DNA of 64,000 bases. Origin: Sphingomonadales bacterium (GTDB lineage Bacteria > Pseudomonadota > Alphaproteobacteria > Sphingomonadales > Sphingomonadaceae). The notes beneath the pieces were generated by a model, which searched no databases, had not been told where the DNA came from, and worked only from the letters and a program-made list of their open reading frames with translations. This document shows, piece after piece, positions 1 to 64,000 of the stretch (position 1 is its first letter; each line of letters opens with the position of its first letter). A program made the position numbers and the translations under genes. Location: the NCBI GenBank assembly GCA_027486415.1, contig JAIXPC010000002.1, forward strand, positions 868,001 to 932,000. Direction: 5' to 3'.

Positions 1-904
1 CGCGGCTGGGCAGTGCCCGGCCCATGATGCCGGCGAACCATGCATTGGCTGCCAACGCCGCATCGAGATTATAGCCTGTCGCGATGCCTGATTTTTCAAA
101 CAGATAGATCAATTCCTCGGTGCCGACATTGCCGGCGGCGCCGGGCGCGAACGGGCAGCCGCCTAGTCCGCCGAGCGCGCTGTCAAAGGTTCGGCAGCCG
201 GCCATGTAGCCGGCCCAGGCGTTGGCGGGGGCGAGGCCCCGCGTGTCGTGCAGGTGCAGGCGGATCGGGATGGGTGCGATGGCGTCGATTACGCGTGCCG
301 TCAGGTCGCCAACCTGCCCCGGAACGGCGACACCGATCGTGTCGGCCAGAGCGATTTCTTGGGCGCCAGCGTCGGCCATGCGCTTGGCAAGGTCCACGAT
401 CCGGTCGGCGGGGACGGGGCCTTCATAAGGGCAACCGAAGGCGGCGCTGATCGTCACCTGGGCGTAAAGCCCTGCGTTCTTTGCCATTTTCAGCATGGCC
501 GTGTTGGCCGTGATGCCGTCCGCGATGGTCTGGCCCTGGTTGACGACGCCAAATGTGTCGCTGGCCACCAGCACGCAGCCCGCCTCGTCAAGCGGCCGTG
601 CCGTGTCCAGGCTGGCGATGGCGCGGGCCACCCCGCGCTCGTTCAGGCAGAGGCCGATCATGCGAACGCCGGGAGCGGCGGGAAGCCCGGCAACGATGGT
701 TTCGGCGTCGGCCATCTGCGGCACGCGGCGCGGATTCACAAAGCTTGCAACTTCGATGCGGCGGGCACCAATGGCGATCAGATGGTCAACCAAAGCCAGC
801 TTGTTGGCACTGGAGACCAGCGTTTGTTCGTTCTGGAGGCCATCGCGGGGCGCGACCTCGACGATGGAGACCGGATCGGCGGCAATTGGGCTGGCGGCGG
901 ACAT
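1..904 (-). CDS. Hydroxymethylglutaryl-CoA lyase-like, truncated by the window edge (3' end missing)
   Basis: Minus-strand translation from 904 begins MSAASPIAADPVSIVEVAPRDGLQNEQTLVSSANKLALVDHLIAIGARRIEVASFVNPRRVPQMAD, typical of the HMG-CoA lyase N-terminus. Confidence 0.88.
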   Translation of the reverse strand, partial: MSAASPIAADPVSIVEVAPRDGLQNEQTLVSSANKLALVDHLIAIGARRIEVASFVNPRRVPQMADAETIVAGLPAAPGVRMIGLCLNERGVARAIASLDTARPLDEAGCVLVASDTFGVVNQGQTIADGITANTAMLKMAKNAGLYAQVTISAAFGCPYEGPVPADRIVDLAKRMADAGAQEIALADTIGVAVPGQVGDLTARVIDAIAPIPIRLHLHDTRGLAPANAWAGYMAGCRTFDSALGGLGGCPFAPGAAGNVGTEELIYLFEKSGIATGYNLDAALAANAWFAGIMGRALPSR

Positions 905-910
905 GGCGTT

Positions 911-920
911 TTGTATACAA
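911..920. promoter_or_regulatory. Candidate GntR-family operator TTGTATACAA (site 1)
   Basis: Perfect 10-bp palindrome in the HMG-CoA lyase/isochorismatase divergent intergenic region; same sequence recurs at 2327-2336. Confidence 0.7.
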
Positions 921-968
921 AGCCGTGATCGGCCTGTATAGAGCGCCGGGCAGGAGAAATCGTTCATT

Positions 969-1598
969 ATGACCGATGCAGACGCGGATTATGCGGCAGC
1001 GGGCTTTGGCCAGGGCCTGGTGCCTGGCCCGCGGCCGGCGCTGGTGATGATCGATTTCGCGCGCGCCTATTTCGATCCGGCTTCGCCTCTTTACGCGGGG
1101 GTTGAGCGTGCGCGCGACATGGCGACGCGGGTGCTGGCGGCTGCCCGGCGCTGTGCCGTGCCGGTGTTTCACACCCGGGTGGAGTATCAGCCCGGTGGCG
1201 CCGATGGCGGGGTGTTCTATCGCAAGATCGCAGCGCTGAAGGCGTTTGATGCCGGCAGTCCGCTTGGCGATTTCGAGCCGCCGCTGCTGCCCGAGGGTGG
1301 GGAGGTGGTGATCACCAAGCAGTATCCATCCGCCTTCTTCGGTACGGATCTGGCCGCTCGCCTGAAGGCAGGTGGCATCGACACGCTGGTGATCTGCGGC
1401 CTGTCCACATCGGGCTGCGTGCGGGCTTCGGCGGTGGACGCTATCTGCCACGGGTTCGTCCCCGTCATCGTGGCCGATGCCGTTGGCGACCGGTTGCCGG
1501 CGGTGCACGATGCCAATTTGTTCGATCTGGCCGCCAAGACCGCAGAGTTGCGGATGGCGGATGAGATTATCGTTTATTTCGAGGGGCTTGCGTCCTGA
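969..1598 (+). CDS. Isochorismatase-family cysteine hydrolase (N-carbamoylsarcosine amidase-like)
   Basis: LVMIDFARAY (Asp), VVITKQYPSAFFGTDL (Lys), CGLSTSGCVRASAVDA (Cys) motifs. Confidence 0.88.
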   Translation: MTDADADYAAAGFGQGLVPGPRPALVMIDFARAYFDPASPLYAGVERARDMATRVLAAARRCAVPVFHTRVEYQPGGADGGVFYRKIAALKAFDAGSPLGDFEPPLLPEGGEVVITKQYPSAFFGTDLAARLKAGGIDTLVICGLSTSGCVRASAVDAICHGFVPVIVADAVGDRLPAVHDANLFDLAAKTAELRMADEIIVYFEGLAS

Positions 1599-2254
1599 AA
1601 CGCGTGCAGCGCGCGCCGGATATGCGCGGTCATTATCGCGCGTGCCCACTCTTCATCATGGGCAGCAAAGGCCTGGATCAGCTGTCCGTGCTCATGGGCT
1701 GACCGGGCCAGATCGGCCCGGTCATATCGGGTCGCCGTGCGCCGCACGATCGGCTGTTCCACGAGGCTGGCCAGCATGGCGACCAGCCGTGCGGAGGCCG
1801 ATGCATTCAGCACCAGATCGTGGAAGCGGCGATTTTCGCCGAGAAAGCGCGCAATGTCTGGCGTGGGCTGGGCGATGGCGGCTTCGATGGCGGCGTTGCA
1901 CTGGCGCAGGCTGTCCAGCTGGGCTGCGGTGATGCGCTGTGCCGCGCGGGCGGCGGCATGGCCTTCCAGCATGGCGCGCAGCGCAAACATCTCGGCAACG
2001 TCGTCAACGTCCCATTCGGCGACGACCAGCCGGCCGCCGGGCGTGCGGAAGGCGTAATGCTCTGCCTCCAGCCGGCGCAGCGCATCGCGGATCGGTGTGC
2101 GCGACACGCCAACGATATCGGCCAGCGCCTCTTCCCTGAGCGGCGTGCCGGGGCTGGCATCGCCGGCCAGGATCAGGCTGCGGATCTCGGCATAGGCGCG
2201 ATCGGCAGCCTTGCTGGCGGCGGCTTTCTTGGACGCAGAACCCGGCATGATCAT
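1574..2254 (-). CDS. GntR-family transcriptional regulator with FCD domain
   Basis: N-terminal wHTH AYAEIRSLILAGDASPGTPLREEALADIVGVSRTPIRDALRRLEAEHY, then FCD-like ALRAMLEGHAAARAA...ENRRFHDLVL...EHGQLIQAFAAHD. Confidence 0.92.
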   Translation of the reverse strand: MIMPGSASKKAAASKAADRAYAEIRSLILAGDASPGTPLREEALADIVGVSRTPIRDALRRLEAEHYAFRTPGGRLVVAEWDVDDVAEMFALRAMLEGHAAARAAQRITAAQLDSLRQCNAAIEAAIAQPTPDIARFLGENRRFHDLVLNASASARLVAMLASLVEQPIVRRTATRYDRADLARSAHEHGQLIQAFAAHDEEWARAIMTAHIRRALHAFQDASPSK

Positions 2255-2326
2255 CCTGTGACAAATTGATCGCGCCGCGGGGATTTGCAGCGAAACGGAC
2301 GAATGCCGGCTTGCCAGCATGGTGTT

Positions 2327-2336
2327 TTGTATACAA
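2327..2336. promoter_or_regulatory. Candidate GntR-family operator TTGTATACAA (site 2)
   Basis: Identical palindrome in the GntR/TonB-receptor divergent intergenic region; extended match CATGGyGTTTTGTATACAAwr with site 1. Confidence 0.7.
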
Positions 2337-2403
2337 TAAGGCCCGACATGGCGCCAGACAATTAGCGGGAGGAGCTGTTGTGGCGCAAGCGGGGAGCGAC
2401 CAG

Positions 2404-4992
2404 ATGAGCGAAATTCGCAACCAATTTCAGTCCTTTTCGGCGCTGCACTCGCTGCCGAATCTGCGGCGCGTGCGGACATCGGCTGCGCTGCTGGCGACCG
2501 TTTCGGGCCTGATGCTGGCCAATCCTGCCCTTTCGCAGCAAACGGCTGACACGGCTGCGGCCGACGATGGCGAGATCCTGGTCACTGCCCGGCGCAGCAG
2601 CGAGCGCCTGATTGACGTGCCCGCCACGGTTTCGGTGATCACAGCCGATACGCTGGCCGCAACCGGCACCTTCCGCGCCCAGGAAATGCTGCAGCTCACC
2701 CCCGGCGTGACGATCGTTTCGGGCACTGCCGAAGCCGGTGACACCCAGATCAACATCCGCGGCCTGAACGGTGCGCGCGATGCCGAGAGCAGCGTGGCGC
2801 TGGTGGTGGACGGCATCCTGAAGACCAACACCGCCCAGCTGAACCAGGTGCAGGGCACGTTGCGCCAGGTCGAAGTGCTGAAGGGGCCGCAGGGCGCGCT
2901 TTATGGCCGCAACGCGGCTGCCGGTGCCATCGTCATGTCCACCTTGAAGCCGACGGAGGTGCTGTCGGGTGCGGTGCGCGCCAATTATGGCGAATTGGGC
3001 ACGGCGCAGGCCTTTGCCCACGTCGCCGGCCCGATCAGCGACCGCATCGGTTTCGTGCTGTCGGCCAATTATCAGACCACCGATGGTTTCTGGCGCAACG
3101 AATTCCTGGGCAATGCCAAGGTGGTCGACGATCAGGAAAACTATGGTGTCGATGGCCGGGTGATCGCCAGGCTGGGCGATGCCACCACGCTTGATGTCAA
3201 GGCGCGCTATGCCAAGCTGTCGGGTGCCTCGATCAACTTCAACGCCAGTTTCCACCTGCCCAATTTCGCGGCGGTGAACCCGGCGTTTTACGAGAATGTC
3301 AACAATCGCCGGTTCCGTTATTACAGCAACATCCGCCCGACCAACGACCAGGAAACCTGGGAAACCTCCGCCCGGATCGAGCATGATTTCGGCACCGGCA
3401 AGCTGACTGGCTGGCTGCTCTACAGCAATGTCGACCAGTCGCTCACCGCCGATGGCACTTCGGCCGATTTCGCCCGCTACACCTTCCCGGGCGCGACCGC
3501 CGCCAGCCAGGCCGCGGCTGCGCGCTGCGCCGCCACCACGCTGCAGCTGGCCGGCTTTCCGCTGAACCCGCCGACGTTCATCGGCACCAGTTCCACCCCG
3601 TTCATCTTCAATCCGGCCAGCGGCTCCACCTATGGCGCCTACAGCCCGACCACCTGCGACGGCACCCAGCTGCAGACCCGCAGCCAGAAGGACATCTCGG
3701 GCGAAATCCGCTATGCCTCCACGCTGGATGGTCCGATCAACTGGTCGGTTGGCCTTTATTATCTGAACATCGATCGCGAAACCGGCGTCAGCCTGGGGGC
3801 CGATCTGGGCCAGGGCGTGTCGCGCCAGCTTTACAACGCGCCCGGATCGTCGAACCCGACCAGCCAGCTGTTCAACGATCGGTTCCGCACCGATGTCTAT
3901 GCCGCCTTCGGCTCGCTGGACTGGAAGCCGGTGGACGCGATGACGGTGGGCCTGGCCCTGCGTTACGACATCGAACGCCGCCGCGCCGACAATCTGGTGC
4001 CGTTCGTCACCGATCCCATCACCGGCGGCCCGATCAACCCCGGCCAGAACGGTGGCCCGATCCCGCCGGCGGAAAACACCTTCAAGCAGCTGCAGCCCAA
4101 GGTGACGCTGGCGTACAAGCTGGATGACGACAACAGCCTGTTTGCCAACTGGGGCGTGGGCTTCAAGGCCGGCGGCTTCAACAACCAGGGCTCGGCCGCC
4201 ATCGTCAACAACAACTTCAACAACGGTCGCGTGCCCGGCACCATCAACGCCGGGGTGACGATCAACGATCAATATCGCCTCGAACGCTCGTCGGCCTTTG
4301 AAGCCGGCATCAAGGGCAGCATCCTCGATGGCCGCGTCACCTATGATCTTGCCGGCTATTACACCCGCGTGCGCGACATGCAGTTCTTCGAATTCTTCGT
4401 CGGCGGCTTTGGCCTGCTGCGCGTCGTGTCGAACATCGACCGGGTCGACCTGTGGGGCGGCGAACTCAACCTGACGGCGAAGATCGTCGAAGGCTGGACG
4501 CTGTTTGGTTCGGGCAACATGACCGGCAGCCAGATCAAGGCCAACCGCAGCCGGCCCGACACGGTTGGCAACAAGAGCCCCTATACCGCCGATTACACGC
4601 TGAATCTGGGCACGCAGATCAGCGTGCCCATGAACGACGCGCTGAAGGCCAATTTCCGCGCCGATTACCGCCTCACTGGCCCGACCTGGTTCCACAGCGT
4701 GCAGGATCAGGAAAAGCCGACCCTGTTCAGCGGCCTGCTGCCGATTTCGGCGCTGGCGCTGCCCGGTTTCGTGGGCAACGCCCGATATGACGTGACGCAG
4801 CGCAAGGCGTTCGGCATCGTCAACCTGCGCGCCGGCATCGAAGGCCGCAACTGGCAGGTTTCGATCTTTGCCAACAACTTGCTGGACCAGAAGTGGCTGA
4901 ACGAGGTCATCCCCGCCATCGAATTTGGCGGATCGTTCATTTCGCCGGGTCAGCGCCGCGTGATTGGTGGGGAACTCAGCTTCAAGTTCTGA
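2404..4992 (+). CDS. TonB-dependent receptor
   Basis: Signal-peptide-like N-terminus; plug EILVTARRSSERLIDVPATVSVI...VEVLKGPQGALYGRNAAAGAI; C-terminal FANNLLDQKWLNE...RRVIGGELSFKF. Confidence 0.95.
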   Translation: MSEIRNQFQSFSALHSLPNLRRVRTSAALLATVSGLMLANPALSQQTADTAAADDGEILVTARRSSERLIDVPATVSVITADTLAATGTFRAQEMLQLTPGVTIVSGTAEAGDTQINIRGLNGARDAESSVALVVDGILKTNTAQLNQVQGTLRQVEVLKGPQGALYGRNAAAGAIVMSTLKPTEVLSGAVRANYGELGTAQAFAHVAGPISDRIGFVLSANYQTTDGFWRNEFLGNAKVVDDQENYGVDGRVIARLGDATTLDVKARYAKLSGASINFNASFHLPNFAAVNPAFYENVNNRRFRYYSNIRPTNDQETWETSARIEHDFGTGKLTGWLLYSNVDQSLTADGTSADFARYTFPGATAASQAAAARCAATTLQLAGFPLNPPTFIGTSSTPFIFNPASGSTYGAYSPTTCDGTQLQTRSQKDISGEIRYASTLDGPINWSVGLYYLNIDRETGVSLGADLGQGVSRQLYNAPGSSNPTSQLFNDRFRTDVYAAFGSLDWKPVDAMTVGLALRYDIERRRADNLVPFVTDPITGGPINPGQNGGPIPPAENTFKQLQPKVTLAYKLDDDNSLFANWGVGFKAGGFNNQGSAAIVNNNFNNGRVPGTINAGVTINDQYRLERSSAFEAGIKGSILDGRVTYDLAGYYTRVRDMQFFEFFVGGFGLLRVVSNIDRVDLWGGELNLTAKIVEGWTLFGSGNMTGSQIKANRSRPDTVGNKSPYTADYTLNLGTQISVPMNDALKANFRADYRLTGPTWFHSVQDQEKPTLFSGLLPISALALPGFVGNARYDVTQRKAFGIVNLRAGIEGRNWQVSIFANNLLDQKWLNEVIPAIEFGGSFISPGQRRVIGGELSFKF

Positions 4993-5053
4993 TACCGTCT
5001 GCTATCCGGTCGTCTCCCCCCGGGATGACCTGATCGGCGGGCACGCCCCGCCC

Positions 5054-5101
5054 GGCCCGTCGCTCCACCCCACCCAGGAGCGACGGGCCGTTCGCGTTTT
5101 T
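5054..5101 (+). terminator. Rho-independent terminator after the TonB receptor
   Basis: GGCCCGTCGCTCC ... GGAGCGACGGGCC 13-bp stem followed by GTTCGCGTTTTT. Confidence 0.75.
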
Positions 5102-5119
5102 GGGGCAGGGTCTTGAAAA

Positions 5120-5722
5120 TCAGGCGAAATTGAAGCTGATCGAGATGCGATCGGCCTTGGCGGCGCTGGTCATCACTTCGTGGCGCAGCCAGCTTTCCCA
5201 CAGCAGCAGCGTGCCGGCGGCCGGTTCGACATGGACGAAATGGCGCTGTTCGGGCGGCGCATCGGGGTGGCGCGGCGGGGCGTGCATCAGCATCGGCAGC
5301 CGCGGGTCTTCAAAACGGATGGCACCGGCGCCGGCTGGCACCTCCACATAGAGCGTGCCGGAAATCGTGCTGTGCGGGTGGATGTGGCCGCTGTGGCCAC
5401 CGCCGGGTTTCAGGATGTTGATCCACAGGCTGTCGATGCGCGGCTTGCGGCCACCCATGTCGAGATGGGCCGCAGCGGCGAAGGCCTGGGCCTGGCGGAC
5501 AAGCCAGCGCGCCAGATCGGCAAAGGCCGGATCGCGCGCCGGCAGATCATTCAGCGAGGCATAGCTGGTGTAGCCGCGATAGGCGTGGTCGCGGCTCCAG
5601 CGGCGACCGGCGCCATCATCGGCGGCAATGGCGCGGCAGCTGTGCGCGAGATCGGCGAGCAGGCCGGCATCATCAAGCGCGGAGCGCCACAGGGGCGTGG
5701 GGAACAGCATCTGGATGGCCAT
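5120..5722 (-). CDS. Putative 2OG-Fe(II) oxygenase (TIGR02466-like)
   Basis: LFPTPLWRSAL, LWINILKPGGGHSGHIHPHSTISGTLYVEVPAGAGAIRFEDPR, HVEPAAGTLLLWESWLRHEV. Confidence 0.85.
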   Translation of the reverse strand: MAIQMLFPTPLWRSALDDAGLLADLAHSCRAIAADDGAGRRWSRDHAYRGYTSYASLNDLPARDPAFADLARWLVRQAQAFAAAAHLDMGGRKPRIDSLWINILKPGGGHSGHIHPHSTISGTLYVEVPAGAGAIRFEDPRLPMLMHAPPRHPDAPPEQRHFVHVEPAAGTLLLWESWLRHEVMTSAAKADRISISFNFA

Positions 5723-5875
5723 GCTGGCGGCATGGCCGCTTGAGCCTTCCGGTGCAAGCCCCGGCGCGATTCCTCCGAAATGGCGGCGATTTGCACCGAT
5801 GCTGCGCTTTGCCCCGCAAGTCGGGCCGGCGGGCGGCCGTTATCCGCTGGAAACCAGCCACTGGAGACACGGGTG

Positions 5876-7039
5876 ATGACGGCAGGGACGGTGCGCGCGA
5901 TGATGGTGGCGGGGCTGGCCGTGCTGGCCAGTGCGGCCAGTGCACAGGCAATCATCACGCTGACACCGACCAGCAACCAGCGCAGCGTGCTGGGATCCCT
6001 GCGCCCCGGCGACACGCTGCGGATCAGCGGGAATTTCACCACGCCCTTCGTGATCCGCAACCGCGATTTCGGCAATGTGCGGGTGGATGCGCGCAGCGCG
6101 ACCTTCCAGGGCGGCATGGCGCTGGTGAATGTGCAGAACCTGTCCATCACCGGCGGCACCTATGGCCGATCCGATATCGATCTGGCGGCCTGGCACACGG
6201 TGCGCGTGGAATCGAGCAGCAACATCAGCCTGCGCGATGGCCTGTTCCTGGGCAATGGCGATCAGCGCGGATCGGGCCTGCAGGTGGTGCTTTCCAACCA
6301 GGTGACGGTGCGTGATTCCCGCTTCACCGGGCACGGCACCGGGCTGGGCGTCAGGACATCCACGAACGTGCTGGTGACGCGCAACAACATCATCGGCAGC
6401 ACCGGCGATGGCATCAACGTCATCGACAGCCAGCGCGTTGTCGTGTCCCACAACAGCTGTTCGGCCTTTGTGCCGGGGCCGGGCGCGCATCCGGACTGCA
6501 TCCAGCTGTGGAGCCTGGCCGGCCGTCCGCTGCAATCCGATATCGCCGTCATCAACAACAGCGCCATCGGCGACATGCAGGCGTTCGTGTCGTTCGATCC
6601 GCGCACCGGCAGTGGCAACCGCCTGATCTTTGCCGGCAATTATGCCGCCGTCACCTACACGCACGGGGTGAGCTGCACGCGCTGCAACGACAGCATCTTC
6701 ATCGACAATGTGCTGACCAACCTGCCCGGTGCGCGCTGGGGCGCGCCCAGTGTGCGGTTGACCGAAGGCACCGGCAATCTTGTCGCCAACAACCAGACAT
6801 TCGACGTCCGCCAGCTGGCGCTGCAACCGGGCTTTGTGCTGCCGGGGCCGGCGTGGTCAAACTTCGTGCCCAGCTTTGCCGGGCTGGTGGGCAGCCGCCT
6901 TGATCTCGTGCCGTGGGGGGCGGGCGGCGTCTCCCCGGCGGCGGTGCCGGAACCGGCCAACTGGCTGACGATGGGGCTGGGCTTTGCGATGATCGGGCGG
7001 ATGTTGCGGCGGCGCGGACCGCGGCGGGTGATGGCCTGA
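5876..7039 (+). CDS. Right-handed beta-helix repeat protein with PEP-CTERM sorting signal
   Basis: Signal peptide; repeated NNIIGSTGDGINVIDSQRVVVSHNS-type beta-helix turns; C-terminal VPEPANWLTMGLGFAMIGRMLRRRGPRR. Confidence 0.85.
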   Translation: MTAGTVRAMMVAGLAVLASAASAQAIITLTPTSNQRSVLGSLRPGDTLRISGNFTTPFVIRNRDFGNVRVDARSATFQGGMALVNVQNLSITGGTYGRSDIDLAAWHTVRVESSSNISLRDGLFLGNGDQRGSGLQVVLSNQVTVRDSRFTGHGTGLGVRTSTNVLVTRNNIIGSTGDGINVIDSQRVVVSHNSCSAFVPGPGAHPDCIQLWSLAGRPLQSDIAVINNSAIGDMQAFVSFDPRTGSGNRLIFAGNYAAVTYTHGVSCTRCNDSIFIDNVLTNLPGARWGAPSVRLTEGTGNLVANNQTFDVRQLALQPGFVLPGPAWSNFVPSFAGLVGSRLDLVPWGAGGVSPAAVPEPANWLTMGLGFAMIGRMLRRRGPRRVMA

Positions 7040-7540
7040 TCAGGGCGCGATCAGGCTGCGCTGCATCATGACGATATCCAGCGGGCGCCCGAATTTCTCT
7101 CCCACCTGCGACAGCAGGCCGACCCGTTCGAACCCGCATGAGGCGTGCAGCGCGACGGAGGCGGTGTTGCCGCTGTCGCCGATCACCGCGATCAGCTGGC
7201 GGAACCCGGCGCGTCGCGCTGCGCCCACCGCCGCCCCCAGCAGCGCCTGGCCGATGCCGGTGCGCTGGGCATCGGGGGCGACATAGACGCTGGTTTCGCC
7301 GCAATAACGATAGGCGGCACGATCGCGGAACTGGGTGACATAGGCATAGCCATCGACCTTGCCCATCGTCACGTGCACCAGCCACGGCCAGCCATGCGAT
7401 GTCACCCGCATCAGCCGCGTCGCCATTTCGGCCGGGCTGGGCGGATCAATCTCGAAACTCGCGGTGCCGGACAGGACGGCGGGCGCGTAGATGGCAGCAA
7501 GTGCAGACGCGTCTTCGGCGCGGGCCGGGCGGATGCTCAT
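7040..7540 (-). CDS. GNAT-family N-acetyltransferase (phosphinothricin acetyltransferase-like)
   Basis: SIRPARAEDASALAAIYAPAVLSGTASFE...ETSVYVAPDAQRTGIGQALLGAAV. Confidence 0.88.
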   Translation of the reverse strand: MSIRPARAEDASALAAIYAPAVLSGTASFEIDPPSPAEMATRLMRVTSHGWPWLVHVTMGKVDGYAYVTQFRDRAAYRYCGETSVYVAPDAQRTGIGQALLGAAVGAARRAGFRQLIAVIGDSGNTASVALHASCGFERVGLLSQVGEKFGRPLDIVMMQRSLIAP

Positions 7541-7878
7541 ATGGTTTCCAGCGCCCGTTCGACGGGACGGGCAAGCACGGTGCCACCGGGGCCGATGACC
7601 ACGGGCCGGTTGATCAACACGGGATCGCTGGCCATGGCGGCAAGGATGGCCGCATCGTCGGCATCGGGCAATCCGCGCGCTTCCGCATCGGTGCCGCGGG
7701 TGCGAAGCAGGGCCTTGGCCCCGCCCACCGCTGCCGCCACCCGTGCCAGCGTGGCGGCATCCGGCGGCGTTTTCAGATACTCGATCACGGTCAGATCATG
7801 GCCGGCGTGCTGCAGCAGCGCCAGCGCATTTCGCGACGTGCCGCACTTGGGATTGTGCCAGATGGTGATGCTCGCCAT
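7537..7878 (-). CDS. Arsenate reductase (ArsC, glutaredoxin-type) family
   Basis: ITIWHNPKCGTSRNALALLQHAGHDLTVIEYLKTPPD...VLINRPVVI. Confidence 0.9.
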   Translation of the reverse strand: MASITIWHNPKCGTSRNALALLQHAGHDLTVIEYLKTPPDAATLARVAAAVGGAKALLRTRGTDAEARGLPDADDAAILAAMASDPVLINRPVVIGPGGTVLARPVERALETI

Positions 7879-8068
7879 GTCTGTGCGTTCCGCCGCAGTC
7901 GTTGGGCCGTCTTTGGCGACGACCTTGTTTTTTGGCAGTCTGGCATGGCCTTGCTGGCGAAGTCCAGTGGCAAGGCGGCGCGTCAGGAGGTGTTTGCCCT
8001 GCCACCCCCGACAGCTTGACCGGGCCTGCCGAACTGGCACGGGTGGGCGGCAACCGATTTGGGGAGAG

Positions 8069-9199
8069 ATGCACATGGCCGGGCCGCTGCAGGGTATCAG
8101 GATCATCGAACTGGCCGGGATCGGGCCGGGGCCGTTTGCCGGCATGATGCTGGCCGATCACGGGGCGGAGGTGATCCGCGTCGATCGCCCCGGCGCGCGC
8201 ATCGATGCCCGTGATCCGCTGCTGCGCGGCCGGCGGGTGATCGGCGTCGATCTGAAGAGCGCCGAAGGCAAGGCGCTGGTGCTCGATCTGGTGAAATCCG
8301 CCGATGCGCTGTTCGAAGGCTTCCGCCCCGGCGTGACCGAGCGGCTGGGCCTGGGCCCGGCGGAGTGTCACGCCGTCAACCCGCGCCTGGTCTATGGCCG
8401 CATGACCGGCTGGGGCCAGTTCGGGCCCTATGCCAATGCCGCCGGGCACGACATCAACTATATCGCGCTCGCCGGTGCGCTGCACGCCTATGGTCGCGCT
8501 GGCGACAAGCCGACGCCGCCGATCAACATGGTCGGTGATTTCGGCGGCGGCGGCATGATGCTGGCATTCGGCATGGTTTCGGCACTGCTGCACGCGAAAA
8601 CCACCGGGCAGGGTCAGGTGATCGATTGCGCCATGACCGATGGTGCCGCCGCGCTGATGGCGATGATCTGGGGTTTCCGCGCCAACGGCATCTGGAAGGA
8701 CGAGCGCGGCGTCAACCTGCTCGATACCGGCGCGCACATGTATGACACCTATGAATGTGCCGACGGCAAGTGGATCAGCATCGGCAGCCTGGAACCGCAA
8801 TTCTATGCGCTGTTGCTGGAAAAGACCGGCCTGAAGGACGATGCGGGCTTTGCGAACCAGATGAACAGCGCGAACTGGCCGGCGCTGAAGGAGCGGCTGA
8901 CCGCCCTGTTCAAGACGCGCACCCGCGACGAATGGTGTGCCGACATGGAAATGACCGACGTGTGCTTTGCGCCCGTGCTGTCGATGAGCGAGGCGCCGCA
9001 CCACCCGCACAACGCCGCGAGGCGCACCTTCGTGGAGGCTGACGGCGTGATGCAGCCGGCCCCGGCCCCGCGCTATTCGGCGACGGTGACCGATGCGCCG
9101 CGCATGACGAGGGCCGCCGATACCGATGCGATCCTGGCCGAACTGGGCTATGGCGCGGACAAGGTGGCAGCGCTGAAGGCCGGCGGCACGGTGAAGTGA
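8069..9199 (+). CDS. CaiB/BaiF CoA-transferase family (alpha-methylacyl-CoA racemase-like)
   Basis: MAGPLQGIRIIELAGIGPGPFAGMMLADHGAEVIRVDRP, RRVIGVDLKSAEGKALVLDLVKSADALFEGFRPGV, TGWGQFGPYANAAGHDINYIALAGALH. Confidence 0.94.
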   Translation: MHMAGPLQGIRIIELAGIGPGPFAGMMLADHGAEVIRVDRPGARIDARDPLLRGRRVIGVDLKSAEGKALVLDLVKSADALFEGFRPGVTERLGLGPAECHAVNPRLVYGRMTGWGQFGPYANAAGHDINYIALAGALHAYGRAGDKPTPPINMVGDFGGGGMMLAFGMVSALLHAKTTGQGQVIDCAMTDGAAALMAMIWGFRANGIWKDERGVNLLDTGAHMYDTYECADGKWISIGSLEPQFYALLLEKTGLKDDAGFANQMNSANWPALKERLTALFKTRTRDEWCADMEMTDVCFAPVLSMSEAPHHPHNAARRTFVEADGVMQPAPAPRYSATVTDAPRMTRAADTDAILAELGYGADKVAALKAGGTVK

Positions 9200-9248
9200 G
9201 GGGCAAAGCCCTCTCCCGCCGGGCGCAAGGGTGTCGTAAGACGGCGGC

Positions 9249-10412
9249 GTGACAACGCTCGCCCCTTACGCCACCCACTGGCAGCAGTCGCGCGGACGGC
9301 TCCACCCGGAGCCGGCGTCGGCCACGCGCAGCCCGTTCGCGCGCGATCGCGACCGCATTATCCATTCCGGCGCGTTTCGCCGGCTACGTTACAAGACGCA
9401 GGTGTTCGTCGCGCCCGATGGCGATCATTTCCGCGTGCGGCTGACGCACAGCCTGGAAGTGGCGCAGATCGCCCGCAGCCTCGCCCGCGCGCTCAACGTT
9501 GACGAGGATCTGACTGAGGCGCTGGCGCTGGCGCATGATCTGGGCCACCCGCCGTTCGGCCATAGCGGCGAGGATGCGCTGGAGGCAGTGATGGCGCCGT
9601 GGGGCGGCTTTGATCACAACGGCCATGCGCTGCGTATCGTGACGCGTCTTGAGAGCCGCTATCCGGGCTTTGATGGCCTCAACCTCAGCTGGGAAACGCT
9701 GGAAGGCCTGGCCAAGCACAATGGGCCGATCTTTGAACCCGGCTGGGCGCTGGCCGGGGTGAACGCGGCGTGGCCGCTCGATCTCGCCAGCCATGCCGGG
9801 CTGGAAGCGCAGCTGGCGGCGATTGCCGACGATATTGCCTATGACAATCACGACCTCGACGACGGTATCCGCGCCGGCCTGTTCGGGATCGAGGAGATTG
9901 CCGCCGCCGTGCCCTTCGTCGCCGATTGCTGGGCCGCCGTCACGCGGCGCTGGCCGGGCGTTTCGGCGCGGCGGCGGCTGGTGCCCGAGCTGGTGCGCGA
10001 ACAGATCGGGCGGATGGTGGCCGACCTGCTGACGACGACGCGTGCCGGCCTGGCGGGCATGGACTCGGTTGATGACGTGCGCCGCTGTGGCCGCACGCTG
10101 GCGCGGCTTTCCGACGGGCTGGCGGCCGAGGTGCGGGTGCTGAAGGCCTATTTGCGTGAGCATATGTATCGCGCGCCGCAGGTGGCGCGGCTGCGCGATC
10201 CGTCGGAAGAGGTGGTGAAGGGCCTGTTTGCCCGGCTGCATGGCGATCCGGCGCTGTTGCCCGGCGACTGGGCGGCGACCTGCCCAACCGATGAACCGGG
10301 CCGCGCCCGCCACGTTGGTGATTTCGTGGCTGGCATGACCGATCGTTACGCGCTGCGTTTGTATGAGCAACTGGTGGGGCCATCGCCCCTGCCGCGGGAG
10401 ATGGTGACATGA
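9249..10412 (+). CDS. dgt: Deoxyguanosinetriphosphate triphosphohydrolase-like protein
   Basis: RSPFARDRDRIIHSGAFRRLRYKTQVFV; HD motif ALAHDLGHPPFGHSGEDAL; GTG start. Confidence 0.93.
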   Translation: MTTLAPYATHWQQSRGRLHPEPASATRSPFARDRDRIIHSGAFRRLRYKTQVFVAPDGDHFRVRLTHSLEVAQIARSLARALNVDEDLTEALALAHDLGHPPFGHSGEDALEAVMAPWGGFDHNGHALRIVTRLESRYPGFDGLNLSWETLEGLAKHNGPIFEPGWALAGVNAAWPLDLASHAGLEAQLAAIADDIAYDNHDLDDGIRAGLFGIEEIAAAVPFVADCWAAVTRRWPGVSARRRLVPELVREQIGRMVADLLTTTRAGLAGMDSVDDVRRCGRTLARLSDGLAAEVRVLKAYLREHMYRAPQVARLRDPSEEVVKGLFARLHGDPALLPGDWAATCPTDEPGRARHVGDFVAGMTDRYALRLYEQLVGPSPLPREMVT

Positions 10413-11542
10413 GTGAGGTGCAGGGGTTCGTTGATCCGCGCTTTGAAGGGGTGCGGACGGCATTTGCAGCAGCGCTGGAGCGCGGCGACGATATCGGCGC
10501 GAGCTTTGCCGCCACCATCAACGGCGAACCGGTGATCGACCTGTGGGGCGGTTTCGCCGATGCGGAACGGACGCGGCCCTGGGAGAAAGACACGATCGTC
10601 AACGTCTATTCCACCACCAAGACGATGTGTGCGCTGACGGCGCTGTGGGTGGCGGATCAGGGCGAACTCGATTTCGGCCAGCGCGTGGCGCATTACTGGC
10701 CGGAGTTTGCGGCGGCCGGCAAGGCGGACGTGACGGTGGCGCAGTTGATGAGCCATTCCGCCGGCCTGTCGGGCTTTGCCGAACCGATGCAGCCGGATGA
10801 CCTGTATGACTGGGATCTGGTGTGTAGTCGGCTGGCGGCACAGGAGCCGTTCTGGGCGCCCGGCACCGCGCCGGGCTATCACGCCGTCACCCAGGGCTAT
10901 CTGGTGGGCGAAGTGGTGCGGCGCATCACCGGCAAATCGCTGGGGACGGTGTTTGCCGAGCAATTGGCCGGGCCGCTGGGCGCTGATTTCCACATCGGGC
11001 TGGACGCCGCCCACGATGGCCGCGTGGCCGATCTGGTGCCGCCGCCGCAGGGCGCCAGCATCAGCGACGGGCCGCAATCGCCGCTGGCGAAGAACATGGC
11101 GACCAACCCGCCCATCAATCCCGCCGATACGCGCACGCGCGGCTGGCGCGGGGCGGAAATCCCGGCGGCAAACGGCCAAGGCAATGCCCGCAGCGTCGCG
11201 GCCGTGCAGACGCTGATGGCCAATGGCGGCGTCGCCGGTGGCAAGCGGCTGCTGTCGGAAGCCGGGGTGCTGAAGGCGCTGGAGCTGCAGATCGAGGGGC
11301 AGGACCAGGTGCTGAACATGCCGGTGCGTTATGGCATGGGCTACGGCCTGCCCGGCCCGATGCGGCCACTGCCCAACCCCAACACCGTGTTCTGGGGCGG
11401 TTATGGCGGCAGCCTGGTGGTGTGCGACATGGATGCCCGCCTGTGCATGGCCTATGCGATGAACAAGATGGCCGGCACCACCGTGGGTGACATGCGCGCC
11501 GGGATGCTGATGGCCGGCGTGTGGGGGAGCCTGATGGCATGA
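10409..11542 (+). CDS. Serine hydrolase (class C beta-lactamase/esterase family)
   Basis: VYSTTKTMCALTALWVADQGELD (SxxK), LMSHSAGLSGF, C-terminal WGGYGGS. Confidence 0.88.
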   Translation: MSEVQGFVDPRFEGVRTAFAAALERGDDIGASFAATINGEPVIDLWGGFADAERTRPWEKDTIVNVYSTTKTMCALTALWVADQGELDFGQRVAHYWPEFAAAGKADVTVAQLMSHSAGLSGFAEPMQPDDLYDWDLVCSRLAAQEPFWAPGTAPGYHAVTQGYLVGEVVRRITGKSLGTVFAEQLAGPLGADFHIGLDAAHDGRVADLVPPPQGASISDGPQSPLAKNMATNPPINPADTRTRGWRGAEIPAANGQGNARSVAAVQTLMANGGVAGGKRLLSEAGVLKALELQIEGQDQVLNMPVRYGMGYGLPGPMRPLPNPNTVFWGGYGGSLVVCDMDARLCMAYAMNKMAGTTVGDMRAGMLMAGVWGSLMA

Positions 11543-12933
11543 AGCGCGCCCTGATTGCCCTGGCGCTGCTGGCCGCGCCGGCAGCCGCGCAAAACGCGCC
11601 CGATCCGCACCGGCTGGCGCTGGCGGCGGGATACAAGGCGGCGTTCCTGTGTTCGGGGCGCTGGAATGCCGGGCAGGGCGTGGACGCCATCACCCGTGAT
11701 GATCTGACCGGCATCTACCGCGAGTATCAGGATCTGATCGTCGAACTGCCGGCGACGATCGACGAAGCCGCGCGAACCGTTTCGGTGAAAATGCCGGGAT
11801 CGCTGCCGCCGCGCGTGGCGGTATGGCGACCGTTGCTGGGCTGCGCGCAGCTGCCGCCCGGCGCAGGGGAGGCTGCGGCGGCCGCCGTGCCGCGCCTGAC
11901 GCCTGATCTGGTGAAGCCCGATCTGGCGGTGACGGATGCGCGGGCCTGGCCGCTGGGCGATGCTGGCGCGGTGCAGCCGGTGAAGGATCGCCGCACGCGC
12001 GCCGCGCTGGACGGCGTGGTGGCCCAGGCCTTCACCGATGCCTTCCGAAGCGACAAGACGACGGCAGTGATAGTGATCCGCGGCGGGCGGATCATTGCGG
12101 AGCGGTATCGCGACGGCTGGACGATGCACACGCCGCAGCGCACCTGGAGCGTGGCAAAATCGCTGACGGCAACGCTGGTCGGCCGCGCCGTGCAGATGGG
12201 CATGGTGGACGTGACGCAGCCCGCCCCGGTGCCGGGCTGGAGCGCGCCGGGCGATCCGCGCGCGGCCATCACGTGGAGCCAGCTGCTGCGGATGAACAGC
12301 GGGCTGTGGACGGCGGGGCCGGGCAACCGCACCGATGAAGCCTATCTGGGTGGTGCCATGGTGGCGCAGACCGCCGCTACCATGCCGCTGGAACATGCGC
12401 CCGGCAGCCATTTCAATTACAGCAATAACGACATCATGCTGGCGGCGCTGGCGCTGTCACGGCGGCTGGGGCCGAGTGCGCTGGCCTTTCCCTTCACGGA
12501 ACTGCTGTGGAAGACCGGCATGACCCGCACGACGCCGGAAACCGATTGGCGCGGCGATTTCATCCTGTCGAGCCAGGTGTGGATGACGGCGCGTGACCTC
12601 GCCCGGCTGGCGCTGCTGTATCGCGATGGCGGCAAGGCGGGTGGGGAGCAGTTGCTGCCGCCGGACTGGCCGGCATTCGTGGAGCGCGCCGATGCCACCC
12701 AGCCTGCCGCTGGTCCCGGCTATGGCGCCGGTTTCTGGCGCTGGGGCGGGGCCGCCGGGCTGCCCGCCGGCACCTACGCAATGAACGGCAATCGTGGCCA
12801 ATATGCGGTGATTGTGCCGGCACATGACATCATCGTGATCCGGCGCGGTTTCGATCACCTGGGTGCGGCCTTCGATATGCCGCGCTTTGCGGCTGCGGTG
12901 GTGCAGGCGGTGACGGCGCGGAACAAGAAATAA
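11539..12933 (+). CDS. Secreted serine hydrolase (beta-lactamase-like)
   Basis: Signal peptide; TWSVAKSLTATLVGRAVQMG (SxxK), LLRMNSGL, HFNYSNNDIMLAALALSRRLG. Confidence 0.88.
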   Translation: MKRALIALALLAAPAAAQNAPDPHRLALAAGYKAAFLCSGRWNAGQGVDAITRDDLTGIYREYQDLIVELPATIDEAARTVSVKMPGSLPPRVAVWRPLLGCAQLPPGAGEAAAAAVPRLTPDLVKPDLAVTDARAWPLGDAGAVQPVKDRRTRAALDGVVAQAFTDAFRSDKTTAVIVIRGGRIIAERYRDGWTMHTPQRTWSVAKSLTATLVGRAVQMGMVDVTQPAPVPGWSAPGDPRAAITWSQLLRMNSGLWTAGPGNRTDEAYLGGAMVAQTAATMPLEHAPGSHFNYSNNDIMLAALALSRRLGPSALAFPFTELLWKTGMTRTTPETDWRGDFILSSQVWMTARDLARLALLYRDGGKAGGEQLLPPDWPAFVERADATQPAAGPGYGAGFWRWGGAAGLPAGTYAMNGNRGQYAVIVPAHDIIVIRRGFDHLGAAFDMPRFAAAVVQAVTARNKK

Positions 12934-12953
12934 CCAAATAGGCACATTAATGC

Positions 12954-12982
12954 TTGACTAGCGTAACGCTATTGGTTATAGA
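12954..12982 (+). promoter_or_regulatory. Candidate sigma70-type promoter driving the GTA/prophage-like cluster, with palindrome in the spacer
   Basis: TTGACT (12954-12959), 17-bp spacer, TATAGA (12977-12982); TAGCGT-A-ACGCTA dyad at 12959-12971; about 75 nt upstream of the first cluster ORF. Confidence 0.6.
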
Positions 12983-13056
12983 TTCGGCATGGTCGCAAAA
13001 GACCGCCCGCATCAAGGGTGGCGGCGGCATCTGATCCCCCCAGCGGGAGAGAGTTC

Positions 13057-13539
13057 ATGCCTTTCGAAGACGCGCCGGTGGCGAAGCTGCCGCGGTATCG
13101 CCATCGCCCCGGTTCACGGCTGGCGGTGAAGATGATCGGCCGTCGCAAGGATCGGCTGGCCTTTCTGGAGCAGCTGGCGCGCTGCGGCGATCCCGCCGTG
13201 GCTGCCGATCAGGCGGGTCTGCCGCTGTTCGAAGCCTTCCGCTATCGCGATGCCGACCCGAATTTCGGTGCGGAATGGCAGGCGGCGGTGAACTATGCCT
13301 GGGAACGGGTGGAAAGCCGCGTTCTCGCCGCCCTGCTGGGCCAGTTGGCAGACGGCGAAGTGCCTGCGGCGGTGGGCAATGGTGCCGGGCAGATCGATAC
13401 CAGGCTGGCGCTGGCTATCGTCAATCGCCGCGAAAAGCCGGTGGCGGTGACCGGCGGACGCCCCGCCGATGGCGCCGGCGCCGCGCGGCTGAGGGCCGAA
13501 CTTCGCGCCCTTGCTGGCCTGACTGACACCAAGAAATAA
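13057..13539 (+). CDS. Small terminase-like (GTA gp1-like position)
   Basis: ATG 13057 after GGGAGAGAG; MIGRRKDRLAFLEQLARCGDPAVAADQAGLPLFEAFRYRDADPNFGAEWQAAVNYAWE HTH-like; immediately precedes TerL. Confidence 0.6.
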   Translation: MPFEDAPVAKLPRYRHRPGSRLAVKMIGRRKDRLAFLEQLARCGDPAVAADQAGLPLFEAFRYRDADPNFGAEWQAAVNYAWERVESRVLAALLGQLADGEVPAAVGNGAGQIDTRLALAIVNRREKPVAVTGGRPADGAGAARLRAELRALAGLTDTKK

Positions 13540-13602
13540 CCGTTCCGGCACGTCCGGTCCCTGTTCCCACACGCCTGTGCGGCGTGAACGGAGACGACTG
13601 CC

Positions 13603-14916
13603 ATGACGGTTTCGCCCGACGACATCCCGCTGATCGAGATCTTCCGGCGCCTGTCGCCCGCCCGCCGCCAGAGTTTCCTGCGCCGTTTTGGCGAGGATCT
13701 GGTGCTGGACACCTTCATGGGCTCGGCCAGCCTCAGGCTCGCGCAGCGGCCGCCGGCGGGGGAATGGAGCATCTGGGTGATCCTGGCCGGGCGCGGATTT
13801 GGCAAGACGCACGCCGGGGCGGAATGGGTGCATGCCCGTGCCGCCGGCAACCGGCCGCGCCGCATTGCGCTGGTGGCGCCGACGCTGGACGTGGCGCGCG
13901 CGGTGATGGTGGAGGGGGAATCCGGCCTGATGGCGCGGCTGCCGCCGGGCCAACGCCTGATCTGGCACCCCAGCACCAAGCTGCTGAAATGGTCGAACGG
14001 CAGCGAGGCCCGGCTCTATTCCGGGGCAGAGCCTGACGGCCTGCGCGGCGGCCAGTTCGATTATGCCTGGGGCGATGAATTCGCCCATTGGCCGGGGGGT
14101 GAGGACACGCTGATGAACCTCAGGATGGCGACCCGGCTGGGGACCCTGCCGCAGATGCTGCTGACCACGACGCCGCTGCCGCTGGCCTGGTTGAAGGCGC
14201 TGATTGCCGAGCCGGACGTGGTGATCACGCGCGGCGGCACCGAAGACAATGCTGCCCATCTGCCAAGAACCTATCTGGCACGCTTGCAGCGGCGCTTTGG
14301 TGGCACAGCGACGGGCCGGCAGGAACTGGCAGGGGAAATTGTCGAGGATCTGGAAGGCGCGCTGTGGACGCGCGCCCTGATTGATCGCCAGCGGGTGATC
14401 ACGGCGCCCGCGCCGGTGCGGGTGGTGGTGGGCGTTGATCCGCCGGCCGGTGCGGGCACCTGCGGGATCGTCGTCGCGGCGCTGGCCGGCGACGGCCATG
14501 CCTATGTGCTGGATGATGCGAGTGTGAGCGGCCAGCGCCCGGAACAATGGGCGCGGGCCGTGGTGAAGGCCGCCGATCGCTGGCAGGCGGACCGGGTGAT
14601 TGCCGAGGTCAACCAGGGCGGTGCGATGGTGACGGCGATGCTGAAATCGGTCGATGCCGCATTGCCGGTGCAACCCGTGCACGCGGCGCGCGGCAAGGTC
14701 GCCAGGGCCGAACCGGTGGCCGCGCTCTATGGCGAGGGGCGGGTGTTTCATGCCGGCGTGTTTCCGGCGCTGGAAGATCAGTTGTGCGGCCTGTTGAACG
14801 ATGGCCGCTTTGCCGGACCGAGCGCGTCGCCCGACCGCGCCGATGCCGCGGTGTGGGCGCTGACCGCGCTCCTGCTGGGAGCGCGCGCCGCGCAGCCCGG
14901 CATCCGCAAACTTTGA
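13603..14916 (+). CDS. Terminase large subunit / DNA packaging ATPase
   Basis: Walker A ILAGRGFGKTHAGAEWV; YAWGDEFAHWP Walker B-like; nuclease region VVVGVDPPAGAGTCGIVVAALAGDG...VIAEVNQGGAMV...AVWALTALL. Confidence 0.93.
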   Translation: MTVSPDDIPLIEIFRRLSPARRQSFLRRFGEDLVLDTFMGSASLRLAQRPPAGEWSIWVILAGRGFGKTHAGAEWVHARAAGNRPRRIALVAPTLDVARAVMVEGESGLMARLPPGQRLIWHPSTKLLKWSNGSEARLYSGAEPDGLRGGQFDYAWGDEFAHWPGGEDTLMNLRMATRLGTLPQMLLTTTPLPLAWLKALIAEPDVVITRGGTEDNAAHLPRTYLARLQRRFGGTATGRQELAGEIVEDLEGALWTRALIDRQRVITAPAPVRVVVGVDPPAGAGTCGIVVAALAGDGHAYVLDDASVSGQRPEQWARAVVKAADRWQADRVIAEVNQGGAMVTAMLKSVDAALPVQPVHAARGKVARAEPVAALYGEGRVFHAGVFPALEDQLCGLLNDGRFAGPSASPDRADAAVWALTALLLGARAAQPGIRKL

Positions 14917-14935
14917 ACCTGAAAGGTTAGATGCC

Positions 14936-16057
14936 ATGCGATTGCCGTTTGTGCGGACGAAGTCCGTCGCGCCTGCTTCTGGCCCGCGCATTCCGAGCTG
15001 GGCGACGCCGCTGCGCGATGAGCCCGCCGGCTATGCCGGGCAGGTGCAGGCGGCGTTCCTGGCCAACCCGGTGGCGGCGCGCGCCATCCGCATGATCACC
15101 GAAAATGCCGGCAGCGCGCCGGTGGTCAGCACGCCGGCCGGGCATCCCGCCGTGGAACTGCTCCGCAGCTGCGGCTTTGGCGCCTCTGGCCCCGGTCTGC
15201 TGGAGACCCTGGCCGGGCATATGTTGCTGCACGGCAACGCCTTTGTGGACGTGGCCGTGGGCCATGATGGCCTGCCGGCGGCGCTGTTTGCGCTGCGCCC
15301 GGAACGGGTGAGCATCGAGGTTGATGACGAGGGCTGGCCAGCGACCCACGTCTATCGCGCTGGCTCTGCCGTCAGGCGTTATCCGGTGGGCGGCGACGGG
15401 GGTCTGCTCCACATCCGCAGTTTCCATCCGACCGATGATCATCATGGCGCCGGCTGCCTGGGCGCTGCGGCGAGCGCGGTGGCAGTGCACAACGCGGCGA
15501 CGACATGGAACAAGGCGCTGCTTGACAACGCGGCGCGGCCCAGTGGGGCCCTTGTGTACCAGCCTGGTGACGGATCGACGCTGAGCCCGGATCAGTACAG
15601 CCGCCTCCGGACGGAGATGGAGGCCGCCTTTGCCGGCGCGGCCAACGCCGGGCGGCCGATGCTGCTGGAAGGCGGATTGAGCTGGCAGGCGTTGAGCCTC
15701 TCACCCGCCGAGATGGATTTTGCCGGCATGCGGGAGGCGGCGGCGCGCGACATCGCGCTGGCGCTGGGCGTGCCGCCGCTGCTGCTGGGCCTGAAGGGTG
15801 ACAACACCTTTGCCAATTACCGCGAGGCCAATGTTGCGCTGTGGCGGCTGACCCTGCTGCCGCTGCTGGCCCGCCTGCTGGGGGCGCTTTCGGCGCATCT
15901 GCAGTGGTGGTGGCCCGGCCTTTCCCTGCGTGTCGATCGCGATGCGGTGCCGGCGCTTTCGGAAGATCGCGAACGGCTGTGGGCGCAGGTGAGCGGGGCG
16001 GATTTCCTCGATCCGGCCGAAAAGCGGCGGATCCTCGGGCTGGAGGACGGACAATGA
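14936..16057 (+). CDS. HK97-type phage portal protein
   Basis: ANPVAARAIRMITENAGSAP...HGNAFVDVAVGHDGLPAALFALRPERVSIE...REAAARDIALALGVPPLLLGLKGDNTFANYREANVALWR. Confidence 0.92.
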   Translation: MRLPFVRTKSVAPASGPRIPSWATPLRDEPAGYAGQVQAAFLANPVAARAIRMITENAGSAPVVSTPAGHPAVELLRSCGFGASGPGLLETLAGHMLLHGNAFVDVAVGHDGLPAALFALRPERVSIEVDDEGWPATHVYRAGSAVRRYPVGGDGGLLHIRSFHPTDDHHGAGCLGAAASAVAVHNAATTWNKALLDNAARPSGALVYQPGDGSTLSPDQYSRLRTEMEAAFAGAANAGRPMLLEGGLSWQALSLSPAEMDFAGMREAAARDIALALGVPPLLLGLKGDNTFANYREANVALWRLTLLPLLARLLGALSAHLQWWWPGLSLRVDRDAVPALSEDRERLWAQVSGADFLDPAEKRRILGLEDGQ

Positions 16058-16359
16058 CCGGTATCCTGGAAGGGCTGTTGGCGCAGGCCGAAGCACAGGG
16101 CGCGGCGCGCGTGACGTTGCAGGCCATCGTGGAGGAGGGCGCCGAAGCCGGGGCCGAGCGCGCCCTGAAGCGGCTGGGCCTGATGGACGAGCGCGCCGGC
16201 GATGATGTGCGCGAACTGCGCCAGCTGGTGCAGGGCTGGCGCGACATCAAGAAATCGGCGCTGCGGTCCCTCGTCGGTTGGGCGTCGCGCACGGTGGTGG
16301 CGCTGCTGTTGCTGGGGCTGAGTTTCAAGCTGGGCCTGTTGCAGGGTGGTCGGCCATGA
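16054..16359 (+). CDS. Small GTA gp4-like protein (DUF6127-like) with C-terminal hydrophobic helix
   Basis: MTGILEGLLAQAEAQGAARVTLQAIVEEGAEAGAERALKRLGLMDERAGDDVRELRQLVQGWRDIKKSALRSLVGW; between portal and protease. Confidence 0.6.
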   Translation: MTGILEGLLAQAEAQGAARVTLQAIVEEGAEAGAERALKRLGLMDERAGDDVRELRQLVQGWRDIKKSALRSLVGWASRTVVALLLLGLSFKLGLLQGGRP

Positions 16360-16766
16360 GCGCGCTGCGGATCGCCGGCTATGCGTCGGTGTTCGCGCTG
16401 CCCGATGCCAGCGGCGACGTGGTGATGCCCGGTGCCTTTGCGGGCGCTGCGGCCCCGGTGCCGCTGCTGTGGCAGCATCAGCCCCACGAACCGATCGGGT
16501 TCGTCGACAGCCTGGCAGAGGATGCACGCGGCCTCAGGATCACCGCCACCATCGTTGATGAAGGCCGCGGCGGGCAGGCGGCGGCGCTGGTGCGGGCCGG
16601 CGCGATGACGGGATTGAGCTTTGGATACCGGGTCAAGGCCGCCAGCCCGGCCCGGGGTGGCCGCCGCCTGGAGCGGATCGAACTGGTTGAGGTGTCACTG
16701 GTGACCTTCCCGATGCAGCGGGAGGCACGGGTGCTGGGCTGGCAAGAGGAGCAGACGCATGGTTGA
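16356..16766 (+). CDS. HK97-family prohead protease
   Basis: LRIAGYASVFALPDASGDVVMPGAFA...PLLWQHQPHEPIGFVD...GLSFGYRVKAA...RRLERIELVEVSLVTFPM. Confidence 0.93.
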   Translation: MSALRIAGYASVFALPDASGDVVMPGAFAGAAAPVPLLWQHQPHEPIGFVDSLAEDARGLRITATIVDEGRGGQAAALVRAGAMTGLSFGYRVKAASPARGGRRLERIELVEVSLVTFPMQREARVLGWQEEQTHG

Positions 16767-17763
16767 AGTGAAATCGGAAATGCTGGCCGCCGTATTCGAC
16801 GCGGCCGAAGTGGGCACGGCCACGGTGGAAACGCCGCTGGCACGCCCGGCGCTGGAGGCCAAGGCCGCCACCATCACGCCGCCGGCCAAGGGCGGTTCGG
16901 CGGTGCCGCTGGACATCGATGCGGTGATCAACCGCGTGTTGCTGGCCGCATCGCCGATCCGTTCGATCGCGCAGGTGGTGGATATCGGTTCGGCCAATTA
17001 TCGCCGGCTGATCACCACCAGTGGCGTCGTTTCGGGCTGGGTTTCGGAAACGCAGGCGCGTCCCGAGACGGACACGCCGAATTTTTCGGAAATCGCGCCG
17101 CCGATGGGCGAGCTTTACGCCAATCCCGCCGCCAGCCAGGCGATGCTGGATGATGCCGGCTTCAACGTGGAAGCCTGGTTGGGCGAGGAGATCGGCCGCG
17201 AATTTGCCCGCGCCGAAGGCGTGGCGTTCGTGACGGGCGATGGCGTCAACAAGCCGCGCGGGTTTTTGAACGCCCCCAATGCCGCCACGGCGGACGCCAC
17301 GCGCCCGTTCGGCACGTTGCAGTTCCTCACCTCGGGCGCGGCGGGGGGCTTTGCTGCCACCAACCCGCAGGATCGCCTGATCGACATGGTGCACGCGCTG
17401 GCCAGCCCCTATCGCCAGGGCGCGGTGTGGGTGATGAACAGCGCCACGCTGGCACGCATCCGCAAGTTCAAGACGACCGATGGCGCCTTCATCTGGCAGC
17501 CGGGCCTGGGGCCGGAACAGCCGCAGACGCTGCTGGGCCATCGCGTCGTCGAGGTGGATGCCATGCCCGACGTGGCCGCTGACAGCCTGTCGATCGGGTT
17601 TGGCAATTTCCAGGCCGGTTACCTGATCAGCCAGCGCGCCGAGACCACGGTGCTGAAGGACCCGTATTCCAACAAGCCCTATGTGCATTTCTATGCCACC
17701 AGGCGGGTTGGCGGTGCGGTGCTGGACAGCCGCGCCATCAAGCTGATGCGCTTTGCCGTGTGA
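16759..17763 (+). CDS. HK97-fold major capsid protein
   Basis: SPIRSIAQVVDIGSANYRRLITTSGVVSGWVSETQARPETDTPNFSEIAPPMGELYANPAASQAMLDD...FVTGDGVNKPRGFL...DPYSNKPYVHFYATRRVGGAVLDSRAIKLMRF. Confidence 0.94.
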   Translation: MVEVKSEMLAAVFDAAEVGTATVETPLARPALEAKAATITPPAKGGSAVPLDIDAVINRVLLAASPIRSIAQVVDIGSANYRRLITTSGVVSGWVSETQARPETDTPNFSEIAPPMGELYANPAASQAMLDDAGFNVEAWLGEEIGREFARAEGVAFVTGDGVNKPRGFLNAPNAATADATRPFGTLQFLTSGAAGGFAATNPQDRLIDMVHALASPYRQGAVWVMNSATLARIRKFKTTDGAFIWQPGLGPEQPQTLLGHRVVEVDAMPDVAADSLSIGFGNFQAGYLISQRAETTVLKDPYSNKPYVHFYATRRVGGAVLDSRAIKLMRFAV

Positions 17764-17769
17764 TCCCCC

Positions 17770-17805
17770 GGTGCCGCCGCGCTGGTGATCCGGCGCGGCG
17801 GCACC
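17770..17805 (+). promoter_or_regulatory. Perfect 13-bp hairpin immediately downstream of the capsid stop codon
   Basis: GGTGCCGCCGCGC (17770-17782), 10-nt loop, GCGCGGCGGCACC (17793-17805); no U-tract. Confidence 0.7.
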
Positions 17806-17868
17806 ACCCCCGATTGTCGCAACATCGATCACGCCCCGGCCAGCTGGCCGCCGGGCCGGAGACCGCCC

Positions 17869-18360
17869 ATGCCCAACAATATCACCGCCCCTGCCGGGGG
17901 CACGATCTTTGCCACCGACGATGTGGGCGGCGTGCATTACCCGTTCGCCAAGCTGGCCTTTGGCGCCGAGGACGTGGCGGTGGCGGTGGCCGATGCGGCT
18001 GGCGCGCGCCTGCCGGTGGCGGTGGGCGGCACGGTAAGCGTGGCTGGCGCGGTGACGGTGCCGACCATCGCCACCACCACCCGCGCCTATGATTATGCCG
18101 GTGGCCAGCGCCTGACCACCACTGGCGCCGGCCAGGTGCGTTCGGCGGCGGTGCTGGCGACCGAAGTGCTGCTGCACGCATCGGTGCGCGGGTTTTTCCG
18201 GGTGGGTGACGCTGCCGTGGCGGCGAGCGTGGGCGCCGGATCGATCCCGCTGGAAACGGGTGAGAAATTCCACCTGCGGCTGGTGAGCGGCCAGTTCGTC
18301 AGTTTCGTGCGCGACGGCGCCAGCGATGGCAGCCTGACCATCATGCCGGTGCTGGCATGA
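17869..18360 (+). CDS. Hypothetical, beta-rich (decoration/fiber-associated candidate), first ORF of inserted cassette
   Basis: MPNNITAPAGGTIFATDDVGGVHYPFAKLAF...FFRVGDAAVAASVGAGSIPLETGEKFHLRLVSGQFVSFVRDG; position after capsid. Confidence 0.6.
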   Translation: MPNNITAPAGGTIFATDDVGGVHYPFAKLAFGAEDVAVAVADAAGARLPVAVGGTVSVAGAVTVPTIATTTRAYDYAGGQRLTTTGAGQVRSAAVLATEVLLHASVRGFFRVGDAAVAASVGAGSIPLETGEKFHLRLVSGQFVSFVRDGASDGSLTIMPVLA

Positions 18361-18581
18361 TCAGCCTGGGGCGCGTTGGCGCGGTGGGCGGATCGCGCGG
18401 GCGCGCCATCATGGCCGCCCCGGATTTCGCACTGTCAGGAACGACGGTGGCAACGACATGGGGCGTCGTCACTGTGGGCACGCTGACCCCGATCAACGCG
18501 CCCCCAGGGGCTTATTTCCTGCTGGTTGAGGGCACCGCTGCCAGCGGTGACGAAGCCGGCCTTGCGGTGGTGAACGGCTGA
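18357..18581 (+). CDS. Small hypothetical cassette protein
   Basis: 74-aa ORF with 4-bp overlap upstream and 1-bp overlap with the downstream ATG. Confidence 0.5.
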   Translation: MISLGRVGAVGGSRGRAIMAAPDFALSGTTVATTWGVVTVGTLTPINAPPGAYFLLVEGTAASGDEAGLAVVNG

Positions 18582-21235
18582 TGGCGATCCAGGTCCAGAC
18601 TTTGAATGCCACCGATCTGCGGCTGGCGACGGCGTATCCCAAGCGCAGTTACGCGACGGCGTTGAGCGTTGGTGGTGCCGGCGGGCAGGTGGTGGGCCAC
18701 TGGCACGGCGTGTGGGTGCGGCTGCCGGCCACCTATGCCGGATCGGGTCGCCCGGCGCTGATGGGCTGGGATTTCGGCGGCACGGGCGCGTTCAACACCA
18801 CCCAGGACTGCGTGATCCGCGTGCCGCAGGACAGTTTTGCCACCACCACGATCCGGCGGCGGTTGCAGATCACCTATGGTTCGGGAAGCCAGGCCTTTGC
18901 CGGCACCGAAGGCAATATCAGCGGCATCGATCAGATCGGCTATGGCGTGCCGACCCTGATCGTTGCCGGCGTCACGAACATCGGCACCAATGCCGCACCG
19001 GTGTGGCGCAACTGGGCTGCGATCTGCCCCACTGGCGGCACGCCGGCCAGCATGGTGGCGGCAACGGCAACCGCGCCGGCCTATGTCACCGGCACCACCG
19101 GGCGCTTGTTCCACCAGGTGTTCGTGCGGCAGGGCAGCAGCACCATCGTCGGCACCGCGCTGGAAGAGGCCGTGCTGGTGACCGGCGACTTCCCGTGGGA
19201 CACGCTGAACAACCGCCCGCACCACTCCGCCCTGCAGGCGCTGGCCGGTGCGGGAGCCAACCCGTTTCTGGATTACGCCGGGCTGGTGGCAGCACAGAAC
19301 GCCGGCAACCTGCCCTATCCGAACCTGCGTGCCGAAGGCGGGGCGCAGGGGCGCGGCACCATCGAGTTCCGCTTTTCCCTGAGCAATCTGACGACGGGGT
19401 TGATCAACCTGGGCGCGCAGGCCGGGCAGAACCTGGCCGAAAGCGGCGCCGCGGGCGGACTTGCCGACGTGGCCAGCATCGTGCCGCCACACTGGACCGG
19501 CGGTGCGCCGACGATCAGCGAGCCGGCGGTGAAGTTCATCGGCGGGCGCGGCCTGCGCGCCTATACGGTAGCCGGCACCTGGCTTGCCGGCACCACGACG
19601 CTGCAACGGCGCTGGGAGGTGACGGCGACGGGCGCGGCCGTGCCGGGGTTTGATTGGGCGACTGTTGGCACGTTCGGCAGCGGCGTGTGGAGCGATACCG
19701 CCACGCTGCCGGTGGGCGGGCCCTATGCCCTGAAGATCCGCGATCCGGGCGATGCCGCGCGCACCGCCGAAAGCGGCGGCTGGCTGGTGGGCACCGTGGT
19801 GCTGACCCACGGCCAGTCGAGCATGGACCAGGTGACATTTGGCGAGGGCGACGGATCGGGCAATCCGCTTGGCCTCAACCGTCTGGGCCTTGCGGTGGAT
19901 GCCGGCGCCATCGGTGTGCTGCTGCGATACAGCAACCCCGGCAGCGGGCCGACATGGTCAACCGCGCGGCCGATCATCACCGTCGGCACCATGGCCGGCG
20001 GTACCACGCCGGCTGTTGCCCACGGCGCGGTGGCGATGCTGAACGAATGGAACGCGCGCAATCCCGCCCATCCGCTGTTGATCGCCAATGTCGCGATCGG
20101 TGGCACCGGCATGCCGGATTGGGCCAACAACATCGCCGCCTATTCCGGCAGCGTGGGCAGCGGCAATGGCAGCTGGCTGTTCATGGGAACGATCGGCGCC
20201 GTGCCGGATGCCACCAGCGGCAACAGCAGCGGCGTCATGGAGGTGATGGCGCAGACGCTGGGCCGCCATGTTGATGTCCATGCGCTGATGTGGGCACCCG
20301 GCATCGCCGATGCGTCGGCTGATCGGGCGCTGTATGTCGCCCGAACGGATGAACGGTTCAGCAATGCGGCCGGCGCGCCGTGGCTGGTGTTTCCGGTGTG
20401 GCGCATCGCCCGCGACGTGAATGATGCCAGCGGCAGCCCGACGCGGCGGATGCGGCATCTGGATTTCATCGCCGAACTTGGCTGGCGCGGCCTGCAGGGG
20501 CCATGCTGGCTGGATCCGGTGATGGTGGGGGCCATCGGCCACAGCGCCTATACCAATGGCAACAACGTGGTGGCCGGCCAGCCTGGCGACCAGAACCATG
20601 TTGGCCAGGCCCGGCTGGGGCGCAGCATCGGGCGGGCGCTGGCCTGGGCGTGGGATCGCCGCGTCAAGGTGCATGGCGGCCGGCTGCTGAGCGCCTATTT
20701 CGGCGACGGCACGCGCACCACGATCGAGATCGATCTGGGCCGGCAACTGCGAACGCTGAACGGCGCTGCGCTGTCAAACCAGTTCTGGATCAGCACGGAT
20801 AACGGCGTGAACTGGTCGCAGGCCGGTTTCAGCGTGGCACTGGCGCGCGGCAACACCGCCGCGATCCTGACGACGACGGGCGCAGCCTTTCCCGCGGCGA
20901 ACGTGCGCGTGGAATATGCCTGGAATTTCCCGTTTTCCGACGGCACCAACCCGCCGGAACTGAGCGCCGAAACCAATCTCTACGGCCTTTTGTATGACAA
21001 CCAGACCCATCGCGGCAGCATCAACCTGGCGGCCGGGGCGCGGGCCGGCACGCCGTTGCAGGGCATCAACCGCAGCGGGGCGGGCGTCGCCGGCCTGCCG
21101 GTGCTGGTGAAGGGCGCGGCGCGGCTGGTGACCAGCGAGCGCTTTTCCGGCCCGCGCACCATCACCGCCCGGCTGATGGCGGCCGATGGCGTGACGGTGC
21201 TGCGCGAACGCACGCTGGCGATTTCGGCAAGCTGA
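18581..21235 (+). CDS. Large SGNH-hydrolase / sialate O-acetylesterase-like fiber or spike protein
   Basis: 884 aa; block-I-like GWLVGTVVLTHGQSSMDQV (19802 onward), LIANVAIGGTGMPDW, DxxH in QPGDQNHVGQARLGRSIGRAL (about 20585), as in the GQSNM/DxxH esterase pattern. Confidence 0.7.
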   Translation: MAIQVQTLNATDLRLATAYPKRSYATALSVGGAGGQVVGHWHGVWVRLPATYAGSGRPALMGWDFGGTGAFNTTQDCVIRVPQDSFATTTIRRRLQITYGSGSQAFAGTEGNISGIDQIGYGVPTLIVAGVTNIGTNAAPVWRNWAAICPTGGTPASMVAATATAPAYVTGTTGRLFHQVFVRQGSSTIVGTALEEAVLVTGDFPWDTLNNRPHHSALQALAGAGANPFLDYAGLVAAQNAGNLPYPNLRAEGGAQGRGTIEFRFSLSNLTTGLINLGAQAGQNLAESGAAGGLADVASIVPPHWTGGAPTISEPAVKFIGGRGLRAYTVAGTWLAGTTTLQRRWEVTATGAAVPGFDWATVGTFGSGVWSDTATLPVGGPYALKIRDPGDAARTAESGGWLVGTVVLTHGQSSMDQVTFGEGDGSGNPLGLNRLGLAVDAGAIGVLLRYSNPGSGPTWSTARPIITVGTMAGGTTPAVAHGAVAMLNEWNARNPAHPLLIANVAIGGTGMPDWANNIAAYSGSVGSGNGSWLFMGTIGAVPDATSGNSSGVMEVMAQTLGRHVDVHALMWAPGIADASADRALYVARTDERFSNAAGAPWLVFPVWRIARDVNDASGSPTRRMRHLDFIAELGWRGLQGPCWLDPVMVGAIGHSAYTNGNNVVAGQPGDQNHVGQARLGRSIGRALAWAWDRRVKVHGGRLLSAYFGDGTRTTIEIDLGRQLRTLNGAALSNQFWISTDNGVNWSQAGFSVALARGNTAAILTTTGAAFPAANVRVEYAWNFPFSDGTNPPELSAETNLYGLLYDNQTHRGSINLAAGARAGTPLQGINRSGAGVAGLPVLVKGAARLVTSERFSGPRTITARLMAADGVTVLRERTLAISAS

Positions 21236-21246
21236 GGGCCCAAGGC

Positions 21247-21432
21247 ATGATCCTGACCCATTTCCTCGCCCTTGCCGGCCTGCCGCCAGCCGTGATCGCG
21301 GCCGATGCGGGCCTGCTGCCGCTGGCCAGCAGCGCCGCCCCGCTGAGTGTTGGCGGTGGTGGCAGCGCGGCACCGCCTGCGTCCATCGTGGTGCGGACGC
21401 GCGCGCCCGTGCTGCCGGTGCGGCAACCCTGA
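21247..21432 (+). CDS. Small hypothetical cassette protein
   Basis: 61-aa ORF tightly packed between neighbours on the same strand. Confidence 0.4.
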   Translation: MILTHFLALAGLPPAVIAADAGLLPLASSAAPLSVGGGGSAAPPASIVVRTRAPVLPVRQP

Positions 21433-21456
21433 TCAACCGAACACAGGAGGCAGACG

Positions 21457-21825
21457 ATGGCGAAATTCGCCAGCAACGACGTGCTTGATGCCGCGCTGGG
21501 CGTGGTGGCCAGCGCCGATCGCCTGGTCGTGGTGGCGGGCCAGCCGGCGACTTATGCCGCGGCTGCTACCGGCGCCCTGGCGCAGGCCGTGGTGACGCCG
21601 GCCGATTTCGCCATCACCGCCGGCAGCGGCGCGGGCCGTCGCCTGCAGGTGGCCGGGCGGCCGGGGCTGGTGGCCCAGGCTCCCGGCACTGCCGATCATG
21701 TCGCCCTGATCGATACCGCCGGGCAGCGGCTGATCTATGTCACCACCTGCCCGGCCCAGCCACTGCTGGTGGGCAGCGCGATCAACGTCGCGCCCTGGCA
21801 GGTCGAAATCGGCGCGCCGTTGTGA
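21457..21825 (+). CDS. Phage structural-like hypothetical protein
   Basis: MAKFASNDVLDAALGVVASADRLVVVAGQPATYAAA...; resembles small phage virion/fiber-neighbour proteins. Confidence 0.55.
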   Translation: MAKFASNDVLDAALGVVASADRLVVVAGQPATYAAAATGALAQAVVTPADFAITAGSGAGRRLQVAGRPGLVAQAPGTADHVALIDTAGQRLIYVTTCPAQPLLVGSAINVAPWQVEIGAPL

Positions 21826-21839
21826 GCGGGAGGGACGCG

Positions 21840-22112
21840 ATGACGATGTTTGTGAAGGATCCCGGCAGCAGCGTTGCGCACGCGGTGGACTGGGACGCCG
21901 GTTATCTGGCGGGGCGCAGCCTGGCGCAATCGCAGTGGAGCGTGATCCCGGCCGGCCTGACCTTGACGGGCGCGCAGCTGGTGGGCGGGCGCACGTCGAT
22001 CCTCTTGGGCGGCGGTGCGGTGGGCACGCTGTATCACGTCACCAATCGCGTGACGCTTTCCGATGGCAGCAGCGATGAACGCACCCTGGTGGTGCGGGTG
22101 GAGGACCGGTGA
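21840..22112 (+). CDS. Phage fiber-tail adaptor-like protein
   Basis: FVKDPGSSVAHAVDWDAGYLAGRSLAQSQWSVIPAGLTLTG...TSILLGGGAVGTLYHVTNRVTLSDGSSDERTLVVRVEDR; matches remembered adaptor pattern (KDP...DW...W.V..GLT...YxVTN.....G...RT..V.V). Confidence 0.6.
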   Translation: MTMFVKDPGSSVAHAVDWDAGYLAGRSLAQSQWSVIPAGLTLTGAQLVGGRTSILLGGGAVGTLYHVTNRVTLSDGSSDERTLVVRVEDR

Positions 22113-22645
22113 TGGCCATGATGATCCAGGAACCGGGGCCGCTGCTGGTGGGGCTGGCCGAATGCAAGGCGGCGCTCAGGCTTGATCGTGATGACGAAGA
22201 TGCGCTGATCGCCGGCCACATCCGCACCGCCATGGCGCTGTGCGAGGCGTTTACCGGCCAATGGCTGATCGAACGCGACGGCGAACAGCGGCTGGCCGCC
22301 AGCCTTGATTGGCAGCGGCTGGAGGCCAGCCCGGTGCAGGCGATCAGCGGCGTGTTTCGTGCCGGTGTGGCGCTGGCCGATGGCTGGCAGGCGGATATCG
22401 CCGCCGATGGCACTGGCTGGGTGCGGCTGTCGGGATTGCCCATGGCCGGGGACGCGCTGTCGGCACGGTTCCGCGCCGGGCTGGGCCCGGATTGGAACGG
22501 CGTGCCCGAACCGTTGCGGGCAGGGGTGGTGCGACTGGTCAGCCATTTCTTCAGCCACCGCGACGCGGCTGATGGCGGTCCGCCGCCGGCCGCTGTGGCA
22601 GCGCTGTGGCGGCCGTGGCGCCGGCTGCAACTGGGAGGCTGGTGA
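22109..22645 (+). CDS. Head-tail connector protein (GTA gp6-like)
   Basis: PLLVGLAECKAALRLDRDDEDALIAGHIRTAMALCEAFTGQWLI...VPEPLRAGVVRLVSHFFSHRDA. Confidence 0.88.
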   Translation: MMAMMIQEPGPLLVGLAECKAALRLDRDDEDALIAGHIRTAMALCEAFTGQWLIERDGEQRLAASLDWQRLEASPVQAISGVFRAGVALADGWQADIAADGTGWVRLSGLPMAGDALSARFRAGLGPDWNGVPEPLRAGVVRLVSHFFSHRDAADGGPPPAAVAALWRPWRRLQLGGW

Positions 22646-22977
22646 TGGGCGCGGAAGTGGCAGGCGCGCTCGATCAGCGCGTGGTGATCGAACGCTGGCA
22701 GGGCAGCCGCGACGGCGCGGGCGATGACGTGGGCCAGTGGCAGGCGGTGGAGCGCGTGTTTGCAGCCGTGGCGCGCGATGGCGATGCGCGCGGGCAGGCG
22801 GCGGGTGATGCCGCACGATCGGGCCGGCGCTGGCGGGTGCGGCTGCGGACACGGGATGATCTCGATCTCGCCGTGCGGATCATCTGGCGCGACCAGATCC
22901 TGGCGGTGCGCGGCATCGATCGCGATCCCGGCGCGCCCGGCATCGTGACGCTTTGGTGTGATGGGAGACCGGCATGA
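22645..22977 (+). CDS. Phage head closure / head-tail joining protein (GTA gp7-like)
   Basis: LDQRVVIERWQGSRDGAGDDVGQWQAVERVFAAVARDG...VRIIWRDQILAVRGIDRDPGAPGIVTLWCD. Confidence 0.8.
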   Translation: MGAEVAGALDQRVVIERWQGSRDGAGDDVGQWQAVERVFAAVARDGDARGQAAGDAARSGRRWRVRLRTRDDLDLAVRIIWRDQILAVRGIDRDPGAPGIVTLWCDGRPA

Positions 22978-23180
22978 AACTGATCGACATGGTGAAACGG
23001 GCGGGTCTGGCACTGGCGGCGCAGGCGCTGGCCCAGCTGCGGGCGCGGGTGGCGCGGCGACTGGGCGTTGCGGACAATCGCGATGACGGCGTGGCCATTC
23101 CGCCTGACGTGCAGGCGCGGCGGCGCGGCAATCGCCAGCGGCAGGCTGATGCCGATCTGCTGTGGCCGGGTGAGCGGTGA
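22974..23180 (+). CDS. Small hypothetical protein
   Basis: 68-aa ORF with 4-bp overlap to the upstream gene; charged C-terminus. Confidence 0.5.
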   Translation: MKLIDMVKRAGLALAAQALAQLRARVARRLGVADNRDDGVAIPPDVQARRRGNRQRQADADLLWPGER

Positions 23181-23563
23181 TGGCCGCCGGCCTTGCCATG
23201 CAGAAGGCGGTGGTGTCGGCGCTGGCCGACATGCCGGGCCTGACCGGCGTGTATGACGGCCCGCCCGCCGATGCGGCCGCTCCCTATGCGGTGATCGGGC
23301 CGGATCTCGTCACCGATGCCGGCACCAAGACGGGCGAAGCCCATGATCACCGCGTCGTGGTGACGATCTGGGATGATCGCCCCGGCGGCGCCCGCGTGCA
23401 GGGGCTGCTGGGTGCGGCGGAGGCGCGGCTGCGCGCCCTGGCCGGGGCATGGGATGGCCACCGCATCGTCTGGGCGCGGCTGGTTCGGGCCGGGGTGGGT
23501 GCGGCGGAGGACGGCTGGCGTCCCGGCGTGATCGAGATGCGGCTGCGCAGCGAGCAGATGTAA
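23180..23563 (+). CDS. DUF3168 tail completion protein (GTA gp8-like)
   Basis: MQKAVVSALADMPGLTGVYDGPPADAAAPYAVIGPDLVTDAGTKTGEAHDHRVVVTIWDDRPGGARVQGLLGAAEARL. Confidence 0.88.
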   Translation: MAAGLAMQKAVVSALADMPGLTGVYDGPPADAAAPYAVIGPDLVTDAGTKTGEAHDHRVVVTIWDDRPGGARVQGLLGAAEARLRALAGAWDGHRIVWARLVRAGVGAAEDGWRPGVIEMRLRSEQM

Positions 23564-23583
23564 GCGCGAAAGGACCAACGAAC

Positions 23584-23991
23584 ATGGCAATGGAAAAAGG
23601 GGCCGCCTTCCTTTTGAAGGTCGGCAATGGCGCGGCTGTGCCGGTGTTTTCGACCGTGGCTGGGCTGCGGACGACGCAGCTGACGGTGAACACCGAAACC
23701 GTGGTGGTGACCAACCAGGGATCGGGCGGCTGGCGCGAGCTGCTGTCGGGGGCCGGTGTGCGATCCGTTTCGCTGTCAGGGTCGGGCGTCTTTACCGGAT
23801 CGTCCGCCGAACAGCGGGTGAAGGCGACCGCGCTGTCGGGCCAGATCGATGATTACCAGGTGCAATTCGAAAGCGGCGAGACGATCACGGGTCGATTCCA
23901 GATCGCACGGCTGGATTATGCCGGCGATTTCAATGGTGAGCGCACCTACAGCCTGCAGCTGGAATCGAGCGGCCCGGTGGTGGCGGCGTGA
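23584..23991 (+). CDS. Phage major tail protein, TP901-1-like (GTA gp9-like)
   Basis: EKGAAFLLKVGNG...VFSTVAGLRTTQLTVNTETVVVTNQGSGGWRELLSGAGVRSVSLSGSGVF. Confidence 0.9.
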   Translation: MAMEKGAAFLLKVGNGAAVPVFSTVAGLRTTQLTVNTETVVVTNQGSGGWRELLSGAGVRSVSLSGSGVFTGSSAEQRVKATALSGQIDDYQVQFESGETITGRFQIARLDYAGDFNGERTYSLQLESSGPVVAA

Positions 23992-24287
23992 TCGCCAACC
24001 CCGTTCGCGGCGAGGCGCAGCTGGTGCTGGGCGGGCGCGCGTTGCTTGTGCGCCCGACATTCACGGCGCTGGTGGCGGCCGAGGCCGAACTGGGGCCGTT
24101 GTTTGCCCTGTGTGAGCGGGCGGCGGCCGGGCAGCTGACCCTGGCCGAGATGGCGGCGCTGCTGTGGCACTGCACGCCCGATGCCGGCCCGCGCGAGGCG
24201 TTTGGCGAGGCGTTGCTGGCGGGCGGGCTGGCGCAGGCAACGCCGGCGCTGCGCGTGCTGCTGGGCCAGATCCTGGCCGGACAATGA
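23988..24287 (+). CDS. GTA gp10-like tail assembly chaperone
   Basis: ANPVRGEAQLVLGGRALLVRPTFTALVAAEAELGPLFALCERAAAGQLTLAEMAALLWHC. Confidence 0.85.
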   Translation: MIANPVRGEAQLVLGGRALLVRPTFTALVAAEAELGPLFALCERAAAGQLTLAEMAALLWHCTPDAGPREAFGEALLAGGLAQATPALRVLLGQILAGQ

Positions 24288-24487
24288 GCTTTGCCGATGC
24301 GGCGCGCGGCGCCGCGCACGTGGCCGCTGCCGCCCTGGGCTGGCGGCCGGCGGACTTCTGGGCGGCGACGCCGGCAGAGCTGGTGACGGCGCTGGGGCTG
24401 GATGCGCCGCCAGCCGCAACGGTGAACCGCGATGCCCTGGCCTCCCTGATGGAGCGATATCCCGATGCAGACCGAACCGATCGATGA
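24284..24487 (+). CDS. rcc01693-family small tail protein
   Basis: FADAARGAAHVAAAALGWRPADFWAATPAELVTALG; position between gp10 and gp11. Confidence 0.78.
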   Translation: MSFADAARGAAHVAAAALGWRPADFWAATPAELVTALGLDAPPAATVNRDALASLMERYPDADRTDR

Positions 24488-25031
24488 TCTGGTGGTGCGC
24501 GTGCGCGCCGATACCGGCGGGTTCCTGGCCGGCGTGAACGACATGCAGCGCACGCTGGAAGGGCCATTTGCCGCCGGGATCGAGCGGGCGGGCGGAGGCC
24601 TGTCGCGCGCGCTGGGCCGGGCCTTGTCGGATGGCAAGCTGGGCTTTGACGATCTGCGCCGGCTGGCGCTGTCGGCGCTGGCCGACATCACGCAGGGTGC
24701 GCTCAGGCTTGATCTGGGCGGGCTGTTGGGTGGCGGCAAGGGTGGCGGCCTGATCGGCGGGCTGGTCGGCAGCCTGCTCGGCCTGCCGGGACGAGCCACG
24801 GGTGGTCCGGTGACGGCGGGGCGGCCCTATCTGGTCGGTGAGCGCGGGCCGGAGCTGTTTGTGCCAACCGCTGCCGGACGGGTGGAGGCCAACGGCGCTG
24901 CCGGCGGTCGGGCTGTGAACATCACGGTGAACGTGGCGGCCCCGCGCGATGCCGGGCCGGGCGTCATGCAGCAGACCGGCAACCAGGTCGCCCGCGCCGT
25001 CGCCCGTGCCATCGATCGGGCCCGGCCATGA
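24465..25031 (+). CDS. Very short tail tape measure protein (GTA gp11-like)
   Basis: VRVRADTGGFLAGVNDMQRTLEGPFAAGIERAGGGLSRALGRALSDGKLGFDDLRRLALSALADITQGAL...GLPGRATGGPVTAGRPYLVGERGPELFVPTAAGRV. Confidence 0.85.
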   Translation: MQTEPIDDLVVRVRADTGGFLAGVNDMQRTLEGPFAAGIERAGGGLSRALGRALSDGKLGFDDLRRLALSALADITQGALRLDLGGLLGGGKGGGLIGGLVGSLLGLPGRATGGPVTAGRPYLVGERGPELFVPTAAGRVEANGAAGGRAVNITVNVAAPRDAGPGVMQQTGNQVARAVARAIDRARP

Positions 25032-27382
25032 TGCGCTGGTGGCTGGCAAGGCCTGACGATCAGGGTGCGACGCGCTGGGTGAAGCGCTTTGATCCGCGCT
25101 GGTGGCTGGTGGATTTTCCGCGCCCGATGATGGCCAGCGTCGTCACCGAGGGCGACGAGACGGTGGCGGTGCAGCTGGAATTCCAGCGGCGGGCCGATCT
25201 GGCCGGATTGATCTGGGAATCAGCCGACCGCTGGAGCCATCCCCTGTGTGCGCTGGAAACGCGGCGAGATTACCGCGGGCTGCTGTGGCGGTTCCGCTGG
25301 CAATCATCCGGCGCGGTGCTGCCGCTGGATGCGGTCAACGGCCCCGTGCTCACCATCGAGGGCCGCGATGAAAGTGGCGCGGCGCGCACCTGGTATGTGC
25401 GGCTGTGGAACTATGCCAGCGGTAGCCCGACCGATGCCGAGATCAGCCTTGATTTCGATGCGCTGAACGGAGGCTTCCTGCTGCCGGGCGAGGCCGATCC
25501 GGTGTGGGCCGGCGATATCGACCGATTGTTCATCAGCCTGGTGCCGGACGGTCATGACGGTGTCGACGCGCCGCTGCCGGTGGTGGCGAGTGGCAGTGTG
25601 CGGCTGACCAACCGGCAGGTGGATGGCCCCGGCGCGGCGCTGAAGGCGGGCGCGCCGTTGCTGGGCGAACATGGCCTGCGGCTGTGCACGGCCTATGACG
25701 ACATTTACAATCAGACGCCGGAGCGGGTGCTGGAACAGGCGCTGCTGCTCGGCTGGCGCGGGGCGGTCACGCACTATCTGGGCATGAGCCATTTCATGGC
25801 GTTTCTGCCCGATGGCGCGGGCGGTTATGTCGTTGATCCGGCGCGGCCGCTGTGCGGGCCGGCGGTGGCGTGGCACGCGGATTTCCTCGCCCGCGCACAG
25901 GCACTGGGCTTCGCGCCCATCCTGTCCCTCTCGATGGAATTGCTGGCCCAGCACTGCCCGCCGGCGTGGGCGCAGCGGGATTCGACCGGGGCCATCGGGC
26001 TGACCGGCTGGTCGCCGCCGTCGGCGCTGCTCTCTCCTTGCCACACCGGGGCGCAAGCCTGGTTGCAGGCGGTGGTGGCGGCGGTGATGGGGCTGGCGCT
26101 GGCAGCAGGGTGCGCGCCGGCGTTCCAGGTGGGCGAACCATGGTGGTGGGTCGGCCCGAATGACAGGCCCTGTTTCTACGATGCGGCGGCCACGGCGCGC
26201 TGGCAGGCCGAACAGGGCGCGCCGCCGCCGGTGATGGCCGACATCAAGGGCAACAAGAGCGCGGCCGAACGCGCCTTCCTCGATTGGTGCGGCGCGCGGC
26301 TGGCCGAGGCGACGGCAGGCATGACCGCAGCGGCACGCGCTGCTGCGCCCGGCACCGTCACGCACCTGCTGTTCTATGCGCCGCAGGTGCTGTTGCCCGA
26401 TCGCCCGGATCTGGCGCGCGCCAATCTGCCGGCGGGGTGGGCGGCGCCCGCCTTCGATGTGCTGCAGCTGGAGGACTACACCTTCGTCACCAGTGGCAAC
26501 CAGGCCGGGCAGGCGAGCGGCCGGGCGCTGGTCGAAGCGCAACTGAGCTATCCCCGCAGCGCCCAGCATTATCTTGCCGGGTTCGTGCTCGATCCGGCCG
26601 ATGCCGCCGCGCAGTGGCCGCGGATTGCCGACGCCGCCGCCGCGGCCACTGCGCTTGGGGTGAGCGAGGTCTTTGTCTGGGCCTGGCCGCAGGTGGCGCG
26701 CGACGGCTTCACCCCGTTCCGCATTGCCGCCGAGGAGGATGCGATGACTGCGTTTCACGATGTGCGTTTTCCGCTGGAGCTGGGCTTTGGCGCCGCCGGT
26801 GGCCCGGCCTTTTCCACCCAGGTCGTCGTCACCGGATCAGGGGCGGAGCAGCGCAATGCCGAATGGAGCGATGCGCGGCTGGAATATGATGCGGGGCTGG
26901 GCATCCGTTCCGAGGAGGATCTGAAGCGGCTGGTCGGCTTTTTCAGGGCGCGGCGCGGGCAGGCGCATGGGTTTCGCTTTCTGGATCCGCTCGACCACAG
27001 TTCGGCGGGCGATAGTGGCGATCCTGCACCGACCGATCAGCGGCTGGGCACGGGCGACGGCGGCACCACCCGCTTTGCCCTGGTGAAACATTATGGCGAC
27101 GCCAGCCTGCCCGACGAGCCGCCGCAGACGCGGCGTATCACGCGGCCAACGGCCGGCAGCGTGCGCGTGGCGGTTGGCGGCGTCGAAGTGTCGGGCTGGG
27201 TGCTGGCCGACGGCGGCTTCATCGATTTTGCGGCGGCCCCGCCTGCGGGCGCGGCGATCACCGCCGGCTATCGCTTTGATGTGCCAGTGCGATTTGCCAC
27301 CGACCGGATCGAGGTGTCGATCGCCGGCTGGCGGGCGGGCGAACTGCCGTCGGTGCCGCTGATCGAGATAAGGGAGGGGTGA
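25028..27382 (+). CDS. DUF2460 (GTA gp12-like distal tail) protein fused to a large N-terminal TIM-barrel/glycoside-hydrolase-like region
   Basis: C-terminal about 212 aa FHDVRFPLELGFGAAGGPAFSTQVVVTGSGAEQRNAEWSDARLEYDAGLGIRSEEDLKRLVGFFRARRGQAHGFRFLDPLDHSS is DUF2460; about 570 preceding aa in the same frame include FQVGEPWWWVGPNDRPCFYD and LEDYTFV. Confidence 0.85.
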   Translation: MMRWWLARPDDQGATRWVKRFDPRWWLVDFPRPMMASVVTEGDETVAVQLEFQRRADLAGLIWESADRWSHPLCALETRRDYRGLLWRFRWQSSGAVLPLDAVNGPVLTIEGRDESGAARTWYVRLWNYASGSPTDAEISLDFDALNGGFLLPGEADPVWAGDIDRLFISLVPDGHDGVDAPLPVVASGSVRLTNRQVDGPGAALKAGAPLLGEHGLRLCTAYDDIYNQTPERVLEQALLLGWRGAVTHYLGMSHFMAFLPDGAGGYVVDPARPLCGPAVAWHADFLARAQALGFAPILSLSMELLAQHCPPAWAQRDSTGAIGLTGWSPPSALLSPCHTGAQAWLQAVVAAVMGLALAAGCAPAFQVGEPWWWVGPNDRPCFYDAAATARWQAEQGAPPPVMADIKGNKSAAERAFLDWCGARLAEATAGMTAAARAAAPGTVTHLLFYAPQVLLPDRPDLARANLPAGWAAPAFDVLQLEDYTFVTSGNQAGQASGRALVEAQLSYPRSAQHYLAGFVLDPADAAAQWPRIADAAAAATALGVSEVFVWAWPQVARDGFTPFRIAAEEDAMTAFHDVRFPLELGFGAAGGPAFSTQVVVTGSGAEQRNAEWSDARLEYDAGLGIRSEEDLKRLVGFFRARRGQAHGFRFLDPLDHSSAGDSGDPAPTDQRLGTGDGGTTRFALVKHYGDASLPDEPPQTRRITRPTAGSVRVAVGGVEVSGWVLADGGFIDFAAAPPAGAAITAGYRFDVPVRFATDRIEVSIAGWRAGELPSVPLIEIREG

Positions 27383-28188
27383 GGGCGATGCTGACCGATG
27401 ATCTCACCCATCTGGCGCTGTGCTGGCGGCTGGTGCGCCGTGATGGCGCGGCGCTGGGGTTCACCAGCCATGATCTGCCGCTGATGGTGGATGGCCTGCG
27501 CCATGACAGCCGGCCGGGAATGTCCGCCTCGGCCGTCGTGCTGGGCAGCGGCATCGGCGCCGACGACATGGAGGTAGCCGGCGCGCTGTCGGCCGACGCG
27601 CTGTCGGCGGCCGACCTTTTGGCCGGGCGCTGGGATGGCGCCAGCCTCCGCCTGTTCCTGGTGGACTGGCGCGATCCTGATGGCGGCAAGGTCGAACTGG
27701 CGCGCGGCACGCTGGGTGATGTCGCGGTTGGCAGTGGCGGGGATGCCGGCTTCAGCGCCGAGCTGATCGGCCCCGGCGCCGCCCTGGCGGCAAGCGCGGT
27801 CGAAAGCTGCTCGCCGGAGTGCCGGGCCGAACTGGGCGATTGGCGCTGCCGCGTCTCGCTGCGCGGGCGCGAGCTGGTGGCGACGGTGGCGGCGAGTGAT
27901 GGCGATCGGGTGCAGATTGCCGGCATTGCCGCTGCCGATCATGCCCATGGCGGGTTGGCCGTGCTCGATGGCGGCAGCGCCGGCCTGGTGCGCCGCGTGC
28001 TGGCCACAGATGGCAACTGGCTGGTGCTGGATGAACCGATCAGTCTTGGGACGGGCGCGCGGGTGCACCTGCGCGAAGGTTGTGACAAGCGTTTCGCCAC
28101 CTGCCGCGACCGTTTTGGCAATGCCGCCAATTTCCGTGGCGAGCCGCACGTGCCGGGGGGTGACCTGCTCACCCGTTATGCGCTGTGA
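27379..28188 (+). CDS. DUF2163 baseplate hub-like protein (GTA gp13-like)
   Basis: LALCWRLVRRDGAALGFTSHDLPLMVDGLRHDSRPGMSASAVVLGSGIGADDMEVAGALSADALS...CDKRFATCRDRFGNAANFRGEPHVPGGDLLTRY. Confidence 0.93.
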   Translation: MRAMLTDDLTHLALCWRLVRRDGAALGFTSHDLPLMVDGLRHDSRPGMSASAVVLGSGIGADDMEVAGALSADALSAADLLAGRWDGASLRLFLVDWRDPDGGKVELARGTLGDVAVGSGGDAGFSAELIGPGAALAASAVESCSPECRAELGDWRCRVSLRGRELVATVAASDGDRVQIAGIAAADHAHGGLAVLDGGSAGLVRRVLATDGNWLVLDEPISLGTGARVHLREGCDKRFATCRDRFGNAANFRGEPHVPGGDLLTRYAL

Positions 28189-28607
28189 GCGCGCATCGCA
28201 TCACCCGGCGGCGGCTGGCTGCCATCGCCGCGGCCCGGGCCGGGGTGGGCACGCGCTTTCGCCCGCAGGGCCGCAGCGTTGACATCGGGCTGGACTGCAT
28301 CGGCGTGGCGCTGCTGGCGGCAGCGGGGGCGCGGGTGCGCCTTGGGCCGGTTCCGGCCTATGCGCTGGGCGGTGATCATGCCGTCGTTCTGGGCCAGACG
28401 CTGCGGACCCTGGGGTTGCGGCGCGTGCGGCGGGGCGAACCCGGCGATCTTGTCGAATATCAGCTTGGCCCCGGCCACCGCCACCTCGCGGTGATCAGCG
28501 AGGCCGGCATCATCCATGCCCATGCCGGCCTCGGCCGCGTGGTGGAAGGGCCGGCCCCGGCAGACTGGCTGGTGTCGGCGTGCTGGGCGCTGCCGGGTAT
28601 CAGATAG
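28185..28607 (+). CDS. NlpC/P60-family peptidase (GTA gp14-like)
   Basis: DIGLDCIGVALLAA (Cys), GDLVEYQLGPGHRHLAVISEAGIIHAHAGLGRVVE (His); GTG start. Confidence 0.85.
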   Translation: MSAHRITRRRLAAIAAARAGVGTRFRPQGRSVDIGLDCIGVALLAAAGARVRLGPVPAYALGGDHAVVLGQTLRTLGLRRVRRGEPGDLVEYQLGPGHRHLAVISEAGIIHAHAGLGRVVEGPAPADWLVSACWALPGIR

Positions 28608-28617
28608 GAATTTCACG

Positions 28618-30768
28618 ATGGCAACATTAGTGCTGGGGGTGGTGGGTCGGGCCGTGCTCGGCCCGGTCGGCGGGCTGGTCGGCACGCTGCTGGGTGGTGT
28701 GGTAGATCGCCGCCTGCTGGGGGGCGGCGGCGGCCGCGCCGGCGCGCGTCAGGCCGCGCCCGAATTGCAGGCTGCCAGCTATGGCGAGCCGTTGCCGGTG
28801 GTGCGAGGCCGGATGCGGGTGAGCGGCAATGTCGTGTGGGCGGCACCGGTGCGGGAGACGACCACGCGCAGTGGCGGCGGCAAACGCGGGCCTGCCACCA
28901 CCAGCTATGCCTATTCGGCGAGCTTTGCCGTCGCGTTGGCGGCGCGGCCGATCGTGGGGATTGGCCGCGTGTGGGCGGACGGCAAATTGCTGCGCGATGC
29001 CGGCGGCCAGTGGCTGCAGCCGGTGACGATGCGGCTGCATCAAGGAGGAGAGCGGCAATTGCCCGACCCCTTGATTGCGGCGGCGGAAGGCGATGCTCCG
29101 GCCTTTCGCGGAATTGCCTATGCCGTGTTCGAGGATCTGGCGCTGGCCGAATTTGGCAATCGTCTGCCCAATCTGTCGTTTGAACTGATCGCTGACGATG
29201 GTCCGGTCGCCCTGGGATCCGTCCTGGGCGATCTGGCCGCCGGGATTGGCGTCGATCTGCCGGTGCGTGGCGATTTCCCGGTGGTGACGGGTGTCCATAT
29301 CGGCACCACCGGGCCGCTGGGGGATGCGCTGGCACCGGTGCTGAAGGCAACGGGTGCCGTTATGGCCGGCGGGCAGGCGCTGGTCGGGCCCGGCCTGGCG
29401 GCAGTGACAATCGACGCGGCGGGCGCCGCCGATGCGGACGCGCCGGGCGGCCGGAAGCCGCGTGATCGCCAGCGCCGCGCCGCAGCGGCCGCCACTCCCG
29501 ATGCCATCGAACTGGGCTATTATGATGTCGATCGCGATTATCAGCCCGGCCTGCAGCGGGCGCGGCTGCGGGTGGGTGGCCGGGTCGACGGCGATGGCCT
29601 GCCGCTGGCGTTGACGGCAGCAGCGGCGAAGTCCCTGTGCGGCGACCGCTTGCTGCGGCTCGCGGCCGAACGGCAGCAACGCACGCTGCGGCTGCCGTGG
29701 CGTTTTCTCGGCATCGCGCCCGGCGACGTGCTGCGGCTGGACGGCGCCGACTGGCAGGTGCGGGAAACGCGTTTTGAACGCTTTGTGCTCGGCCTGGATC
29801 TGGTGCGCGTCGCCGCCATCCCTGCTCTGGCGGTCGCCAGCGATCCGGGCCGTGTGCTCGATCATGGCGACAGCGCCGCCGGCCCGACAACGCTCGCCGT
29901 GATGGATTTGCCACTGCTGCCCGGCGAGACCGGCGACACTCCGCGCCTGTGGGTTGCCGCTGCGGGGGCCATGCCCGGCTGGCGGCGCGCTGGAGTGGCG
30001 ATCAGCCTTGATGACGGTGCCAGTTACGAAGCGGCAGGCATGGTGCCGACAGCTGTTGCCATGGGCCGCGCCCTGACCGTGTTGCCGGGCGCCGATCCGG
30101 CAGGGTGGGACCGGCTGGGCCATGTCGATGTCGAACTGGTCGCCGAAACGATGTGGCTGGAAGACCGCAGCGAGGCATCGGTGCTCGCCGGCGCCAACAT
30201 GGGGCTGCTCGGTCAGGAGATCATCCAGTTCGCCGTCGCCGAAGCCCTGGGCAACCGGCGATTCCGCCTGTCTGGCTTGCTGCGCGGACGGCGGGGAACG
30301 GATCACGCCGTGGCCGGTCATGCCGTGAACGACCGCTTTGTGCTGTTGGATATGGCAGCGATGCTGGCACTGCCGATGCCTCTGGAACGGCTGGGACAGC
30401 CGCTTCTGGTGCGCCCCACCGGGCCTGGGGATGCCGGCACGCCGCCGCAAAGCGTGACGGTCGGTGCCGAGGCGATCCGGCCTCTGGCCCCGGTGCATCT
30501 GACCTGGTCACGCGTCGGCGGCGCGCTGGCCTTCCGCTGGGTGGCACAAAGCCGCGTCGGCTTTGGCTGGCCAGATCTTACCGACGTGCCGGCCGGTGAG
30601 GTGCAAGTCGCCTTCCGGGTGGTGCTGCGTGATACGGCGGGTGTGGTTGCCGAGGCGGAAACCGCCGCCGCGCAATGGAGCACGGCTGATCGTGCCGGGC
30701 CGTTGTGGCTGGACGTCGCTCAACTAGGGGCCACCCTCGGGCGCGCCGCCACCCTGTTCATCCCCTGA
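28618..30768 (+). CDS. Phage tail/host-specificity protein (GTA gp15-like, short form)
   Basis: GPVGGLVGTLLGGVVDRRLLGG...LQAASYGEPLPVVRGRMRVSGNVVWAAPVRETTTRSGGGKRGPATTSYAYSASFAVALAARPIVGIGRVWADGKLLRD. Confidence 0.9.
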   Translation: MATLVLGVVGRAVLGPVGGLVGTLLGGVVDRRLLGGGGGRAGARQAAPELQAASYGEPLPVVRGRMRVSGNVVWAAPVRETTTRSGGGKRGPATTSYAYSASFAVALAARPIVGIGRVWADGKLLRDAGGQWLQPVTMRLHQGGERQLPDPLIAAAEGDAPAFRGIAYAVFEDLALAEFGNRLPNLSFELIADDGPVALGSVLGDLAAGIGVDLPVRGDFPVVTGVHIGTTGPLGDALAPVLKATGAVMAGGQALVGPGLAAVTIDAAGAADADAPGGRKPRDRQRRAAAAATPDAIELGYYDVDRDYQPGLQRARLRVGGRVDGDGLPLALTAAAAKSLCGDRLLRLAAERQQRTLRLPWRFLGIAPGDVLRLDGADWQVRETRFERFVLGLDLVRVAAIPALAVASDPGRVLDHGDSAAGPTTLAVMDLPLLPGETGDTPRLWVAAAGAMPGWRRAGVAISLDDGASYEAAGMVPTAVAMGRALTVLPGADPAGWDRLGHVDVELVAETMWLEDRSEASVLAGANMGLLGQEIIQFAVAEALGNRRFRLSGLLRGRRGTDHAVAGHAVNDRFVLLDMAAMLALPMPLERLGQPLLVRPTGPGDAGTPPQSVTVGAEAIRPLAPVHLTWSRVGGALAFRWVAQSRVGFGWPDLTDVPAGEVQVAFRVVLRDTAGVVAEAETAAAQWSTADRAGPLWLDVAQLGATLGRAATLFIP

Positions 30769-30788
30769 TCCTTGAAAGGCCTGTCATC

Positions 30789-31283
30789 ATGCCCGCCTCG
30801 CCCCGCCTCGCCCTGCCGCTGCTTGCCGCTGGACAGGCCCAGAAGGATGTCACCCACAATGATGCCGTGCTGGCGATCGATCGCCTGCTGGCGTTGGCGG
30901 TGGCATCGCGTAGTGTGACCACGCCGCCGGCGTCGCCCGCACCGGGCACCTGCCATATCGTGCCCGCCGCAGGCGCTGCTGCCTGGGGTCAGCCGGCCGG
31001 TACGCTGATGCACTGGGTGGGCGATACTGGCTGGCAGTCGGTGGCGCCCCGCGACGGCCAGACCGCCCTGGTGGTGGACGAAGATGTGATGCTGGTGCAC
31101 CGCGGCGGTTGGCAGGCGAGCTGGCCGGTGGCTGGTCTGACGATCGGCGGGCGAACCGTGTTGGCCGCGAATCCTGTGGCCATCGCGCCACCGACCGGCG
31201 GAACTGTGGTCGATGCCGAAGCCCGTTCGGCGATTGCGGCCCTGATCACTGCCCTGCGCCAGATGGGCGTCCTCGCCCCGTGA
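30789..31283 (+). CDS. DUF2793 domain protein
   Basis: SPRLALPLLAAGQAQKDVTHNDAVLAIDRLLALAV...VGDTGWQSVAPRDGQTALVVDEDVMLVHRGGWQ. Confidence 0.9.
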   Translation: MPASPRLALPLLAAGQAQKDVTHNDAVLAIDRLLALAVASRSVTTPPASPAPGTCHIVPAAGAAAWGQPAGTLMHWVGDTGWQSVAPRDGQTALVVDEDVMLVHRGGWQASWPVAGLTIGGRTVLAANPVAIAPPTGGTVVDAEARSAIAALITALRQMGVLAP

Positions 31284-31427
31284 CTCGCCTGTTAACCGAC
31301 ATTTTCGGATTGCACCTGTTGCGATTGGGCAACAGAGTGCGGAACTCCCCACTTGCGCCGCTTTGTCTTGGCGCGCTAAAGAACAGTCTGAGGCCAGAAT
31401 TTACTGGTGCTGCATAAGGGGAAGACG

Positions 31428-32624
31428 ATGCGCAAGCTTGCGATCGGCCTGGCCCTCGCCGCGACTGCGCTTTCGGGTGCTGCGTCGGCGAAGGACAAGG
31501 CTTGGTATATTGGTCTGGAAGCCGGGGTGAACCTGCTGCAGAAGCAGCGTCTGGACATTTCCACCGCCAACGGTGCGACCACCACCCGTGAAGCCATCAC
31601 GCACACTTACTTCCCCGGCTTCGATGTCGGCGGCAACATTGGTTATGATTTCGGTGGCTTCCGCACCGAATTCGCTCTGAACTACATCCGCGACAAGAAC
31701 CGCGAATCGTCGGTTCTGAACGTGCCCCCGGCCATTCCGTTCACCACCGCTGGTGGTGTCAACAACGTTGCTGGTCCGGCCCCGGGCCAGTATGCCAACG
31801 CCGGCGGCACCGCCAGCGCGCTGGCCTTCATGATGAACGGCCTCGTCGATTTCGGCGGCCAGGGCAATGACATCGGCGGCTACTTCGGCGCCGGTGCCGG
31901 TATCGCCCGCGTGAAGCAGTTCGCTCGCCTGCAGGCTCCGGGTCTCGTGTTCCACGACGATGCCGATACCTCTTTCGCGTGGAACCTGCTCGCTGGCGTC
32001 TACAAGCCGATCAGCGACAAGGTTGATCTGGGTCTGAAGTATCGCTGGATGAACGTCAGCTCGGTGAACACCTTCACCGTGAACGGTCTGCCGGTTTCGA
32101 ACAAGTTCCGCAGCCACAGCGTGCTGCTGACCCTGACCTACAACTTCTTCGACGCGCCGCCGCCGCCGCCGCCGCCGGCCCCGCCGGCTCCGCCGCCCCC
32201 GCCGCCGCCCCCGCCGCCGCCGCTGCCTCCGTGCCCGGTTGCTGCTGCGACCCCGGGTCCGTTCCTGGTCTTCTTCGCTTGGGACAAGTCGGCCATCACT
32301 GCTGAAGCTGCTGCGATCCTCGATCGCGCTGCCGAACAGTATGCCGCGACCGGCCAGACCCGCGTTGCGCTTGCCGGCCACGCCGACAAGTCGGGCAAGG
32401 ACGATTACAACCAGAAGCTGTCGCAGCGCCGTGCTGACGCCGTGAAGGCCTATCTGGCCGGCAAGGGTGTCCCCGCCGATGCGATGGGCACGGAAGCCTT
32501 CGGTGAAGGTCGTCCGCTGGTTGATACCGCCGATGGTGTGCGTGAACCGCAGAACCGCCGCGTGGAAATCACCTTCAGCGGTGCTCCGGCTCCGACGCCG
32601 ACCGGTCCCTGCCAGCCGCAGTAA
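31428..32624 (+). CDS. OmpA-family outer membrane protein with polyproline hinge
   Basis: Signal peptide; beta-barrel WYIGLEAGVNLLQ...; PPPPPPPAPPAPPPPPPPPPPPLPP; OmpA C-terminal VALAGHADKSGKDDYNQKLSQRRADAVKAYLAGKGV...PQNRRVEITF. Confidence 0.95.
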   Translation: MRKLAIGLALAATALSGAASAKDKAWYIGLEAGVNLLQKQRLDISTANGATTTREAITHTYFPGFDVGGNIGYDFGGFRTEFALNYIRDKNRESSVLNVPPAIPFTTAGGVNNVAGPAPGQYANAGGTASALAFMMNGLVDFGGQGNDIGGYFGAGAGIARVKQFARLQAPGLVFHDDADTSFAWNLLAGVYKPISDKVDLGLKYRWMNVSSVNTFTVNGLPVSNKFRSHSVLLTLTYNFFDAPPPPPPPAPPAPPPPPPPPPPPLPPCPVAAATPGPFLVFFAWDKSAITAEAAAILDRAAEQYAATGQTRVALAGHADKSGKDDYNQKLSQRRADAVKAYLAGKGVPADAMGTEAFGEGRPLVDTADGVREPQNRRVEITFSGAPAPTPTGPCQPQ

Positions 32625-32646
32625 GCGGCCGACAGGCACAGAATTA

Positions 32647-32680
32647 GGGGGAGCGGCCCGCGCCGCTCCCCCTTTTTCTT
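32647..32680 (+). terminator. Rho-independent terminator after the OmpA-family gene
   Basis: GGGGGAGCGGC-CCGC-GCCGCTCCCCC-TTTTTCTTT. Confidence 0.9.
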
Positions 32681-32762
32681 TGTCATGCGAAGATCGCCGC
32701 CGGTTGAGGCGCAGCGGATCACCGCCGCCAGTGGGCAGCCGCACACTTTGGAATGGGGAGAG

Positions 32763-33428
32763 TCAGCCCTCGCCGGCGAGGGCGGCGTCGACGATGGGTT
32801 CCATCCGGAAATCCGGCATCGGCGGCAGTGATGGCACCACCAGACCAGCGGCGGGCGGCACGAACGCCAGCGCTGCCCGCATCTGCGGCACATATTGTTC
32901 GGCCAGACGTGCCATGCTGCCGACATCGCCAAGCCGCAGGGCCAGGCCAGCCTGTCCGGCCGCCCAGCAGAAGTTGTACTGCGCGTCGAGCGTGGAGAAA
33001 CTGTTGTAGCTGCGAGTGTTGTAACGGTCGAACGCGGCAGAACCGCCGCGCTTCAGCGTGCGATTGAAGTGGCTCAACATGACAGATTGCGCGGATGACA
33101 GCTCGTCGCCGTGCTTTCGCAGCATCTGGTTGTAATTGTCGACCGTCCGCAGGAACGGCGAATACTGGCACGCCAGCGCCGCCACGTTCAGTCCGGCGCG
33201 CAGCGTCCATATTGCGTGGGCGCGCGATTCGGCAGGGGTTGGCCTGGTCAGATTGACGGCACGCGGCACCATTATGCCCGGCGTCGTGGGACCAGCCGGG
33301 ACCGCCGGCTTCGGCGCAACCTTTGTCGCGGTGCGCGCCGGTGCGCGGCGCTTGGCCTTGCGAGGGGCGGCATCGGCTGCACCGGCTATCAGTACGGCCA
33401 TCACGACAGCGGACGATATCAGACGCAT
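32763..33428 (-). CDS. Hypothetical secreted protein
   Basis: Signal peptide MRLISSAVVMAVLIAGAADA; intact 221-aa ORF. Confidence 0.65.
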   Translation of the reverse strand: MRLISSAVVMAVLIAGAADAAPRKAKRRAPARTATKVAPKPAVPAGPTTPGIMVPRAVNLTRPTPAESRAHAIWTLRAGLNVAALACQYSPFLRTVDNYNQMLRKHGDELSSAQSVMLSHFNRTLKRGGSAAFDRYNTRSYNSFSTLDAQYNFCWAAGQAGLALRLGDVGSMARLAEQYVPQMRAALAFVPPAAGLVVPSLPPMPDFRMEPIVDAALAGEG

Positions 33429-33514
33429 TTTCCTACCCCGAACGAATGATCTGCCCTCGCCAAACGGCCACCGGGCAAGCCGTTGCGGCTGCCCGGTGAG
33501 CCATGGGCCGTCGA

Positions 33515-33814
33515 TCAGCCCAGGATGCTGCCCAGCGAAAGCGCGACCGACATGTCGCCGTCAATCTTGAGCTTGCCCATCATGAACGCCATCTGAGCAT
33601 TCTGCTTGCCAGTGGCAATATCCATGAAATCGGCCATGCTGACCTTGATGGTGCAGGCCGTCGGGCCGTCTTCGTTGCTCACCACCACGGGCGACACGGT
33701 ATCATCGATGCGAACCAGGCCATCGCCGCCGAAATCGAACTTGACCGACTTCTTGAACTGGCCGCCAGCGCCGATGCGCTGCTTCATGGTTTCAGTGATC
33801 TCTGCAAGGCTCAT
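33515..33814 (-). CDS. SCP2 sterol-binding domain protein
   Basis: VKFDFGGDGLVRIDDTVSPVVVSNEDGPTACTIKVSMADFMDIATGKQNAQMAFMMGKLKIDGDMSVALSLGSIL. Confidence 0.9.
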   Translation of the reverse strand: MSLAEITETMKQRIGAGGQFKKSVKFDFGGDGLVRIDDTVSPVVVSNEDGPTACTIKVSMADFMDIATGKQNAQMAFMMGKLKIDGDMSVALSLGSILG

Positions 33815-33832
33815 CATGCTTCCTTCCGCAAT

Positions 33833-33866
33833 GAAAAAGGGCCGCCCCATGCGGGACGGCCCTTCC
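33833..33866 (-). terminator. Rho-independent terminator after the Ala-rich lipoprotein gene
   Basis: Minus strand GGGCCGTCCCGCATGGGGCGGCCC followed by TTTTT (one imperfect position in stem). Confidence 0.65.
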
Positions 33867-33892
33867 TAAAGCAAATCGACGAAAAGTCGAAA

Positions 33893-34156
33893 TTACTTGG
33901 CAGCCGGAGCTTCGGCAGCCGGAGCAGCAGCGGCGTCAGCGGCCGGAGCAGCAGCGGCGTCAGCAGCCGGAGCAGCGGCGTCAGCAGCCGGAGCCATGGC
34001 GTCGGCAGCCGGAGCGGCTTCCGGAGCCGGAGCGGCTTCAGCGGCCGGAGCTTCAGCGGCCGGAGCTTCTTCAGCCTTCTTTTCGCCGCAAGCGACGACG
34101 AGCAGGGCGGCGCCAGCGATGATCGAGGCGGTCTTCAGCTTTTCGATGACGGTCAT
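33893..34156 (-). CDS. Ala/Pro/Glu-rich repetitive putative lipoprotein
   Basis: Lipobox-like LLVVAC; EEAPAAEAPAAEAAPAPEAAPAADAMAPAADAAAPAADAAAAPAADAAAAPAAEAPAAK. Confidence 0.7.
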   Translation of the reverse strand: MTVIEKLKTASIIAGAALLVVACGEKKAEEAPAAEAPAAEAAPAPEAAPAADAMAPAADAAAPAADAAAAPAADAAAAPAAEAPAAK

Positions 34157-34288
34157 GTTCAATCTCCTATAGGACGTATCGCCTGAACCCAGGACGAGTT
34201 GGGTCGGCTCGGCCTTAATCCCCCAACTGCGGTAGACATTAGCGATGCCGGCGAAATCGTGCAAGCGGGTCGTTTGCCCCTCGCAACC

Positions 34289-34930
34289 TCATGCGACAAG
34301 GCGTGCCAGCATGGCGGGCAACTGCCGATGCAGCGCCGCATCCACTTCGGCCAGCGTCACATTCCGGCCACGTGCGGCCAAGCTGGTGACCGGCTCAGTG
34401 AGGCCGCACGGGATGATCCCGTTGAAATCATTCAGATCGGGGTCGACGTTCAACGACACACCGTGAAACGTGACCCAGCGCTGAACCCGCACGCCGATGG
34501 CGGCGATCTTGGCGGCGCCTGCAGGTGTGTCGACCCAGACGCCTACCTTGCCCTCGATGATGCGCCCCGTAACGCCGAATTCGGCCAGCGTGTCGATCAG
34601 CCAGTGTTCCAGCGCGGCCACATAATTTCGAACATCACGCCCGCGCTCAGCGAGATCGAGCATGACATAAGCCACGCGTTGGCCCGGCCCGTGATAGGTG
34701 TAACGCCCGCCACGGCCCGCATCGAACACGGGAAAGCGTTCCGGATCAACAAGCTCGGCAACATCGGCGCTGGTGCCGGCCGTGTAGAGCTGTGGATGCT
34801 CCACCAGCCAGACCCGTTCCGATTCGGTGCCAGCCCGAATGCCGGCGGCGATCGCCTGCATCCGGGCAAGCGCGTCGGGATACGCGGTGAGCCCTGGCGA
34901 GACCTCCCAGACTGGCGACGAACTGCTCAC
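34289..34930 (-). CDS. lipB: Lipoyl(octanoyl) transferase
   Basis: [82 protein letters not shown] start. Confidence 0.95.
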
Positions 34931-36069
34931 AGGCTGGCAACGAAGGCCCTGATATCGGCCAGGAACAATTCCGGCTCTTCCAGGCTGGCGAAATGCCCGC
35001 CGCGCGGCATCGTCGTCCAGTGCGCGACATTGTAGCCGCGTTCCACCATGGGCCGCGGCGGAAAGGCGAGCAGATCGCGCGGGAAGGCGGCAACGCCCAC
35101 CGGCACCTCGACCCGAAGGCCTTCCGGCATGGCAAAGCCGCCTTCCAGGAACATGCCCCGATAGATCCACGTGGCGGTGAGAAAGCTGCGCGTGGTGAGA
35201 TAGATCATGATGTTGGTGAGCATCTGGTCCATCGTGAACGGCGGATCGGTGTAATCGCCCGCCACATCCGACCAGCCGACGAACTTTTCCGCAAACCACG
35301 CCGCGACGCCCATCGGCGAATCCATCATGGCAAAGCCCAGGCTTTGTGGCTTCGTGCCCTGCAACTGCAGATAGGCGGTTTCGACATCGCGCACGGCGAC
35401 GGCTTTGTGCAGCCACGCGCCTTCTTCCGGCGAGGTTGGGGCCATGTTGGCGGGGCGCAGGCCAAAGCCGTTCAGGTGGATGGCCTGAACCCGCCTCGAA
35501 TCCAGCCCGATCCAGCCGCCGATCACACAGCCCCAATCGCCGCCCTGATAGACATAGGCATCATAGCCCAGCACGCCCATCAGGGTGTCATAGCGGCGGG
35601 CGACCTCACGCGGGCCGATCGGGGCCGACGGCCGGTCAGACCAGGCATAACCGGGCAAAGATGGCGCCACGACATGGAAGGCGGGCATCGCGGGGTCTTC
35701 GGGCTCGGCCAGCCGCTCGATGATGGCGTCAAACTCCAGGATAGAACCGGGCCAGCCGTGGGCGATCAGCAATGGCCGCGCGTCGGGCCTGCTCGATCGC
35801 AGATGGATGCAGTGGAGATGGAAGGGCTGGCCGCCGTCCTCGCCCACTGCCACCCGAAAATGCGGCAGCCGGTTGAGATGCGCCACGGCAGCCGACCAGT
35901 CGAACCGGTTCAGCCAGCAATCCTGCAACCGCTGCATGTAATCGCGGTTGGCGCCGTGGCGCCAGCCGGCGGCCGGCGGCTCCTCGAACCAGCGATAGGC
36001 GGCGACGCGGTCGCGGATCCACGCCACCTCCTCGTCGTTCACCGGGATCGTGAACGGCGTTGCCGTCAT
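34927..36069 (-). CDS. Epoxide hydrolase (EHN-domain alpha/beta hydrolase)
   Basis: [22 protein letters not shown]...[22 protein letters not shown]...[16 protein letters not shown]. Confidence 0.92.
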
Positions 36070-37703
36070 GCCGCGATGCCCAGCTTGCGATCGCGCCGGC
36101 TTTGGCTGGCGATGATGTCGGCGGCCTTTTCCGCGATCATGATCGTCGGTGCGTTGGTGTTGCCGGATACGAGATAGGGCATCACGCTGGCATCGACCAC
36201 GCGCAGACCTTCGACGCCGTTGACGCGCAACTGGCCATCGACCACGGCATTCTCATCGACGCCCATGCGGCAGGTGCCGACCGGGTGATAGATGGTTTCG
36301 GCCCAGCCCCGCATCCTTTCGATCAGCGTGTCGCGATCGGTCACGTCCGGGCCCGGCCACGCCTCCCCGGCGTTGTAGGCCGAAAGCGCCGGCTGGCCGC
36401 CGATGGCACGCGCCATCTCCACGCCGCGCACCAGCGTTTCCACGTCTTCGGCCGCGCTGAGATAATTGGGGTCGATCGCCGGCGGTGCCAGCGGATCGGC
36501 AGAGTTCAGCCGCACCGTGCCGCGGCTTTCGGGGCGCAATTGGCAGACGTGGAGCTGATAGCCGTGGCTGGCATCCAATTGGCCGGCCCCGTGTGGATTG
36601 CCGCGCACCGGCATGAAATGCATCTGGATGTCCGGCGCGGCCAGCCCTTCACGGGTGGACAGGAACGCGCCCATCGGCGTCGGCATATGCGCGCCATTGC
36701 CGGTGCGCTTGAAGGTCCACAGCCCCAGCGCCTTCATCTTGTTGAGGAATTTGCTGTTGCTGTTGAGTGTGATCTTCTGCGTGCAGCGCCACTGCACGAT
36801 CACGTCGAGGTGATCCTGCAAATTGCCGCCGACATCCGGCGCATTCACCAGCACGTCGATGCCATGCTGCGCCAGGTGCGCCGCCGGGCCGATGCCGGAC
36901 AGCATCAGCAGTTGCGGGCTGTTGACCGCGCCGCCGCACAGGATGATCTCACGTGCGGTAGCCGTCTGCACGGCGTTGTTGCGGGTGAACTCTACACCGG
37001 TCGCGCGCTTGCCGTCGAACAGCACCCGCCGCGCCTGCACGCCGGTGAGGATCTGCAGATTGGCGCGGGCGCGCACGTCGGGCGTCAGATAGGCCTTGGC
37101 CGCGGAGAAGCGTTCGCCATCCTTGATCGTCGCATCATATTGGCCGACGCCTTCGAACTGCGGCCCGTTGAAATCGTCGGTGCGCTGGTAGCCGGCCTGC
37201 ACGGCGGCCTCGACGAAGGCGGCGTTGAGCACGTGGGGCAGCGCGCCCTTGCGGCTGGTGTGCAGCGGGCCGCCCTGGCCGTGATAGTCGTCCGATCCGC
37301 GCTCCGAATCCTCGGCCTTGCGGAAATAGGGCAGCACATCGTCCCAGCCCCAGCCGGTCAGTCCCAGTTGTGACCAGCGGTTGTAGTCACTGGCGTGGCC
37401 GCGGATATACACCATGCCGTTTATCGACGACGATCCGCCCAGTGCCCGGCCGCGCGGCCAGTAAAGGCGGCGGCCGCCCAAGTGCGCCTGCGGTTCCGTC
37501 CAGAACGACCAGTCGAACGGGCTGGGCTTGTCAGGCGGGATGATCTGGGCAATGCCGGCCGGCATCTGGATCAGCATCGAATTGTCATTGCCGCCGGCTT
37601 CCAGCAGCAACACGCGCGTGGCGGGATCAGCCGACAATCGATTGGCGAGCGCGCATCCGGCCGACCCGGCCCCAACGATGATGAAATCGAACGTCTCGCT
37701 CAC
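36066..37703 (-). CDS. GMC-family FAD oxidoreductase (choline dehydrogenase-like)
   Basis: FDFIIVGAGSAGCALANRLS; RGRALGGSSSINGMVYIRGHASDYNRW; YHPVGTCRMG. Confidence 0.95.
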   Translation of the reverse strand: MSETFDFIIVGAGSAGCALANRLSADPATRVLLLEAGGNDNSMLIQMPAGIAQIIPPDKPSPFDWSFWTEPQAHLGGRRLYWPRGRALGGSSSINGMVYIRGHASDYNRWSQLGLTGWGWDDVLPYFRKAEDSERGSDDYHGQGGPLHTSRKGALPHVLNAAFVEAAVQAGYQRTDDFNGPQFEGVGQYDATIKDGERFSAAKAYLTPDVRARANLQILTGVQARRVLFDGKRATGVEFTRNNAVQTATAREIILCGGAVNSPQLLMLSGIGPAAHLAQHGIDVLVNAPDVGGNLQDHLDVIVQWRCTQKITLNSNSKFLNKMKALGLWTFKRTGNGAHMPTPMGAFLSTREGLAAPDIQMHFMPVRGNPHGAGQLDASHGYQLHVCQLRPESRGTVRLNSADPLAPPAIDPNYLSAAEDVETLVRGVEMARAIGGQPALSAYNAGEAWPGPDVTDRDTLIERMRGWAETIYHPVGTCRMGVDENAVVDGQLRVNGVEGLRVVDASVMPYLVSGNTNAPTIMIAEKAADIIASQSRRDRKLGIAA

Positions 37704-37780
37704 GCATTTTCCCCTGACTGGATGGCGAAAGCGTAACCGCCTTGCCGGCGGGGTGCAAACCGGCAGCTTGGGGAGGGACG

Positions 37781-39004
37781 TCAGGCCGGATGCCAGGTCT
37801 TCAGCGGGGTCTCGGTATCCGACAATGCTGCCAGTGGCACCACCACGCCTTGTTCCACCAGCGCCTTGCCCTGCACATAATCGCGGGCCGCATTGACGCA
37901 GTCCAATGCGATAACCCGGCCGTGCTTCAAATAGATCAGGCTGAAACTGCGCGTGGCGGGATCGCCGCGCAGAACGGTCTGATCATGGCCAATGCTCAGG
38001 CCCATCGTCTGCAGCCTGAGATCATATTGGTTCGACCAGAACCAGGGCACCGCCTTGTAGGGGGCGGGATCGCCGGTGATGGCACGCGCCACGGTGGCAG
38101 CCATGTCGGCGGCGTTTTGCACCGATTCCAGCCGGATCTCGGCGCCATCGGCAAACGGATTGGCGTGCAGCGCGCAATCACCGATGGCGAACACGTCGGG
38201 CAGGGTCGTGCGGCAATGATCGTCGACCCACACGCCGTTGCCGCCCGTCGCGCCGGCCTCCAGCAGCGGCTGCATTGACGGCACGATGCCGATGCCGACG
38301 ATCACAACATCCGCGATCAAGTGGCGGCCATCGGCCAATGTGGCATGCTTGGCGATGCCGCCAGCGGGCGCCAGCGCGGTCAGCAGCGCATTGGTCGCTA
38401 TGGTGACGCCGTGGGCGGCATGTTCCGCTTCGTAAAAGGCGGACAGCTGCATGCCGGCAACGCGCGCCAGCACACGGTCCATCGCCTCGATCACGGTCAC
38501 GCTGTGGCCGAGTTTGGCCAGCACGGCGGCCGATTCCAGCCCGACATAGCCGCCGCCCACGATCAGCACGCGCGACGCTTCCCCCAAATCGGCCTTCAGC
38601 GCATCGACATCGGCGCGGGTGCGGATGGCATGGATGCCGGGCAGATCATGGCCGGGGCAGGTAAGTTTGCGCGCGTCGCCGCCGCCAGCCCACACCAGCG
38701 TGCCGTACGCAATCGGGCCAGCACTGGTTTCCAACCGATGCGCCGCCGGATCAACGGCAGTGACCCGCGTGCCGGTCATCACCTCGACATTGCGCTCCGC
38801 CCAGAACGCCGGCGGGCGCAGCAGCATCCGTTCGAAGCTCTTCTCGCCAGCCAGATATTCCTTTGACAGGGGCGGGCGCTCGTATGGCAGTTCGGGCTCG
38901 GCGGTGATGATCGCGATGCTGCCGGCAAAACCGCGCTGCCGCAGCTGCGCCGCCTGTGCCGCGCCGCCATGGCCGCCGCCCACGATCACCACATCAAATT
39001 GCAT
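37781..39004 (-). CDS. NAD(P)/FAD-dependent oxidoreductase (ferredoxin/rubredoxin reductase-like)
   Basis: FDVVIVGGGHGGAAQAAQLRQRGFAGSIAIITAEPELPYERPPLSKEYLAGE; VLIVGGGYVGLESAAVLAKLG; DVFAIGDCALHAN. Confidence 0.94.
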   Translation of the reverse strand: MQFDVVIVGGGHGGAAQAAQLRQRGFAGSIAIITAEPELPYERPPLSKEYLAGEKSFERMLLRPPAFWAERNVEVMTGTRVTAVDPAAHRLETSAGPIAYGTLVWAGGGDARKLTCPGHDLPGIHAIRTRADVDALKADLGEASRVLIVGGGYVGLESAAVLAKLGHSVTVIEAMDRVLARVAGMQLSAFYEAEHAAHGVTIATNALLTALAPAGGIAKHATLADGRHLIADVVIVGIGIVPSMQPLLEAGATGGNGVWVDDHCRTTLPDVFAIGDCALHANPFADGAEIRLESVQNAADMAATVARAITGDPAPYKAVPWFWSNQYDLRLQTMGLSIGHDQTVLRGDPATRSFSLIYLKHGRVIALDCVNAARDYVQGKALVEQGVVVPLAALSDTETPLKTWHPA

Positions 39005-39104
39005 GGCCTTGCCTCCCGTTGGCCGTGCCATGCGACAAGGGCGCCGCCTTGCCAAGCCGGGTTGTTGCTTATCTGCCCTTCACATCCCCCGGCCGCGCTG
39101 CCAC

Positions 39105-39986
39105 ATGAAGGCCATGGATCTGGCCAGCCACCCCGATGCAAGCGCCTATGGCGTGCTCGCCCCGCGATCGCCGCTGGTGCGCCGCCTGCTGGCGCGCAAC
39201 CCGTCGGCCTTTACGTTCACCGGCACCGGCACCTTCGTGGTGGGACAGGGAACGGTGGCCGTCATCGACCCTGGCCCCGACGATCCCGACCATATCGCTG
39301 CCCTGATCGGCGCGCTGGTCGGTGAGACGGTCAGCCATATCGTCATCACCCACACCCACATGGATCATTCGCCGGCCGCCCCGGCGTTGAAGGCCGCCAC
39401 GGACGCCGAGATCGTCGGCTGCGCCCCGCTGGTGCTGTCCGACGATGGCCCGCGCGCCGATGCGGGCTTTGACGCGACCTACGCCCCCGATCGCGTGCTC
39501 GCCGATGGCGACAGCATCAGCGGCCCCGGCTGGACGCTCACCGCCGTCCACACGCCGGGGCACACCAGCAATCATCTCTGCTTTGCGCTTCCGCAAGAAA
39601 AGGCGCTGTTCACTGGCGATCATGTCATGGGCTGGAGCACCACTGTGGTCGCGCCTCCGGATGGCGACATGGCCGATTACATGGCCAGCCTCGAAAAACT
39701 GATGGCCCGCGATGATGCCATCTATCACCCCACCCATGGCGAGGCGGTCACCGATCCCCAGCGCTTCGTCAAGCATCTGCTCGGCCACCGCCGCCAGCGC
39801 GAGGCGCAGGTGCTCCGCGCCATCGGAGAGGGGTGGACGACCATCCCGCAGATGGTCGCCGCCATGTATGCGATGGTAGACAAGCGCCTGCACCCCGCCG
39901 CCGGCCGCAGCGTGCTGGCACATCTGATTGATCTCGAACGGCGCGGCAAGGTCGCCCGCGCCGGCGATGTGTGGAGCCTTGCCTGA
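39105..39986 (+). CDS. MBL-fold metallo-hydrolase (LACTB2-like)
   Basis: IVITHTHMDHSPAAPALK; LTAVHTPGHTSNHLCF; LFTGDHVMGW. Confidence 0.93.
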   Translation: MKAMDLASHPDASAYGVLAPRSPLVRRLLARNPSAFTFTGTGTFVVGQGTVAVIDPGPDDPDHIAALIGALVGETVSHIVITHTHMDHSPAAPALKAATDAEIVGCAPLVLSDDGPRADAGFDATYAPDRVLADGDSISGPGWTLTAVHTPGHTSNHLCFALPQEKALFTGDHVMGWSTTVVAPPDGDMADYMASLEKLMARDDAIYHPTHGEAVTDPQRFVKHLLGHRRQREAQVLRAIGEGWTTIPQMVAAMYAMVDKRLHPAAGRSVLAHLIDLERRGKVARAGDVWSLA

Positions 39987-40951
39987 TGGACGCCCGGCTG
40001 AACCTTTTGGGCGGCGGCCCGGCCGTCGACGTGAAGGCGGAAATCCAACGCCTGAAGCGGGAGCGCAACGCCGTCATCCTCGCGCATTATTACCAGGCAC
40101 CTGAAATCCAGGATATTGCCGATTTCGTCGGCGACAGCCTTGATCTGTCACGCAAGGCTGCCGCCACCGATGCCGACGCCATCGCCTTTTGCGGTGTCAA
40201 ATTCATGGCCGAAGTGGCCAAGATCCTGTCGCCGGAAAAGACGGTGATCCTGCCCGACCTCAAGGCGGGATGCAGCCTCGAGGATTCCGCGCCGCCGGAG
40301 GAATTTGCCCGGTTCCGCCGTGCCCACCCCGATCACCTCGCGCTCACCTACATCAACTGTTCGGCGGCGGTGAAGGCGGAGAGCGACATCATCGTCACGT
40401 CTTCCTCTGCCGAGCGCATCATCAGCCAGATCTCGGCGGATCAGAAAATCCTGTTCGCGCCCGACAAGCATCTGGGGGCGTGGCTGTCGCGCAAGACCGG
40501 GCGCGAGATGCTGCTGTGGGACGGTTCGTGCATCGTCCACGAACGCTTCTCGGTGACCGAACTGCTCAAGCTGAAGGCGCAATATCCGGACGCGCCGGTG
40601 CTTGCTCACCCGGAATGTCCAGCCCCGATCCTGGAGCTTGCCGACTATGTTGGCGCCACGAGCGGCATCCTGAAACAGGCGACGGATCGCGACGATCAGG
40701 TCATGCTCGTCGCCACCGAACCGCACATCATCCACCAGATGCAGAAGGCCGCGCCGGGAAAGATCTTCATCGGTGCGCCCGGCGCCGACGGCAATTGCGG
40801 CTGCAACATGTGCCCCTACATGGCATTGAACACGCTGGAAAAACTGCATCGGTGCCTGCGCGACCTGTCACCTGTGATCGAGGTGCCGGAGGATATCCGC
40901 ATCCGCGCCAAGCGCAGTCTTGATCGCATGCTGGAAATGTCGGCGCGATGA
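39986..40951 (+). CDS. nadA: Quinolinate synthase
   Basis: NAVILAHYYQAPEIQDIADFVGDSLDLSRKAAATDADAIAFCGVKFMAEVAKILSPEKTVILPD; MCPYMALNTL. Confidence 0.97.
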   Translation: MDARLNLLGGGPAVDVKAEIQRLKRERNAVILAHYYQAPEIQDIADFVGDSLDLSRKAAATDADAIAFCGVKFMAEVAKILSPEKTVILPDLKAGCSLEDSAPPEEFARFRRAHPDHLALTYINCSAAVKAESDIIVTSSSAERIISQISADQKILFAPDKHLGAWLSRKTGREMLLWDGSCIVHERFSVTELLKLKAQYPDAPVLAHPECPAPILELADYVGATSGILKQATDRDDQVMLVATEPHIIHQMQKAAPGKIFIGAPGADGNCGCNMCPYMALNTLEKLHRCLRDLSPVIEVPEDIRIRAKRSLDRMLEMSAR

Positions 40952-41778
40952 TCGGCGGTTTTGATGTTGCTGCCTTTGTGGCCGCGACATTGGCGGAGGA
41001 TCTGGGCAGCGGCGGCGACATCACGTCGGCCGCTGTGATCCCCACCGATGCCCGCCTGTCGGCGGTGATGGCGAGCCGGGATGACGTGGTGATCGCCGGC
41101 CTGCCACTGGCCGAAGCCTTCTTCCACGCGCTCGATCCCGATTGCCGCGTCACGCACCTCGTCCACGATGGGGATCGGGTGGCCGCCGGCACCCCGGTGA
41201 TGCGGATCGAGGGCAATGCCCGCGCGCTGCTGTCGGCCGAACGCTCAGCGCTCAACACGGTCCAGCATCTCACCGGCATCGCGACGATGACCCGCACCTA
41301 TGTTGATGCCATTGCCGGCACGGGCGCCGTGCTGCTGGATACGCGCAAGACGCTGCCGGGCCTCAGGGCGCTGGAAAAATATGCCACGCGGATGGGCGGC
41401 GCCACCAACCACCGGCTGCGGCTGGATGATGGCGTGATGATCAAGGACAATCACATCGCCGTGGCCGGCGGCGTTGAACCGGCCGTGCGCGCTGCCAAGG
41501 TGGCGGGTCTGACCGGCGTGGTGGTGGAGGTTGACCGCATCGACCAGATCGCGCCCGCGCTTGCGGCTGGCGCCGATCGGCTGCTGCTCGACAACATGGA
41601 TGTGCCGACCCTAAAGCAAGCCGTGGTGCTGGTTGCCGGCCGCGTGCCAACCGAAGCATCGGGCGGCGTCCGGCTCGACACGATCCGCGCCATCGCCGAA
41701 ACCGGCGTCACCTATATCAGCGTCGGCCGCATCACCCAGAGCGCGCCGGCGGCCGACATTGGCCTGGATTTCGCCTGA
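40948..41778 (+). CDS. nadC: Nicotinate-nucleotide pyrophosphorylase (carboxylating)
   Basis: ALLSAERSALNTVQHLTGIATMTRTYVDAI...LLDTRKTLPGLRALEKYATRMGGATNHRLRLDDGVMIKDNHI. Confidence 0.97.
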   Translation: MIGGFDVAAFVAATLAEDLGSGGDITSAAVIPTDARLSAVMASRDDVVIAGLPLAEAFFHALDPDCRVTHLVHDGDRVAAGTPVMRIEGNARALLSAERSALNTVQHLTGIATMTRTYVDAIAGTGAVLLDTRKTLPGLRALEKYATRMGGATNHRLRLDDGVMIKDNHIAVAGGVEPAVRAAKVAGLTGVVVEVDRIDQIAPALAAGADRLLLDNMDVPTLKQAVVLVAGRVPTEASGGVRLDTIRAIAETGVTYISVGRITQSAPAADIGLDFA

Positions 41779-42186
41779 TCAGCGCGCCAGCCGCTTGATG
41801 ATCTTCAGGTTGCGGCTGTTCGATCGGAAAAACAGGTCGAACACGTCGCCAACAAACGGCACGCTGCCCAGCGCAGCATCGACGCCGACGTTGCCCAGCA
41901 TGCGCAGCAGTTGCAGCCGCGACGCGCCCAGATTGCGCGCTTCCCACACCAGATACAGCCCCATGGCGGCCGTGACGGCGTCGCCGATCCCCGGCACCAG
42001 GCCGATCAGGGCGTCGGCACCCACACGCGTGTTCAAGCCGGGCACGCGGATGGCGCCTTCCAGAAGGGTTTCCAGCCGTTCGATCCGCGCCCGTGCCGAA
42101 ACAGCATCAGTGCGGGGCAGGGCGGCAGCAGTACGGTAAAGGGCGGCGGGGCTCATGCCCTGAATCTGGCCCTGCAGCGCCCGCAT
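41779..42186 (-). CDS. DUF4112 domain protein
   Basis: RVPGLNTRVGADALIGLVPGIGDAVTAAMGLYLVWEARNLGASRLQLLRMLGNVGVDAALGSVPFVGDVFDLFFRSNSRNL. Confidence 0.9.
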   Translation of the reverse strand: MRALQGQIQGMSPAALYRTAAALPRTDAVSARARIERLETLLEGAIRVPGLNTRVGADALIGLVPGIGDAVTAAMGLYLVWEARNLGASRLQLLRMLGNVGVDAALGSVPFVGDVFDLFFRSNSRNLKIIKRLAR

Positions 42187-42200
42187 TCAAGGGGTGCGGC

Positions 42201-42590
42201 CTATTTCCGGCCGAACATGCCCATGATGTCGTCGATCGGGTTGCCGTCGCCATCGCGGTCCAGCAGGCCCGCCACCTGGCCCAGCATGCCGCCGGCGTTG
42301 CCACCAAGCCCGGCCATGACCTGCTGCAGCACACCGCCGGCACCGCCCGCGCCCTGCACCTGCTGCAACAGTTGCGGCAGCAGGGCGCCCAGGGCACTGG
42401 CATCGATGCAGGTCTTGCCCGCGACATCGGCCACGGCGGCCGCATTGTTCACATTCGGGTCGGCAATCTGCGGCAACAATTGCCCCAGCGCGCCCTGCAC
42501 GGCGGTGGGATCCAGCCCGGCCTTTGCAGCCATCCCGGCGATATCGATCCTGCCGCCCGCCTGGGCCAGCAGATCATCAAGCATGCTCAT
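42201..42590 (-). CDS. DUF937-like protein
   Basis: Repeated helical LLAQAGG/LLPQIADPN/VMAGLGGNAGGMLGQVAGLLDRDGDGNPIDDIMGMFG. Confidence 0.65.
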   Translation of the reverse strand: MSMLDDLLAQAGGRIDIAGMAAKAGLDPTAVQGALGQLLPQIADPNVNNAAAVADVAGKTCIDASALGALLPQLLQQVQGAGGAGGVLQQVMAGLGGNAGGMLGQVAGLLDRDGDGNPIDDIMGMFGRK

Positions 42591-42661
42591 GTCGTCCTCC
42601 CTGTCCGCTGACCCGGGCGGGAGAATGACGCAGATATGCCGCGGCGGCAATCGCCGCCCGG

Positions 42662-44824
42662 TCAGCCCGCGATCATCGCCGGCAGTGCGCTCTCGTGGAT
42701 GTGCTTCAGTTCGGCCAGCGTGACGCTCTCGCCATTGATCACCAGCGCAGGGCCGCCCACCGTGCCGATGCGGCGCATCGGGGCGGGCGCTTCGTGCCAG
42801 CGCAGGTCGGCCTTCATGGTCACCAGGTAGCGGCCCTGGTCTTCGCCGAAGGCCGTTGCGGCCTCCAGCGGCAGATCGACCGTGGCACCCAGGCCGCCGG
42901 CCAGCGCCATGTCCGCCAGCGCCACGGCGAGGCCGCCATCCGACAGGTCGTGCACCGCGGTCGCCGTGCCATCGGCAATCAGCCGGGCAATGAAATCGCC
43001 GACGTTGCGCTCGTGGTCGAGGTCCACCACCGGCGGCGGGCCATCCTCGCGGCCATGGCATTCGCGCAGCCACAGCGATTGGCCAAGGTGGGTGGTTTCA
43101 CCGCCGATCAGCCAGATCGCCTCGCCTTCGGCCTTGAACGCCAGGTCCATCTGGTTGGCATAATCGGTCAGCACGCCGACACCGCCGATGGCCGGCGTGG
43201 GCAGGATGGCGTTGCCGCCGCCTGTTGCCTTGCTTTCGTTGTAGAGCGACACGTTGCCCGACACGACCGGGTAGTCGAGCGCGCGGCAGGCTTCGGCCAT
43301 GCCCTCGATGCAGCCCACCAACTGGCCCATGATCACCGGGTTCTGCGGGGACGCGAAGTTCAGGCAGTTGGTGATGGCCAGCGGCTTGCCGCCGACGGCG
43401 ACGATGTTGCGCCACGTCTCCGCCACCGCCTGCTTGCCGCCCTCGTGGGGGTCGGCAAAGCAGTAACGCGGCGTGCAGTCCGTCGCGATCGCCAGCGCTT
43501 TCCGGGTGCCGTGCACGCGCACCACCGCGGCATCGCCGCCCGGCCGCTGCAGCGTGTCGGCGCCGACCTGGTTGTCATATTGCTCCCAGATCCAGCGGCG
43601 GGAGCACAGGTCCGCGCTGCCCATCAGCGTCTTGAGGTCGGCCACGATGCTCGCGCTGGCCGGCACATCGGCCAGCGGCGCGCGCTTGGGCGTCGGCACG
43701 TGCGGACGGTCATATTTGGGTGCGGCATCGGCGAGCGGATCGAGCGGGATGCGGCCGACCACCTCGCCGTGGAAGGTCATGGTCAGGTCGCCACCCTCGA
43801 CGACTTCGCCGATCACCGCGAAATCCAGTTCCCACTTCTTGAAGATGGCTTCGGCAAAGGCTTCGCGGCCGGGCTTCAGCACCATGAGCATGCGCTCCTG
43901 GCTTTCCGACAGCATCATTTCATAAGGGGTCATGCCGGTTTCACGGCACGGCACCTTGTCGAGATCGAGGCGGATGCCAACCCCGCCCTTGGACGCCATT
44001 TCGACGGACGAGCTGGTCAGCCCGGCGGCGCCCATGTCCTGAATGGCGACGATGGCATCCGACGCCATCAGTTCCAGGCATGCTTCGATCAGCAATTTTT
44101 CGGTGAACGGGTCGCCCACCTGCACGGTCGGGCGCTTTTCCTCGCTGTTCTCGTCGAACTCGGCGCTGGCCATGGTGGCGCCGTGGATGCCGTCACGGCC
44201 CGTCTTGGAACCGACATAGACGACCGGATTCCCGACGCCGGCAGCGGCCGAATAGAAGATCTTGTCGGCCTTGGCGATGCCGACGGTCATCGCGTTGACG
44301 ATGATGTTGCCGTTGTAGCTGGGGTGGAAGATCGTCTCCCCGCCCACGGTCGGCACGCCGACGCAATTGCCATAGCCGCCGATGCCGGCCACGACGCCCT
44401 TCACAAGGTGGCGCATCTTGGGCGCGTTGATGTCGCCAAAGCGCAGCGCGTTCATGTTGGCGACGGGGCGCGCACCCATGGTGAACACGTCACGCAGGAT
44501 ACCACCCACGCCGGTCGCGGCACCCTGGTAGGGTTCAATGTAGCTCGGGTGGTTGTGGCTCTCCATCTTGAAGATGGCGGCATCACCATCGCCGATATCG
44601 ATCACGCCGGCATTTTCTCCCGGTCCCTGAATCACCCACGGTGCCTTGGTCGGCAGCTTGGCGAGGTGCAGGCGGCTGGACTTGTAACTGCAATGTTCCG
44701 ACCACATCACCGAAAAAATGCCCAGTTCCAGAAGGTTGGGCTCGCGTCCCATTGCGCTCAGCACGCGATCATATTCGTCCGGCGTGAAACCGTGGGCGGC
44801 AACGATATCGGGGGTGATGCTCAT
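42662..44824 (-). CDS. purL: Phosphoribosylformylglycinamidine synthase subunit PurL
   Basis: [21 protein letters not shown]...[45 protein letters not shown]. Confidence 0.98.
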
Positions 44825-44966
44825 GAACGCGCCCCATAGCGATGTGCGCGAGGGAAGTCATGCCGAAATGGCCGTTCAGCGGGCGCGGCGGTGGTCAGAT
44901 TGCTGCTTTCGCTTGTTGCATCCGGCGGTTATGGCATTGCCGGCAAAACAGGGGCAGACGGGCAAT

Positions 44967-46298
44967 ATGCCACGCACGCGCGCAGACGGGAAGAAAACGC
45001 AGATCGTCGTCGTGGGCGGCGGCGCCGGCGGGCTGGAATTGGTCACCCGGCTGGGCGCGCATTTCCCGCGCGATGATTTCGATATCATCCTCGTGGATCG
45101 CAACCCCACCCACATCTGGAAACCGCTGCTGCACGAGGTGGCCGCAGGCAGTCTTGACGCCAACCTCGACGAGGTCGGCTATCGCGGCCATGCCTATCGC
45201 TGGGGCTATCGTTATTTCGACGGTGCGCTGGAAGGCATTGATCGTGAGGCCAAGCAGATCATCATCGCGCCGATCCGCGATGATGACGGCAGCGAGGTGA
45301 TCGGCCGCCACCGCATCCGTTATGACATTCTCGTGATCGCCGTCGGCAGCGTGTCCAACGATTTCGGCATCCCGGGCGTGAAGGAGCATTGCCTGGCGCT
45401 GGAAACCCGTGTTGATGCCGACAGATTCCGCCGCAAACTGCTCAACCAGTGCCTGCGGGTCTCCCGCCAGATGATGGCCAATCCGGCCAATGATGCGACC
45501 GTGAACGTCGTGATCGTCGGCGGCGGCGCCACCGGTGTCGAACTGGCGGCCGAGCTTTATTCGGCGGCGGACGCTCTGGGTTTTTACGGGCTGGAGGTGT
45601 TCGACCGCAATCGCCTGAAGGTGACGCTGCTGGAAGCCGGGCCGCGCATCCTGCCGCAACTGCCGGACAAGCTGGCGGCGGCGGCGCATGGGGAACTGGA
45701 AAACCTTGGCGTCACCGTGCTGCCCGGCACGCAGGTTGTCGCCGCTACGCCAGACGCCATCCACGTGAAGGACGGCACCGTGATGCCGGCGGATATCCGC
45801 GTGTGGGCGGCCGGCGTGAAGGGCGCGGATTTCCTGGCTGACATCGGCGGGCTGGAAACCACCCGCAACAACCAGCTGCTGGTACGCGACACGCTGCAGA
45901 CCACGCGGGACGACTGCGTCTACGCCATCGGTGATTGCGCCAGCTACACGCCGCCGGCGCACACCCGTCCGATCCCGCCGCGCGCCCAGGCCGCGCACCA
46001 GATGGCTGATACGGTGTTCCGCAACATCAAGGCGCAACTGGCCGGCAAGCCGCTGCGCCCGTTCGTCTATCAGGACAAGGGCTCGCTGGTCAGCCTGGCG
46101 CGCTTCTCAACGGTGGGCAGCCTGATGGGCAATCTGGTCGGCGGCAAGATGGCAATCGAAGGCCGGCTGGCCCGCTTCGTCTACACGTCCCTGTATCGGA
46201 TGCATCTGATCGCCATCCACGGCTGGATCAAGGGGCTGTTCCTGATCCTTGTCGGCCACGTGAACCAGGTGGTGCGGCCCAAGTTGAAACTGCACTGA
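44967..46298 (+). CDS. NAD(P)/FAD-dependent oxidoreductase, type II NADH dehydrogenase-like
   Basis: QIVVVGGGAGGLELVTRLG; NPTHIWKPLLHEVAAGSLD; VVIVGGGATGVELAAELYS; VYAIGDCASYTPP. Confidence 0.94.
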   Translation: MPRTRADGKKTQIVVVGGGAGGLELVTRLGAHFPRDDFDIILVDRNPTHIWKPLLHEVAAGSLDANLDEVGYRGHAYRWGYRYFDGALEGIDREAKQIIIAPIRDDDGSEVIGRHRIRYDILVIAVGSVSNDFGIPGVKEHCLALETRVDADRFRRKLLNQCLRVSRQMMANPANDATVNVVIVGGGATGVELAAELYSAADALGFYGLEVFDRNRLKVTLLEAGPRILPQLPDKLAAAAHGELENLGVTVLPGTQVVAATPDAIHVKDGTVMPADIRVWAAGVKGADFLADIGGLETTRNNQLLVRDTLQTTRDDCVYAIGDCASYTPPAHTRPIPPRAQAAHQMADTVFRNIKAQLAGKPLRPFVYQDKGSLVSLARFSTVGSLMGNLVGGKMAIEGRLARFVYTSLYRMHLIAIHGWIKGLFLILVGHVNQVVRPKLKLH

Positions 46299-46359
46299 TC
46301 ACAAGGAAACGGCGCGGCGACCGGGGGTCGGTGGCCGCGCCAGTTTGCAATTGCGGCAA

Positions 46360-47592
46360 TCAGGCCGCGACGGTGCGGCGGCGGCGGCGCATGGCGGCGC
46401 CGGTCAGCCCAAAGCCCATGATCAGCATCGCCCAGCTCGACGGTTCCGGCACGCCGACATCGTAACCCATGGTGTCGAACGCAATCAGGTCGAAATAGGA
46501 CAGGCGCATCATCGGGCGCGTGCCATTGGGGCCGCTCGCGGTCGGATCCATGATGCCCAGCGGCAAGTTGCCGGTGAGCATGTCATCCTTCCAGTGGCTG
46601 GCCTGGCGAAGGTCGCCATTCAGCCGCCCAGTCGACAGCGGTGCCAGGCAGCTTTTGCCGGCATTGATCGAGAAGCACGAGGTCCCGCCGATCGACCAAT
46701 CCAAGGTCTGAGAACCATTGAACGCGCCATAACGCTGAAGATCGTTCACCGTGCCCCAGGCAATGTTGTTCAGGCCGCGGCGGCCCGGCAGCGCCACGCC
46801 CGGGAGCGCGTTGATGTCGGCCGTATCGACACCGGACCGAAAGCCCAGCGCGTGGCCGATTTCGTGGGCAGCAACGCCGACGAAATCGATCTTGCCAGCG
46901 TCGATGCCGTCAGTCGGATCGAAATCCCAGTCGAACAGCGTGCTGAACGAAACCGAACCGTCGCGTTGCGTGGTGTTGCCGGCGGCATAAACCGGATTCA
47001 GTCCAAGCGCCTTCAACTGGGCGGTGTTCACGCTGAGGTTGTTGTTGTCGACAGTGTTGTTGTTGTCGAGGAACCGCAGGCGCGAATCGATGGCCCCACC
47101 ATTGGGCGGTTCGTTGGTCACAAACGCCAGTGGCCCTGTCTGCAGGGAGCCGACTGCACGATTGTCGAAATAGGATTTGGCGTCGCCAGCCAGGGCGGTG
47201 CGCAGGCCGGCATAGGCTACAGTGTTGGTCGTCGATCCGGTGGAACCCAGAATGTTCGGACCGAGCGCGGCGAACTGCACGTCAAGCCGAATTGTGATCG
47301 GATCCTTGAGAACGCGCGACCACATGGCCGCGGCCATTTCGAACCCCGAGCGCGCCTGGGTGCCGGTGCCCACGCCACCAAGGTCGTTCAGGATGAACGT
47401 CATGCCTTGCGAGCTTTGCGAGGCCGCCGTCGCGCGCAATTGGCTGCTGGTTGCAAGTGCGGACGCAACATCAAGAACGCCCTGATGTTCGACGAACTGG
47501 TGACCGCAGGTCAGAGTGTGGACGTGCGCTTGTGCCAATGCAGCCACGGACGAGGCAGCGGCAAGCGCTGCCGACGCAATCTTAAGAAACAT
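46360..47592 (-). CDS. NF038122-like zinc metalloprotease with PEP-CTERM anchor
   Basis: Signal peptide; VGVAAHEIGHALGF zinc site; C-terminal VPEPSSWAMLIMGFGLTGAAMRRRRR. Confidence 0.88.
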   Translation of the reverse strand: MFLKIASAALAAASSVAALAQAHVHTLTCGHQFVEHQGVLDVASALATSSQLRATAASQSSQGMTFILNDLGGVGTGTQARSGFEMAAAMWSRVLKDPITIRLDVQFAALGPNILGSTGSTTNTVAYAGLRTALAGDAKSYFDNRAVGSLQTGPLAFVTNEPPNGGAIDSRLRFLDNNNTVDNNNLSVNTAQLKALGLNPVYAAGNTTQRDGSVSFSTLFDWDFDPTDGIDAGKIDFVGVAAHEIGHALGFRSGVDTADINALPGVALPGRRGLNNIAWGTVNDLQRYGAFNGSQTLDWSIGGTSCFSINAGKSCLAPLSTGRLNGDLRQASHWKDDMLTGNLPLGIMDPTASGPNGTRPMMRLSYFDLIAFDTMGYDVGVPEPSSWAMLIMGFGLTGAAMRRRRRTVAA

Positions 47593-47705
47593 GGTAAACC
47601 CCCTGCTTGTATTATGCAGGAGCGTAAAGGCCGCGATTAACGTTATCAAGTGCATTATTTACCTTGATGGCACGTCAATTGTGCACTGCAGCGCGCTGCA
47701 GCGGC

Positions 47706-48974
47706 CTATTCGTGGAATTCGGCCAGTTCCGGGATGCGGGTGAAGGCAATTGCCGGCCCGCGTGATCGCGTGGCACCGCGGGCATCGTGGCCCAGTGTCA
47801 CGGCATCGCGCCCGAAACGCTGGTTCATGCGATCCATCGCCTGGCTCAGCGCCAGCCGGCGCTGATCGGTCTTCGCGCACAGCAGGGCATTGCTGTCGAA
47901 CAGGTCGGCCTGGGCGGCGCTGGCTTCGGTCAACTCGCCCAGCACCACGCCCACCTGCAGCAGCCGGCGCGGTGCAAATTCGCGCTCCATCTGCGCCCAC
48001 AGCCGCTCCATCGCCTCCACCAGGCTGATCGAATCCGCAACGCGCGGCAGCTTCACGCCGCCCTTCCACTTCGTGCCGCGCTCCTCCCCCTTCACGAACA
48101 GGCCCAGCCAGCCGGCGCGGCTGTCAGCGCGGCGCAGGCGGGTGCCGGCCTTCATCACCAGCCGCCGCGCCACCAGCCGCGCGACGGAGAACGGACGCTT
48201 TTCTGGCCCCAGCACATGACTGTGCCCGATCGATCGCCGTTCGGTCGCCACCTCGGCCACCTCGTGACCGTTCAGCAGCCAGTGCAGCCGTTCGCCCCAC
48301 ACATTGCCCCAGGCCCGCGCCGCCTGCGCCGGTGACAGCGCGAACAATTGTTCCATCGTCACCAGGCCAGCGGCCGCCAGCCGGCGTTCCATGGCCCGGC
48401 CCACGCCCGGAATGTCTGACAGTTTCAACCGCGACAGCCGCGCCCGGCGCACATCATCGGTCAGGATGGTCAGTCCATCCGGCTTCTCCATGTCGGCTGC
48501 CATCTTGGCGAGCAGCCGGTTCTGCGCGACGCCGATGGAGGCGGTCAGGCATTCTCCCACATTCGCCGCCAGTCCGGCCTTGATGCGCCGGGCCAGGTCA
48601 GCCGCCGCCTGCGGGCTGTTCTCGTTATCGAGCAGGCGACACGCCACTTCGTCGATGGAGCAGACGCTGGTCACAGGCACGTGCCGCTCCACCTCGGCGA
48701 TCACCTTGTGGTGAAAGCGCACATAGTCATCGTGGTGGCCGGGCACGATCACCACGTCGCGGCACATCGCCTTGGCCTGCCAGATCTTCGTGCCGGTGCG
48801 GATGCCATGGGCCTTGGCCTCGTAACTGGCGGCAATCGCGCTGGTGCTGTCGGTCATCACCGGCGCCATCACCACCGGGCGCCCGCGCAGCGCCGGGTTC
48901 AACTCCTGCTCCACGCTCGCGAAATAGCTGTTGAGATCGAGATAGAGCCAGCGAAGGGGCGGGGACTTGGCCAT
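47706..48974 (-). CDS. Y-family DNA polymerase (DinB/Pol IV-like)
   Basis: LYLDLNSYFASVEQELNPALRGRPVVMAP; SIDEVACRL catalytic acid motif; LSDIPGVGRAMERRL; RRSIGHSHVLGPEKR. Confidence 0.94.
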   Translation of the reverse strand: MAKSPPLRWLYLDLNSYFASVEQELNPALRGRPVVMAPVMTDSTSAIAASYEAKAHGIRTGTKIWQAKAMCRDVVIVPGHHDDYVRFHHKVIAEVERHVPVTSVCSIDEVACRLLDNENSPQAAADLARRIKAGLAANVGECLTASIGVAQNRLLAKMAADMEKPDGLTILTDDVRRARLSRLKLSDIPGVGRAMERRLAAAGLVTMEQLFALSPAQAARAWGNVWGERLHWLLNGHEVAEVATERRSIGHSHVLGPEKRPFSVARLVARRLVMKAGTRLRRADSRAGWLGLFVKGEERGTKWKGGVKLPRVADSISLVEAMERLWAQMEREFAPRRLLQVGVVLGELTEASAAQADLFDSNALLCAKTDQRRLALSQAMDRMNQRFGRDAVTLGHDARGATRSRGPAIAFTRIPELAEFHE

Positions 48975-49057
48975 GTCCGGATGCTAGCACAGAAGGAACA
49001 GACCAAGAACATGATTTCTGCGTCATCCGGCACCTTCCCCGCCGCGCCGCGGACTGT

Positions 49058-49858
49058 ATGGTGCGCGCCATGACGCAGACGCCCGACGACAAGACCATCC
49101 TCGCTGCCGCCGCTGCCGACGAACCGGCCGGCATCCGGGCGGTGTCTGCCGGCGCGCTCGCCGGGCGACAGTTGCGCTATTATGATTTCTGCATGGCGGC
49201 CTTTGCCGTCATCCTGATCTGTTCCAACCTGATCGGTGCCGGCAAGCAGGCCGCGATCAGCATCGGCAGCAGCGATCCGATCATCTTCGGCGCCGGCATC
49301 CTGTTCTTCCCACTGGGCTATGTGCTGGGCGACGTTCTCACCGAAGTCTATGGCTATGCCCGCGCCCGCCGGGTCGTCTGGGTGGGCTTTGCCGCCTCGG
49401 CCTTCACCGCCTTCATGTGCGCTGTCGTTGTCGCCATGCCGCCGGCGCCGGGATGGAGCGGGCAGGAAACCCTGGCCGCCGTGTTCGGCCAGACGCCGCG
49501 CATCTTCATCGCCTCGATCACCGCCTTCTGGGCCGGCGAATTCGCCAACAGCTTCGTGCTGGCCCGGCTGAAGCTGCTCACGCAGGGCCGTCACCTGTGG
49601 ATGCGGACGATTGGCTCAACGGTGGTGGGGCAGGGGGTGGACAGCCTGATCTTCTACCCGCTCGCCTTTTTGGGGCAGCCCGATTGGCCGGTGGAGCGCG
49701 TGTTCCTGATCGCGGGCACCAATTATCTCTTGAAGGTGTTGTGGGAAGTGGTGCTCACGCCGCTCACCTACGCCGTGGTCGGCTGGTTCAAGCGGGTCGA
49801 GGGCCTCGATGTCTATGACACCGGCACCGATTTCACGCCGTTCCAGACGCGGGTTTAA
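49058..49858 (+). CDS. Queuosine precursor transporter (YhhQ/VUT family)
   Basis: RYYDFCMAAFAVILICSNLIGAGKQAAI...GAGILFFPLGYVLGDVLTEVYGYARARRVVWVGF. Confidence 0.92.
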   Translation: MVRAMTQTPDDKTILAAAAADEPAGIRAVSAGALAGRQLRYYDFCMAAFAVILICSNLIGAGKQAAISIGSSDPIIFGAGILFFPLGYVLGDVLTEVYGYARARRVVWVGFAASAFTAFMCAVVVAMPPAPGWSGQETLAAVFGQTPRIFIASITAFWAGEFANSFVLARLKLLTQGRHLWMRTIGSTVVGQGVDSLIFYPLAFLGQPDWPVERVFLIAGTNYLLKVLWEVVLTPLTYAVVGWFKRVEGLDVYDTGTDFTPFQTRV

Positions 49859-50778
49859 AGCGGCATCGCCATCAGATCGCGGCCGACGATGATGCGGCCG
49901 CCGAACGCCTTCGCCGCTGCACTGCGCCAGTCTTCGTCGCCGATGCTGGCATCGCCTCCCGGCACGAAATGGCTGAGCACCAGCGTCTTCACGCCGGCCG
50001 CCGCCGCAAGCTCGCCGGCCTGTTCAACCAGCGTGTGGCTGGCGAGCAGATGGGCGCGCAGGGATGGCGCGTTGCTTTCGCTGGCGATCAGCCGTTCCAT
50101 CGCCGGCAGATACATCACCTCCTGCACCAGGATGTCAGCACCCTTCGCCAGATCAATCAGCGCCCGGCACGGCCGCGTGTCGCCAGACCACACCACGGAT
50201 CTGCCCGCCCAGTCGAAGCGATAGGCAAAACTGTCGATGAGCGGCGGATGCTCCACCCGCGCAGCCGTCACCTTCAGCCCGGCCGCATTGTGCTGCACCC
50301 CGGGCTGTACCTCTTCCACACGGATCATCTGCCTGAGATCGGGCCGGCCCTCGTCGGCCATCCGGGTTTCGATATCCACCCGTGCAAAGCGCAGCCAGTC
50401 CCGCGCCATCTGCTTCATGCCGTTGGGGCCATGCACCGTCACCGGCGTGGTCAGCGCGCCGCTCCATGCCAGCCAGGGCAGGGTAAAGGCATCGGCAACA
50501 TGATCATTGTGCAGATGGGTGATCCACACGTGCGCCAGTGCCTTCAGCGGCAGGCCGGCCAGTGCCGCCTGTCGCGCCACGCCATTGCCGGCGTCCACGA
50601 TGTGGAGCTGGCCGCCGATCATCAGGGCCATCGCCGGCGCGGCACGCAGGGCCTTTGGCGTCGGCCCGCCGCCGGTGCCGAGCAGGACGAGCTGATCGGG
50701 CGCGGGCTGGGCGCGCACCGCACCTGGCAGACATGCCGCAGCCGCAGCCATGGCAAGCATCTGGCGTCGTGACGGCAT
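49855..50778 (-). CDS. Secreted MBL-fold metallo-hydrolase with Tat-like signal
   Basis: MPSRRQMLAMAAAAACLPGAVRAQ; VWITHLHNDHVADAF; VWSGDTRPCRALIDLAKGADILVQEVM. Confidence 0.9.
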   Translation of the reverse strand: MPSRRQMLAMAAAAACLPGAVRAQPAPDQLVLLGTGGGPTPKALRAAPAMALMIGGQLHIVDAGNGVARQAALAGLPLKALAHVWITHLHNDHVADAFTLPWLAWSGALTTPVTVHGPNGMKQMARDWLRFARVDIETRMADEGRPDLRQMIRVEEVQPGVQHNAAGLKVTAARVEHPPLIDSFAYRFDWAGRSVVWSGDTRPCRALIDLAKGADILVQEVMYLPAMERLIASESNAPSLRAHLLASHTLVEQAGELAAAAGVKTLVLSHFVPGGDASIGDEDWRSAAAKAFGGRIIVGRDLMAMPL

Positions 50779-50923
50779 GACGTGGCCTTCCCCTTTGCAC
50801 CGTTGCGCGCAGGGTGGGGCAGCGGCTGGCAGGAGGCAAGGCAGGAATGATCGGGGATCCGGGAGGTGGTCCGGTTTCAGGCAGCCCTCGGGTCAGGTGG
50901 CCCTCAGGTCAGGCCGACGGTCG

Positions 50924-51271
50924 TCAGGCGGGGCCGTTGCCGTCCCGCGCTGCACCAGCCTGCGCGCGGACCACCGCGCTGAACCACGCGATGTCGATCA
51001 TCACCGTCACCGCCAGAAGCAGGGTGAGGCCATAGACGCCGAGCATGGCGAGATCGGAAGCGGAGGCGCTCACGGACTGCTGTTCCAGTTGGACGAGCAA
51101 CAGGAACTGCACCGCGGTTACGGCGAGCAGACAAAAACCGGCGAGCGTCCGCAGCGTCGGGGAGGTCAACAGGGTGAGGCCGGTGGCTTGCATGGCTCTG
51201 GGCATGGCTCTGGGCCTTTCGCTCGTGTCCTGCTGCAGCGGGATGCTCTGCGGTGATGATGCGGCAGGCAT
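50924..51271 (-). CDS. Small membrane protein of unknown function
   Basis: Two hydrophobic segments TLAGFCLLAVTAVQFLLLVQL and LAMLGVYGLTLLLAVTVMIDIAWF. Confidence 0.55.
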   Translation of the reverse strand: MPAASSPQSIPLQQDTSERPRAMPRAMQATGLTLLTSPTLRTLAGFCLLAVTAVQFLLLVQLEQQSVSASASDLAMLGVYGLTLLLAVTVMIDIAWFSAVVRAQAGAARDGNGPA

Positions 51272-51510
51272 CTATGGCGTCTCCCCCGGCGCCGACAATC
51301 GGCGTTGCTGTCGATATCATTAAGGAAATATTTACCATACCACAAGAGTGGAATAGCGGAGGGGTCAAAATATTGAAAAAACAGGATTTATAGCGTTCAC
51401 AGCGGATGATTTTGCACCCGGAACGGATGCAATTTCGAGGACGCCTGGCCCTGAATTTGCGGAGAAGCCGCGAATCGCGTGTCAGTTGCCGGCGCCGCGG
51501 CAGCAGCGGC

Positions 51511-52176
51511 TCAGCCCAGTGCGGCCTGCACGGCTTCAAACATGCGGCGGCCATCGGTGCCGCCCTGTTCGGCTTCGATCAGCCGTTCCGGGTGGGGCAT
51601 CATGCCCAGCACGTTGCCGGCGTCGTTCAGGATGCCGGCAATGTTGCGCGCCGAACCATTGACGGCCTCGGCATAGCGGAAGGCGACACGGCCTTCGCCT
51701 TCCAGCCGGTCAAGCGTCCCCTCGTCGGCGAAATAATTGCCGTCATGGTGGGCGACTGGAATGGTGAGCGTTTCGCCAGCGGCATAGCGACTGGTGAAGA
51801 TCGACTGGCTGTTGCCGACTTCGAGGCGGACATGGCGGCAGACGAAATTGAGGCCGGCGTTCCGCATCAGCGCGCCCGGCAGCAGCCCGGCTTCGGTGAG
51901 CACCTGGAAGCCGTTGCAGATGCCGAGGACGGCGCGGCCCTGGCCCGCCGCCTGCACCACGGCCTGCATCACCGGTGAACGCGCCGCCATCGCGCCGGAG
52001 CGCAGATAATCGCCGTAGGAAAAGCCGCCCGGCACGCCAATGAAATCAAGGCCGTCCGGCAGGCTGGTTTCGGCGTGCCACACCATCGTCGGCGCCGCGC
52101 CGGTCACCTTGGTGATGGCATCGGCAAGATCGCGATCGCAATTCGATCCCGGAAAGACGATGACCGCGGCTTTCAC
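51511..52176 (-). CDS. purQ: Phosphoribosylformylglycinamidine synthase subunit PurQ
   Basis: [58 protein letters not shown]. Confidence 0.97.
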
Positions 52177-52403
52177 GGCATCTCGATCCGGAAATTCTCG
52201 ATCACAGTGTTGGCCAGCAGCTGGCGGGCCATGGCTTCCACCGTTTCGCGGGGCGTGCCGTCGGCCAGTTCCAGTTCGATGATCTTGCCGGCCCGGACGT
52301 CGCCGACACCTTCAAACCCCAGCCCCTTCAGGGCCGATTCGATGGCCCGGCCCTGCGGGTCGAGCACGCCATTCTTGAGCGTGACGGTGACGGTGGCTTT
52401 CAT
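52173..52403 (-). CDS. purS: Phosphoribosylformylglycinamidine synthase subunit PurS
   Basis: [46 protein letters not shown]. Confidence 0.96.
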
Positions 52404-52449
52404 GGGCGCGGCCATAGGCCGAACCGGGCCGGCGTGCAAGCGCGGCGCT

Positions 52450-53988
52450 TCAGCCCAGCAGCAGCGCCGCGGCAGCGCCCGCGCCGGCGGCCAGCAGCAG
52501 CCACGGCGTCGACCAGCCCACCGACCGGGATTCGGGCAGCGGCGGCAGCGGTGGTTGCGGCGGCGCGGCGCCTGGCATCGGATGTTCGGCGACCCACTGA
52601 CGGAAAATGCGCGGCAACTGGCGCAGCGCCCGGGCATTGAGCACCAGGCTGTCGGCGATCACGGCTTCCGGGCCCATCTCGTCACGCACCCAGTCGCGCA
52701 CATAGGGCGCCGCCACGTCCCACATGTTGACCTGCGGATCGATGGTCAGCGCCACGCCTTCCACCATCACCATGGTCTTTTGCAGCAGCAGCAGGTGCGG
52801 CTGCACCGGCATGTCGAAACTGCGGGTGATCGAAAACAGGCCTTCCAGCAGATCGGTGATGGCGATGTCCTTCGCCTGCCGGCCGCGGATGGGTTCGCCC
52901 ACGGCCCGCAGCGCCGTCGCAAACGCCGCCGGATTGTGGTGGCCCGGCACATAGCCGGCCTCGAAATGGATTTCGGCGACGCGGGCGTAATTGCCGGTCA
53001 CCAGCCCGTGCAGGATTTCTGCCAGATACAGGCGAGCGCGGCGGTTGATGCGGCCCATGATGCCAAAATCGATGACGCCGATACGGGCATGATCGCACGC
53101 ATCGCTGGGCGGGATGACGAAAAGATTGCCCTGATGGAGATCGGCGTGGAAAAAGCCCTTGGCGATGGCCTGGGCCAGGAAGCCGTTGACCAGCACCCGC
53201 GCCAGCGCTGGCCGGTCGATTGCCAGTGCCTCCAGCCCGGCACGATCAGACACTTTCACCCCGTCGATCCAGTCGATCACCAGCATCCGCCGTGTCGAGC
53301 GCTGCCAGTCGACGGCCGGCACGACGAAATCGGGCTCGCCGGCAAGGATTTCACCCAGTTCCGAGCAGTTGGCAGCCTCGCGGCGCAGATCCAGCTCGGC
53401 CTCGATCCAGCTCTTGAAGGTGGCGATGACGGCACGCGGGCGCAGGCGGGCAAACTCGCCGCCCAGCGTCTCGATATGGCCTGCTCCCCATTCGTAGGTG
53501 CTCAGCGCTGATGCAATCTCCGCCTCGATGCCGGGGCGCAGCAGCTTGATGGCGACACGGCGGCCATCGCTGGTGATGGCGCGATGCACCTGGGCAATGG
53601 ACGCGGCGCCCACGGCTTCGGGTTCGATCGATTGAAAGCGGCTTTTCCAGTCGCCGCCGCAATTGGCATTGAGCACGGGTTCGATCGCGGCGAACGGAAC
53701 CGGCGGCACCTGATCCTGCAGGCGGGCAAGATCGGTCGCGGCCTCCACGCCGATCAGATCAGGACGGGTGGCGAGCGCCTGGCCCAGCTTGATCGCCGCC
53801 GGGCCGACGGCGGCCAGACCGCCGGCAAAGTCCGGCGTTTTGGGCGCGGCGGACGCAAATCGGGCGACGCGGGCCAGCAATCGCACGGCAAAGGGCAGCC
53901 GATCCGATTCAAACGGCCGCAAGGCGCCGTGGCGCGCCATCCGGCGGCCCCACACCAGCAGTCGCCACAGGTGGAGCAGTGCGGTCAA
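52450..53988 (-). CDS. ubiB: Ubiquinone biosynthesis ABC1-family kinase-like protein
   Basis: GPAAIKLGQALATRPDLIG; EAVGAASIAQVHRA; HADLHQGNLFVI; GVIDFGIMGRI. Confidence 0.95.
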   Translation of the reverse strand: MTALLHLWRLLVWGRRMARHGALRPFESDRLPFAVRLLARVARFASAAPKTPDFAGGLAAVGPAAIKLGQALATRPDLIGVEAATDLARLQDQVPPVPFAAIEPVLNANCGGDWKSRFQSIEPEAVGAASIAQVHRAITSDGRRVAIKLLRPGIEAEIASALSTYEWGAGHIETLGGEFARLRPRAVIATFKSWIEAELDLRREAANCSELGEILAGEPDFVVPAVDWQRSTRRMLVIDWIDGVKVSDRAGLEALAIDRPALARVLVNGFLAQAIAKGFFHADLHQGNLFVIPPSDACDHARIGVIDFGIMGRINRRARLYLAEILHGLVTGNYARVAEIHFEAGYVPGHHNPAAFATALRAVGEPIRGRQAKDIAITDLLEGLFSITRSFDMPVQPHLLLLQKTMVMVEGVALTIDPQVNMWDVAAPYVRDWVRDEMGPEAVIADSLVLNARALRQLPRIFRQWVAEHPMPGAAPPQPPLPPLPESRSVGWSTPWLLLAAGAGAAAALLLG

Positions 53989-53989
53989 A

Positions 53990-54721
53990 TCAGACCTTCC
54001 AGCCCGAATGGATTGCGACCGCGCCGCCCAGGATCGGCCGGTACCGCACCTGGCTGAAACCGGCGGCCCGGATCATGTCGGCAAAGTCCGGCATCTTCGG
54101 GAAACGGCGGATCGATTCGATCAGATAGCGATAGCTGTCGGCATCCTTGGCCACCATTTCGCCGATGCGGGGCACCAGTTTCTCCGAATAGACGTCGTAG
54201 ATTTCGGCGAAGCCCGGCCATGTGGTCGTCGAGAATTCGAGGCAGAAGAACCGCCCGCCATAGCGCAGCACGCGGTGCGCTTCCTTCAGGGCTGCCGGAA
54301 TGTCGGTGACATTCCTGATGCCAAAGGCGATGGTGTAGGCATCGAAGCTGTTGACGGGAAACGACAATGTTTCGGCATTTTCCTCGCGCCAGATCAGGCT
54401 CGTCAGCCCGCGTTCGGCGGCCCGTTCCATGCCCACTTCCAGCATCGCGGGATTGATGTCGGCGACCGTCACGTTGGCACCGGCCTTGTCCATGCGGAAG
54501 GCGATGTCGCCAGTGCCGCCAGCCATGTCGAGAATGTCTTCACCGGCACGCGGGTTCACCAGACGGACGAAATCATCCTTCCAGATCCGGTGCATGCCGG
54601 CCGACATCAGGTCGTTCATGATGTCGTACCGTTTGGCCACCGACCGGAACACGTCGCCGACCCGGCGTGTCTTTTCCTCGCGCGAGACCTCTTCATATCC
54701 AAAGCTGACGGTGTCGGTCAT
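53990..54721 (-). CDS. ubiE: Demethylmenaquinone/ubiquinone methyltransferase
   Basis: [51 protein letters not shown]. Confidence 0.96.
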
Positions 54722-54793
54722 CATTCGTCCTTTTCGCAGCGCGCGGCTTAGCTTAGGCTTGGCGGCCATGCAAACGCCGCCTATGTCGCGGCA

Positions 54794-55633
54794 ATGCCTG
54801 AATTGCCCGAAGTCGAAACCGTGATGCGTGGCCTGACGCCGGTGTGGCAAGGCCAGCGTTTCACCCGTGTCGTGGCCAACCGGCCCGATCTGCGCCGTCC
54901 GCTGCCGGAGGGTCTGGGCCAGCGGTTGACTGGCGCGACCGTGGTCCGGCTCGGCCGTCGCGCCAAATATGGTCTGGTTGAAACCGACCGCGGCGACACG
55001 CTGATCATCCACCTTGGCATGTCCGGCCGGATGCGGGTCGATCCCGGTGTCCTTGAGAAGCATGATCATGTCGTTTTTGAAACGGCCAATGGCCGCATCG
55101 TGGCCTTCAATGATGCGCGGCGGTTTGGCAGCCTTGATCTGGTGCCGACCGAAGCGGCCACGGCGCACCCGCTGCTGGCCGGCATCGGGCCCGAACCGCT
55201 GGGGCCTGATTATGGCCTGGCGTTGCTCACGCGTATCTTTGCCGAACGGTTGGCGCCGGCAAAGGCCATCCTGCTCGATCAGCGTCTGATCGCCGGGCTC
55301 GGCAATATCTATGTCTGCGAGGCGCTGCACCGGGCCGGCATCCATCCCGAAACACCCGGTGGCGCGGTGACCCGGCGCCAGCTTGATCGCCTGTTGCCGG
55401 CAATCCCGGCGGTTCTGGAAGAAGCGATCGCCGCCGGTGGCTCGACCCTGCGCGATCATGTTGCGCCTGATGGCACGCTCGGCTATTTCCAAAAGGACTT
55501 TGCCGTTTACGGGCGTGAGGGCGACACGTGCACGACGTGCGCGGCCACCGTATCGCGCATCGTCCAGTCCGGCCGGTCAAGCTTCTTCTGTCCATCGTGC
55601 CAGACGCTGCCGAAGGGGTCGCGAAAGGCTTGA
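54794..55633 (+). CDS. mutM: Formamidopyrimidine-DNA glycosylase
   Basis: [43 protein letters not shown]-terminal zinc finger [25 protein letters not shown]. Confidence 0.98.
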
Positions 55634-55760
55634 CCGCCGGCCACGTGTCGCTTAAGGCGCTCACCTTCCGGTGCTCGCCCGTTGGGTGTGCACCCGTTCG
55701 GGTTGTGCAGGTGCGCAGGTCGGGCGGTTCAAAGATCAACATCAGTGATTGCAGGAACTC

Positions 55761-56030
55761 ATGGCCAATACGCCCCAGGCTGAAAAGCGCATCCGCCGCA
55801 ACGACCGTCGCGCCGCGATCAACAAGGCGCGCGTCAGCCGCATCCGTACCTTCGTCAAGAAGGTCGAATCGAGCCTCGCCGCCGGTGATGCTGCTGCCGC
55901 TGCCGCTGCTCTGCAGGCAGCTCAGCCGGAGATGATGCGCGGTGTCGCCAAGGGAGTGCTCCACAAGAACACCGTCTCGCGCAAGATCAGCCGTCTTGCC
56001 GCTCGGGTGAAGGGTCTGGCGACCGCCTGA
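55761..56030 (+). CDS. rpsT: 30S ribosomal protein S20
   Basis: [36 protein letters not shown]...[20 protein letters not shown]. Confidence 0.97.
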
Positions 56031-56073
56031 TGGTGCCCCGCTGGCGTGTCGCCAGCGCGTGATGTGATCGACG

Positions 56074-56108
56074 AAAACGGGGTGCAGCGGCCGGCTGCGC
56101 CCCGTTTT
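56074..56108 (+). terminator. Rho-independent terminator after rpsT
   Basis: AAAACGGGGTGCAGC ggccg GCTGCGCCCCGTTTT stem (one mismatch). Confidence 0.75.
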
Positions 56109-56132
56109 GCGTTGCGTGCGTGCCACACGCCC

Positions 56133-56372
56133 GATTCGCCCGACCAGGGTGTGATTCGTTCATCAGGAGCGATTCGGTGTGCCGGGAGCCGGCAGATGTG
56201 CTCTAACAGGAACATTGCCGCCAGAAGCGTTGCCCGGCGGCACTTTTTTGAACCAGTTTGACTGCCGAATCCGCGGCGGCCGCAGTCATCGAAGTGTCAG
56301 CATTTTGACACAAAAAATCCAAGCAGTTAGCCACGCCGCTTGCCGAATCGGGGAAAATGCCGAATCCGATTC
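56133..56372. promoter_or_regulatory. Cluster of seven GANTC (CcrM-type) motifs upstream of dnaA
   Basis: GANTC at 56133, 56153, 56171, 56267, 56345, 56362, 56368; none noticed between 56373 and 56760. Confidence 0.75.
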
Positions 56373-56759
56373 TGACTGTGAATTCAGTGCTTTGAGGGCG
56401 CCTCCTTCGTAAGTCTGCCGATTGCGTGTCAACAGCTTTATTTGCCGTTGGACGGAATTTGGCCGCTTGCGGACAACGGTTGCGGCTGCTTATTTGGCGC
56501 TCGGTTTGGGTCGGCCGGCGTGATGAACGCCAACGGGTCCAATCGCAGATGATGCATGGCATCCTGGGTTCGACGCAGAGCCCAGCAGGACAGATGTGGC
56601 CGCATACGCCCGCTTGTCCGCGATGTCCGTGTGAATGGTGGGTTCTATCTTCGCTGCGGCGGGGGAAATGCCGGGGGCGGCGGAAGGAAAGGGTGCGTGT
56701 CGACGGCTGCTGCATCATTGCTGCCTTCCGGTAATGCAACGCTGGCGCATGGCGGGCCG

Positions 56760-58094
56760 ATGGAATCGACCGCCGATCGCGACACGTGGTTCCGCGTCCG
56801 CTCTGCGCTGAAGGCCGATGCCGGCGATCACAGCTATGAAGCCTGGCTGGCACCCTTGGTGCTGGTTGGCTGCGATGGCGATACCGTGCGACTCGCGGCT
56901 CCCTCGCCATTTGCTGCGGACTGGGTGACCAGCCATTACGGCGATCTGCTGCGCCGGCACTGGTCGACGCACCAGCCTGCGATACGCCGTGTCGCCGTGC
57001 AGACCGGCACTGCCGGCCCGGCCACGCCGCTTGTCGGCAGGGCCGCCGCGCCGCCCGCCGTCAGCCAGCCGCTGCCGGTCGATGCACGCTACAGCTTTGA
57101 CAATTTCATCGTCGGCAAGGCCAATGAACTGGCCTACAACGCCGCGCTGTCGATGGCCGAACCGGGCATGCCGGGCTTCAATCCGCTGTTCCTTCACGGC
57201 ACCACCGGGCTCGGCAAGACCCACCTGATGCACGCCATCGGCAACGCCTACCTCGCCCATCACCCGCAGGGACGTGTTGCCTATCTTTCGGCGGAAAAAT
57301 TCATGGTCGAATTCATGGCTGCCCTGCGCGCCAAGGATACGATCAGCTTCAAGCAGCGGCTGCGCTCGGTCGATCTCCTGATGATCGACGATGTGCAGTT
57401 CATCGCCGGCAAGGAATCGACCCAGGAAGAATTCTTCCACACGATGAACGAGATCATCGGTGCCGGGAAGCGGCTGGTGATCACGGCCGATCGTTCACCC
57501 CAGAACCTGGAAGGCATCCAGGATCGCATTCTTTCGCGCATGGCCTGGGGCCTTGTGGCCGACATCAACCCGGCCGATTACGAGCTCAGGCTCAACATCC
57601 TGCACGCCAAGGTGGCGGCACTGGGTGCTCGCGTGTCGGTGCCGGATGACGTGATCGATTTCCTAGCCCGCAAGATCACCGCCAACGTGCGCGAACTGGA
57701 AGGGGCGCTGAACCGCGTCACCGCGTTTGCCACGCTGGTCGGCAAGCCGGTCACCCTGGAATTCACCCGCGAAACGCTGGCCGACCTGCTGCGCGCGCAC
57801 GAGAAGAAGCTGACGATCGACGAGATCCAGCGCAAGGTGGCTGATTATTATGGACTGAAGGTCGCTGACCTGTTGTCGGAGCGCCGTGCCCGCGAAGTGG
57901 CGCGTCCGCGCCAGATCGCCATGTATCTGGCCAAGAAGATGACCCCGCGATCGCTGCCCGAGATTGGCCGCCGCTTTGGCAAGCGCGACCACACCACGGT
58001 CATGCACGCCGTCAAGCGCGTCGAGCAACTGCGCGCCGACGACCGCGAGATCGACAGCGACGTCGCGACGCTGACCCGCCTGCTCGACGGCTGA
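56760..58094 (+). CDS. dnaA: Chromosomal replication initiator DnaA
   Basis: [54 protein letters not shown]-terminal [22 protein letters not shown]. Start chosen at [15 protein letters not shown]; upstream in-frame starts exist. Confidence 0.96.
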
Positions 58095-58133
58095 GGCCTT
58101 TCCCCCGCCGCCGTGACGGCGTAACCCGGGGGC

Positions 58134-58994
58134 GTGTCCCGTCTCGCCCGCTCCGGCCCCTTCTGGTTCATCGTCTCGTGCGGCGCCTTCGCGTCGATGT
58201 GGGTGATGATCCGCTATGCCGCGCGCGATCTGCACAGTTTCGAGATCGTCTTCTTCCGCAATTTTCTGGGGCTGCTGTTCCTGTTGCCGATGCTGGTCCG
58301 CACCCCCGGCATCATACGGTTGGACCGGATGCCCTTCCACCTGCGCCGTGCCACGTCGGGCTTTGTCGCCACCATGGGCACCTTTTATGCGGTCGCCAAC
58401 GCGCCGCTGGCGACGACATTGGCCATCAACTACACGGCGCCGCTGTTCGGCACCGTGGGCGCCGTGCTGGTGCTGGGGGAGCGCATCCGGGCCCGCCGCA
58501 TCGCCGCCTTGGCCATCGGCTTTGTCGGCATGCTGCTGGTGCTGCGGCCCGGCCAGCTGCCGATGACGGCGGGCATTGCAGCGGCCATCATCTCGGCGGT
58601 TTCCACCGGCTATTCCATCGTCGCGATGCGCAGCCTGGTTGGGGTCGATGACAGCCGCGCCGTGGCCGCCTGGACCTTCATTCTCACCACCATTCCCAGC
58701 CTTGCCGTCGCCCTTTCCGTCTGGACGGCCCCGCCGGTGGCCGTCTGGGGTTGGCTGGTCGGCATCGGCGCTGCGGCCGCCATCGGCCAGCTCACCCTCA
58801 CCAGGGCATTCTCGCTTTCCGAAGCCTCTGCTGTGCTGCCGCTGGATTTCGTCCGCTTCGGCCTGATCACGGCGGCGGGCGTGCTGCTGTTCAACGAGAC
58901 CTATGATCTGCTCACGCTGGCCGGCGGCGCGCTGATCCTGGCCTCCACCATCTATCTCGCCATCCGGGAGGCGCAGTTGAAAAAGCAGGGCTGA
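58134..58994 (+). CDS. DMT-superfamily (EamA) transporter
   Basis: About ten hydrophobic segments; [48 protein letters not shown]. Confidence 0.92.
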
Positions 58995-59065
58995 CGGTTT
59001 GCCAAGGTTGCCGCGCTGTCACCTGCCCCGCATAACCGCATCCGACATCTCAACGGGAGGATCAC

Positions 59066-59845
59066 ATGAATCTGGAAGGTTGTTCGGCGGTCGTCACCGG
59101 CGGCGCATCGGGCCTGGGCGCTGCCACCGCGCGCCTGCTCGCTGCCAACGGCGTCAAGGTCGCCATCTTCGACATGAATGCCGAGAAGGGTGAGGCCATG
59201 GCCGCCGAAGTCGGCGGCGTGTTCTGCAACGTCAATGTCACCGACGAAGCTTCGGTGGACGCCGGCTTTGCCAAGGCCCGCGCCGCCATCGGGCAGGAGC
59301 GCATCCTGATCAACTGCGCCGGCACCGGCAACGCCATCAAGACGGCCAGCCGCTCCAAGGAAGACGGCAGCATCAAGCATTTCCCGCTCGATGCCTTTGA
59401 TCGCATCATCCAGATCAATCTGGTCGGCACCTTCCGCTGCATCGCCAAGTCGGCTGCCGGCATGATGACGCTGCCGCCGATGGAGAATGGGGAGCGCGGC
59501 GCCATCGTCAACACGGCGTCGGTCGCTGCCGAAGACGGCCAGATCGGCCAGGCGGCTTACTCGGCATCCAAGGGCGGTGTCGTCGGCATGACTTTGCCGA
59601 TTGCCCGCGACCTTTCATCGGAAGGCATTCGCGTCAACACCATCCTGCCTGGCATCTTCAATACGCCGCTGCTGCAGGGTGCGCCGGAAAACGTGAAGGC
59701 GGCGCTGGCCGCCACCGTGCTGTTCCCCAAGCGTCTGGGCGGCCCGGAAGAATATGCATCGCTGGCCGTCGAAATGTGCCGCAACAGCTACTTCAATGGC
59801 GAAGACGTCCGCCTCGACGGCGGTATCCGGATGGCGCCGCGATAA
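59066..59845 (+). CDS. Short-chain dehydrogenase (type II 3-hydroxyacyl-CoA dehydrogenase-like)
   Basis: CSAVVTGGASGLGAATARLLAANGVKVAIFDMN; NTASVAAEDGQIGQAAYSASKGGVVGMTLPIARDLSSEGIRVNTILPG. Confidence 0.95.
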   Translation: MNLEGCSAVVTGGASGLGAATARLLAANGVKVAIFDMNAEKGEAMAAEVGGVFCNVNVTDEASVDAGFAKARAAIGQERILINCAGTGNAIKTASRSKEDGSIKHFPLDAFDRIIQINLVGTFRCIAKSAAGMMTLPPMENGERGAIVNTASVAAEDGQIGQAAYSASKGGVVGMTLPIARDLSSEGIRVNTILPGIFNTPLLQGAPENVKAALAATVLFPKRLGGPEEYASLAVEMCRNSYFNGEDVRLDGGIRMAPR

Positions 59846-59899
59846 TCGCAGCCGGGCGCGCGAATGGCAGCGTCATTTGCCGACTTCGGACGGCGAGCG

Positions 59900-59928
59900 A
59901 AAAGGGCGGGGCATTCCCCGCCCTTTTT
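59900..59928 (+). terminator. Rho-independent terminator after the SDR gene
   Basis: GGGCGGGG-CATT-CCCCGCCC-TTTTT. Confidence 0.85.
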
Positions 59929-59994
59929 GATTCGTCTGTCAGCATGGCATTGCCAACGCCCATTCGTTCGCCGTGCCCTCACGCCCACCCCCAG

Positions 59995-60016
59995 CCCCTC
60001 CCGCTTGCGGGAGGGG
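59995..60016. repeat. REP-like palindrome CCCCTCCCGC-TT-GCGGGAGGGG
   Basis: Perfect 10-bp inverted repeat in intergenic DNA. Confidence 0.6.
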
Positions 60017-60036
60017 AGTCGCAGGCGCCAATCCAG

Positions 60037-60050
60037 TTTTGACACTTTTG
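60037..60050. repeat. Direct repeat TTTTGACACTTTTG copy 1
   Basis: 14-bp exact match with 60132-60145. Confidence 0.65.
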
Positions 60051-60131
60051 CTGATTTCCGGCGTGTGGGGGTTCAAAGGCACCCGGCTGCGAACTACCCC
60101 CTGTTTTCAAAGAGCAATCATGTCGATTCAA

Positions 60132-60145
60132 TTTTGACACTTTTG
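60132..60145. repeat. Direct repeat TTTTGACACTTTTG copy 2
   Basis: Context TGTCGATTCAATTTTGACACTTTTG. Confidence 0.65.
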
Positions 60146-60230
60146 ACGAATCGCACCTGACCTGTAACATTGTCAGCCAGACTGCGCTCGACGTCCTCAT
60201 CATGCCACGCGCGACCCGTGTAGGACAGGC

Positions 60231-60515
60231 TCACCCCACCAGCGCGTCGATGGCCTTGGCCAGCCGCACATCGCGCGCCGACAGGCCGCCCGCATCGTGG
60301 GTGGTCAGCGCGATGTCCACCTTGTTGTAGACGTTGAACCATTCCGGGTGATGGTCCTGCGCTTCAGCCAGCAGCGCCACGCGGTTCATGAACCCCCACG
60401 CCTGGCTGAAATCGCGGAAGCGGTAGGACCGGCGGATATGCTCGCCATCGACACGCCAGCCGGGCAGTTCGTCCGCCAGCGCGGCGCGGGTGGCTTCGTC
60501 CAGTTTCTCGACCAT
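60231..60515 (-). CDS. 4a-hydroxytetrahydrobiopterin dehydratase
   Basis: [74 protein letters not shown]. Confidence 0.96.
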
Positions 60516-60538
60516 CTGTTTTGCCCTATGTCACGGGG

Positions 60539-60931
60539 ATGCTGATCGCCCCGAGCCTTGCCGACATCGAACGCCTTGCACAAGCCGCCGTCGAACGCCT
60601 GCCGGACCTGTTCCGCGAGCACCTCGCCTCGGTCATCCTAAAGGTCGAAGATTTTCCCGATGCGACCGTGATGGCCGAAATGGAACTGGAAACGGTGTGG
60701 GACCTGCTTGGCCTCTATTGGGGCCGCCATGTCGGCATGAAGGGCGACGTACCCACCGGCACTTTGCCTGACATGATTTTCCTCTACCGCCGCCCACTGC
60801 TTGATGTGTGGGCGGAAGGCGAAGAGACGCTGGAAGGGCTGGTGACGCACGTGCTGGTGCACGAGGTCGGGCATCACTTCGGGCTGTCGGACGAGGCGAT
60901 GGAGATGATCGAGGCGCAGGCGCAGGAATAG
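60539..60931 (+). CDS. Zincin-like metallopeptidase family protein
   Basis: FLYRRPLLDVWAEGEETLEGLVTHVLVHEVGHHFGLSDEAME. Confidence 0.88.
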   Translation: MLIAPSLADIERLAQAAVERLPDLFREHLASVILKVEDFPDATVMAEMELETVWDLLGLYWGRHVGMKGDVPTGTLPDMIFLYRRPLLDVWAEGEETLEGLVTHVLVHEVGHHFGLSDEAMEMIEAQAQE

Positions 60932-60997
60932 CGGGGGGGCCGGCGGGGGCCAGACGGAAAGAAGGGGGCGTGGCGAAGCCACGCCGTCAGACGACAC

Positions 60998-61028
60998 AAA
61001 AAAGGGCGGCTGAAGAGCCGCCCTTTTT
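60998..61028. terminator. Bidirectional terminator between convergent genes
   Basis: AAAAAA-GGGCGGCT-GAAG-AGCCGCCC-TTTTT. Confidence 0.9.
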
Positions 61029-61091
61029 CGGTCGCTGGCCGATCTTGCCAGAGTCGGCCGGCAACGCGCAGCGTTGCGCGCCTGGCTGCGA

Positions 61092-63431
61092 TCAGAAGTT
61101 CACGCGGCCCATGATGCCGAAGTAACGATCGGCTTCACGCGGGATGATGTAGCGCAGGCCCACCAGCTGGTTGCCGCCCAGGCCCGAGTTGGTGATCTGG
61201 GCCGGGAAGCTCTGGTCGAACAGGTTCTTCACGAACACGGTCACCCGGAACTTGTCGTCCTTTTCGACGATGCCGAACTGCAGGTCGACCAGGCTGTAGG
61301 GGCGGATGTAGCTGAGGTTGCGCAGCGCCGCGTTCACGTCGAACAGGCTGAGCTGGCTCGACTGGGTCGAGACATTGCCGGCGAGGGCAAAGTCGATCGC
61401 GCCGCCGGTGCGGTAACGATAATCCAGACCCACAGTGCCCTTCCAGCGCGGCGCAAAGCCCAGCGGGGTGCCCGGCGGGATGACCGGCTGGCCCGGGATG
61501 ACCTTGAACTGATCAACCTGAGCGTCGGTGAAGGCGAGGCCGCCGGTGATGTTCAGATCCTTGACCGGACGCAGCAGGAAATCGGCTTCGATGCCGCGGG
61601 TCGAAACCCGGCCGGCGTTGGTGAAGCGCGTCACCGGCACACCCGCCACCAGATCGGGGATGTTGGCCTGGAAGTTGCGATACTCGGCGTAGTACGCCGC
61701 CAGGTTCAGCACCAGCTTGCCGCCGAACAGGGTGTTCTTCAGGCCGATTTCGAAGCTGTCGGCGATTTCCGGAGCGATCGCGTTTGTGCCGGTCGCGTTC
61801 AGGTTGAAGAAGGTGTTGAACGCCGGGCCCTTGTAGCCACGGGTGTAGCTGGCATAGCTGTTCACCGCGTCGCTGAACTCATACTGCAGGCCGACCTTGC
61901 CCGAGAAGTTGGTGGCGCTGGTCTTGGCACGGAACGGCACGCCGTTGCTGGCGAGCGGGTTGCCGTTGTTGATGCCAAAGCTGCTGGTATCGAACACGCC
62001 CTGATCGAAATTGCGCTGGATGCCCGGCAGGCCGGCGATGTTCGGGGTGGCGACGCGGCTGTGGAACACCGACAGTTCGTCCACCGTGAAGCGGGCGCCC
62101 ACGATGCCCTTCAGCTTCTCGGTGAAGTTCAGGAGGCCCTGGCCGAACACGGCATAGTTGTCGAACGCCGAGCCGAAGGTTGCGGTGCCGCTGACATTTT
62201 CCGTGGCCGCCGCACCAGCGCTGCCGCAGGTGACCAGCGCCAGCGGCACCGGTTCGCCGCCGCAGCGGGTGACGTTGCGAGTGAAGGTGCGTTCCGTCAC
62301 CGCGCGGCTGAAGAAACCGCCCAGCACATAGGAGAAGAACTGATCGGTGGCCGAGGTCAGGCGCAGCTCCTGGCTGATCGTGGTGCCGGTCTGCGGGCCG
62401 ATGTCGTGCAGCTGCGCCTGGCCGGCAGCGGCGCGATCAAACCAGTCGCCATCGCGGATTTCGTTATTGTCATACCGGCGCCAGGCGGTGATCGACGTGA
62501 AGGTTGAGGTGCCGACTTCGGCATCAAGCTGCAGCGAGACGCCATAGCTTTCCTCTTCCGTGCGCGTGATGAGGTTCTGGCGGATGGTGCGGGTGCGATC
62601 GCCTTCGAAATTGATGCCGGCCAGCGCCAGACCCGCCGGGCCGGCCGGACGGTCACCGATCACTTCGGCGCAGCAATCGTCGTTGGCACGGCGATAATCG
62701 CCGATCACCGTCACCTTCACCGTTTCGGTCAGATCGGCTTCGATCACGCCGCGGACGCCATAACGGTCATAGCCGTTGACACGGCGGTTCACGTTGGCGG
62801 CATCGTTGAAGATATTGCCTTCATAATTGCCATAGAAGGCGGTCCAGCGGCTGCGGACATTCTCGGAGATCGGCAGATCGATGCTGCCGCGCACGCGATA
62901 TTCATTGCCGTTGCCAAAGAACCAGCCGCCTTCGGCATAGCCGCCCAGAGTGTCGCCGGGGCGCTTGGTGACGATGTTGACCACACCGGCCGAGGCGTTC
63001 TTGCCGAACAGCGTGCCCTGCGGGCCGCGGAGCACTTCGATGCGCTCGATATCGACGAGGTCGCTGAAGGCTTCGCCGGCGCGGGCCAGCACGACGCCAT
63101 CCAGCACGGTCGAGATCGACGGTTCGCCGGCAAGGCTGAACGTCGCCGTGCCGACGCCGCGGATATAGAGCGACTGGTTGATGGTGGTGCCCGATTTGCG
63201 GAAGTTCAGGGTCGGCACCAGATACTGGGCGTTTTCCAGGTTCAGCACCGCCTGGCGGCCCAGCTGATCCGCACCCACCACCGACACGGCGACCGGGATG
63301 TCCTGCAGGCGTTCGCTGCGCTTCTGCGCGGTCACGACGATTTCCGCGGGCTCATCGGCACCCTGCGCGAACGCGGGAGCGGCGGATACCGCCATCAGAG
63401 CGGCGGAACTCATCAACAAAGTGCGGATCAT
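61092..63431 (-). CDS. TonB-dependent receptor
   Basis: Signal peptide; EIVVTAQKRSERLQDIPVAVSVV; IERIEVLRGPQGTLFGKNASAGVVNIVTKRP; C-terminal VKNLFDQSFP...YIIPREADRYFGIMGRVNF. Confidence 0.96.
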   Translation of the reverse strand: MIRTLLMSSAALMAVSAAPAFAQGADEPAEIVVTAQKRSERLQDIPVAVSVVGADQLGRQAVLNLENAQYLVPTLNFRKSGTTINQSLYIRGVGTATFSLAGEPSISTVLDGVVLARAGEAFSDLVDIERIEVLRGPQGTLFGKNASAGVVNIVTKRPGDTLGGYAEGGWFFGNGNEYRVRGSIDLPISENVRSRWTAFYGNYEGNIFNDAANVNRRVNGYDRYGVRGVIEADLTETVKVTVIGDYRRANDDCCAEVIGDRPAGPAGLALAGINFEGDRTRTIRQNLITRTEEESYGVSLQLDAEVGTSTFTSITAWRRYDNNEIRDGDWFDRAAAGQAQLHDIGPQTGTTISQELRLTSATDQFFSYVLGGFFSRAVTERTFTRNVTRCGGEPVPLALVTCGSAGAAATENVSGTATFGSAFDNYAVFGQGLLNFTEKLKGIVGARFTVDELSVFHSRVATPNIAGLPGIQRNFDQGVFDTSSFGINNGNPLASNGVPFRAKTSATNFSGKVGLQYEFSDAVNSYASYTRGYKGPAFNTFFNLNATGTNAIAPEIADSFEIGLKNTLFGGKLVLNLAAYYAEYRNFQANIPDLVAGVPVTRFTNAGRVSTRGIEADFLLRPVKDLNITGGLAFTDAQVDQFKVIPGQPVIPPGTPLGFAPRWKGTVGLDYRYRTGGAIDFALAGNVSTQSSQLSLFDVNAALRNLSYIRPYSLVDLQFGIVEKDDKFRVTVFVKNLFDQSFPAQITNSGLGGNQLVGLRYIIPREADRYFGIMGRVNF

Positions 63432-63598
63432 GTGACTCCCCTTGAATATCCGGACGCGTGCCGGGTTCACCCGCACATGAGAATGCGAGCGTGTTGCATT
63501 GCCAAGACAGGCTTTCTTCGTGCGGGTCAATTATCGCTGTGCAACGAGTTGTGCAGTTGCTGCCACGCTGTGGCAACACAGTCACAGTTGCTGGTCGC

Positions 63599-64000
63599 TT
63601 ACAGGCCCAATTCGGCCATGGTGACAGCGCGATGTTCCTTGGCGGAGATTTCGGCAGCAAGGCCAATGGCGACAGCGCGCATGCCATCGTCCGCCGAAAC
63701 GATCACCGGGCCCTCACCGCGAACCGCCGCAGCAAATTGGCGGTGCTGGAAGAAGGTCGAGCCGTGGTGTTGCCCGGCGGCCAGCGCATCGGCGGGCGTT
63801 TCGACGTGCCAGCGCGTCGCCTGCTTGGGATTCATGAAGCCGACGCGCGGCGAGTGGATGATGTCGCCGGCCGGGATCAGCACGTCGAGCCGTGCCTGAT
63901 CACCGGTGGCGAGAATTTCTTCCTGTTGTTCAGCACCATCGGCGAACATGCACAGATCCAGCATGGCGCGCACGCCGTTGGCGAAATCGACGGTGGTGTA
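63599..64000 (-). CDS. Gfo/Idh/MocA-family oxidoreductase-like C-terminus, truncated by window edge
   Basis: YTTVDFANGVRAMLDLCMFADGAEQQEEILATGDQARLDVLIPAGDI...FFQHRQFAAAVRGEGPVIVSADDGMRAVAIGLAAEISAKEHRAVTM; frame open to the edge. Confidence 0.75.
   Translation of the reverse strand, partial: YTTVDFANGVRAMLDLCMFADGAEQQEEILATGDQARLDVLIPAGDIIHSPRVGFMNPKQATRWHVETPADALAAGQHHGSTFFQHRQFAAAVRGEGPVIVSADDGMRAVAIGLAAEISAKEHRAVTMAELGL

Follow-up and report, generated by a model that had tools for sequence, protein, structure and literature searches.

Organization of the cluster

The window, that is the whole 64-kb stretch of DNA that was analysed, carries 25 collinear genes on the + strand, from the ATG of TerS at 13057 to the final stop at 31283; ORF reading finds all of them open, with zero internal stops. 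Overlaps of 1-4 bp occur at 13 of the 24 gene junctions and two further overlaps measure 8 and 23 bp, which bears out the coordinates, the collinear terminase-to-DUF2793 layout and the mostly overlapping genes described in the original prediction. Pfam, PHROGs and NCBIfam searches confirm the terminase, portal, S78 protease, HK97-type capsid, gp6/gp7 connectors, tail terminator, tail tube, GTA-gp10, rcc01693-type tail assembly chaperone (TAC), DUF2460, DUF2163, megatron and DUF2793 proteins; the order had been assigned to the type of RcGTA, the gene transfer agent (GTA) of Rhodobacter capsulatus, and this assignment stands, with weak scores for the NlpC peptidase, the TAC (NCBIfam) and TerS. 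The head-tail gene order and families, short tape measure, DUF2460 distal tail protein, DUF2163 hub and megatron are all shared with RcGTA.

The small terminase TerS (gp1; 13057-13539) is called from a weak PHROG match (phrog_4044, E 8e-4) and from a gene position that is kept in the genus; the large terminase TerL (gp2; 13603-14916) matches PF03237 and PF17289, is placed by a tree and is single copy in the genome. The portal (gp3; 14936-16057; PF04860, E 7e-66; TIGR01537) is followed by a DUF6127 protein (16054-16359; PF19622, E 4e-24), the prohead protease (gp4; 16356-16766; PF04586, TIGR01543) and the major capsid protein (gp5; 16759-17763; PF05065, E 1e-81). Beyond the fibre cassette lie the head-tail connector gp6 (22109-22645; TIGR02215 above cut-off), the head completion/closure protein gp7 (22645-22977; PF05521), a 68-aa ORF of no assigned function that is found in close relatives only (22974-23180), the tail terminator gp8 (23177-23563; PF11367, phrog_176), the major tail tube protein gp9 (23584-23991; PF06199, E 7e-41), whose start is taken from the ORF analysis, and GTA gp10 (23988-24287; PF11836).

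The rcc01693-type TAC (24284-24487; PF09550) scores 31 bits, below the NCBIfam cut-off of 56 yet above that of Pfam. The tape measure gp11 (24465-25031) matches phrog_30701 (E 4e-46) and other tape-measure PHROGs, and weakly the RcGTA_tape family NF058675; its 188 aa had been singled out as short, which is real but not unusual, as relatives have about 180-250 aa. The DUF2163 baseplate hub gp13 (27379-28188; PF09931, PF09356) is followed by an NlpC/P60-like peptidase, gp14 (28185-28607; TIGR02219, E 1e-4), a call that leans partly on position since the match reaches 22.6 bits against an NCBIfam cut-off of 81.9. The last gene encodes a 164-aa DUF2793 protein (30789-31283; PF10983, E 6e-21), again with a start taken from the ORF analysis.

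Fibre cassette between capsid and gp6

The interval between the capsid and gp6 genes holds six genes; RcGTA, by comparison, has its head-spike and tail-fibre genes at other places (PMC9638019, PMC13420450), and no prior description of such a cassette in Sphingomonadales GTA clusters was found in the literature searched. A 163-aa protein of unassigned family (17869-18360; seven relatives) and a 74-aa protein (18357-18581) are both kept beside the esterase-type fibre; the 884-aa predicted fibre itself (18581-21235) is followed by an uncertain 61-aa ORF that is present in close relatives (21247-21432), a 122-aa conserved protein (21457-21825) and a gp77-type fibre-tail adaptor (21840-22112; PF23148, E 2e-21; PDB 8jou chain D, E 2e-7). 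The 122-aa protein and the adaptor are met again at this position elsewhere in the genus, among part of the family's other genera and in three further families (f3, f4 and f7); families f6 and f8 and some genera lack them. The 122-aa protein has no relative among solved structures; its distant homolog on a viral contig of 53 kb is accompanied by no further GTA gene in the part that was examined.

The large ORF is esterase-like in the window and its close relatives. Read by eye, members of the genus's second group have a long protein unrelated to it in its place, locus L046 has a GQSN-motif protein and L060 a GDSL-like one. Relatives of the fibre gene in named genomes include Sandarakinorhabdus cyanobacteriorum and S. 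oryzae, from which the genus of the window genome is taken as Sandarakinorhabdus; S. cyanobacteriorum TH057 and S. oryzae NM-18 each have a related cluster as well as a related fibre. The cassette is considered old because this family and three more within the order have it, with only the large fibre ORF exchanged; the captured phage module of the original prediction is thus half right. A recent capture of the cassette was considered and rejected, given its recurrence at the same position in four families.

Sequence searches with the 884-aa protein found neither a relative in the phage collection nor a PDB or Pfam match. A model of its residues 325-706 (382 aa; 18 sequences; pLDDT 78.9) matches the CE20 acetylesterase XAC1771 (PDB 7kmm, E 3.6e-11) and a sialate O-acetylesterase (SASA; PDB 8f9o, E 4.6e-9); an AlphaFold2 model of the full 884 aa had a pLDDT of 41 and was set aside. 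The predicted fold and the GQS motif are shared with the CE20/SASA enzymes, and the invariant GQS contains Ser413, the likely nucleophile. The domain differs from those enzymes in sitting in a virion-type protein and in having a catalytic His that is not firmly assigned; in the homolog alignment His673 is not conserved, and His654 and Asp645 are invariant. Few genes of the cluster diverge as strongly as this one (dN/dS near 0.5 relative to the window, and 0.18 for a more closely related pair), yet its reading frame stays open in each of the 17 homologs read, which include partial ones.

From the modeled fold and its neighbors, the 884-aa protein is predicted to be a polysaccharide-deacetylating fibre located near the neck. 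It is somewhat unlikely, within a cluster that is still a GTA, that this protein instead decorates the head or is a loosely attached enzyme that degrades polysaccharide: RcGTA has both head spikes and TspA, a loosely attached biofilm-degrading tailspike (PMC13420450), and the cassette comes after the capsid gene, but the repeated pairing with a gp77-type fibre-tail adaptor and the swapping of the large ORF between relatives, as is seen for receptor-binding genes, argue for the neck fibre.

Baseplate proteins gp12 and gp15

The gp12 protein (25028-27382) is 784 aa long and consists of an N-terminal domain with homology to the tail sheath of phage N4, then a TIM barrel whose homolog is N4 Gp64, and last a DUF2460 distal tail domain (PF23844, PF23845, PF09343), with matches to chains of the N4 tail complex and of the RcGTA distal tail. 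Sequence homology to the PDB N4 tail complex places residues 8-91 with N4 gp65, the sheath protein that binds the receptor NfrA (PMC12892993), and residues 271-562 with N4 gp64. Unlike in phage N4, the gp65-like and gp64-like parts are fused with DUF2460 in one protein, and the match to gp65 covers no more than a small stretch at its N-terminus; unlike in RcGTA, gp12 carries a 560-aa N4-like extension.

The megatron gp15 (28618-30768; PF23666, PF13550) is 716 aa long and differs from that of RcGTA in having no GTA_TIM barrel, the missing stretch being about 600 aa. It scores 379.6 bits against the GTA megatron model NF048004, whose cut-off is 800, and is considered a shortened homolog of the full-length protein with a TIM barrel. 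In sampled clusters of other orders the situation is reversed, with gp12 of about 204-263 aa and gp15 of about 1100-1440 aa where complete; GTA_TIM was found in 10 of 12 scanned gp15 proteins from these clusters. Across the class the NCTSP TIM barrel occurs in four of 290 genomes, three of which belong to this family, including that of the window, and DUF2460 in 50 of 290. The contrast between gp12 and gp15 is at the level of the lineage and may reflect a single event. A move of one barrel between the two proteins is not claimed, as profile comparison of the gp12 N-terminal part with GTA_TIM gave no homology (probability 0.8%).

Differences in g12 and g15 length have already been noted for Sphingomonadales (PMC7360931); for the domain identities of the g12 extension and the loss of GTA_TIM no prior description was found in the literature searched. 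The non-canonical architecture that had been predicted is real in that gp12 and gp15 are rebuilt; it is mostly a Sphingomonadales-wide trait and not a peculiarity of this genome. Two further loci, L066 (G047:C14) and L150 (G220:C3), have a second kind of GTA-like tail module, with the N4-like NCTSP-TIM region joined to DUF2163 and not to DUF2460, so the N4-like module attaches to different baseplate proteins; the genome holding L066 also has a regular GTA cluster.

Promoter, regulators and lysis genes

A putative GTA promoter was located by motif search and alignment at 12924-12985 on the + strand; it consists of an upstream box AACCAAATAGGCAC, a -35 element TTGACT (12954), the palindrome AGCGTaACGCT and a -10-like TATAGA. 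Its 25-bp motif, TTGACNANCGNNACGCTNTNGGNTA (12954-12978), lies about 80 bp 5' of TerS and is the sole match in the window at up to three mismatches, with 0.01 expected. At up to two mismatches the motif is found in 23 of 24 genus genomes, once in each except G012, which has it twice; a reversed control pattern gave three matches in 61 genomes, and some two-mismatch matches, for example in G017, look like chance. Wherever the cluster start shares a contig with it the motif is 5' of TerS, and it persists beside the OmpA gene in the cluster-deleted genomes G001, G011 and G019. In four genomes of family f6 and in G031 it lies between a DUF6456 gene and the cluster. A generic sigma-70 scan did not detect this promoter, and the literature searched holds no prior description of one for Sphingomonadales GTAs.

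The palindrome occupies the position of the GafZ element of the Caulobacter crescentus GTA promoter, an inverted repeat between -35 and -10 that is likewise 5' of the first terminase gene (PMC11150451); the half-sites differ, being AGCGT/ACGCT at the candidate site of the window and GCGCCCG/CTGGCGC in Caulobacter. The second conserved box, AACCAAATAGGCAC, is immediately 5' of the motif and could be a second activator site.

As in RcGTA, holin and gafA-type genes stand apart from the cluster, with one GTA holin gene and one DUF6456 (gafA-type) gene present; in at least 10 relatives from several families the DUF6456 gene is within a few kb 5' of the cluster. The holin gene (L122, 6934-7347; G000:C8) adjoins an argC-like gene and a response-regulator gene, and no endolysin gene was recognised next to it. 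On another contig (L123; G000:C13) an XRE-like helix-turn-helix gene (5925-6491, - strand) is divergent from the DUF6456 gene (6540-7100, + strand) and could encode its repressor.

Evidence for vertical inheritance

The original prediction took the cluster for a vertically maintained GTA rather than a recent prophage, and listed a TerL tree and synteny with other sphingomonads among its checks and a nearby integrase with att sites among the refuting signs; the outcome for all three agrees with it. The TerL tree was built from 65 sequences: 10 from phages, 26 from other alphaproteobacteria and 29 from Sphingomonadales, the window among them. One branch (98/94) separates all 29 Sphingomonadales, with zero phages among them; phages are cleanly apart from the Sphingomonadales only, not from the GTAs that other orders carry, and two 'phage' records of metagenomic origin group among the other alphaproteobacterial TerLs. 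A host OmpA gene lies 3' of the cluster in every checked genus member with a long enough contig, and synteny comparison finds this adjacency in five other genera of the family as well. An integrase match occurs only once on this contig, some 800 kb from the cluster; the flanks share no repeat of more than chance length, and there is no tRNA within the 64-kb window.

Between the window and two close relatives pairwise dN/dS is 0.07-0.50 for all genes but two, the small ORFs of 61 and 68 aa, which have values of 0.40-0.76; dS is mostly 0.5-1.2 and so like or slightly above that of the flanking ompA (0.56-0.62). Median GC is 70.4% in the cluster and 66.1% in 30 window ORFs taken as host genes (p 2e-8); median side-chain carbon is 2.58 in the cluster and 2.73 in window ORFs outside it (p 4e-4). 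Raised GC and low carbon content, already reported for Sphingomonadales GTAs (PMC7360931), together with the lineage and the g12/g15 lengths, liken the cluster to the RcGTA-like clusters known from this order (PMC7360931, PMC9765227).

Four genomes without the cluster keep ordered remnants beside the same OmpA gene: TerS, protease, capsid and DUF2793 in G001; TerS, TerL and DUF2793 in G011 and likewise in G024; portal and DUF2793 in G019. G001 and G011 further share the serine-hydrolase gene that lies upstream at the window site. Such scars indicate that the whole cluster can go while its site remains readable, which aids the counting of GTA losses. Partly broken clusters lack portal to gp7 in G007 (L043) and capsid to tape measure in G027 (L047), and the gp12 and gp15 genes are split in G020 (L049) and G031 (L063); decay is hence common in the family, and from the frequent loss in sister genomes the benefit of the cluster appears not to be universal.

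The features of the RcGTA type found here are collinear head-tail homologs, TerL phylogeny, a fixed site, composition bias, and unlinked holin and gafA-type genes. Vertical inheritance as a GTA, and not a recent prophage, follows from the TerL tree, the conserved flank, the same-site scars, purifying selection, the single TerL and the unlinked holin and gafA-type genes. The region is accordingly read, with a probability of roughly 0.82 and as judged from its genes, as an intact RcGTA-type (type I) GTA head-tail cluster, vertically inherited in Sphingomonadales and maintained by selection.

Proposed function and rival explanations

Particle production and DNA transfer by the cluster are predicted to proceed as follows. 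A GafY/GafZ-type activator, the GafZ-type one probably being the DUF6456 protein encoded elsewhere, would act at the palindromic promoter to turn the operon on; TerS and TerL would pack chromosomal DNA into small heads, a short tail would be assembled, and a holin from elsewhere in the genome may aid particle release. Recipient contact would be made through two rebuilt parts: the esterase-domain fibre, held by the gp77-type adaptor probably near the neck and thought to deacetylate surface polysaccharide, and the gp12 ring, whose N4 sheath-like arms would stand in place of the megatron TIM barrel.

A GTA of the RcGTA type is already known in kind for Sphingomonadales; what is rebuilt here are the parts predicted to contact the recipient. 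New here are the N4-homologous module of gp12, with the absence of GTA_TIM from gp15, and the conserved promoter with its GafZ-like layout. It is tentatively hypothesized, at somewhat less than even odds, that the Sphingomonadales form a distinct GTA architectural class, in which an N4-type receptor-engaging module on the distal tail protein would replace the TIM barrel of the megatron, and an exchangeable cassette with a carbohydrate-active fibre anchored at the neck would set the surface polysaccharides, and hence the kin, to which DNA can pass. For recipient recognition by GTAs beyond Rhodobacter and Caulobacter, a third order now offers concrete, testable parts: the exchangeable fibre with its predicted esterase, the N4-like module of the baseplate and the conserved promoter.

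A GTA cluster that has recently become non-functional, with its genes open but regulation, lysis or packaging lost and heading toward the scars of its sister species, is an improbable alternative; it draws on the deleted or broken clusters of those species, on the short and unlinked DUF6456 protein and on the failure to see an endolysin gene beside the holin, and is opposed by the openness of all 25 genes, by dN/dS values well below 1 and by the perfect conservation of the promoter. A small prophage or phage satellite still spreading by itself is very improbable: every part is phage-like and IMG/VR lists similar clusters as viral contigs, but the same chromosomal site is used across genera and scarred there, the integrase, replication and repressor genes and the att sites of an autonomous prophage are absent from the cluster, and the kept viral-collection matches are nearly all of about 20 kb or less, some with the host OmpA gene.

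GTA clusters in viral collections

Among the IMG/VR loci (L161-L327), 77 fetched loci have at least 14 of the window's genes, on contigs nearly all of about 20 kb or less; 11 of the GTA-like loci have an OmpA-like gene and 16 the GTA promoter motif. Many 'viral' IMG/VR contigs are GTA clusters, and the filing of many such clusters as viruses is a warning to users of viral databases. MT840053.1 (L338), a record from human faecal samples that is labelled 'Bacteriophage sp.' and unverified, has a Sphingomonadales-type gp12 (52.6% identity) and probably represents part of a GTA.
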